Below, piece by piece: positions 1 through 64,000 of a stretch of 64,000 nucleotides of DNA. The DNA is taken from the NCBI GenBank assembly GCA_947034885.2, contig OX344755.2, positions 24,993,052 through 25,057,051 of the forward strand, given 5' to 3'. A program made the position numbers and the translations under genes. Position 1 is the stretch's first letter. Each line of letters opens with the position of its first letter. The notes under the pieces are model-generated. The model had not been told where the DNA came from. It saw nothing but the letters and a program-made list of their open reading frames with translations, and made no database searches. The stretch is from Thuidium tamariscinum (lineage: Eukaryota; Streptophyta; Bryopsida; Hypnales; Thuidiaceae).

Positions 1-410
1 TTATTAAGTCACGTGCCAAACAACAACGACATCTTCGAATCATTTGTAATTTCAGTTTAGGGTAAATAGGACTACTTTCCACTCCCTTTCAATTGATTCT
101 TTTTCAATCTACGTTAGCGAAATACCTTCTTCCTGCAACTAGTTTATTGGATCATGGGTCAAACCACTAACATGTCCTATTGTTGTTGTATCCAGGGAGA
201 AGATATTGTAGAAAGAACACTTGAGGTCATGAAGGAAGTGAGGAGGTCTGTTCGTGTGTTTGACGCTAAATACTTCAACCCTGTCGATTTGGAGTCCTCC
301 GTTTTAGATGAGATTGGTAAAATTACGGTATACTTAGCATACTGATTGGACTTGGACAAGTTCATACAAGAGAAAGAGCAAGGCAGCAAGCACATAACAC
401 GCTGAAGTCC

Positions 411-908
411 TTGAGGGAGAAGTGCATTGCAGACAGACTGCAATCCTTCGATTTTATTACAAGCCTGGCAAATGAAAAGGAGAAGTGGGTCTGGTCTCCG
501 TTCTTTAGGTTACTAAAGAACATGCCTCCACCTAGTTGGCCACCATTACCGTGGGCGCATACACATGGAGAGCTAGACATACTCGTCCAACGACTGTCCG
601 AGCAACAAAGCGCAGCACACGTCACATTGGAGAGGGAATGCCCACCTATTGTTTGGGCACTAAAACTATTTATCCGGCAATCGCATGGAAATATGCAAAG
701 CCTAGCACACCCACAAAATGGATTGAAACAAAACATTCTTCTCGACATCTTGCGCCGTGAAGACTACTCTAGTTGATTGAATATTGTAGCACAGGACTTC
801 ATCCAACACGGCTGGATTTACTTTCCATGTCTCTACAACTGCACAGAAACTATTGACCAGTGCAGAACAGATTTACTAGCACTCTTGGGCTTTAAAAATG
901 GGAAGTAA
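411..908 (+). pseudogene. Broken ORF of unknown function upstream of the Ulp1-like protease
   Basis: One frame is open from the ATG at 411 to a TGA at 774-776. It then continues in the same frame for about 43 more codons (including a stretch reading VAQDFIQHGWIYFPCLYN) to a TAA near 908. A single stop inside otherwise continuous sequence suggests a decayed protein-coding gene. I recognise no family. The translation is rich in W, P, L and R, with no membrane segment. It lies on the same strand as the Ulp1-like remnant about 0.9 kb downstream and may be an earlier part of the same transposon-borne gene (inference). A short ORF at 154-345 just upstream may be another fragment. Confidence 0.35.
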
Positions 909-1767
909 GAAGAGGTCACCCACAAAGTTTTCAGTTTCTTGCAACGCATAGCAATAAGGATTGTGGTCGATATGGACGTCATAGGACATCGTCAACAATT
1001 GGCTTATTGGCTACAATGTGGACTTCTGACTCTCCCACGGACTCAGAGAAAGTGACATGTTCGAAGGTAAACTCCTAACCTTTAGGAGGATCTGGATTCA
1101 GGGTTTTCTATTTGTATCTGATATTTAGGTAAGCTTCTCCGACTAATACCTGCCAAGTCCATGACAGATTGGTAAGTCTTCGATTTTTGCTTACAAAACG
1201 GTGTTCTTTTAATAGGCATTCAACAACGCCGTAGCACTGCACGAAGACATCGATCTCGGATGGGCATTTGTCGGGGAGAGGCCCTCTATTCATTTAATGC
1301 AGTCTATGGATATGGTCTTGTAGACCTCCATAAAGAGGGTACTAGACTTGCAGCTGGCGCACCTCCATGTGGTTCAAGGGTTAGCTCAGAACAACTACGT
1401 TGCGGCAGAACAACTGGCCTCTCTCGACGACCAACCAACTGATATAGTCCAGCAGACTCCATCTCTTGATTCAACAGCGGACATTCTTAAAAGCCTGACC
1501 CCTTCGCCAGCCTAAGTGGTTTTTCTTGAAGGGCATTGAGGAGTAGTGTACACAGGACATTGTCTTGAGTTCTCAATTTCCTAGTGTTGTTGAGAGCAAA
1601 CAAGTAACTTGTGAGAAAGAGTTGTGCGATTTACACTTCCGGGCGCTTTCGCTTGCGGTTCCTGCAGGAGATGGACTTACCTTCACGCAAGTCCCCAGAA
1701 TTTCCTCAGAACGTACATTGAACCTGGAGGGATTCCTTCTAGGCTGTCGCTCAACTTTTAACCTTTG

Positions 1768-2755
1768 AAGGCATTCTCGTGACATCCAAGCTCGAAGATT
1801 AGTACGTCAAACTATAGTACTTGTTGGAAGTAAGGAGAGTGTGCTTCATCAAGAAGTAGACAATGCAGATGTTGACTCTCCAAACTCAAGGAGGACACCC
1901 ATTGCAAAACATGATGCTCTCGACACTAAGATCGATGGGACACGTAGTTTGGAAAGGTGAGAAGTGCAAATGTAGTTTCTTTCATTTCTGTAGGGGTAGG
2001 GAAAATTATACTGCGTTGGGGTGCCTAGGCAATCCATTTAGCTTTCATTTAATTGAAGAATATATTGTACCTTTGGCAATTCAGAAATGTTGAGGTTATT
2101 TATTCTATTACTTTAGATTTGCAATAATTTCATTACTCTTGTTTACGCAAACTTTACTAAAGACTAAAAGACTTTCCTGTTGTGTAGATTTGAAGCAGAA
2201 CTGGATTGCATAGTGGAGAATACAAGTGGGTTGAAGGAGTTCACGCTCCACTTTCAATGTCTAGGATTCGATTGGAGTCTCATATATCCCAAAGACTTTG
2301 AAGCGCTTCTAAAACCTGAAGGTTGGGTGAGCTGCTCGTTCTTCGATTGGTTTAGGCAGTGGTGTCTTGTAAAATATCCTTCTGAACGTTATGTTCTCTG
2401 CAGTCCGTTCTTGTACACGTCGTTGAAGTTGTACGTGAAATCGAGGAAGGAAGATTTGAGCACATTGAAGGCTTTTTTGTCGAAGAAGCTCAAAGACTGT
2501 TTCACAGTTGATGTTGTGATTCTACCCGTACTCGACAATGGACACTGGAGCGTCATTATTATGACGAATGCTGGAAAATTGTTGTACTTAGACTCCTTCC
2601 ACACGCCGCTGCTACATAGCGTGCCTCCTTTCTATCGGCTTTTAGGAAAGATTTGGGTAGTTAGACTTGGCATAGACCACCACGACAAGAGATGGGGGTA
2701 TGTGGTGGATGACAGAAATTAGAAAGTTGTTGGGGTTCCGTAGTAAGACAGCCAT
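1768..2755 (+). pseudogene. Ulp1-like C48 cysteine protease, degraded, two exons visible
   Basis: Ulp1/SENP proteases cleave SUMO-like modifiers; in plants, copies are often carried by Mutator-like elements. An exon ends at a GT donor after 1956 and resumes after the TAG acceptor at 2185-2187 (exon from 2188), joining in frame as ...RSLER-FEAELDC.... The second exon has the family pattern: LLKPEGWV and YVLCSPF, then VVILPVLDNGHWSVIIM with the catalytic His, and LLYLDSF with the catalytic Asp. Where the nucleophile Cys is expected (DCG followed by YVVDD) the sequence reads RWGYVVDD, so the Cys codon position holds Trp. Just after, the homologous frame shifts (TEIRKLLGF lies in another frame, around 2712-2755), and the original frame stops at 2722. 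It is therefore probably catalytically dead. Family assignment is by motif reading only. Confidence 0.7.
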
Positions 2756-2825
2756 TAGGAATTCGGTTTTTTCTCTATGAAATATATCCTCACCTGCATC
2801 CGCATCATAAAGAAAGGAAAGGGAG

Positions 2826-3206
2826 ATGTTGGTCAAGTACATTGAACTTCCTCTTTTCCCCTCTAGTTTTGTTGTTTCATTCCTTTTGTTCTGCGTATTG
2901 ATGTGTGCTTATTTTGTACATGCCTTAATAAGCATTTCCAAGGAGGGTGGAATGAAGACACGGTCTTTTGTGAAGGCCCGACTTTGTAAGGTTCTGCAGA
3001 TCCATGAGCCTTCAAAGAGATCATGGCATGTTGAATTCAGTCCACTCAAGAAGAGATCAGGAAGCAAGACGGAGATGGAAGGTAACTCGGATTGTGCAAT
3101 CTTGGATCCCGTGAATTCAGCTGCAGTACAAGACGATGATGGTTCACGGAACGACGAGGACACATCAATGGGTCCTACGAAGTCTAGTTCTTCAAGATCA
3201 TCTTAG
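2826..3206 (+). CDS. Hypothetical tail ORF after the Ulp1-like remnant
   Basis: This is a 126-codon ORF with a hydrophobic stretch (about residues 10-37), then a basic segment (KKRSGSKTE) and an acidic, serine-rich end (DDDGSRNDEDTS... SSSSRSS). The C-terminal part looks like a disordered tail. An AAG acceptor-like site before GAGGGTGGAATG at about 2942 could make it the last exon of the transposon-borne protease gene, in which case the hydrophobic part would be non-coding. I recognise no family, and an independent membrane protein is the less likely reading. Confidence 0.3.
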   Translation: MLVKYIELPLFPSSFVVSFLLFCVLMCAYFVHALISISKEGGMKTRSFVKARLCKVLQIHEPSKRSWHVEFSPLKKRSGSKTEMEGNSDCAILDPVNSAAVQDDDGSRNDEDTSMGPTKSSSSRSS

Positions 3207-5690
3207 TCTCTCTTTTTGTTCTGGAATATTTATTGTTTGTAAATGGTGTACATTTAGCTTCCCTGACTTGACTCAACGAGAAACATTACTTGCTTGGGGT
3301 TGAGCGCTTGTTCTGTACATTCAGTCTTCTCTTGTGGACTACTGCATGTATTTATTGATTAATAGTTCTTTCTGACGTTTATTGTGCCATTACCCTAAGG
3401 AATTTCAATGTACACATTATGTCACTTCATCAAACAGTTTATTTGAATTATCTGAATCTAACTAACTTAACCATTGTACTACGTTTATGTCACTTCCTAG
3501 TCTTTGCTTAGGTATTGAGGAAATCAAGCATTAGAGATTTTTTCAATGGAGTAATCGCTGTGTGTATGTGGTCAGTTGTTGTCATTCTAAACTACCTCTC
3601 GGTTTAGGGTTATGTATTTTTTTGTTTTTTTTATGGTTTATGGGTCTTGGACTTTTTTGGAATAACAAGAACTGATATCTAGATTTCTGAAGTTTTCGAC
3701 AACTGACTTCCGATTTTGGCTGAAATTGTTCACTTTAGAAGACATTTTCTGATACAATGATCATAGTGTTCCACACATCAAAATTATTGTGTGAAGGACC
3801 AATTTCTGTAACCGAGGGTGATTAATTTCGACTTTGTTTCCTTTAGTTATAGGGTAGTAAGGAAGTCTCCATCTAGTTTGTATTTATCATACTACAATGT
3901 AACTAATTTAGGCTAAACCGGACTTGTTCATCTGAGATGAAGTGTTCTTGTCCTGCAAGCAGAACACATTCTCTTTCCGCTTTGCAATGTTTTAAAGTGT
4001 CTTTCAATGGCATTGTACATATACGGTTGACAAAAACATTGTGGTTTTTGGGCTCCAAAACTATATAGCATTTTCATCCGTAGTGAACCATTCTCCCTTT
4101 GTAGGAAAAAATGGATTTTGGGTAGGTTCTTACAACTTCTATTTCTGGTGAAAACTTTTGAATCTTTATTGCTAGATACGAAAATTCTTTAGCTTTGTAG
4201 AAATAAAATAATTATCTCAATTGTTGACTAGGAGCAAAAGTTTTACCATAAATATCCTAAAATGCATTCATTGAGTAGAATTTTTTACACTCTATATGTC
4301 AAAATGTAAGCTTTCATTATAACTGAAATTATATATTTTTGCCTACATGTGATGCTTTAATTCATTCTATTTGGATTTATAAATAGAAAATTCTAAACAA
4401 TCTTGTTTAAAGGCAATTTAAACTTCTTCTTGAAAAATATACACTATAAAATTCATTTTTGAATGCAATTTTGAGGATTAGAAAGAAATAATTGTTGGAG
4501 AAGGTTATGTTAACTTGCTACACAAATGTTGCCATTGGAATTAATGTATTTGAATCCGATCTTAGAATTATTAACTATTTCATTTATATTTCAATCTTAA
4601 ACCTACATGAACTTAACATTTTTTTAAAATTAAAAATCAAGTGTTCTTGTGTGAGTTTTTTTCTTAGACTCTCAACTAAATTTTGTAACCTGAAAAAATA
4701 TATCTTCTTCTACAGTGCTATTGTAATTTCAAAATGGAGGTCAAAGTCATGTCAAACAACAAACTACAATTGCAAAGAACTTGTATTTTCAATTTTTAAT
4801 GTTTATATCTTCCTATCTATACAGTCAAACTTCATAAAATTTTCAACACATAGTGTTAGTGAAAATGATTGAAAGATAATAAGGTTACAATCTCAATTTT
4901 TTTTGTTTTGGGATGAATGTGACAAAAATGGTAGTTTTGAGAAGTTTTTGACAACAAAAGGGCCTTCGTCTTCTTTGAGTGAAAAAGCTATATTAATTCT
5001 TCTATTTTATAGTATTTGAATTGATTGGGATAAAAGTATTTTTACAAACTAAATATAGCGATTATGCATAATGTATCTTTGTAATTCATGATTCAATGTA
5101 AACAAATTCATATATTTCTAAAATTTGAAGATGATTGTAATATTAAAATCTAAGAGTAGCTAATATAGAGACCTTCATGCAAATAATTAATACTTATTGC
5201 ACATAAAACCTAACAATTTTTATATATTTTTATGGCGAGCTAAAGTTTTCTTAACTCTAAACATAAAAGCGGTATAGATTATTATCACTATGCATGTAAC
5301 ATTTCAATACTTCATTGAAAAAAGAAAATGTACATTTCAAAATTTTAAAATAAATTTTTTTTTCATGGAAACCTGAATTTGATGAAATATACATAAAATC
5401 AACATACTAGAATGTCTATCGCCTTCTTTTTCAACTTCTTGAAAGACCAAAATAAAATCTAATTTAAGTTCATATGTAAGTATCTTTTGTTTTTTATCAT
5501 GTTTTAAATTTATTATATAAGAATCCTATCGTACGGTGCAATGATCACAATTTTTTTGTAGATCTTAATCTTGTTATGAAAAGTGTAATAAAAAACTTCA
5601 TCTTTTATCAAAATATGTTTAAATTAAAAAAGTTTCTGGGTCCTCATACACATGATATAAAATCTTCTAAAACAAATTGATCTTAGCCGA
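3207..5690. other. AT-rich non-coding stretch
   Basis: There are no long ORFs with protein-like composition and no paired terminal repeats that I can see. The longest frame (4492-4872) is phenylalanine/isoleucine-rich, as expected by chance in AT-rich DNA. Confidence 0.6.
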
Positions 5691-6530
5691 ACTAACCAGT
5701 GTAAGATCCGTCTTCAATCATGAAACTTGACCGATGGCATACTAACGCAAGACAGTAATTGCGCAGAACATTCTTTGTGTAATGATGCCAGACATCGATC
5801 TCACAATTTCTTATACTATTAATTAATTCACTTATACCACATTGTTTGTCTTGTACTACTTATGCATATATAGAGAGTTGTCCTTGTAATGCACAACTTA
5901 TATTACAATAGCGTATAATTACAAAATAGATAACACTAATCACAAGAAAAAATTTCAGTTTTTTAAAATTGTAATATAATTATAAAAAATCTCATTAAAG
6001 TAACAACATTTCATAGTCAAATATTTATATTGTGCAATACAAATTACAAATTCACATACAAGGTACGTATAGATTTTCAAACATTTAAGATGTTTATAGA
6101 TCCTAATAAATATATGACATATATAGATTTTAAACAAATCTTATAAAACATCTTAAACATGTGTACATTTCAAGAATTCACAAAATTTTAGAATTTTAGA
6201 AATCAATGACTAATTTTGAATGCAGATTCCATAGAGTGAAGAAAAAAATGGTTAAAATTATAGAATATTGTTAGGTTCATGAGATTTTTCATTATTATAT
6301 TAGAATTTAAAATTATTATAGAAAATTTATTGTGATTCTGTGTATACTAAAAAAACCCACTTTATATACACGTAGGCGCTATAAGACAAACAATGTGGTA
6401 TAAATGAATTAATTAATAGTATAAGAAATTGTAAGGTCGATGTCTAGCACCATTATGTAGAGAATGTCCTACGTTGTTATTGTCTCATATTAATGCGATT
6501 TCAACCAATTCCCATGATTTCAGCTTCGTT
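5690..6530. mobile_element. Foldback-type element A with ~100-bp inverted arms
   Basis: The arm at about 5767-5858 (around ACATCGATCTCACAATTTCT) is the inverted copy of 6380-6470 (around AGAAATTGTAAGGTCGATGT). They match over about 90 bp with few differences, including the block TACTATTAATTAATTC. Weaker inverted similarity extends outward to about 5700 and 6540. The inner part has repeats of the type 'atagattttcaaacatttaagatgtttatagatc'-like short units that are shared with element B at 8-10 kb. No coding sequence is present. A target duplication was not resolved. Confidence 0.65.
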
Positions 6531-7079
6531 TGCCATCAATTAACTCAGTTGGTCCCACTTATTAATGCCAATGAGTTTTTGTTTTCCTTGTATAATCAAC
6601 ATCCTAATATTAGTAATGACCGCTATATTGTAAAATCACATAAATATGTTATTACATTTGAACTATTAAAGTAGTTTGTCGATTTCTGTATTTAACCATC
6701 AACTTATTTGCTTTATCCAAAATTCATACAAAAAATGCATAGGATCAAATCTTGTACTTGCATAAGCAACAGTCTTGTGCAAAAAAAGACTAGAATTCTC
6801 TAGTGCATTAATTTATTTTTTCCCTAGTAAAGTCTTACATTATATAATGAATTATTTTTTATGTAAATTTTAATCTTCTATGAATTTACATATAAATTAT
6901 AAAGGAATTTCAAATATTTTTATTCTAGTTATAATGAAAAAACTTGATTTTCTATGCATAGCCAATTTGAGTGACATATTTGTACAGTGTAGTGTTGTAC
7001 GAAAAGTGCTTTTCAACAAATGTTTATTTTATGACAAATTCCTAAATTTTGATTAATAGAATTATGCAAATTTCTGAAT

Positions 7080-7265
7080 TGTGCAATATGAATTAAAATA
7101 TGACATTTAAAATAAGTATAGATTTTCAAACATCTAAGATTCTTATAGAGTTTAAGAAATCTACATCTAACGTAGATTTCATACTATGTTGTTTAAAAGA
7201 TCTTAGATAGGTATAGATTTCAAACATTTATAAAGTATATAGAAATCAAAATGTATGGTACATTT
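7080..7265. repeat. Fragment related to the interior of elements A and B
   Basis: The segment contains the same tatagatttcaaacat / taagatttatag units found inside the foldback elements at 5.9-6.2 kb and 9.1-9.6 kb, without recognisable ends. It is probably a truncated family member. Confidence 0.4.
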
Positions 7266-7433
7266 AAATTTCAAACTATATAACCATGTTCCTAAAAGTG
7301 AACTTATGAAATGAAAAATGTTGTTGGTTTTTTACACAAATTTGGGTAGGACCAAGAAATGTGATTTCTTACTAAAGACAATGAGTATTGCACTATCAAA
7401 AGAATCTATTGTATCATGTGGTGTAAAAAAAAT

Positions 7434-7460
7434 TGGGGGGGGGGGGTTGGGGTGGAAATG
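7434..7460 (+). repeat. Guanine homopolymer tract
   Basis: A run of twelve or more G is followed by TTGGGGTGG in otherwise AT-rich DNA. It could form a G-quadruplex. Homopolymer length may also be an assembly uncertainty. Confidence 0.8.
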
Positions 7461-7959
7461 AAGCAATTACTTTTTTCCAAACATAATTCTTTTAACCAAT
7501 TAATAAAGCTTTCAATGTTGTACATTGATAACCTTTGTGAAAATACATTTTAGATAACAAATTAGCATTGCAACCTAAATCTCAAATCATATTAATAAAA
7601 AGTAGAAGATATATCTTTCATCAGTCCATTGAACGATAAATAGGAGTTGATAGCGTACAAAGAAAACAAAGTTATATACAAATAGTTATCGTACATGCAG
7701 AATTGCTTCCCTAAAGTTAATAAATGAAATGATTGGTTTTGTGGTGTTGTTGTGCTGTCACTGGTAGCATGTACAAATATACACGTCTTTGACAATTTGT
7801 TATCAACCCCGAACTCTATGAAACTATGTCCTTCGGGATATATAAAAAAGGGAATTCGTCACTAAAGAAAATATATATCTTAGAATATAAACAATATAGT
7901 TGACCTAAATGTAGCACCACCACAAGTTTGAAATGTAGACGGAGGGAAGATGGTAGGTC

Positions 7960-10085
7960 ACAATCGTGGGATGTTAAATCGGTCCCTCTAAACCGCAACC
8001 TAAGGACCTTGCACTTAGTGTCAAGCACGGGCCAAACATTGACCCAGCCTATCTCAATCACGCGACGTCGTCTCAGTGGCACATGACACCGGCTCTGCAA
8101 GACAAAGGACGTGCAAGACACCGACCTTATAATTTTGTAAACTATAAACTAATTTACTTATCCCACATTGTTTATTTTCCCTTCTACCGCCTATGTGTAC
8201 ATGGGTTGTTGCAAGAAACACCTACCAAAAAGCGTAGCGTTTTGCAACGTAGTCTTTTTTTTTTTGGGAGTACTTTAAAATTAGAAAAACAAGTTTTAAA
8301 AAAAGTGAAAAATATGTTTCATGTATAAACCTTTAAGAAGAATATACCCTAGAAAGGAAAAGCATAGGAAAAATCTCTAAGTAGGAAATCCAGAAAAGTG
8401 CAAAATCTCATGAAAATGAGTACTTCGACATTTTAATTTGTAAAAAATAGGAAAATAAATTTTAAGAAAAACTAAAAATTGTCCATTTGAGTAAAGTTGA
8501 TTTTGATGAGATTTGACCAAAAGTTCGATCTTAGAACCATTACCATTGTTCAAAAATTGCGTGCCAAAAAAAAAATTTGTACTCATGTGGAGGACAGAAA
8601 AAAACATATTTTTAAATTTTTTTTTAAAAATTTGTATGTTTTACACCTATGTAAATAGACCATGAAAGTTTCGTCATCAAATCATTAAATTTAAACACTG
8701 CAAACGTAATGATAATCATAAACGTAATTTTGTGACACTCAACGAAAATGTTTTTTAAATATAAAATATATTTTTTTAATTTTTAAAAAATAAGGGATCT
8801 AATAAACTTCAAGTTAGGTATGTTCAATAAAAATTTCATTTTCATTGGACTTAATCTCCAAAAGTTATTGTAGACAACAAAAAAGTGGTTCAAATTGTGA
8901 CATGAAATAGGACAGGTGTTTCTTGCAATGACCCACATATAAAGTTCTCTTCCCAGTGCAGAATACAAATTGCTAAATTGAAAATACAAATAAGGAAAGG
9001 AAAATTCCAAATTAGAAAAAACAAATCACAATTAAGTTTTTATAATTATCGTAAGTTCTAATACAACAATGAAAAATCTCATTAAAATGACAACTTTCCG
9101 TATGCAAATTTTTGGATTGTACAATGTAAATTAAAAATTGACATGTAAAATAAGTATAAATTTTCAAACATCAAAGACCCTTATAGATCTCAAGAAGTCA
9201 CAACTAAGTTTTCATAATTATTTTAAGTTCTAATATAATAATGAAAGATCTCATGAAAATGACAACATTCCATTACTTTGACACGTCTTATACTTCACCC
9301 TATGCAATCTGAATCTTGAATCTGTCATAGATTTTTGAAATTTATATATTTTGTAGATGCTTGAAATCTATATATGTCGAAGATGTTTTAGGCAACATAG
9401 TTAGAAATCTTTATATGTCAAAGATTTCTTTGACACTTCTTATACTGCATCCTATGCAATTTGAAATCTAAATCTTTAATAGATTTTTGAAATCTAAACA
9501 TTTTATAGATGTTTCAAATCTATACCTATCTAAGATATTTAAGACAACATAGTGTGAAATTTATATATGTCATAGATTTTATGAGACCTATAAAAATCTT
9601 AAATGTTTAAAAATCTATACTTATCTTAGATGTCAATTTAGCATTCAGATTGCACAATCCACAAATTTGCATACATAATGTTTTCATTTGAAGGAGATTT
9701 GTCATTCTTATATTAGAGCTTACAGTAATTATAAAAATTTGGTTGTGATTTATTTTTTCAATCTTGTAATTTGCATTTTCTGTTTTTTGATTTATATTTT
9801 GTGCTTTGTGATTTGTGTTCACCACTGAGAAGACAACTCTATATATACACAGAGGCGGTAAAAAATAAGACAAACAATGTGGGATAAGTAAATTAGTTTA
9901 TGGTTTAAGAAAATTACAAGGTCGATGTCGTGCACGTCCTTTGTCTTGCGGAGGTAGTGTCCGATGCCATTGCGATGACGTCGCGCGATTGCGATAGGTT
10001 GGGTCGACGTTGGGCCCGCGCTAGACACTACGTGCAAGGTCCTCGGGGTGTAGCTTCGTAGGACCAACTAAACATCTTGCGGTCA
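7960..10085. mobile_element. Foldback-type element B, long inverted arms, interrupted by a MITE
   Basis: The left arm (about 7967-8202, continuing after the inserted MITE at 8935) is the inverted copy of the right arm (about 9690-10080). Shared blocks include GACAAAGGACGTGCA and CCCACATTGTTT on the left and their complements on the right, and the outer ends resemble each other around ATGTT(A/T)A(A/G)T(C/T)GGTCC. Removing 8203-8934 makes the arms continuous: the left side resumes at 8935 with AAAGTTCTCTTCCCAGTG, matching the inverted complement near 9830. The interior carries repeated 'atagatttttgaaatc'-type units. No intact ORF is present. The superfamily is undetermined; the long inverted arms fit a foldback or MULE-like element. 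Confidence 0.65.
8203..8934. mobile_element. MITE family 'GGGTGATTGC', copy 1 (732 bp)
   Basis: The element begins GGGTTGTTGCAAGAAACACC and ends GGTGTTTCTTGCAATGACCC, which are inverted relative to each other. It is flanked by the 4-bp direct repeat ACAT (8199-8202 and 8935-8938). The interior is AT-rich and non-coding and shares blocks such as CTCTAAGTAGGA with copies 2-4. It sits inside the left arm of foldback element B, so it inserted after B. Confidence 0.85.
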
Positions 10086-10310
10086 CAATCACAATCAAGA
10101 AAGAACAAACCACTTTACTAAACAAGTGCTCAGAATTCGAGAATGTGCTTCTCTAAACATCAAAACCAAGTTGATTCCGAAAAGAATCCAATGCTAGGAA
10201 GTCGCAGTAAATTTAAGTATTACCTTTATTAGAATCAAAACACAATACATGTGTTTTGTAATGAAAAGTACACAAGAAGAACATATCCTACAATGCGGAA
10301 CAATCGAACA

Positions 10311-12458
10311 TCAAGTTTTGCCACCAGAAGTACGCGATACTTTTCTAGATTTGGGCTCCAAAAAACTACGGTACCTCTTCAAGGAGTTATCCCTAGGTAC
10401 TTCAAGAAAGACACATCTTTCTTCCGGCTGTTCTGTTTTGGGAAGACCACATGCAAGTAATGACGACTGGTTTTCCCTAGCCTTCTTGAGGTCTGCTATA
10501 AGGAAGTCTAGAAGGTGAGGATTAGCTTCAACATTTTACACAAGCTAGGTGTAGAGCTTTGAAGCGGTGACTTTTGAATCTTCATGTGTTCTGCAACCAA
10601 TACTTTCTATCATGCAAGGCTGCTTATCCTCTAGCAGCAGAACCATAGTGAAAGAAGTAGGAACAACAGTTATTCCTAGAAGATCCATAACTTGTTTTGA
10701 TCCGTTATACCCTTCCTCTGCAAAGCATTGGGAAAGTGGAGTGTTATTCTTCACACTACACTTAGAAGTTCCAACCTCCCTGACAAGTAGACCGTCTGAA
10801 ATTTTAAGATGCAGTGTCCGAAAAACCTTTACTGTATGTTTGCATATCATACCTTCTTTTTCAACGGGACAATCACAATGTGCCCATTCCAAATCAGGAC
10901 TATGAATTGTCCATACCATGGGATAGTGATTCATAGAAACCACAAGAGCGATGTTCTCGCCATCTGGGTATATCCAAACGGACGAATCTGGAATGTCATT
11001 AGCACGTACAATTGCAGTAGCAATAATTTGTTCTTGGCTCCTGTTCCGACTGAAGCCAAATAGTTTGCACTGTATTGCATACCAGTAGTGTGTGATGACA
11101 TCTTCCACTAGATAGGAAACTAACCAATCAAGTCTCCGTTCTTCAAAGCATTCACGTGATGACTTCAGAATAGACTTCAGATTTCCATGGTAAGACTCAA
11201 TCGTGGCGTTCGTATTTTGTCCTGCATGCGGAATACTTCGATTGGCCATGCACCACATATTAGCCTTCTCGCGCCAATGTTTTGTCATGTACTTCATGAA
11301 GCGAGGTGCCTTTGTTAATTCTATGCAGAGCCGGTCCAACTGCATTTGGGCCCACATGACAAGATCGTACTCCATCAAGTACCTTTTTGCGTACATGATG
11401 TCTCCTAGTTCTTTCAGAACATCTGCCCGCTCCCCCACAATTATAATTTTTTTCATGGCATTCTCTCGCCAAGAGACAAAGAACATATCTGGGATGTAGG
11501 CCACACTGTCCTGCGCCATATAAGTAGTACAAATGCTTAGCTCAGAACATTTGTCTCCTCTTTCATTATTTCAATGTCATTTTCCATACACCAGTAGAGG
11601 CAAAAACAAAGGAATGGCTAAAGTTGAATGTTATTCTAGTTTTGGATAAGAGGAAAGTATAAATTTTGAAAGATTAAGATAGTAGCTCATGATTTAAAGG
11701 TAGAAGCAGTGGAAGTTTGCCTCAAGACATTAATTTCCACTTGGGCATTGTCCACTATGATCGATACGGGAGCCCATATCAGAAGTTTCTCTTGGACACA
11801 CTTCTAGAACTCTTGTAGTACAAATCTCAAGTCCTTCTCCCGAGATTGCGAGGTGAGAAAAAAGGCAACCGGTATTCTGTTTCGCCATTCATTGAAAACC
11901 ATCACGGTATATAAAGGGTACTGCACATGCTCGAATACATGATAAGTATGAAAGACAAAAACTACTCCGAATCACTAATAAAATAGAATTCAATTGTGGA
12001 TTTTTCTGCAAATTATTGACGTGAAATGGCAAGATCCATCAAAATTGCAGAACATGCTATTTAAAATTGAAGAACGAATGCTGTCATAAGTAAGAACCAC
12101 ACGTACTCTTTTGTCTGATGTTCCGAATGTAGCATCAAATGACAAAGCATTGTTGTTACTAAATTTCACTAATATTTCGAGTTGCCATGGCGTTTGAATC
12201 TCAAGTGTGAATGGTGTACCATCCTACTTTTTTCTGTTCAAATCAAGTAGAGTATGTTCTCTGTAGCAGAACACGGACTCCGGATTCTCATCCACCCACA
12301 TTTTAACACTTTTTTGGGTTGCTTGCATACCTATGCCACAGAGATTCATCTCTCAGCTTCGCTAGATTTCGAACGTCCTGTGCTTGCACAAAGGTGTCCC
12401 AGCTAACAGATCCGTTTTGCAACGCTAGATCCTTCACGAATGACTTGTGTTGAGACAT
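10311..12458 (-). pseudogene. Mutator-like (MULE) transposase with SWIM zinc finger, degraded
   Basis: MULE transposases are DDE enzymes that cut and paste Mutator-type transposons. Reading the minus strand from an ATG at 12456-12458: an N-terminal part with SWDTFVQAQDVRNLAKLRDE, a frameshift, then WVDENPESVFCYREH. FDATFGTSDK (12110-12139) carries the first catalytic Asp. Next come YPLYTVMVFNEW...PVAFFLTSQSRE, an in-frame TAG at 11804-11806, and IIVDNAQVE (about 11734-11760, second Asp region). The uninterrupted block 11519-10545 includes the ESYHGNLK segment and the SWIM finger CDCPVEKEGMICKH (10836-10877, CxCx8CxH). After stops at 10543-10545 and just beyond, the same frame carries on as a basic tail (LKRYRSFLEPKSRK) to a TGA at 10311. 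Several stops and frameshifts make it non-functional as it stands. Confidence 0.85.
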
Positions 12459-13360
12459 GATTTGTGAGGGTGAAAGACCAAACTAGAGTAGATTAGTCAA
12501 GTGTTGTTTCATCCCACTAGATAGAGTTGAGCCCAAGCTGTCCTTGAACCCTGAAACATGAACACCACACTTAAAATTGCCCTATTTGTCCGTATGTTGC
12601 GGATGTTGATAAAGAAGTTGGCAAAGTATAGGATCCATGTAGGTCTATTTTGCCAAAAAACTGCACTTGCATCCTCGCTTGATTGATCTCCCACTCTACT
12701 TCTTTCCAATGCGGCTTTTTTTTGGGCTGTCTAATGAGAGGTATAGACAAGGTTGTATTCCAGAATTTTTTTCCTCCCTTGTCTTGCAGATCCTGCTTGT
12801 TTTGTGTCTTGTCTTCTCTTCTTTATTGTAGACTCCAGAAGTGTATTGATATCCATTAGAACAATGTAAGAATTGTCTTGTGATCCAAAACAACAATAGT
12901 ACCTATAATCCATTTACAATTCAAGAAGCTTTAGTTTCATGTTTGTCGATTGTATTCTTCAATGGTGTTTATAGTTGGTATCTAGACAGAATGCAGGACA
13001 CTTCTCTATAATTTATTAGACGTCTATTAGAACAAGGATTTCAAATGTTTCTTCATCCGTTTCTTCAAGGACCTTACATTCTAGATTTAGCACTACGAGT
13101 TTTGATTGAGTAAAGGTATAATTTTAATGTTTATATTTTTACGAGAAGAAATTGTGTAGAACATTTTATGGGCATCAAAAATCTTGTAAGTCCTATGTGA
13201 GAAGTGATGAATGTATTTGTCTATTGTTCTTTGGTATTTATTTGAAGTCATTCTTATTGGCATATTTGGTTTGGTATATCTTGTAAGAGAAATTTGCAAT
13301 CTTCCGGTGTATTGTATTGGCTAATTTATTTCATGTACTGTGGATAGTTCAGAAATTCAC

Positions 13361-13805
13361 TTAGAACACTAGGACGCCAATAAGTTTGTCCTCCAAAGAG
13401 TGTATAGAAATGAAAGGTTTTGGCACTGACTGTAGGACTTGAGTGGATGAGGATGCACGTGGCCTACGCAGAGAGCTCATAGCGTTTTTTTGGTGGATCT
13501 TGCAGTTGAATGTTGCAGAAAAATTAGTGTTCTGTTCCTGTCCCTTCACGAAGTCCTCCAACCTTGACCATGGAATTACATCAATTTCGGAGTGAAATAT
13601 ACGACCCTTTGATGTGGTTGTATGGGGAGTTCAATTCAGATCATCGTAACGAATTAGCCCAGGATTTGGATTCTACACCATGTCCTGCAGTTCATGAAGA
13701 AGTATGTCCTCTCTATTCAGATCTAGAGGTGTTCTTGGATTCTCTTCTTCGTCCTCAAAATCACTCATGAAGTCTTCCTCTGATTTTTCCATGATTAAGG
13801 CTGTG
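13361..13805 (-). pseudogene. Probable N-terminal remnant of the MULE protein
   Basis: On the minus strand an ATG near 13790 opens an acidic stretch (MEKSEEDFMSDFEDEEEN) that stops near 13679. Further along, another frame (within 13580-13361) reads IPWSRLEDFVKGQE followed by a basic PRASSSTQ region. An acidic leader and a W..L.DF..GE motif upstream of the DDE core are what I would expect in the N-terminal part of such a transposon protein. The 0.9 kb between this and the core (12459-13360) shows no convincing coding. The link to the transposase is inference from position and strand. Confidence 0.4.
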
Positions 13806-14205
13806 TACAAGACACTGAGATCAAGAAACAGTTAGTTGCTCCATAGACGAGTTGACTAATATTACGAGGATTTACTAGATGTGGTGCACACATTGAGTGA
13901 AGTGTTTGTGTGTATTGAACATAGTCTTGAAGTGTTTAAAACGTGGAATAGCTATAAAGCATACTAGTACTCTACTGTAGGGACTTATGCTCTCTGTTCA
14001 AGAAGGTCTAAGAATGTAGAGGATTGACTAGGATTTTAGGAAGAAGGTTTAAGAATGTACAGGTTTCATGATTTTGAACAATCCCTAAACTAGTACTTGG
14101 TGCGTATAAACGATTCAAGTATCGTAAATTCAACTATTGAATATCTTTGAGACCTAATAGAAGACACTATGATTAAAAGAGATACAAGATTCAACGACTT
14201 TGCAG

Positions 14206-15478
14206 CAACGATGCTAGATTATGAGCGGAGAATAATGAGCGTTGAACAATGAGCAATGAGCAATGAAACTTGAATGCTCATTGCAAGAATATTTTCTAAA
14301 AATAGACATGTTAGAGAAATAAATAGTATTATCATATCCAAAAATAATAATGTCAAAAATTTAAAAATTTAAAAATTTAAAAAAAATCTACAAAAAAATT
14401 ATATAAAATAGTTGATATTATAATGAAAGGTTGCATGAATGAACACCCATTCATTCATGTGTCAATGAACTTCATCCATGTCATTCATCCATCATCCATC
14501 ATTCATCATTCAATTTCCAAATTGTTAAAATTTTTGCAACTCATTATAAGCTTTTTTGAAACCAAAGAGGTTTTGAACCATCTGTGCTCTTTAATATCGT
14601 TTCCCTAAAAGCTTCTTTGGAATTTAAAAAAGGCTTCTCAATTCAGAGAGCCCTTCTTTGGAGCCAAAGTGCTCTCCTAGTATAGGCTTTTTTAGAACCT
14701 AAAGAATAATCCTCGGATTCAAGGAGCTTTTCCTTAGTGCCAAAAGACTTTTTTTAACAAGGCTTTTTGAATTTATAAAAGGCTCTTTGAATGCAAGGAG
14801 CATTTTTTGGTGACAAAAAGGTCTTTCATTGAAACCACTTTGGAACTAAAATAAGGGTACTTCAAATCACTGAGCCCTTCATTTATGCCAAAAAGCTCAT
14901 TTAGAGCATCCTTGAATCGAAGAGGCCTTAAAATCATCGTTGTTTTTTAATATTGTCTCTCTTCAAGCCTCCTCGGAATTCCTAAGAGCTTCCTCGGAAC
15001 CCAAGGAAGGCTTCTCGGATCCAAGGAGCTTTTTTTGATACCCAAAACTTCTTACAATGAAGGCTCCTCGGAATCCACAAAAGGCTCCTCGGATCCAAGG
15101 AGCCTTTTTTGGTGCCCAAAATTTCTTGCAATGAAGGCTCTTTTAAACCTAAGAAAGAGTCTTCAGATCCAAGGAGCCTTTTGTTGATGCCAAAAAGTTC
15201 TTTCAATGAAGGCTCTGTACAGCCCAAAGAATAATCTACATCCATAATTCTTAATTTTTTCATCTACATTTTTCATCTACATTCATCTGGTATTATTTTC
15301 ATCCATCTAAAGTAATGAATGAAATAAGTCATTTACATCTAAAGATTTATTTTTTATAAAATTAATTTTTAAAGGTTCATTTTAAAAAAAAATTCTTAAA
15401 ATTCTTAATGCTCAAATCTTCCCGCTCAATGCTCAATGCTCAATGCTCAACACTCATTGCTCATACTTTAGCAACCCT
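14206..15478. mobile_element. Hairpin-rich MULE-type MITE, copy 1 (1.27 kb)
   Basis: It is flanked by the 10-bp direct repeat GACTTTGCAG (14196-14205 and 15479-15488). The ends are inverted: CAACGATGCTAGATTATGAG on the left, and AGGGTTGCTAAAGTATGAGC as the complement of the right end. Just inside each end is a short array with a ~7-bp period (GAGCAAT on the left, its complement GCTCAAT on the right). The middle (about 14540-15230) is a degenerate ~80-bp repeat built around AAGGCTCCTCGGATCCAAGG / CCAAGGAGCC, which can form successive hairpins. The ORF at 14982-15263 (minus) is a by-product of this repeat. Copy 2 lies at 27.7 kb in the same orientation. Confidence 0.85.
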
Positions 15479-15852
15479 GACTTTGCAGTGAGGAACACTT
15501 TTGTGCAAATTGCAGAACAAACCTTAAACTTTAACATGTGTTCCAATACAATGCTCTGAATTGAAGTGTTACGGTGACGCACCTTGAAATTTAGAAAACC
15601 TGTCTTGTGATTGACTAGCCAGAGAAAGAAATGTAAAGGGGGAAATGATAGAGTCGCGCAAAATAGTTCCTAAATCCTCGTTTTTGATGGTCTGCGATGG
15701 ATTTCAGCGTAAATGGACTTCAGAATTGGAAAGGAATTGCGCTCATTCAATTGAATATAACGTGCATAGACAATCCAGTCATGCTTAGTAACGCGCAGAA
15801 CAGCCTTAAATCCTAAAATGACAGATTCTCACGATTCATCCTACTCAATTAT

Positions 15853-16575
15853 GGGTGATTGCAAGAAACACCTGTCCTATTTGTTGCGTTTGGCTGATTT
15901 TTTCGGGAGTACTTTAAAATTAGAAAATTAATTTTTAAAAAATTTGAAAAATATAAATAATGTATATACCTCTAAGATGAAGGTTTTGACCGAAGGAAAT
16001 GGATAGAAAAATTCTCTAAGTAGGAGAACTTGAAAAGTGCCAAACCTCCAGAAAATACATACCTTCATGTTTTAATTAGGGAAAAATAGTAAAAATAGAT
16101 ATTTTCAAAAAATAAAAAGTGGCCATTTGTGACAACTTTATAGAGATGGTCATTCACCAAAAAAACCACCAAAATAATATTTTATATGTTTTAAAATACA
16201 AGCAGAAGGGAGCTCACTTTGTAGACCTCCACACCTCACAAAATTAACTTTTTTCAAAAATCCTTCCCTAGAAAGCTAGAAGTCTATTAGAAGACCATCT
16301 CATCCAAATTTCATGTCAAAATCATTAAAAAAAGGTATAGCTCAGGTATAGAAAACCCCTAAACTGCCAAGTGTGACATCCAATCGGGGTCTATTTATGG
16401 ATAGTAAAATATTTTTGAAAATTATGAAAAAATTATGGAAGGTTTATGATAGTTATGAGCACCTTCCATCCAAATTTTGAGTCAATCAGAGCTAAAACAC
16501 AAAAGTTATGGCCAAAAAACAAATCAAAATGCAACGTGTGACACAAAATAGGACAGGTGTTTCTTGCAATCACCC
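15853..16575. mobile_element. MITE family 'GGGTGATTGC', copy 2 (723 bp)
   Basis: It starts GGGTGATTGCAAGAAACACC and ends with the exact complement GGTGTTTCTTGCAATCACCC; the inverted match continues inward as TGTCCTATTT. It is flanked by TTAT on both sides (15849-15852, 16576-16579). This copy has the best-preserved ends and is the natural reference. It has no coding potential. Interior blocks (TCTAAGTAGGAGAACTTGAA, AAGTGCCAAACC) are nearly identical to copy 4. Confidence 0.9.
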
Positions 16576-16579
16576 TTAT

Positions 16580-17370
16580 GGCTATTGCAAACATCTGATC
16601 TTAGACTTTAGTGTCCGTGATTGAGAAGCATATTTGATAATAGAATATTGAAATCAAGTCCTGAATCACGCAGAGTAGATCAAATTGCCTAAATATACTA
16701 AGGTATAATTTGAAAATGAAGTACTATAGATAGAGACATGAATTTACTACATTCAAATGTTGTGATTGACTAGCATGCAAGTTTGATACAAAATGAAGAT
16801 AAATCCTGAATTGCAAAAAACACCTGAAATTGATAGAAGACTTTCTCTAAAGAATCGTAGATACAAATATTGCAACCCTAAACTCTAAAATAACTCTGCC
16901 AAATGAAGAATTCTTTGTCATTGCTACTGTAGAGCTAGCAATGGAGAAGAACCTTAAACCCTAAGAGAACAATACAAAGCGGAGCACTAGAGGCAATATG
17001 AGAGAAGAACATAGAAGGCAGAAGTAATCTGGATTCAAGACTAAATTGTGCTTAGCTTGAATTAGAAGCTCATTAAGAGCAGAATAGATTCCGAACCCTA
17101 GACCGCCATCGTAAACCTTACCGCATTGAAGTATCTTTATGTGTTCTACACACTTTGCATACGTTTACCAAGGTATATTTTGAATTGTTGCTAGCCCTTC
17201 TCGTAACGGTCAAGATCCAACAGTCGCAAAACATTCTAAGACCTAAAATCGCCGCCAGGGATTGCAAGAACCATTTATTGAACTTAGATGTAGTATCCCT
17301 TTCACCCTTTGTTATCGTAATAGGTTTAGAATGCATAAGACCCTTTTGTTTTTGCAGTATAGTCTTACTT
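16580..17370. other. Non-coding spacer
   Basis: No gene or paired repeat is recognised. Composition is ordinary for the window. Confidence 0.5.
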
Positions 17371-17389
17371 ATTGTTTTGCGCAGGATGT

Positions 17390-17670
17390 CAATTTGGCCG
17401 TGGTGGCTAGCTCGCGGTGGCGGCGGGAGCGAGCAACGGTGCGGCGCGTCCGTCGACCCTCATCTCCGTCGGGTCAATGGACTCCGTTGGGGTCGGGCAA
17501 GAGAGGTCGGGTCAGGCTTGACCACATGGGGGTTGAGCCAAGCATGCGGGTCACCGTTGGGCCCGTGCCTAGCACCAAGGCCTCAGTCCTCGGGGTGCGG
17601 TTTCATGGGACCAAATTAACGTCCTGCCCACCTTTGATGGTAGGATTAAACGTCCTGCAGTTAGTTTGAT
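17390..17670 (+). repeat. GC-rich element end related to foldback B
   Basis: The segment containing GTTGGGCCCGTGCCTAGCAC and TCCTCGGGGTGCGGTTTCAT, ending GGGACCAAATTAACGTCCTG, matches the right arm of foldback B (GTTGGGCCCGCGCTAGACAC ... CTCGGGGTGTAGCTTCGTAG ... GGACCAACTAAACATC near 10000-10075) and the complement of its left arm. It is probably a lone end of the same or a larger related transposon. The ORFs across it (17155-17619, 17262-17669) reflect the GC-rich repeat and are not called genes. Confidence 0.5.
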
Positions 17671-17699
17671 CATACAATTGTTCTATTGGCTGAAACCTC

Positions 17700-18960
17700 A
17701 CATGCTCAGCCCCCCCTCACCCTCTTCTATTTGTTAAAAAAAACCAAAAAAAACCCTCACAATCACTTGAGGTGATGCCCTTGTTAATAACCTTGAGCAT
17801 GCTCAAGAAACAGAATTGAAAATGGTTCATGCTCTGGCAATTTATTTTGACAGCTCGTACTGTCATGATATTTAGTCAGCTCTCCTGATCCATTCCTAAC
17901 CAAAGCTAATCCATCCTTCTCCCGGAAAGAAGCTCGGTGCATTTGATTGAATCGCGAAAGAAATAAACGAATTTTTGTTGGATACTATTCAAGTCACCAC
18001 ATCTAAATCAATACATCCAAATCAACAAAAAATTAACAAACCAAATCAATACTTTTTTTTGGTCTACTTTGTTGATTTGGTCACAAACTTCTAGTAGTGT
18101 TTTTTCTTGTTGATTTGTCTTTGTTTCTTCACATGCAAAATATCTCTCATTCTTAATTCTTCTTCTCCTAGTTCAATGAATGGAGTCTCTTTATCTTGTA
18201 GATTTACCCTTTATAGTTCCTTCATTTTTCCCAATGATGATTATAGGAAGTGAAACATATCTATTTCTTGTGTTTTTTGTAGTCCCATATTTGCTTAAAG
18301 TTGTGATTCATTTTCTAATTCTTTTGCCCATTCCATAGAAAATTCATCATTTTGTAAAATGCACAAATTGTAAAAACACAAAGACAGTTAAATAACAATG
18401 TCAAACATATGTTGTTAGTGGCATGTTAATTCTTCTCAATAAAATGTGCCATCTTCCTTTAAATACTCCAATTGCTCTTTCCAAATCCACATGAATGCTT
18501 GGTTGAATAAAATTTCATATCCTTTTCTTCTTAGCAATTATTCTTTTTTCCCTTGAATGGTGAATAAAACCAAGTTTCCATAGAAAAAGAAGCATTAGAA
18601 ACAAATCTTTAAGGTAAAAGTACACCTTTCCTTAGTCTTGGGAGTTTAGGAAGTTTAAAGGGAGTTGTTTTTTTATGATCTTCCTTAAAGATGGTGCAAA
18701 TTTTTTTGGACTTTTTTAATCAACTATGTGTTTCATGAATTCTAGTATTTCTATATTTGCACAAAAAAGTTGAAACTAAAATTGCATTGTACAATTGTAA
18801 AAATATGTATTAAATATGCCCAATTCAACAAATATTTCAAATGCAAAGGCATTGAGATATAATAATGGTCCACATTGCAACCTATACTCTCTCTACAATG
18901 GCTAATGCAATCTCATACTCTCAATTCCAAAAAATAACTCAAATATTGTGGGAACCAACA
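17700..18960. other. AT-rich non-coding stretch
   Basis: Nothing is recognised in this stretch. Confidence 0.5.
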
Positions 18961-18969
18961 ACTTCATTA

Positions 18970-19254
18970 GGAGGGATTTGAGGCCTGGAAAGGGCCGTTT
19001 CGGGACTGTTCCCGAAACAGGGTCTAGGAACGGCTGGCTGTTGGTCAGCATTTTCAAAATAAATAAATAAATAAATAAATTGGGGGGTCCCGAAATATGA
19101 AAAAAAGTCCAAAAAAAAAATTCGGAAAAAAAAAGTCGATGATGTGGCAGTCGCTCGACCACGTCGGATTCCTGCGGGAACTACGTTCTCGCGGCTGATT
19201 TCGGGATTTCAGGCTGTGGGAACTGATAGGCTCCCAGAGCCCTCAAATCCCTCC
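18970..19254. mobile_element. Short MITE flanked by TA (285 bp)
   Basis: The inverted ends GGAGGGATTTGAGG and CCTCAAATCCCTCC (continuing outward as CATTA / TAATG) are flanked by TA at 18968-18969 and 19255-19256. This fits a Tc1/mariner-type target site, although TA could equally be part of the inverted repeat. The interior holds a GC-rich inverted segment (TTTCGGGACTGTTCCCGAAA) and an (AAAT)n microsatellite at about 19059-19080. It has no coding capacity; the minus-strand ORF at 18902-19162 is incidental. Confidence 0.75.
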
Positions 19255-20316
19255 TAATGTTGCATGTTTGTCAAGTTGTTGATTTTTTAAATTCTATAAA
19301 TGTGAATTTCCTTCAACTTTTATATACAACAATTTGAAATGATGTATACCAAGATGCAAAGGTAAGAAAAAAATTGAGTTTAAAAAAAATGTGATAGAAT
19401 ATAAAATAATTCCAAATCAAGGTGATGACAATTGAGTTTTAGACATGAATAACTTTGAAACTAATTTTCAAATAAATCACAATTGATTTTTTTTGTCAAA
19501 CTTACATGATAATGTGGAATATGTTGTACACGACAACTTTTGTGGAAACACTTTTGGACTTAATCCACTCATGCTCATGGTATGGTTGTTTGAATGAAAA
19601 CATTTTTATTTTGTACTTATTTTTGACAGTCATTGTATATGGAGTGGGGTTGGGAGCCTACTATGGATCTCCTACCCACTATACCTAGTTTAATGCAAAT
19701 CTAAATTGTTCTCATATTTTAGTCTATGAAATGTTTAACCTATATAGATTTTCATTAAATTGTGTTTGGGGTCTATATTGGGCTCCCTAGCTACTTGAAG
19801 TCTTGAACTAAATGTCACCAAACATTTAGATTTATTAGCCTTGAGGCACTTTGATGTCCAATTTTTCGACAATGTAGAGATTGAAGATTAGATTTCTATC
19901 TCATTTCAACTTAGATGAAAGTCATCCTAACTTTCACAAATACTTTATGAAGTTGTTGTCCAATCCAATAGTTGAATTTGGTGATACTAGAGTACATATT
20001 TTTCTAAAATTACAAATGTGGAAGTTTGTCAAGTGGATGACCTTGCCAAAATTGCATTGACTCTAGTTCAAATCTAGAATTGCAAAAATGAGGTCATAGA
20101 ATCAAAGAACACAAAAATTCCAAAAAGTCAGCATATCAAGAGAACCTTATTTCAAATCCATTTCAACAAAATTTACTCAAAAAATGACAATATATTGCTT
20201 TAGTTGAATTTTAAAGAAATTTTGAATTTTCCCACTCAAAATTTATAGAAAATATTGGTGATAGCATTGGTGAGTCTAATTGTATGGATAGAATATGGAA
20301 TTCAAACTTTACAACT

Positions 20317-20930
20317 TTTATAGGAGAGGGCTCATAAACTACTCAGGCTTTTGCACTTGTCTACTAGGAGGCTCTAAAATGGATAGTTGATTGTGAGAAA
20401 ATGAATCGTGGATTACATTGAAGCACTCTAAAATTTGTTTTTTACTAATTGAATGGATGGTTTCAGAGTCCCAGTGGGTTCATTCTTAACTAAGTGGATA
20501 GGTGTCTACTGATTATATTCAAAACAAAAATTGGTTGTTGAACCACCTTCTTTCAAGTGTTAAAAAATCTGAAATAATGATTTATTCAAGCATTCATTTC
20601 AATTTTAGAAAGGGACCCATTTAGAAACCATCTCTATTACTTTTTACATATTACAGTGTTAGTTTTTGAACCAGCCAATTTTTTTTCCAAACTGCACATG
20701 TATGGGTTTGCAAGGCGTATTGATCACAAATAGGGCCTATGCAAAGTTGTATTTGAAAATTCATAACTAATTCAATAATGCTTCAAAAATATAAAATGAC
20801 TTGTATTAAATTCCTCATCTATTTTTCTTTGATTGAAAAATGCAATAAAAATATTTCCATCTTAGGAAATACATGGAAAAGGTAGACCAACTCTTAAATG
20901 AGCAATTTATGAGCCTCTTACCTTACTTGC
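20317..20930 (+). repeat. Diverged 0.6-kb direct duplication, copy 1
   Basis: From TAGGAGAGGGCTCATAAACT onward, this segment aligns with 21326-21895 over its whole length. Shared blocks include GAAATAATGATT(T/A)ATTCAAG, TATTGATCACAAATAG and GAAAATTCATAACTAATTC. No terminal repeats or coding sequence are visible. Confidence 0.7.
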
Positions 20931-21321
20931 ATCCCATCAATTCCAGATTATTCTTCCAAATTAGTAGTACTTTATGATGATTTTCTTAAAATCATCAATT
21001 TTTGAGATGAGTCTGGACCAATGATCTCAAAACTGGCTAATTCGCGCCAATTTTCTACCTGTAAAGTACATGCGCTAAATGTACATCTGAAAAATGACTC
21101 CCAAAAAAAGATTTTGAGCCAAATCTTGAAGCCCTAGATTGAACATGTTGCAATTTAGACTATTCATCTAAACGAGGAGTAGCATCTATTTGCTAACTTC
21201 TTTTCATCTAGTAGCCAGAAACTCTCTTAGGTTGTTGATCATTTCGCTTGATGGCTCAATTGGAAGGTACATATTAGCAAGTATAGGGCTTTAGGAAGGT
21301 GCTAGAAACCTTTAAAACAAG

Positions 21322-21896
21322 AATTATAGGAGAGGGCTCTAAAATTACCCAAGCTTTTGCACCTGTCCAATAGGATGCTATGAAATGGAACTTGATTGTG
21401 AATCAATGAACTTCCAATTACATTGGAGCATGATAAGAGTTTGGTTTTGATAAGAGCCACAATGGCTTGATTCTTCACTAAGTGAATAAAAGAAGACTTG
21501 GTTGTTGAACTCCCTTCTTATAAGTGTTACAAAATTTGAAATAATGATTAATTCAAGCATTCACTTTAGCTTTAGGAAGGAACGCATTTAGAAATCACCT
21601 TCATTACTTTTTACATGTTGCAATGCTAGTTCTTGAACAAAGCCAAATTTATTTCCAAATTGTGCATGCATGAGTTTTCAAGGCCTATTGATCACAAATA
21701 GAGTCCTATGCTAGATCGTATTTGAAAATTCATAACTAATTCAATAATGCTTCAAGAAATATGAAACAACTTGTGTTAGATTCCTAGAATATTTTTCTTT
21801 GACTAAAAATAAGTTCAAAATATTTGCATCAAAAGAAATATATGAAAAAGGGAGATCAGCTCTTAAGTGAGTGGTTTCTAAGCCTCCTCCCTCAGC
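21322..21896 (+). repeat. Diverged 0.6-kb direct duplication, copy 2
   Basis: This is the second copy of the segment at 20317-20930, offset by about 1.0 kb in the same orientation. The 0.4 kb between the copies is not duplicated. It may be an old tandem duplication or two insertions of one unknown element. Confidence 0.7.
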
Positions 21897-22892
21897 TCTC
21901 TATCTTGTAGTGTACTTTCTTACATGTCACAACTTGGTCTTTACCCCCAAAATTAAAAGTATACAAAATACTCCACTTTTGAGTTCATTTTAGTTTACTC
22001 CTTCTATGCATGCAAATACAGGTCACAAACATACCGGTAGCTCTAAAGTACTGTAGATGTGTAGCCTTCTAGTGAATTAAGACAAATATGTTCTAGGATC
22101 AATGGTCTGGACGCTCAGGGGTTACTTTTTTTTACTTTAAAATTTTTATTTTTATTTTTATTTTTATTTGATACAAATAAAGGAATCCCTTACTGCACGA
22201 GAACACTTTAAAATTAGTTTGAATAAATTGAAACACTTTCCTATATTGGTTTGAAGACACAATTGGTGAGTCCCTGGAAATCTGAATTCAAATTGACTCC
22301 CTCGGTTGCAGGCATGCTTTTGAGTTCCCCCATTATCAAGTATCAACCCACACTGCTATCTTAACCCTGTATGAATAACTTTGCAGGATTCAGAAGATCC
22401 ATGATTCCATGTGATTGTGGAATATTCTATCTATTCTAATATTGGGAATTTGGAAAGCGAACGCTTGGGATATTTAGGTCGCAGCACACTATTTTCTGAA
22501 ATTTTCTCATTAGCTTGCAAAGAAGAAGGTTAATTCTTTGGGTCCATGGAGTGAGAAAGATAGAAATCACTCATAATTTGAGAAGAAGTGGAAGTGAGTT
22601 AGGAAATGGAGGTGAGTAATCGATTCGACAGGGAATGAATTGGAGCAATTAGGTCTGAAAAATATAATTGCATGCAACAATTATGTGCATTCGCTATTAG
22701 CAAAGAGAACCCTAATTTACAATGTTAAGTTGAAAATGTGCTTTTTTTTTAGTCTTTTATCCATATTTTGTTGGAGACTTTAACTACTTGTATCTTACCC
22801 CTATGAAAGTGTTGACTAGCTAAATGAGAATGATTAGAACTAAACTTGTGCCAATTTTGAGTACAAGATTGAGTATACATCCATTTGAAGTG

Positions 22893-23736
22893 CAACGACG
22901 CTAGTTTGTGAGCCTAAAAGCATGAGCTTGCGAGCAATGAGCTTAGGTTTCGTGAGCCCAAAGAATTAACCAAAAAAAATTGTGAATTTTTTAAGCCAAG
23001 AGAAAAAAAAAGTGAAGTCATTTAAAAAAAATCTATTTATAGTAAAATTTCAGCTTTATGACCGTGGACCTATGACCTTGGACCTATGACCGTGGAAATG
23101 TGGTTAATGTATTTTAAAATTTCAAACCCTACTATCTCTAAAGGGCCTCTCAATACCTCCCAAAAAAAATTTGAATTTTTGAATTTTTTTTTGAGGTTCA
23201 AAATCGAGAATCAAACAAGGGTTATTTGAGGGTGATGGAGTTGTGGAAAAAAGAAAAAAAAAGTTTTTTTTTTTTTTTTTCCTAACTTTATCACCCTGAA
23301 ATTGATCTCTCGGTACCGAGAGAAGGTTTTCGAGGGTGAAAAGTTTCAACAAAAATGAACTAGTAACATAGTTGGAAAAAAAGAAAAAAAATTGAAAAAA
23401 AATGAAAAAAAAAGTTTTGAGAGCTCCAAAGCCCTCTACCTTCAAACCCCTTTCAATATCAAGAGGGATTTTCGAGGGTGACGGAGTTGCAAAAAAAATC
23501 TGAAAAATAAAAAAAGGATTGAAAAAAAAATTGAAAAAAATTGAAAATTTTTTTTTTGAAAAAAAAAGTTTTGAAAGTCACAAATTTCAAATCTCATGAG
23601 GGGGATACCAAATATAAAAGTCCAAAATTCTTAAAACACAATAATAGGTCCATGCCCTAAGAATCACTAAAAATTTCACAAAAAATTCTAAGCTCACAAG
23701 CTCACAAGCTCACAGGCTCACAAAATAGCATCCCCG
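22893..23736. mobile_element. Relative of the hairpin-rich MULE-type MITE (844 bp)
   Basis: It is flanked by the 10-bp direct repeat ATTTGAAGTG (22883-22892, 23737-23746). The left end is CAACGACGCTAGTTTGTGAG; the complement of the right end is CGGGGATGCTATTTTGTGAG. Short arrays lie just inside the ends (GTGAGC/GAGCTT on the left, CTCACAAGCTCACAAGCTCA on the right). The middle has repeated GAGGGTGA(C/T)GGAGTTG units, a palindrome TCTCGGTACCGAGA, and long A- and T-runs. Same architecture and target-site length as the 14.2- and 27.7-kb copies but different interior sequence. Confidence 0.8.
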
Positions 23737-23749
23737 ATTTGAAGTGTAT

Positions 23750-26700
23750 TGACTGTATGAGAATAATATAAAGTTAAACATTTTTTGTCAATTCATATGT
23801 GCCAATTAAACGTTTTTTTTGAGTCAATTTGGACTTTTTGATTTGGTTATTGTTTCTTGTAATTTTTCTATTAAGCATGTATTTTCACACATTGAAAGTA
23901 TATATTTCAATGTTGAATGTTTTGTATGAATTATGAAAGCAAATTTCTAGCTATCAAATTCAAAGGTCTTTGAAGCAAATCTTCTATAAGGTTGTTTTTG
24001 CTATATTTGCACATTTTTCATATGCTAAAGTCAACAATGTTATATACACTATTAGGAAACCCTTGAAGTATCAATGGTGTAAATATTATTTTAATTTTTA
24101 TAACACACATTGTCTATCATTCATTTTCTTATTTATTTGAACTGCTATCTTTACTTCAGCTTCTATATCTTCAATAAATCTACATTTTCTAAAGACTCCA
24201 TTTTAATTTTTATTGACCAAAACAATTTGATCTAGGACCTAAAGGACTAAATGTGGTTTGAGAGCTTGTAATACATGAATTGTTTGTTGAGAATGGCTCA
24301 ACTATCTAAAAGCTTAATGAAACTATATGGTAAATTAATCCTTAATGCATCTACAAGGAGGTAAAACACATAAAGAATTATAACATCTCTCTAAGATGAT
24401 AAAGTTACTTGACCACAGATGGATGGATTATAGTAATACACACACCACCAATGTCTAAGTTTGAACTTACTAAGTTAAGGCCACAAGTGCCTTTTATTAC
24501 TTTGCATAATCATTTACAATGTAAAATAGAGATGGTTTTGAGTTTTTACTTTCATAAGCATCACTAAAAATCTAAATTTTAATTATCTTCTAACATAAAT
24601 TCTAGTCAATGAAACATTTCTTCATAGAAGGTCAAAGCACCTAAGATTGACACTTTCTGTGGCCCTAATTTAAATGGATTGTCCAAATAAGGATTTTTTA
24701 GTTAGATTGTAGAGAAAATCAACCCAAGTCATTTTGCAATTTTTTGACTTTTATGCAATATTCTATAAATTTTCAAAGGTGAAAGCATTTTTTACCTATT
24801 CATCTAACATTAATTGAACTCCTTCTAAAAGGACCCCCTTCAAGCTAAAGGTGATTTAACGTCTATTGGTTTCCTCAAAGAATTTTATCATTCCTATTGG
24901 ATATTTTGAAGAACTTATAGTAGTTTTGGAAGATTTAGTGGCTCCTTTGCCTTTTATTTTATTTTTGCTCCTTCTAGGAGACCTATTAGATGGCGCAAGT
25001 CAAAAATAAACAAAATTGAATGTAAGGAAATGAGTATCAGATAAAGAATTATGATTATAAGACAATCCAAATATTACAATGAGTAAACATCATTTTTATT
25101 GCTCATTTGATGGTACAAATGCATTGGGCTTAAAATAGATTCATAAAGTGGTTTGATAAATGAATTTTATAATTTTATTTACTTTAAAAAAGTAGTCTAT
25201 GCCTCCAATTGATAGTTTTTTCATTCTCATAACCACCCAAAAACATTATTATAAGCCAAGCCAAAGCTTTGACATGCAAAAATCAATATAAAAAAAAAAG
25301 TAAAAAAGGTTGAAGTTAAGTTCTGAAAGGGGTCATGCCAAGCCAAAGCTCCATTGTTGGTCAACAACTAAGTACGTATGATGCAACAATTATAGGAAAA
25401 TTTTGATATAAACCATAGTTTTCCTAGTCAAGGTTCTAGGGTGAATCTCTAATATTGAGAAATCCTATACAAAAGAGATAATATAAAACAACAATAAAGA
25501 AACTCGCAAAAAAATAATGATCCAAATTGAGCTCCCAATTCCCATACCTTCTTTATGGATTTAAAAAAGTCTTTATTAAGGTATTGATATTTAAATTATG
25601 CTAATAATAGATTCTTATACATCAAGAGATGGAAAGGTCAAGCACACCTAATTATTGCACATTCTTCCTAATTGCATAGGTATGCACCTCCATTATTTAT
25701 TTAAAACCAAAACCAAAAATAAGGTACAATCACCTATATTTGATGACATAAACTATTTCAAAACAAATGACAAGCAAATGTAGTGTAGTGAAATTTCTTG
25801 TCACATAAAGACATAGGAAATATTGGGATTGTGAGTTTTTTTTAATTTTATTACTGAAATTGAAATCAATATGAATTTTGGGAGCCCAAAAGTGCTTCAA
25901 ACCCATAGACAATGTCTAAAGTTTTCTAACTCAACTTATAACTTTGAAAAACAAAAAAAATACACATTCTTAGAAGAAGAAAACACATTCTAAGATAGAG
26001 AGCCCTTCTTGGTTTGAAATAGTGCACTCTAATTGTAGGCCATGACTCCTTGATTTAAAATAGCTAGTTCTACTTTAGTCATTTTATTAATTAGTTTATT
26101 AATTTGTGCCACATGAATATCAAGAAAAGAATGGTAGCTCTAGATTTAGATATTGAATTGAAGAAGACTTTTGTATTGTGATGTAACAATGTCAATAGAC
26201 ATAAGGGTTGTGATTAAGTTCATCTTATAAATTGTCTATAAACATTTTAGATACATTATTGTCAAAAAGATGATGAGGCCAAAAATAGACAATGAATGAC
26301 TTCTAAAATTATGTAGTCTAAATGAAAATGCATCTTCCAGTCTGGAGGTGGAGTTCCTTTATAAAAGCTCAAGTTGCCTTTAGAAGGTCAACTTTTAATG
26401 GCCTTGGAGGCCCAAAATGGTCTTTGGATGACATGAAGGACTTTTCAAAGGTTGGAAAACAATATGTTTTTATCTTTTTTTTAGAAGGACTCCATTGAGC
26501 ACTAACTTTTGCAAAGAAGTGTTGTTGTAAATCCTCTCTATGGTATTGCTAACATTTCTAAATAGGTACATGCTTGATCCATTGTTTTCTATGTAGTGTA
26601 TTTTGGCAACTTCAAGCTCCTTGCTCTTGATGTGAGTTTGAGCCTTCAAAACAATTTAAAAAGCAAAATTGAAGACCAATTTATGAAATGAAAATTTGAA

Positions 26701-27405
26701 TGTGTTGTCCCTACTCCAACTTGAAATTTTGAATGATTTTTGAAAATTGAATATTTTTATTGCAATTCGAATTTGGGGTCAATAACCATGGTCTCTTGAT
26801 TATGTAGGAAGCTACGATAAATGATTTTAATCCATAATATTCTACTTCATCATATACACCTATAGAAAAAGTTTCAATTTTTTTTTAAATGATTGTATTT
26901 GATATGAACTTTCTTCACTTTTTGTTAAATAAATCTTTGTAATTTCAAATCTTCACAAAAAAATATGAATACTTTATGACCGTCCAATAAAAACATTTGA
27001 TTTCATCTCTAGAAAATAAAGAATAAAAAATTCAAGAATAAATGTTTTAGAGTGTTAGGACTTTGCAATTCATTTTTATAGTCACATGTTTGTTCTTACA
27101 CGGTTAAAAGTCTCCAGTATTTACATTAAATATTGAAATTAGGTTGCCCCTTACTAATTTCTCAACATTCCACACTATATAAATAATTATTGTTACTGTA
27201 GAAGAATGCACTACTTTTGAATTAGTGATATGATGTAGTTGGAAATCATAAATTTCCATGTGTACAATTGAAAGTATTTGTAAAAACATTTGTCAACTTT
27301 GATGGCTTTTAGAATAACTTCCTTGGGGCAAGGAAACCTACTATATGTATAGAGGTATGTTTTGTTTGGCAAGTTCTTGCCCAAATATGTTATTACAATG
27401 ATTTA
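23750..27405. other. Long AT-rich non-coding stretch
   Basis: No gene is recognised. Around 25790-25935 the sequence resembles the interior of the TTAA-flanked element at 29.0 kb (shared AAGTGCTT(C/T)AAACCCATA), so a decayed copy lies there without clear ends. Confidence 0.5.
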
Positions 27406-27410
27406 AGAAA

Positions 27411-27689
27411 AAATGGAGGTATTCCTTATGCCATTTTTCAAACCACATGGTCTGCACTGAAAACTAACATCTAGGACAAATATAGATTTCAAATATCCAA
27501 GACTCATGTAGATTTTCAAAATCTATGACGGTTTTAGATTTCAGACAACGCAATCTAAAACATCTTGGGTAGGAATAGATTTCAGACATCTACAATATAT
27601 ATAAATTTCAAAAATCTATGACAATTTTAGATTTCAGACCGCATAGTCTGAACTATCAAAAGTGTCAAACTAAAGGAATACTGCCATTT
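27411..27689. mobile_element. Small inverted-end element (279 bp)
   Basis: The left end AAATGGAGGTATTCCTT and the right end AAGGAATACTGCCATTT are inverted with two mismatches. A further inverted pair, ATGGTCTG / CAGACCGCAT, lies inside. The interior repeats TAGATTTCAGAC and AATCTATGAC(G/A) units like those inside foldback elements A and B. No clear target duplication. Confidence 0.55.
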
Positions 27690-27730
27690 AAACCAAATTC
27701 ACCATTATTTTTCTAAGGTTGACAATTTGG

Positions 27731-28955
27731 CAACGATGCTAGAGTATGAGTGGGGAGCAATGAGCGTTGAGCGTTGAGCAATGAGCAATGAAACTTGAAT
27801 GCTCATTGCAAAAATGTTTTCTAAAAATAGATATATTAGAGAAATAAATAGTATTATCAAATCCAAAAATAATAATGACAAAAAAATTTTAATTTTAAAT
27901 TTTTTTAAAAATCTACAAAAAAATTATATAAAATAGTTGATAGTATAATAAAAGGTTGCATGAATGAACACCCATTCATTCATGTGTGAATGAACTTCAT
28001 CCATGTCATCCATCCATCATCCATCATTCATCATTCAATTTCCAAATTGTTAAAATTTTTGCAACTCATTATAAGCTTCTTTGAAACCAAAGAGGCTTTG
28101 AACCATCTGTCCTCTTTAATATCGTCTCCCTAAAAGCCTCTTTGGAGCCAAAGAACTCTCCTAGTATAGGCTTCTTTAGAACCTAAAGAATGCTCCTCGA
28201 ATTCAAGGAGCTTTTCCTTAGTGCCAAAAGGCTTTTTTTAATAAGGCTTTTTAAATTCATAAAAGGCTCCTTGAATCCAAGGAGCATTTTTTGGTGCCAA
28301 AAAGGTCTTTTATTGAAACCACTTTGGAACTAATATAAGGGTACTTCAAATCAAAGAGCCCTTCATTTGTGCCAAAAAGCTCATTTAAAGCATCTTTGAA
28401 TCAAAGAGGCCTTAAAACCATCATTGCTTTTTAATATTGTCTCCCTACAAGCCTCCTAGGAATTCCTAAGAGCCTCCTCGGAACCCAAGGAAGGCTCCTC
28501 GGTACCGAGGAGCCTTTTTTGATACCCAAAATTTCTTGCAATGAAGGCTCCTTGGAATCCAAAAAAGGCTCCTTGGATCCGAGGAGCCTTTTTTGGTACC
28601 CAAAACTTCTTACAACGAAGGCTCTTTTAAACCCAAGGAAGAGTCTTCGGATCTAGGGAGCCTTTTGTTGATGCCAAAAAGTTCTTTCGATGAAGGCTCT
28701 TTACAACCCAAAGAATAATCTACATCCATAGTTTTTAATTTTTTCATCTACATTTTCCATCTACATTCATTTGGTATTATTTTCATCCATCTAAAGTAAT
28801 GTATGAAATAAGGCATTTACATCTAAAGATTTATTTTTTATAATATTAATTTTTAAGTATTCGTTCTTAAATTTTTTTCTTAAAATTCTTAACGCTCAAA
28901 CCTTCCCGCTCAATGCTCAATGCTCAACGCTCATTGCTCATACTTTAGCAACCCT
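27731..28955. mobile_element. Hairpin-rich MULE-type MITE, copy 2 (1.23 kb)
   Basis: It is flanked by GACAATTTGG (27721-27730, 28956-28965), a 10-bp target duplication different from that of copy 1, which proves independent insertion. The ends, the ~7-bp subterminal arrays and the hairpin core match copy 1 throughout, with small indels. The core includes GGCTCCTCGGTACCGAGGAG, a perfect palindrome that is less perfect in copy 1. Confidence 0.85.
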
Positions 28956-29003
28956 GACAATTTGGAAGGCATGTAGGAATTTTTTTGGTCTTTGGCATAT
29001 TAA

Positions 29004-29424
29004 GGTAGAACCGCCTATACCCGATCATCTAAGCAATTTTGGAATAGATCACGAGGAATGTGACACTATGCAAATTTTTCTCACATAGCAAGATAAGAAA
29101 GATGGAGATTGCAATTTTTTCATAATTTTATTCCCAAAATTGAAATTACTATAATTTTTAGAAGCCAAAAAGTGCTTTAAACCCATATCCAATGTTTAGA
29201 GTCTTCTAATTCGGATCATAGCCAAGACTTCTTTTCCAATCGGTACTTTCCACACACTTTATGACACTTTGGGACATGTGTCATGACCTTATTAGTCCCA
29301 ACCTTGAAAATGGAGGAAAAGTACATTCCAAGCTTTGATTGTAAATCTCTTTTAGCCTTGGTTGGAAATAGCCACATCCTATAGGTTGGGTATAGGTCCT
29401 TGATCGGGAATAGGTGGTTCTACC
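29004..29424. mobile_element. piggyBac-like MITE flanked by TTAA (421 bp)
   Basis: The inverted ends GGTAGAACCGCCTATACCCG and CGGGAATAGGTGGTTCTACC differ at two positions and abut TTAA on both sides (29000-29003, 29425-29428). TTAA target sites are typical of piggyBac and Kolobok elements. TTAA is its own complement, so it could belong to the inverted repeat. Non-coding interior. Confidence 0.75.
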
Positions 29425-29984
29425 TTAAGAGGGCACTCCTAATTTTGGATTGATTCTCTCCAATCATGCGTGAATGTCTTCCTTTTTCAAATTTTTAGAA
29501 ATAATTGCAAAATAATTAAAATTTTTTTGACATCTTCCAAATTTTCCTGAGTTATTTACTAACCTGGCCTACACGTACTGTAATTGTAAAGGCAGCCTAA
29601 TTTCTCATTTTCACAATGCTATAAAAATAGAGAACAACACTAATTATCAACCAACACTATTTACCATTTTTTATAGCATTTTTTGCTCTACTTGCCTTTG
29701 GTGGCACCAATCCCATGAAAATTTTATAGGCCACATCACTCATTGCCAAAACCAATTGGGCAAAAGGAGCACCATTCTCCAAAAGTCAGACCAGGTCTCA
29801 ACAAATTTTTTTTACTATACAGCTGAAATAGTGTTAAATTGAGTTAATAATGATCTAACACTAACCTTGCAAATCACAATTAATGTTAGCTCAGCTAATT
29901 AGTGTAGCCAACACTATTTACCAATTTTAGTGTAGTTAACTAAGTGTATCTGCCTGTGTAATAAACGAAAAACTCAAACATCCG

Positions 29985-31523
29985 GCTTCTGCCCAATCGG
30001 TCGTACCGACTTATGCTTCCCCCGAACGTGCGGTTCTCCGCCCGGTGAGACTCCCCAGCAGAAACCATGCAAGCTCCCCAGACACCCGAGTACGGAACTA
30101 CGGACTACGGAGTAACTTGCTGTCTTCGCAGCAACGACCTGCCATTAACTTGCTTCCACCTTCATTGAGTTGGCCGCCAGGGCCGGAATCATCGAAAAAT
30201 GGGGCGCAGATTCGGCGGGGGAGCCCCAGCTGATGAAGGACGCGGGCCCCCAAACCCGGACGGCGACGGAGGACGGACACTCCAGCGGTTCAGCCATTCC
30301 AGGCCTCCATCGATATCGCCCTGGACTCCTCATCACGACTTGCTTCCATCAATGGCACGTCGTTGATGGCATTCAACTACAACATTAAGTTACAACAACC
30401 GCCCTGGCTATTCCCCCGTCGATCCGCCCCAATTTAACTTAGTTCAGTTCAATTGATGATTTCTGTCCGATCGTCCCAACGTCGTCCTGTGCTGCAGCCC
30501 AGTGGACGGTCGGGACGCAAACTTGCTTTCGCCGAGCCCAGGGAGTCCACTCCTGGTGCCCCAGCGCACTGAAGCTTCTATTTAATGCACTCCACACGAG
30601 GACCCCAAGGTTTTGAGCGACGCGAGAGAGGCACTGGGTAGCTCACTGCTTGCTGGTCGTCCCTTGACGGATCCACACTATGCAGGCACTCCCGATGTTG
30701 AATCTATCGATGCGGAGTTAGTAGTGTTCTCTTACGATACGCTCTAGAACTTCAGTCACGTATTTCTTGGTGTCGACTGAATCTGTTGTTGCGGATTCGT
30801 CTCTCGCTCTCTAAAATTTCAGGGACCTTCGGGTATTGAATCTGTCTGTGCGGACCAATCTCTCTAGAACTTTAGGGACTTCTCGCTGTTAAGTCTTTTG
30901 GATGCAGAGTAAGTTCTCTCTCTCTGGAGCTTCAGGAACATCTGGGAGCTGAACTGAATCTATCAATGTGGAGTAAGCTCTCTGTTTCTCTTGAGCTTCA
31001 GGGACCCTCTTGGTGTTGATTCTGTCGATGCGGAGTAAGCTCTTACTCTGTGGAGGGACTTGGACTAGGGGTGCCTGGCGCCTGGGATTTAGCAAACGGT
31101 GAAGCAATGGAGGGGGGAAGCCAGGGGTGGCGGATTAAGAGGCCTCGACGGTGGACACAGAGCTAGAAGCACGGCCGGTGAAGGGAGGGAGGGTGGGCAC
31201 TTATTATGTACTGCGGTTTCGAATAATTTGGAAGGCGCAGTCGATCACCGAGGAACCGGACGACGCTTGAGACTTTGGTGAGGGGATGGTGCATACATTG
31301 TGTTGATGAGGAGCAGGGGGGTAAGATTAGGCATGGACGGTGGGCACAGATTGGCAACGACAAGCGCAACCGCAGGTCACAGTCCTCTCACGAGTCCTGG
31401 AACTGATCATGTAGAAGTGTAGTTCAAGTGGATACAAGCGTGCAATGGTTGTGTAGGAGCGAGTGAATCTTCTTCTTCTTCCTTAAGTCTTGAGGGGTAG
31501 CCGAGGTTTGCTGAGGTGGGGGG
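29985..31523 (+). promoter_or_regulatory. GC-richer region upstream of the receptor kinase (promoter and 5' leader)
   Basis: Composition changes sharply from AT-rich to GC-richer at about 29.98 kb and stays so up to the start codon at 31524. Short ORFs on both strands show no family resemblance and are probably chance products of GC-rich DNA. The most economical reading is promoter plus 5' leader of the downstream receptor kinase, but an unrecognised non-coding transcript is possible. No core promoter motif is claimed. Confidence 0.4.
30691..31054 (+). repeat. Degenerate ~60-bp tandem repeat, about six units
   Basis: The units follow the pattern GGGACCnTCnGGTGTTGAAT, CTGTCGATGCGGAGTAAGCT, CTCTCTCTNGAGCTTCAG, with lengths of roughly 53-66 bp. 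Starts are near 30691, 30755, 30821, 30873, 30933 and 31000. The T/C-rich tail plus the CAG/TAG-like unit ends resemble repeated splice-acceptor signals. It lies 0.5-0.8 kb before the receptor kinase start codon. Confidence 0.75.
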
Positions 31524-40993
<9,470 letters not shown>

Positions 40994-42400
40994 CAAAACA
41001 CACTCAACATAATTGACATGGACTCGGCAGTTTTTCAACTGCCAAAACTGAGATAGACGTCCTTTCAAAATTAGAACAGGTTTAGATTCTAGTTGTACAA
41101 CACTCTGCCAGTATAACGAAGATTTACCAATTTAGTGAAATCACCTTAGATTCATGATGTTCTGCTAATTTTCAATGGCAATAAAATACAGCACTTGGTC
41201 TGCTTGTCAGTGAATTTGATATGGAAAACGAACGCTTCTCAATCATCTATTTTCATTCTGCAACTGAACCTAGTAACCTGTCTACGATTTGTGTCGAAGT
41301 CTGAGTGATGGTTGCAATCAGATGCATTGTATCATGTCAAGAGAGTCTCTTTAGTTGTGGTCCTCTATGTTTCGTATGATGATAACCACGTAGACCTGCT
41401 GGAGCCAAGTATATGGAGTTGAATTTTGTAGTGCATAAATGGAACTACGTACGAACTATTCTCTTAATGTTTCAACTTTTCAATGTTTGGTTCCATTGAC
41501 AAGTGTACAGTGTTCAGTTTGCTTCTTGTACGCAGTTAAGGTCCATAGGCCGAAATTAGTTTGTGGTCTTGGAGGTGGACAGGTGTAGCAGCTTATAACA
41601 TTCTCGGCGACGCTATGCTTTCAGGTTGATTTCAGTCCCTTCAACAACGTCAAGAGACCTGAGACTATTTGAGCTGGAACTACATGACATTCTTGGGGAG
41701 CTTCCTTAACACCCTTGGGTTGCGGAAATCCCTACAAGGATCACTGTTGAGCAGGCATGGCAGGATGCAGAGCTGGATCAAGGACTTCAGTAACGAAGAT
41801 CTGAACAATTTTGGGTAAGCTGAGGATCTGCATTTCGTCAATTCTACTTGTCATTTCGTTTCTGATTTCTGGGGTTCAGTTCAGTTGGTAACTTATTTTG
41901 AACTTGCCATGTTCATTTTTGCTGCACATTCATCACTGGTGATTGGGAGTTGTGTTAAAATGCCAATTTTTGCAGTAATATATAACGTGTTTCAATGAAA
42001 GTGGGAAGATTATCAGATCATATCCAACACCACCGACGAAGTATCGTCTTGTAGCTCTTGTTTTGTCTACAATGTTTACATAAATTTTGAAAGGTGCTAA
42101 AACCCATGGTTCTGATTCATAGAGTAAGCTTTATTCTGATTCTAATTAGATATTGCTAAGCCTTCTTCTGAAGGATTTTATGATGTTTCTGCAGGTTGTG
42201 TTTTGGGCACGCCAAAATCCACTGTTTCTAGCTGAGGCAGAGCAAATGCTTTCATGGGGGTGCAGGGGTGCACTGTCCAATCACGGATGGACACGTGTAT
42301 TTGAACCCACTTTTGGGCTCCAATTCCAAATCTGTTTGCTGGAGGTCCTGGCTTGTGTAACACCAGAGGGAATGAGATGAGGTCTATGGCTCTCAGGAGG
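40994..42400 (+). other. Downstream region of the receptor kinase; possible 3' UTR and small spliced ORF
   Basis: An AATAAA-type signal lies near 41180. Further on, an ATG at 41684 opens 43 codons to a GT donor at 41815. Joining to the TTTCTGCAG acceptor at 42194 continues the frame to a stop, giving about 55 residues (starting MTFLGSFLNTLGLRKSLQGS). That length is easily reached by chance, and no family is recognised. It may be a small gene, a spliced 3' UTR or nothing. Confidence 0.25.
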
Positions 42401-45400
42401 GTTAATTTCTTTATGCCAACCTTTATTCTTACGGTTTCTGCAATGATTTGGGAGCCCATGATCACTAGTAGTCTAAATTGAATGTTATGTTCATTGTTTT
42501 TGAGAAATGAGAAACTTTTTTGCAATTTAGGTGTCATTTAGTCGTAGGATTTGAGTAGGATTTTTGAGGTGTAAGGTGGGGACATCCAAAATCACCACTT
42601 TGACTACATGGGCCAATTTTTATTATTTGAGTGATAAAATTTTGTTTCTTTCTCATTGAAAGTGATGAGATTTTAATGCACCAAAGAATGCTTCATTTGG
42701 GTATTGTATGCAAATTGTTATGAAGGGTCCAAGTTTTTTGGCAGATGTTCTAAAACTATTTCATCTAGAGTGGATATGTATTGATTTATGAGATGAATAT
42801 AGTATCAATGACCACCAACCCCTTTTTTTTTCAATTTTTGAGAAAGTGGTAAGAGGGTGATTACTTGTAATTTTGTGAAGCATTGTGTTTCTACATCCAT
42901 CCATGTTTTGAACCAAATAACACTTTTCAATCATAGCAATACATTTTTTCACCCAAAATTTGACAATTTTATCTATATTTTGAATAGAAATGAATTTTTT
43001 TGGCATAAAAAGATTACCTTCATCTTGAAAAAAATATAAATCTATTTTAAAAATTGAAGTAGTGTAGTCTATCACTACGGAGCCAAAAAAAAGAAGGATT
43101 AATGACCACTTCATTAAGTGGCACTTTAACTCTAAAGTCCCCTCATTGGATATTTGGTGTCTAGGCAAGCTCTTTTGATTTCATTTTTCAACATTAAAAA
43201 GAAGTTTGAAAAACACTTCATGCTGAAAATTGATAAGCATTTTAAAAATATGATCTTTTTATCAATTAATGGTTGGAAGTAAGCAACCAATTTCCTTCGA
43301 AATAAGTTATTTTTTTTCATTTTATAGAATGATTCAATTTTTTGAAAGATATGATTTATTTCATTTTAATAAATTCTTCTTCTTAAAAAAACTCTAATGC
43401 ATTGGATTCATTTTTTAGCCTAATCATTACATTCCTCAAAAATATCAAAAACAAATCCTATGTTAGAGTTGAGCTTGTGAAGTGATGTACTTGTTGGTTT
43501 TGCAAGAAGGCGTAAGAAGGGTAATTTGGACTTTCAATGGGCCAAAGATTCTCAAACTAAGGTATGAAGATGAAGAGGATCCTAAAGTTATGGAGGCATT
43601 TGATTGTGTTTGGGCACTGCTTGTAGGAGGGTCTAGAATGAAAAGAGAGGAGATACAAATATAATTTCAATAATGTTCATTGCTTTTGTATATGTTTATG
43701 GGGAATATAATTGTCACCGTATACATGGTTTAAGCCTTTGGAGTGGAAGGGTTTGTAAATTCAGAAGTTTCAAAAGCTCTAAATCTTATCCGTGCCAATT
43801 GTATTAAAGAGATTTTAGAGAAGGAGACCCAACACATTAATACTAGAAGAATTCTTCTTCCAAACCCATGCTTGCAAAATGGGCTTCTTGAAGGTTGTCA
43901 TAAATTGCAAACTCTATAGAGTGAGTAGGGTTTTGTGATTAGTTTGTGCTACTTTGGATGCAATGCAAAGTTTATCCAAAAGGTTCTTTAGGGATTGATT
44001 TGTTGATTTTTATAAACCAACTAGCTAGGTTCTTTTATATTTCAAATTTTGCTTTTGAGGTAGGTCATCTAGACTGTTCTCTTTGGGTGGATTACGTTCT
44101 ATCCAGAGATTTGAATCCTCACATGTAACATAGGTACATGAATTCATCATTGATGATTTATGCCTTTTATGTTTTGTCTAGATTATCTATTCATGTGTGG
44201 TTGTGTAAGGATTTTAGTTTTAATTGTAATTCTACAAGGCATGTTGCAAAATAAATTAGCACCTTAGACTGTTAGAATAAGTACTTCAATGTTTTAGTAC
44301 CTTCTAGGCAGTTTTATTATATTGGTAAAAATGAGCATTTTCTTGCAAAATAAACACCCTTGCTACTCATACACTATAAAATAAGGCTTTTATTTGAATT
44401 CATTTAGCAATATTTGATACCAAAAATTTAATGAAATATTCTACTATAAATTCAAGTATTATTATTATCTTCATCATTTAGTTTTTAGTAGTAGCCAAAA
44501 GTTCATGCAGGCCATGATGTGTGGATTGTAGAGCTATGTGGTATGATTAAAATTGTTGGAGGAGCCAAGACTAAAATCATTTGGGTGATTGTGTACGATA
44601 TCTACACCTAAAATTGACCTTGTTAAAATGTTGATTTCTATTCTTTAATTATAGAAAATGAACAAATAAAAAACCCACTCTAATTGTGACATTTAGGAGA
44701 TTGATTTCAGTATAAAGTGAAAGACTAAAGTATATCAATGGAGAATTGGTGTCTAATTTCAGCACTAAATGGATCCATTTTAGTAAGTGATAAGTGGTAG
44801 AAATTTGTTTAGTACCACACAACATTAATCACAACAGTGTTAAGTTTATCATGTATATCTTACAAAATGGATGCATACATTTCATGGCCTAAAGCATACT
44901 CATTTTCAACACTCATGCACAATTGTTCAAGCATTCAAGCACAATGATTTAAGCGTTCAACTAGGAAATTGTAGCACTTGGTTGATTCAAACATTTTCCT
45001 TACATATTTAGACTTATTTTGTATAACATTATTCCATAGAGTATCTTGCATTCAAAATAATTTTTTTTTGGAGAAACATCATTCCTATAGTCTTTTAAGT
45101 ATAGTCCTAGAAATAAGATTATAGGTGATGATCTTTAAGGAGATTTTCAATCCAAATTTACTACAAACACGAATGTTATGGCAAATGCCATGATATTGTG
45201 GTAGACATTATTGTTGTCATAAAAATATGGGTTGTCACATTGAATGTCACCTAAAATCCATCACTTAAAATACATGTTTCTTATAGTGTGATTAGATGTC
45301 TTAGTTCTTCACAATGGATTTGATTAGCTAGGGACAAAATGTGTATTTGTACCCATTTTGTAATCTACACAACAACCTAAATTTAGATGTATGTTTTACA

Positions 45401-47060
45401 AATTGTGTTCTACAAACCAAATTGAAAGCCACACACGAACTCTATTGCATTGCTTCTTGTAAGAAATTTCTTTTCACCAAAGCAATGCTAATCATCAACT
45501 TATAGAGGATGTTTCTAAGCTTTCATTTTCTAGACCAACCATGGTTAAGGTTGGGCTTAGAGGTCAAGGTGGAGGGTGAGACCATCCAAGTGCAAAATTG
45601 TGGGTGAGAAAGAAATTGGGTACCTAAAAAGAAACATCTATTATTAGGTGACATTATATGATGATGATGAAATTATTCTAATGAAAGTAAGTGAAAGAAA
45701 AAGAAGGCTCGTACAACATTGAAGATGTGGAAAGACTATTTGAGGAATTGGGGATAAAAAATAGCAACAATGAAGTGTGCAATTTGGTTGGTTTGTATAG
45801 TCTGTATATTCTGAGACATAGTTTTGACATTAGTTGCAACATGCAATAATCTAGAGTGCCTGCATTTTTGGAGTTCCATCAATTTTTTTTTCTCTTTGTG
45901 TTTTCTATGCTTGTCATCGTTTTAGTCATATGAAATTTTGAGAGATCTATATAATAGAATGGAAGAAAATAATTTACAACACTTATATTGTGATAAAATT
46001 TCATCATCTTTGAAGTGTTCTTATAGTCATATTGAGATCATATCCAATGCTAGGTCAAAATTCTCTTATATTCTTTTTCTTTGACCGTTGAACCAAAGTA
46101 TATGACTTTGAATTCTATAAGTGCATAGTATGCAATTAATGCAAAATCAATGGAAGAAAAATGTGCCCACCGCAACCAATTGAAATGCAATTAAGTGTGT
46201 AATACAATCAATTGAAATGTGACTAACTAAGTGTCTGCTACAACAACTAAAATACAACTATCCTATAATTGTCACTACTAGAAAAGGTGTCCAAATCTAC
46301 AAAAAATAAACACTTTTAGGTTGATTTGAATATTGTAATGATTATTTCTGCATATTGGTGTCAACTACGTAAATGTTGGTGAAGAACACAACATGTGTAT
46401 GTTGATTTGGATATTATATATTTTCAATTTAATAGAACTAATGTTTATTGATTTCACATAATATGAATTTCACATGGATATCCAATAGGTTGTTGCCGAG
46501 TATCAAACATGATGTCAAATGCAAAATTTGTATTCTTTAGCTGCAACTTCAAGCTTTCCTATTGGGTAGCACTTCGCATTTTCAGATGACACTGTCCTTG
46601 ATTGTTGTGGAACTACAATAGTAGTGAAATGAGCCTGAGAAAAAATTTGGTTATGATTTGCAGACGTTGGTGACTATGAGTGACGAATGTAAGTTTCTAT
46701 AGTTACTAAATCTTGTATGCTTTTCTAAGAGTTTTGGTGACTCACTGTCGTTGTCAAAGATTTTGAGTCAACAAGTTTTTACTACTCAAAGTAGTGATGG
46801 AATTTTGCTTCACTATGAGTCTAGCTTTCTATGAGGGCAATATGTTTTTTAGTTCTTGTCTAATTGTACATTTGTTCTTCATTCTTCAAGTCAAGGTGAC
46901 TTTTCTTGAGAGGCGCTAAGTGCTATCGAATACTAATGTCATCCAACATATAACAATGCAAAAGTCACCAATAACATTTTGAGTCTTTTCCACTTCTAGA
47001 AAATTTTAATGTCTATTTAGGATCTGATTATTTAAACATTTGTTTTTGAATCATGACCTT
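42400..47060. other. AT-rich non-coding stretch
   Basis: Nothing is recognised. Short ORFs (for example 43482-43664) have no family resemblance. Confidence 0.5.
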
Positions 47061-47066
47061 CTTAAT

Positions 47067-47795
47067 GTGATTGCAAGAAATACCGGTCCTATTTCTTGTC
47101 ACAATTGAAATTTCATTGTTTTTCCTACTATAACTTTTGAATAAAAATATTTGAGAATATGAAATAATTATTGGACCTCTCTGACTTGATGGTTTTTACA
47201 TCCCTTATTTTTCAAAAATAAAAAAAATCATTTGATATTTAAAATTAATTTTTGTTAATTTGTCACAACTGAGGTTTAGGGGTTTTTACTACATTAGGAG
47301 TACCCAAATTTAATGATCTAAAGTTGAAATTTTCATAGTGCATTTGCATAGTAGGAAAGCATATTCTTACTGAAGGGAATCTAAAAATACATTATTTTAT
47401 GTCCTCCACATGCGTAGAAATAGCACTCCAATTGCACACAATTCCTAACCATTGACAATGGTGCTAAGATTATTTTTTTGGTGAAATCTCATCACCATCA
47501 ACTCTTCCCAAATGGCCAATTTTTAGATTTGAGAAAAAGATCTTTTCCTATTTTTTACAAATTAAAATGTAAATATGCCTATTTTCATGAGATTTCCGAC
47601 TTTTCTAGTTCTCCTACTTAGAGAATTTTCCTAAGCTTTTCCTCCATAAGGTACCTTCTTCTTTAAGGTGTATACATTGTACATATTTTTTATATTTTTT
47701 AAAAATTGTTTTTCTAATTAAATAGTACTCATAAAGAAAAAGGGGGTTAACTGCAAAACACTACGGAAAATGGACGGTGTTTCTTGCAATGACCC
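47067..47795. mobile_element. MITE family 'GGGTGATTGC', copy 3 (729 bp, inverted interior)
   Basis: The left end GTGATTGCAAGAAATACCGG has lost the first two G; the right end is GGTGTTTCTTGCAATGACCC. It is flanked by TAAT (47063-47066, 47796-47799). The interior runs in the opposite orientation to copy 1: TCATGAGATTTCC and TCCTACTTAGAGAATTTTCC are complements of copy 1 blocks. Confidence 0.85.
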
Positions 47796-47799
47796 TAAT

Positions 47800-49810
47800 C
47801 TTCTTTAACTATTTTAAGGATCAAGGCTCAATGTAGAGGTCTTCTTTTTGAAGTTACAATGCAAACAAATTTGTATTTATATTTTACACATTGTACTTGA
47901 GATTTTAGATTTGGAATTTTTTCAATCATAATAAGTTGTGAATTTTAGTAACTATAAGGATAATTATTATTATTTTAAATATTAATTGGATTGTTACAAC
48001 TATTTAATTTATGTTCTAGCAATTAGTGAAGGAGGGAAGGATGAAGGTTGTTCATTTTTAGTGTAGATTAAAATGCCATGTTCCAACATTAGATTGCACA
48101 TTTAGAGCACGGCGTCAAGTTTAAAAAGCTTAGATAGGGTTGATGGTTTGACATTGTGATACCTATAATTTGACCTAATTTATATTTTATTGATAGAATA
48201 AAGATGCCCGTGAGTCAACTACTATATTTTTAAATATTATAAATGAGATCTATTACCATGGATGCCTCTGTTTATGCACTTTGTTGGATTAAAATTTAAA
48301 ATACTCTAATGCCAAATTGAGTCATAATAGTTTCTTGAGCTTTCAAGTACTCATCTGATCTTGACATTTTCTTAAATTTCAAGTCAAAACTTCAAATGAT
48401 AGCAAACGCCCATTGCTTGTCCAAGTTTTTCAACACCCTTGTAACAATGGCATGGGTATTTGGAGAGGGTTTGAAGTTTTATTGTTTGCCCCCCTTCAAC
48501 ATTAGAAGTGAAAGAATTAGGGTTTGAAGATTGATTTTGGGGGTTAGTAATGGGTAGATGGTTTTTTACTTGGCAAGTTCATTTTGGATTGAAAAAAATG
48601 TATTTTGAAGCATTACCATTATGGTAGTTTTTTTGGAATTCTAATAGCCTTGTTTGAAGTATTGCATCATTTTGCAATTGATGAGGTATGTCAATATGTT
48701 TTTTTGGTACAATGCACTCACAATTGTATGAAATAAAGCAATTATAAAAAGAGTTGAAGGTCTCTAATCAAATTTTTTACTTGTGATGCATGTAGAAACC
48801 CTTGCAATGAAGGGTTTGACTTTCAACTACATAGATAAGAGAACAAAAGCTTATGAGCTTGTCTATAAATGATTAAAGGTAGGTGTGATCTAAAGTTTGA
48901 TAGCTTTCCTCTTAAATCTCATATAAACTCTTAGCATTGAGCTCAATCCTCTCCTTCCAATTATTCTATCCAATCACCAAAATATTTATTTGTGTTTATG
49001 TAGAATGATATAAAGAATCATATGTGTCGGCATGTCTATGGACTTTTTTTATAGATTTGACCAAGATTAATTGAAGAGTAGAAGGCCATCAAATCCTATC
49101 CAAATGCACTCTAAATCAATTCAAAGAATATTCAAATCTTCAAAGATCTTGTCACTTCTTCATGTGTATTGTATTGCATTATGTCATTCGCTTTTGAATT
49201 TCTTTGTAATAGACAAAAATAAATTGAGCTTGACTGTGATCTTCTTCTCTACATAGTTGGTGATCTTGATATGTAAGGCATGGGATCATGCAATTTAAAA
49301 GAACATATGACAAGGTGATCATCGGTTCTTGACACACAAATATTAATTCCTATTGGAGTTATTATTGGGTGATGCTCCTATCTCTACTACTACAAAATTT
49401 AGTGACCAAAACAATGCAAATTTACCTAATATCTATTGATCATGTTTGTTATTTTGGATGCGTTGTTTAGGATATAATTCAACTATAATTTGTTGTTTTT
49501 TCCTACTATTTTGGCCAAATTTGAAAAAAAATTGCCTATAAAATTTTGGACAATAAACAAAACAATTTTGCGATCACATCAACATGATGATATGGTAGTC
49601 CCATAACTCGCCACATGGATTGGATGATGTGGCAAGACTACCACGTAGACAAGGTATCAAGGTGGCATTCCAAGCGCCATACAAACAAACTATGTGGTCC
49701 AACTGGGTTTGAATCCAAAGACCTTGAGGTTGAAGGTCCTAAGCCTCAATCACATCACACTACCAAATATCTCCATGTAAAATTTAAATAGTGATTTTCT
49801 TTTTACTTAT
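47800..49810. other. AT-rich non-coding stretch
   Basis: Nothing is recognised in this stretch. Confidence 0.5.
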
Positions 49811-50030
49811 CTACTTGAAGTTTTGTATTCATTCAATTCAATAAACTTTCATAGCCATTTCGGCATAGTAGAATAACCTTTTTTGAATAATTTTGAACTA
49901 AGATAAGTTGTAAAATCAAACTACTTGAAGTTTTGTATTCATTCAATTCAATAAACTTTCATAGCCATTTAGGTATAGTAGAATAACCTTTTTTGAATAA
50001 TTTTGAACTAAGGTAAGTTGTAAAATCAAA
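49811..50030 (+). repeat. Two 110-bp tandem copies
   Basis: 49811-49920 and 49921-50030 are head-to-tail copies starting CTACTTGAAGTTTTGTATTC with only about three differences, so the duplication is recent. The second copy forms the left arm of the foldback that follows. Confidence 0.9.
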
Positions 50031-50287
50031 CTAGCTTTGATTTCAAAAATTTGTTTGACATTTTTAGCTTCCAATCAAAAGTTATGAACAAAAATCAAAG
50101 AAGATGTAGGAAAATGTAAAAAATCTTACATTGTCTTTGAATTTTAGCCATAACTTTTGATTGAAGGCTCAAAAGCTCAATACATTTTTAGAGATAAAAA
50201 CTAGCTTGATTTTCCATCTTTATTAAGCCCAAATTTTTCTTGAAAAAAAATTTCTTCTATGCCTAAATGGCCACCAAAGTCTATTAA
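49950..50287. mobile_element. Small foldback element centred near 50120
   Basis: The left arm (CATAGCCATTTAGGTATAG, then AATCAAAAGTTATGAAC) is the inverted copy of the right arm (CATAACTTTTGATTG, then CTATGCCTAAATGGCCAC). Pairing extends nearly to the centre. The AATCAAAAGTTATG motif near the stem recurs in the large palindrome at 53.3-54.0 kb, suggesting related elements. Confidence 0.65.
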
Positions 50288-50289
50288 AT

Positions 50290-53200
50290 ATTACAAACAT
50301 CGAATTTTTTATGATTAAGTTAAGAAAAATATTTTCATTGTACATAGAATTAAAACTGTGGTATTATAAACATTATTCAAATGAAGAAAACCTATTTCAA
50401 ATGCTTGTACCTCAAAATCTTGTGCTTGTATGCCTTTCAAATTTTAGAATTATATTAACATTTTGTTGAAAGTAGGTATAAGAATTTTAGATTTATTAGA
50501 TCAAATTGTCATGGTTGTTAAAAATTTCTTGTTACTAAAAAAATGACCTAGTAAGACATAAAATTTTATTGCAACTTGCATTCATATGAAACTTTCTAGG
50601 CATTGATCATGAGGTAGTAGTGAAAGACACAAGTTTTGGTAAAAATTTCACAAGATTTGTATTCAACAAATATTGCACTTGAAAGTATTTGCCTATAGTG
50701 CTTCTCAATCTTGGCCCCACTACAGGCAAGTCTAATTTGTAAAGCTTAATGCTTTTTGTTGTAGTCTAAGATTGTAGACGAAGAGTAACAATACCTAGGT
50801 GGTGGGGTGTCTAACATAATAGTAAGGGTGGAAAGCAAAAATGTGCAGCTAAGATAGCCTCTTGGTGAAATGATTATTGTTCTTAAACTTGTCACTTTTC
50901 ATGTTGTGATTGCACTTACATTTTTAATTTGATGGTTGGCCCTAAATGTTTGCAATTAATGATAGCCATGCAGTTGTTTATATGTTTAGCATCCACAGTG
51001 GATGCCCCCTCATTCCCCACAATATTGTCAATGGAATTTTTATGAAATGGTAGCAATGAATGATGCATTTCATTAATGCATCATCCACAAGTCGTGCAAA
51101 ATGACTTAAAAATGACTTGAATATTTGGATAATGTAGACTTGGTGCAATTACAAAATTTGCAATCATTTTTTAGTCAAACTAGACAAGGAGTCATTCTTT
51201 GCAATCATTTATTTCCCCCCATTTCTAGTAGTGTTGGCCCTTCTATTGGTGCTAGTGATAGGAGGCTAGGTGGATAATTTTTTCATGGTTGAATCAAAGA
51301 GAATGGAAATATTGTTGAGTATTCTATTTTGTTGTAGTTTATTTGGTATCTCCTTGGACATAGAGAATGGCATAGACTTTGCATCAACTTTTAGCTTGTG
51401 ATTAAAAGTCCAAATCCTATCTACAACTACCTTCATATTGTAAAACGTGTTTGCAATGTAGGGTGCTAGCTATTAGTTGCTAGCTTGAAAATACATCCAA
51501 CAAGGTGCTCTTGCATAGAGGTGAGAAATTTGGTCCAAAAAATGTGTATGCTAGGTTTTTTAATTGGGATTTTTATATTGCACCTTGAAACTTTTGGGCA
51601 ATGAAATGTATATGTAAGCTCATAGTCATATTGCTAGTGTTGACACAATGTGTGATGTACACATGACATGTATACTAAGGATGTTGATTTGAATTTCATT
51701 GTAACTACAAATGAACTGGAGGTCACTGCCAATTGTGTAGAAGCAAATATGGTATTCATTGTTCACTTCTCCCACATTTGATAAGGAGCCCTTATTTCTA
51801 TCTAGCAATCTTACACTACTATCCTATGAGCTATTTTTTCCATGGAATTTCAATATCATTTTTATGGCACATTCAAATAGCACATTGTTACCATTTGATG
51901 GCATTTGGGGAAGTAAACTCCTTCAAATATATGTTTCTATGAATTTTTGTTGAAATAAAAATAAATTCTAAGCATCCAACTAAGCATCTAGTTTTTGAAC
52001 CTATACATAGTTACTTATGAATTTAGATGCTAAAATGACAAAGAATTGTTGAATCCTTAAAAGATTCATTGAAGACTGAAAATCATCCTCATTGCTATAA
52101 TTTGAATCATTGGCTTAAAAATTACAAAAGCACTCATTCGAAGTCAAACTACTATTCAAAGACCTTTCCCTTTTCACAACAAAATTTGGATAGTGAATAG
52201 TTGAATTTTTGTCCTATATAGAAGAACCATTTGTCATCCATTGAACAAAAAACATCCACTTTGATCCTTAAAGGTTAAAAGCATTATGTGCACCAATAAT
52301 ACATTGAAAACTTCAGTATGTATTTCTTCTTAGAGAACATTTTTGAAACCTCAAGACTTTAAAGATCTCACTTTCCAATAACATGTACAAAAAACCTACA
52401 CACTAAACAAACTTGCTACCATAATTTACATTGCAATTCCCAATTTGACATGTTTTCCTCTAGACTTTGTTGCAATTTCTTTCTAAGAGTTTAATTTCTT
52501 GTAAATTGCAAGTGTTGTCTCAAACAACCAATATTTGCATGTATTTATACGTATATTTCTCTCTATCTATCTATCTATCTATCTATGTATGTATGTATGT
52601 ATGTATTTTTTTTCAATCATTAGAAAAAATTTCAACCTTCAAAGAACCCCTCACACATTGATATGCTAAGCTATTTATTGATGGCTAGAGATGATAGCCT
52701 ATGTGGACACATATGTACACAATTTTCTCTTATTTCAACAAATTTTTGGACATTCCACAAGCATGGGAGCTTTGCTTGTTCAAAAAGGTAAAGGGACCGT
52801 TCCTTTCAAATATCTTGCATCTTTTTTATTGACTCTTAGAAGCTTGACTTTTCATTCTGAAAGTCTAGTTGATTTCTTGCTTCAATGGTGTTGTATTTAC
52901 ATTAACTCCCCTTAAAACTCTAATATTTCCTTGCATCCCATTCTATGGATTATTCAACTTACACAATGATGGTTGGAAGGATCTATCTTTCAAACATGGA
53001 TAAATTTTAATTCAAGGAATATAGAATTTTTCAACTAAACTTTCACTAAAGATGACAAATACTTCAACCACTTCCTACCAACAAAAAGATGTAGAGATCC
53101 CACCTCATCCAAAAAGATCTAGTCCTTAAGAATTCATTAAAAATAGTCTTAAGATAATCTACATTGTTCCATCCATATAATTAGTTACGTTCATTTATTT

Positions 53201-53300
53201 TAGGTAAAGACCAGATTTAAAAATTAATCTTTCTAATGGATTCAACTTTCTTCAAAGTATGATTTTGTAGTTGATTCTTTGGGGCCCACACATCTTGTTA
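50290..53300. other. AT-rich non-coding stretch
   Basis: No gene is recognised. It includes a (CTAT)n/(GTAT)n microsatellite at 52563-52606. Confidence 0.5.
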
Positions 53301-53303
53301 GAA

Positions 53304-54045
53304 TTTTAATCCCTAAACCTCTAAGGTGCGTTTTTTGGCATTATAAATTTTTTGGGCAGCTTACTACAAATGGAGTTTTTATTTTTTCTTTGAAATTTTT
53401 ACACACGATGTGCCCAAGGAGTAGCTTTAAGGCCCAAGAATTTTTGTAACTTTTGACTTTGTGGTTAAAAAATTATGGCATGATATGTTGTTTTCTTTAC
53501 TCAGAAGGCAGCTCAGGTAGGTGAAAAAACTTCTTTTCCAAAAGTGAATTTCAAATTGATTTTTTAGGTTTTTACAGACATGTGAAGCTTTGTTTCATTC
53601 CATTTGGATTAAGGAGTCAAAAGTTATGAGCAATTTTAGTTTGCGGGTAGGTATGGTTTTCAAAAATTCTTGAAAACCATACCTACCCGCAAACTAAAAT
53701 TGTTCATAACTTTTGGCTCCTTAATCCAAATGGAATGAAACAAAGCTTCACATGTCTGTAAAAACCTAAAGAATCAATTTGGAATTTCACTTTTGAAAAA
53801 AAAAAATTTTAAGATGTTCTTTCAGCTGCCCAGGCTGCCCTCCAAGTAAAGAAAATGACATATCATGCCATAACTTTTTATTCACAAAGTCAAAAGTTAC
53901 AAAAATTCTTGGGCCTTAAATCTACTCCTTGGGCACATCTTGTATAAAAATTTCAAGGAAAAATATAAAAACTCCATCCGTAGTGAGCTGCCCAAAAAAC
54001 TTATAATGCCAAAAAACGCACCTCAGGGCTTTAGGAGTTAAAGCA
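53304..54045. mobile_element. Large near-perfect palindrome (~740 bp foldback element)
   Basis: The left arm 53304-53663 and right arm 53670-54045 are inverted copies around a 6-nt loop. The inner ~95 bp pair (from GTTTTTACAGACATGTGAAG to GTATGGTTTTCAA) differ at about two positions; outer parts are more diverged with indels. The ends are inverted around CTAAGGTGCGTTTTTTGGCA / TGCCAAAAAACGCACCTCAG. It has no ORF. Transcription would give a long hairpin RNA. Confidence 0.85.
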
Positions 54046-54049
54046 TGTT

Positions 54050-56310
54050 TTGTATTTGATATGTTTTATGAGCCTATGGTTAATGTTTTTCTTTATTTTT
54101 TCTTCAAGAATTCCTGATAATTTCAAATTGTAACCAAAAAATTTGAAGCTCTATTTGATGTATAGGAGACATGTGATTTTGTATTCTAAAAATAAAATAC
54201 AATAACTTTCATTCATATCTAATGGAAAATTAGGGCATACCAAAGAATGGATATATGGGGAATAATTACATAATTAAAGGCACCATCTATTTTCTTCTAA
54301 AAATCACATTTGATTCAAATCATTACCAATAATTTGAGAATTTCATGACTTTTAAAAGATGTTAGATTTAATCTTCAAGAAATGATACTTATGTCCTACA
54401 AGATTTTTATGTTTACTAATTGTGTAGTCAAAGATTTTGTTCTTAAATAGTTTTGAAAAAGAACCCAAAAGGGATTTTATAGGATCATTCTAATTCTTTT
54501 ATTTTACTATTTTGAAGATCTCAAATTTTAGAAGGAATCTCCATTTGATATAGAATATTTTTTACTATTTCTCAAAATTAAAACAAGATTGAATTGGATT
54601 CTAAATTTTTATAAACTACAAGGATTATCTTCTTGGTGCAAATTTTAGCCTATTGACTTCTTTTTAAAAATTTTAAAATTCCATTTAAAAATAATTCTAG
54701 GTCATTTAGCCAAATTGCTACTAAGTATGTAGCAAATGAAGAAACAATAGACAAATATGTATTAAATATAACAAGTTGCTATATATTTATGAAAAAAAAT
54801 TTTAAATTTTAATCATGGGTTGATCTATACAATGGCAAAGCATTTAATTACTATACTATAATAAATTTAAACAAGAATGGTGTGACCATGAGGCTTTGTC
54901 CTAAGTAAACAATAATATTAAATTATTTATAGGAATTAAAAAATAGAAAGAAAATATTTTAAAAAATTTAAGCAAAATTAAATAGTGAGAAAATTAATAA
55001 ATATTATTTCATTTTATTTTGGAAGGATTGAAGCTATTTGCATTAGTTGAATATGTATTGTTTCTAAAAATTTAGTTCAAAAAATTACAAAACTTATAAT
55101 TGTAAGATTTCATGGTACTTTGCAAAAATTGTTTTGAATATTTGTAGTGAAATCATGATTTTTTTGCAATATAATTCATTATCTATTTTTTGATAAGAAA
55201 AGTACAATATTTTTTTACATTTTGAAGGTGACTACAAAATAAAGTTGAAAAATTAATATCTTTATTACTAGTTTATCTTCAAAGGTTCTTTTAGGATGGT
55301 ATTCTTTAGCAAAAACAATAGACAAACAAATTCCTCTAGGTGGAACTTACCAATGATATTTTATATAATTCTAAGAAACTATGCTTCAATATTTCTACAA
55401 AAATATCTTTTTTTTTCTTTAAAATTAATTGTCTTGGTTTGCAATATTGTCTTTAAAATTTAATCTTCTATACAATAGAGTGTTCAACAAATCTTAGTGC
55501 TAATATGATCACATTAAAGCATACATTTTCAAACACAAAAGATGATTTATGTACTAAATGGTGCTTTAGTAAAATCTATATTGTATCACCATTCTCAAGT
55601 AAATAAAGGTCTTATTGTGTTTTATCAATATTTGCTAAAATATTTGTAATATTGCCATACAATTTACATTGACTATAATTATGTAACTTATAAATTTGTG
55701 CAAAAATTTTCTATAGTAGACAAAGTAGGACTTATTGTGTCTAATCAATATTTGATAGAATATTTATAACACTACCATGCATTATAAATTGACCATAATC
55801 CTAAAACTTGAAAATTCATGCAAAGCTTGCTATGGTAAACAAGGAAGGACTAATTGTGTTTATTAGTATTTGATGAAATATTTATAGCACTACAATACAT
55901 TTTAATTTTACAATAATCATATATATGTTAAAATTGAACGTTTATATATATTGGTGTATACAAAATTTGATGAAATTTTATTTTTAATTACATTTAATAT
56001 TTAAATATTGATTGCAAACATTCAATATTTCACTTACAAATAAAATGAAATCACATTGTAATAAATTGGTTGTTGTATAAATATTAATATACTATATAGT
56101 TTCAAAAATAATAATCTTTGATATATATAGCACATGTAGATTGGTACATCATTATTTCTTCATTAAAAACAATAAAATGTTTTTAAAATTTTTTATAGTA
56201 ATTTACAATAATTTTTTTGACATCTTTATTTACTAAATGAGATAATAACAAATAATATATTTTCTTTTAGTTTTTAATTGTACATATTAAAATGTTTCAA
56301 AATTTGAAGG
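54050..56310. other. Very AT-rich non-coding stretch
   Basis: No gene is recognised. Near 55600-55900, three imperfect ~115-bp units share TTATTGTGT(T/C)TA(A/T)CAATATTTG(A/C)T and AATATTT(A/G)TAA motifs, forming a weak tandem repeat. Confidence 0.5.
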
Positions 56311-56336
56311 ACTTTGATTGTCTTATTTACACTTAG

Positions 56337-59300
56337 GTTGGCGTCAACGGGAAAGTTGAGGGAGGCAAATCTAGAGGAGAATTATCATACAATGAAGGCA
56401 GTGATGCCAGTGTTGCCTTTAGGGCAACAAGAAAACAATCGCAATAATTTCAATACAGCAAAAGCAATAGCTGATGCGGCGGCCACATTAGAAACAACAA
56501 GCTCGCGAACCTCAACCCATCCATCTTCTAGGAGGCAATCGGAAAGCTCACAGATCTCATACTCGTCAAAGTTGGGTTTGCTCGATTACTCTCAACCTTG
56601 CTAACACCTCAATTACTGGTCCAATCTTAGTGCTTGGAACTATGAAAATAGAAATTAATGTCAACCAAATTCTCACGGGAAGTTTATTTTTGTCAATGTT
56701 GTTGTATTTAGGTATGTTGAAATAAACTAGGTTTTTTGTCTTGTTGAAAAATCTTTGAAGAGAATTAGTTATTAGTTCTCAATATGCTTGAGCTCCCATT
56801 TGATGTATGGAGTCTATTGCATTGAGTGAAGTGTAGAGGAGATGGGATCAAATTCTTATTTTAGTAGGACTTGGACCATTAATGCAAACATGATGAATAT
56901 ATAGTAGGTGTGTTGAGTGTAAACATTCAGACATGCTTGCTCAACTTGCCTATTTAATTATTTTTCCTCTTGTAGGGGCAGTGGTCGATTCGGCCAGCGA
57001 TCTCGTGCAAAAAAGAAAAGGGGCAAAGATGATCTTATTCAGGTCTCACATCCAATCATACCCAATCCCACAAAAGATGAAGATGAAATGTAATATTCAA
57101 GAAAGTTGTTGTTGTCTTCAAGTAGTAAGTGCATACAAGATTGTATTGTCCATTGGTGTTCATCCTTTTGAATATGCTAGAATTAGAAACAGCCTAAACA
57201 CCAACGACATCTAAGAATTTTTAGCAATTATTATCAACATGTAGCCTCTTCTATTTAATTATTCTTTTTGCCACACTAACAGATCCAAATTTGTTGGACT
57301 TGCGTAGAAGAGTAGATGTGAATAAGTCAAAAATATCAACTTCTAGCTAGCTAGATACATACTTAGGTTAACTTTTTGACAATGAATGGAATTCAGGTTT
57401 TTGATGAGAATGGGAAAGATGTGACACCAAAGCCCCTATCAATATTGAAGCCTACTGTGCTAATTGATAGGCTTTTGAGCATAAGTGTGCAATCTATTGA
57501 AGGCACAGAGTCTGAACACTCCGTTCCAATCTATAGGTGAGTTTATGTGACCTATGGTACTTTTACTATAGGAATTAGTTTCTAAGCTCTCAAACTCTTA
57601 ACCCTTTAAGGAACAAGAATTCGAAATTGGGATTCATTTCTTTTTAGCAGTTGAGCAGGCCATATGGAAACTTCTTTTTTTTAAAAATATTTTTAATCTT
57701 TTGACTAGCACATGCAATGCTCTTCACAAATTCAAATTTGGTGAAATGAAATATTTTCCATCTGAATTATATTCTTCATGATATAATCAATCAAACTGGT
57801 CATTCTAAATCATCATCCCTTGGTCTTTCAGGGATTTAGGGATAATGTTTCATTTGCATGAGGAGTTAGAACTCGGGTCTATAGTGACAAATTCAAAATG
57901 TGTATGTTAAATTGTTAAGTCTATATTTAACATTAGCTTCTAGTGCTCTACTTGCACAATGAAACAACATTCTCATTGAATTTATGTGTTTTCAATTTTT
58001 TCCTTGATGATCATTCTAGTCTACAAGGTTTGATCATTGTTGGTGGCTTTTCAATCTCTTTTAAAATTCACAACAAACAAGTAGTATGTAAGGATACTAG
58101 CAATGGCACTTTTATGATCACTATTGTCATTTATTTGGACTGTAGTATTTTGACAAGCATTGTATATTTGAAGGAGAATGCAATATGAGAACCAATCATT
58201 TTATTGTTTTGATGTTCAATTTGTATTTAGGATATTTATCATTTTTTTAAATCACAATTATCTCTTATTCGATCAGTCGAACAAGTTTCTCAGTAACAAG
58301 CACTGCTGGGAGCCTTACTCCTGAAACTATGGATTTGGGCATTGACCTTGAAGAGTCAGATGTTCAAGAATCTAGAAGATCTAAAAGCTATCGAGGCTCT
58401 GCAATATTTGAAACTCCTCGGCATCCGAAACGAAAATATGACATTGTCTCAGCTCCAAGTGTTCAACCAAAAGTTCCAAAGGTTCTATACCTATGGAAAG
58501 ATTACATGTAACCTCTTTTGTTCAATTTTAAGGTCAAAGTATTCTAGAATGTACCCCAAAATAGATGAGCATGCATCTAAGGAAATGTTTTGCAACCCTG
58601 CAACAAGATTTCAACATTGACTTTGTAACAAAATCATTGAGTTGTTATAGGTAGGTTAGGCCTAAATGTTGTTAGCCTTGATGTTTATACTTAAATCAAG
58701 TTTTACATACCAAAGTAATGAAAAAATGCAATCAAGATCTAATTAAGCGGTTTGGTTTATCTATTCTAAAAACATGGTTATAGTGTTGACTTAGTTTTGT
58801 AATCATCATGTTGTGGGTTGCGTATTCATTTAACTTTTGTCATTGCCAAATATTCATATCTAACAACTTACTTGACTTTCTTGCTTGACATTATTTACAA
58901 TACAGGAACTAGAGAAGCCTATTCCAATCACCATAACAGAGAGTGAAAATTGTATTATGTTGAGTATCCGTGGGCATAACCTTAATCCAAATTTTGAAAC
59001 CTTCAACCAAATTTTGGACCAAAATGAACGTTATGAGAAGTTGCTACAGGTCAGTTTAGTATGCTAAAAATCTATTGACTTGGTAATTAAATTAACAACT
59101 GCTTGAATTTGATAATGACATATAGATGAAAAGATTGAAAATTGATGTTTGATCTATTTTATTAGAGATAGGAAAATGTACCTCCTAGGCAAGAATTTCT
59201 TTAGACAAGTGTTAGAATCTTGTGCAAAGTGAATAGTACGTACCTTTCTTGACCTAAGCTTAGTATTAAAGATAACTTATTAACATCTAGAATAAATGCT

Positions 59301-62300
59301 TTATGATATAATTCAGATGAAGCTAGGAAGTGATAATTTTCAACCAAATATGACCCAGACCTTATTCAATCTACAAAAAAACAAAGAAGCCCAGGCCTCA
59401 GCTTTGTCTACTCAATCTAATTCAGTTCAGGTCTATCCCTTACCTAACCTCAACTTTTGATACCAATTTCAGTTGATAGTGGCTTATATATTTGTGTGAA
59501 AGCTCTTAGTTGAGCTTATTTGGTAGAGTTTTGAATAATTTTGAAAAACAAAACTTTATAGGTAGAACGTCATAATTTACAATGGGCTTAATTACTAAGA
59601 TTTACTACAATTGTAGGTGAACTCTTGGGATATTGTTGATTCAGTTGCTGGAAAAGTAAGACCAGATGAATATCAGCCTTGGAAAGTTGTACCACATGGA
59701 TCCAAGGATAACAAGACTACAAATCCAACAACTACTATAGTGATATTGCCCGAGCTATTTTCAAACACCGACGCAACACCAACAACAAGCCCTCCGGTAT
59801 GCCTATCAAGTGAATGATGTTTGTGCATTCTATAATGGCCATGATTTGTCTATTTCTAAAAGCAAGCAATTTCTCAAGTTAATAACGGGTGTCATATTTG
59901 GATGATGGAGGGAGGGTTGAAAGCCCACTTTTTCCCTCCTTTTGTGGATCAAAAAACTCATCTTGAGAATAGATTTCAAAATCCAACATCTACTATTATA
60001 TCCTACAATAAAAAAAATTTATAGAATATACCCACCTCTTCCCATGAACATATGCCACATCAACATAGACTTTGACATGTCTTCAAATTCTAGAAGCACC
60101 ACATATCTTAGTGATCTTTTTAGAAATTTGCTCACTTACTACATAACAATGACAATAGACATAGACAGTGAGACAATTTGCAACTTTATGACTAGCTGAC
60201 ATGACTTGGCTGGAAATTTAAAAAACAATAGTAATTTGTATTTGACTAAAATCACTACCATACAATAGCCTTTGTGAAGAGAGTAGTTGAACAAAGTGAA
60301 ACATTGTTGTAGGAGTCGAGACGACAATCAATGGCCTCTAGGCGAGGATCAACTCTTGGTGGCCACTCTTGGAGGCCGTCAGTTAGTGGAGGCCAACAAT
60401 CTAGAAGAACAAGTGTAGCATCAAGGCGTGCTTCAACAATTGGGGAAGTGTCACAAGGGCAAAGACTAGATGACATTTTAAGATTAATGAGTCCTGTATC
60501 TGTGGGAACTGGAGTGGATAGCATGGATGATAGCCAAAGTGGTGAGCCACTACAGCCAAAAGTTGACATCAGCAAGATCCTTGGACTCGACAAGGCTTTA
60601 GAACACATTGAAAGAGCTTGTGTACTCAATTCATATCACGATAAGGTGAATCGTGAGATTGGATTGCTAATGATCATAGTTGCTTCTTATGGGCACAATA
60701 GCCTAATATGTGTAGTCCTATCTATTTCCATTGCATATCCATATTAGTAGATGTTGGAAAAATAATTAAGTTAACCTGCAACCAATTTTTCGGTCTTGCA
60801 CATTCATTTGCTATGCAGCTTTTGGATTATATGGACTTCAGGGCAAGGGAAATTGAACCTTCCCCCATTGAACCTCCTCTTGAACTTGACAAATATGGAA
60901 AACCTGTTGTGAAGAGGAAACCTAAAGTGATAGAACCACAAGCACCAATAGATCTATCAGCTGCATTGGCAAAGTTTGAGGAAAAAGAAGTGGTTTCAAA
61001 AGTTATTTTGCCATCATTATTTGATTCAACAGTGACAGTGCATCCAATTTGGGACTTTCAATGTGATGTCACAAAAGGTAGAAACATTAGTTGTGTGGCA
61101 TGGAATAAGGTAAGTGATATACAATTACCAATTAATGCACTAAGATTATGCAATATTTTGTTCATTTCTTGATCATCTGAGACTGATAGTTAATCTTTAA
61201 AAAACTCTTTTTGTATATGTGAGAGGCTTTAGATGAACAAGCATTTGATTGCTGTGGGATACGGTGAGTTTGAGTTTGGCAAACAAAAGGATGGAATGAT
61301 TGCATTTTGGTCATTGAAAAATCCACGGTACCCACATGCTGTGATCCCTACGCAATCAGGAGTCACCTCTGTGGATTTTGCCACTACCAATCCAAGCCTA
61401 CTTGCTGGTACATTCTACCTTATCTAGGTGGACTTTAATAATCATTCTCTACTTGATATTACTGGAGCGCATTTACAATGTCAAATAGAAGTTTGTCCTT
61501 TCAATATGTAATGTATCTTTCCATTTTTCCTCTACTTGGTGTTGAAAGCATTACAACTACCAAACAAGATCTATAGTATTTCCATAGTTGTGAAACATTA
61601 GTGAAGTGCAATCAAAATTTTTTGCGACTCTATTGGCTCAGGTTTTATGCTCTTGTATCCTTTTAGCTTAGCTCATAAATGATTAGGTAGCTAGTAACAT
61701 TTATTGGAATGATGCAGTTGGGTTCTATTCCGGAAATGTAGCCATATACGACATGCGAAATCCAAAGGACCTTGAGCCAATGGTGAAGAGCTCCTTTGCA
61801 ACTGGCAAACATTCTGACCCTGTATGGAAAGTGCAATGGGTTGACCATGCTGTTGAGCATGGAGAGTCTCTTGTTTCCATCTCTACCGATGGCCGTGTAT
61901 CTCAATGGTCTATAAAAAAGGTGAGATTTTGATGAATTAATTTCTAGGTCTTAGCTTGTTGGAGATGTATATGAGCATAAGCATTCATTTGAGATGTACA
62001 AGACAATTAGGTAAATTTTGAATTTTATAATAACACAACACAATGGTAGTTTGCACACAAATGGTCATAGTCATTGCGCAAACATAATATTTTACAATTG
62101 CTAACATGGTGATTTTGTAAAAACAATCTAACGGTGTTAATTGGCCAAAAATCTTTTGTGTCAAGAAATTCTAGTCGAGGATTTAATGCTAAAAATTGCA
62201 TGGAAAACATAGCACTAGGGTAGAACTTTAGATTATAGGATAATGTCTTGCTCACTACAAATGTTAATAACTTGTCATTACTTGCATTGGCCCTAGTATA

Positions 62301-63755
62301 ATTTTATTTTTCAAATTTTTCAAATTTTTGAATGGCCCAATGTGCAAATGCAAGGATTTGGAATATTTGAATCTGATGAAGTTGAAGAAGGTTCCAAGCC
62401 AAAACAAAGGCGCACAACCACAACCTTTCATATCTCGACGTTCTGCAGGGTTGTGTTTTGAGTTTTCAAAAAAAGATATTGGGTATGGAGGTTCACTACT
62501 TCACTATCGGATGATTGCATGAACCACTTGTGCTATTTGTTGCATTTTGCAACAGTATTCTTGACTTTTTCTAGAATACTATGAAATTAGAAAACTAATT
62601 TTTAAATTTTTAAAAAAATGCGACTTATGTATACACCTTTAAGACAAGGCAACCCCTGGAAGGATTCTATAGAAAAATTCTCTAAGTAGGAGAACTTGAA
62701 AAGTGCCAAACCTTAAGAAAATACATACCTTCATGTTTTAATTAGGAAAAAATAGTAAAAATAAGTAAATACAAAAAATAAAAAGTGACCATTTGCAAAA
62801 ACTTTATAGTGATGGTCATTCACCAAAAAGACCACCAAAATAATATTTTATATGTTTCAAAATTCAAGCAAAAAGAAGCTCACTTTGTAGACTTCCACAC
62901 CACATAAAATTAATTACTTTCAAAAATCCTTCCTTGTAAAGGTAGAAGTCTACTATAATACCATATCATCTAAATTTCATCTTTAAATCATTAAAAAAAA
63001 AGGTACTCCTTAGAATTAAAAACCTCCAAATTGTCATTTGTGACATTCAATCACTAGTAGTATTTTAATATTAAACTATTTTTGAAAATTATGAAAAAAT
63101 TACATAAAGTGTATGATAGTCATGAGTACCTTCTTTAGAAATATTGAGTCATTTGGAGCAAAAATGAAAAAGTTATGGTCAAAAAATTGAACAACATGAG
63201 ACATGTGACGGAAAATAGTACAAGTGTTTTATGCAATCACCCTATCCTTCTTTTGCCTATGGAGAGATTTATTTGGAACTTGGAAAACAGTCTTTTATGA
63301 AGATGAGTGTGGAACTTGATTGTTACATTTCATATTAGGTTGTTGTATTCTAGTATGATGTGGAGTTGTTACTTGTCAATTGGGATAGGCAGGATTTACC
63401 TTGTAGGTTCAGAGGAAGGACCCATCTATAAGTGTGATCGCTCCTATAGTGAGCAATATGTAATGATCTACATAGGCCACAATGGCCCTGTATATGAGGT
63501 AAGGCACCTATTCTATATCTACAATCCTTGAAATATCTCTTTTGCTAAAAGGAATTATACAACTTTGTACTCTCTTTTAGATCACATTTTGGTACTACTT
63601 TACTCTTGGAATTGGTAGAACCAAGAATGAAGGTGTTTACTTTGAATTAAGGTAATTCTATGCATGGGGTGTAGGTTCGGTGGTCGCCGTACGTGCCATC
63701 CTTGTTTCTTAGTTGTAGCACTGATTGGACAGTACGACTTTGGAGTGAAGATCAA
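56337..63755 (+). CDS. DNAI4: Axonemal dynein intermediate chain DNAI4/WDR78 (IC138-type), 3' end outside window
   Basis: This is an intermediate chain of the inner-arm I1/f dynein, acting in motile flagella, here presumably of sperm. Exons: 56337-56570, 56976-57042, 57397-57536, 58277-58481, 58906-59049, 59317-59430, 59617-59796, 60313-60645, 60819-61109, 61233-61407, 61718-61920, 62355-62482, 63393-63498, 63675-63755; they join in frame for about 800 codons. Diagnostic stretches: VFDENGKDVTPKPL, LDKALEHIERA, WDFQCDVTKGRNISCVAWNK, LIAVGYGEFEFGKQKDG, GVTSVDFATTNPSLLA, LVSISTDGRVSQWSIKK, IYLVGSEEGPIYKC, FLSCSTDWTVRLW. These follow the family order of low-complexity N-terminus, conserved linker and WD repeats. 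The first two exons are least certain: the start codon is unresolved, and the donors at 56571 and 58482 are weak GTT sites. The exon ending at 63755 may extend. Confidence 0.9.
62509..63242. mobile_element. MITE family 'GGGTGATTGC', copy 4 (734 bp), inside a DNAI4 intron
   Basis: The left end GGATGATTGCATGAACCACT and the complement of the right end, GGGTGATTGCATAAAACACT, are inverted. It is flanked by TATC (62505-62508, 63243-63246). It lies wholly within the intron between exons ending 62482 and starting 63393, 26 bp after the donor, so splicing can remove it. The interior is closest to copy 2. Confidence 0.88.
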
Positions 63756-64000
63756 GTTAGTAGTTCTGCAGAATTTTTTTGCCTTCTCTATAGCACTCTC
63801 ATGGACAAGCACTCTCTCCCAAAGCTTGCATGAGATTCTCAAATAGACCATTAGTTTTTTATAAAACTCTTGCATACTACAATACAAATGTCACATTACC
63901 TAGGAGTTCTACTAAACCTTTTCTATATTGTAATAATGATTATACTCAAATGTTGATCTTATATTGCAACCCTTCATTGCTTTGTAACCTGATAAGGAAG

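Follow-up and report, generated by a model that had tools for sequence, protein, structure and literature searches.

A large, partly young family of miniature inverted-repeat elements with 4-bp target duplications in the moss Thuidium tamariscinum

The window, meaning the whole 64-kb stretch of Thuidium tamariscinum DNA that was analyzed, holds four miniature inverted-repeat transposable elements (MITEs), here termed E1 to E4, alongside several coding features. On the forward strand, positions 2168-2722 encode an Ulp1-type protease domain (Peptidase_C48, E 4.2e-6), a domain that is often carried by plant transposons. Two reverse-strand frames at 10548-11570 and approximately 11690-12223 resemble, by eye, a MULE-type transposase with a SWIM zinc finger (CDCPVEKEGMICKH); these frames gave no Pfam match and are not flanked by ends of the MITE family. 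A fragment of a plant-type receptor kinase is present as well. Just upstream of E4, exons of an axonemal dynein intermediate chain occupy 60313-61929, with 60702-61169 matching DNAI4 (E 6.7e-6) and 61687-61929 matching IC138 (E 3e-21). Two frames downstream of these exons gave no dynein match that would place E4 within an intron. Together with the size of the genome, an axonemal dynein gene in a plant suggests an organism with motile sperm, in keeping with a moss. No Pfam transposase model was matched at E 0.01 by any of the window's 150 longest open frames.

An earlier note on this DNA had described four elements of 723-734 bp, lying in both orientations, each within a 4-bp repeat of its own and bounded by inverted ends. 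Each element was recovered to the base, three on the forward strand and one on the reverse, and GGGTNNTTGCAAGAAA ends are common to all, with the core exact in five of the eight. E1, identified from its sequence and an end scan, is a 732-bp forward-strand copy at 8203-8934 flanked by ACAT (8199-8202 and 8935-8938). E2, a forward-strand copy of 723 bp at 15853-16575, belongs to the youngest subfamily seen and lies between copies of TTAT (15849-15852 and 16576-16579). The reverse-strand copy, E3, spans 729 bp (47067-47795) and is bordered by TAAT (47063-47066 and 47796-47799); its left end is without the first two G's, which places TAAT directly against GTGATTGC. E4, a 734-bp older relative of E2 on the forward strand (62509-63242), is enclosed by TATC (62505-62508 and 63243-63246). 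The duplications are exact in all four copies, and because 4-mers at window positions 723-734 bp apart match at a frequency of only 0.0069 (200,000 random draws), four of four is not a chance result. The terminal inverted repeats of E2 (15853-15882 and 16546-16575) are perfect, with 30 of 30 bases matched, while those of the other three copies match less well.

The earlier description of these copies requires a correction, as they split into two subfamilies. E2 and E4 are 80% identical and E1 and E3 74%, with approximately 60% identity between the pairs. Measured against consensus sequences of the two types, E2 and E4 are 98.8% and 79% identical to the E2-type consensus, and E3 and E1 are 93% and 75% identical to the E3-type consensus. 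The best-conserved parts across the four copies are the terminal regions, the left ~310 bp, and the last ~75 bp. A 17-base end pattern allowing up to three mismatches has nine matches in the window, compared with 0.30 expected; eight are the element ends, and the ninth, at 16808, is outside any recognized copy. A profile built from the four elements found no fifth copy within the window.

Beyond the window, a family size of four copies proves far too low. In the 363,211,507-bp assembly of 19 contigs, exact GGGTNNTTGCAAGAAA core ends number 6,017 + 6,099 = 12,116, against 0 + 1 for a reversed-pattern control, and the 30-mer end of E2 is found without mismatch at 378 sites. (The end sequence of the family is also written GGGTNNTTGC.) Rough scaling from the five of eight window ends that are exact places the true number of elements at what may be near ten thousand. 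The genome search scored 40 of 6,231 candidates for E2 and 40 of 6,257 for E3. From these best-scoring sets, 28 E2-type copies diverge from their consensus by 0.7-2.6% and 30 E3-type copies by 0.8-7.0% (median 2.8%). Both subfamilies moved recently.

The same copies, whose selection by best score biases them toward young ones, were used to determine the length of the target-site duplication. It is exactly 4 bp in 27 of 28 E2-type copies, the remaining copy having 5 bp, and in 24 of 30 E3-type copies at script-chosen ends. At such ends, the six other E3-type copies gave match lengths of 3, 3, 2, 1, 0, and 0; the length-2 case is the window's own E3, in which TAAT is found by hand once the shortened end is allowed for. 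The earlier note had taken the elements for MITEs that duplicate 4 bp of their target and had made that length answerable to copies across the genome, and these counts uphold the length and support the proposal. The family is large, partly young, and recently active, with a firm 4-bp duplication. G+C makes up 34% of the 27 E2-type duplications (37 of 108 bases), compared with 35% of the window, and T occupies the second position in 15 of the 27. None of the 27 is TTAA, nor do they share a fixed motif, and the enzyme therefore appears to set the spacing of its cuts more than the sequence of its target.

The uniformity of the family is also evident in the spacing of its ends. On contig C1, the first 100 core ends in the list include 30 adjacent inward-facing pairs of up to 12 kb, and 22 of these are spaced 690-770 bp apart; the other eight measure 404, 804, 1,079, 1,081, 1,462, 1,730, 2,426, and 11,784 bp. 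Of 87 end pairs with an exact 4-bp duplication in the sequences read, 79 are 690-770 bp long; the set was selected by duplication and includes E2 and E3 of the window twice over. Within the common 30 bp, left ends are not like right ends: inner motifs at 214 end-like sites are GTCACA-like in 94 and GTWGC-like in 85, and the 35 sites with neither are partly other subfamilies and partly chance. While the subfamilies are only ~60% alike, length stays near 720-735 bp. Such constancy across strongly diverged subfamilies suggests either that these MITEs descended from MITEs or that their size is limited.

Other forms of the element are also present. One end pair of 1,805 bp (L039) is an E2-type MITE that houses a second element, a foldback relative of 1,079 bp. 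The foldback is flanked by ATAT, has arms that are 98% identical, and in parts is ~69% like the E3-type consensus. Nested insertions with duplications of their own, such as this one, show repeated transposition. Two patterns of unusual bases after the end were also followed. The first occurs at four places, and the one probed (L129) is a MITE. The second occurs at 15 places, of which eight are a short-deletion form and six are a GGTCC variant, mostly ending in CGCAA. This variant, which has 186 ends at three mismatches, is taken, on the spacing of its ends, as another MITE subfamily; two of its ends that fall within one stretch pair at 729 and 733 bp, distances derived by hand.

The elements have the attributes of MITEs: terminal inverted repeats, target duplications of constant length, many copies of uniform length, and no transposase match. 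The nine reading frames of E1 and E2 gave no Pfam match to a transposase; weak, sub-threshold matches of one E1 frame to PreP_C (E 0.005) and FRD2 (E 0.026) are taken as chance. Like the usual plant MITEs, they are short, non-coding, and abundant, with conserved ends and subfamilies of uniform length. At ~730 bp they are long for a MITE, yet inside the 50-800 bp range given in a passage of PMC12550479. Under the scheme set out there, a plant MITE is usually placed in one of five superfamilies according to the length of its duplication and the sequence of its ends (PMC12550479). A family like the present one, young and very abundant but with 4-bp duplications, would go unclassified or be filed wrongly. 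The family is ordinary in kind and unusual, for plants, in its duplication class. In the literature searched, mostly titles and abstracts, this MITE family is not described, and the string TTGCAAGAAACACC had no match in the main texts of the open-access papers searched.

Target duplications measure 2 bp (TA) for Tc1/mariner, 3 bp (TWA) for PIF/Harbinger, 8-11 bp for Mutator, 2-3 bp for CACTA, and 8 bp for hAT elements; to our knowledge, none of the five usual plant MITE superfamilies makes 4-bp duplications. The duplication found here fits none of the five, and on this count hAT, Mutator, Tc1/mariner, and CACTA are disfavored. In favor of a PIF/Harbinger-related transposase, the GGG-type ends of the family resemble PIF/Harbinger ends, and DDE_Tnp_4 genes are common in this genome, with 331 candidates and 150 scored, seven of the latter having equal scores and a 458-aa frame. 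However, the duplications are 4 bp and varied instead of TWA, and the one 458-aa Harbinger-type element that was read is without the family ends. Moreover, the scored DDE_Tnp_4 gene nearest to any of 81 listed E2 ends on contigs C1 and C2 is 8.0 kb away, and the end in question belongs to a MITE (L118). A mover of this type is largely refuted and very improbable. The Harbinger-type copy that was read (L089) has a second frame upstream of its transposase.

The family is very probably a set of MITEs without a transposase of their own, moved in trans by a DDE-type transposase that makes a 4-nt staggered cut. The ends and duplications, the copy number, the frames lacking a recognizable transposase domain, and the recent spread of two subfamilies are observations; movement in trans, DDE chemistry, and a cut-and-paste mode are inferred. 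The transposase would come from an element at another place in the genome and would bind the ~30-bp ends with their GGGTNNTTGCAAGAAA core, perhaps along with the inner motifs. It would then excise the MITE and insert it at a target opened by cuts staggered by 4 nt, and gap repair would generate the 4-bp duplication.

An element encoding such a transposase between family ends was not found among the ends with listed positions, which comprised the first 100 of the 378 E2 ends and the first 100 of the 12,116 core ends. Nineteen unpaired E2 ends that were read whole are all MITEs. Forty further places, consisting of 39 unpaired ends from the first 100 of the 378 E2 ends and one place with unusual bases, were probed 250-500 bp inward; 37 are MITEs and three have a foreign interior (L097, L114, and L120). 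L097, the one of these three that was traced further, lies together with L130 and L131 at ~41.35 Mb of contig C1 and is a GTTG/CAAC-rich repeat with nine genome matches at 73-100% identity. The 149 bp beside its end correspond to E2 positions 575-723 at 97%, stopping at ...CTACTAGTGG. Because CTACTAGTGG reversed is what we take to be a CACTA-type end, L097 is apparently a CACTA-type transposon inserted in an E2-type MITE. Outside this genome, a 22-base end pattern had no matches in genome_contigs or viral_contigs; ten viral_contigs matches to a 17-base pattern were rejected for lack of extended similarity.

Known transposases that produce a 4-bp stagger are candidates for the moving enzyme. 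The piggyBac transposase makes a 4-bp duplication, and piggyBac-type (DDE_Tnp_1_7) genes are plentiful in the host, with 659 candidates, 116 of them scored and many having long frames. Eleven scored genes have a 1,023-aa frame, and ten of these are equal in score; this set suggests a young family that has expanded strongly in a plant. One example, L016:1-1212 on contig C3, matches piggyBac-type transposases in the PDB. An E2 copy lies ~290 bp behind this gene, an arrangement that could link the two, but the copy is complete, and it is read as an insertion because an ATAG duplication of its own flanks it and the T-rich repeats around it run on past both ends. Furthermore, piggyBac targets TTAA, which is absent from all 27 duplications, and, of the 116 scored genes, none lies closer than 64.7 kb to the 81 listed E2 ends on C1 and C2. 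Movement by a piggyBac-type enzyme that is less strict about its target is thus improbable.

The earlier note had named Sola and Ginger as superfamilies with 4-bp target sites, and of these only Sola stands, as a possibility. Passages of PMC10741241 report GingerRoot and Ginger elements in plants, with duplications of 4-6 bp, and describe Ginger as having TG...CA ends and inverted repeats of 40-270 bp. Ginger is disfavored because the termini of the present family are GGG...CCC. Sola transposons, by the same passages, make 4-bp duplications, have inverted repeats that range from 11 to 1124 bp, and are present in the moss Physcomitrella (PMC10741241); here, the duplication is likewise 4 bp, at the genome-wide frequencies given above (27/28 and 24/30 copies), and both a short-repeat form and the 1,079-bp foldback form occur. 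In addition, a fern genome paper gives 2,739 Sola copies (PMC6890710). In contrast, Sola2 of amoebae has AT-rich AWWT duplications, according to a passage of PMC3627910, and those found here are not AT-rich in this way, their 34% G+C being close to the 35% of the window. The host survey, which covered DDE_Tnp_4 and DDE_Tnp_1_7 genes, brought no Sola protein to light. Sola is the leading, unproven candidate among known enzymes, and the family may tentatively be regarded as non-autonomous Sola elements, a reading that is plausible and short of probable.

The mover could instead belong to a transposase lineage that is undescribed, or that is new as a mobilizer of plant MITEs, which we consider a somewhat unlikely possibility. 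It would accommodate a target with little sequence preference, as well as ends and a 4-bp size that fit none of the plant superfamilies tested. However, with positions listed for the first 100 of the 378 E2 ends and the first 100 of the 12,116 core ends, the missing partner is weak evidence for it. Other organisms, too, have non-autonomous elements that make 4-bp duplications (PMC3627910). Such a lineage might cut with a nearly sequence-neutral 4-nt stagger, have thousands of copies in a moss, and be active still or until recently, its ~730-bp passengers having diverged into many subfamilies; we hold this version, too, to be somewhat unlikely. The family points to an unrecognized active transposase in a plant, and the ends and duplications reported here are enough to search for the enzyme.

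Elsewhere in the genome, an E2-type copy (L018:1501-2223, within the stretch 530-3206) is located between two frames that lie on the same strand and encode ankyrin and PGG domains; the copy may therefore disrupt a gene or lie in one of its introns.
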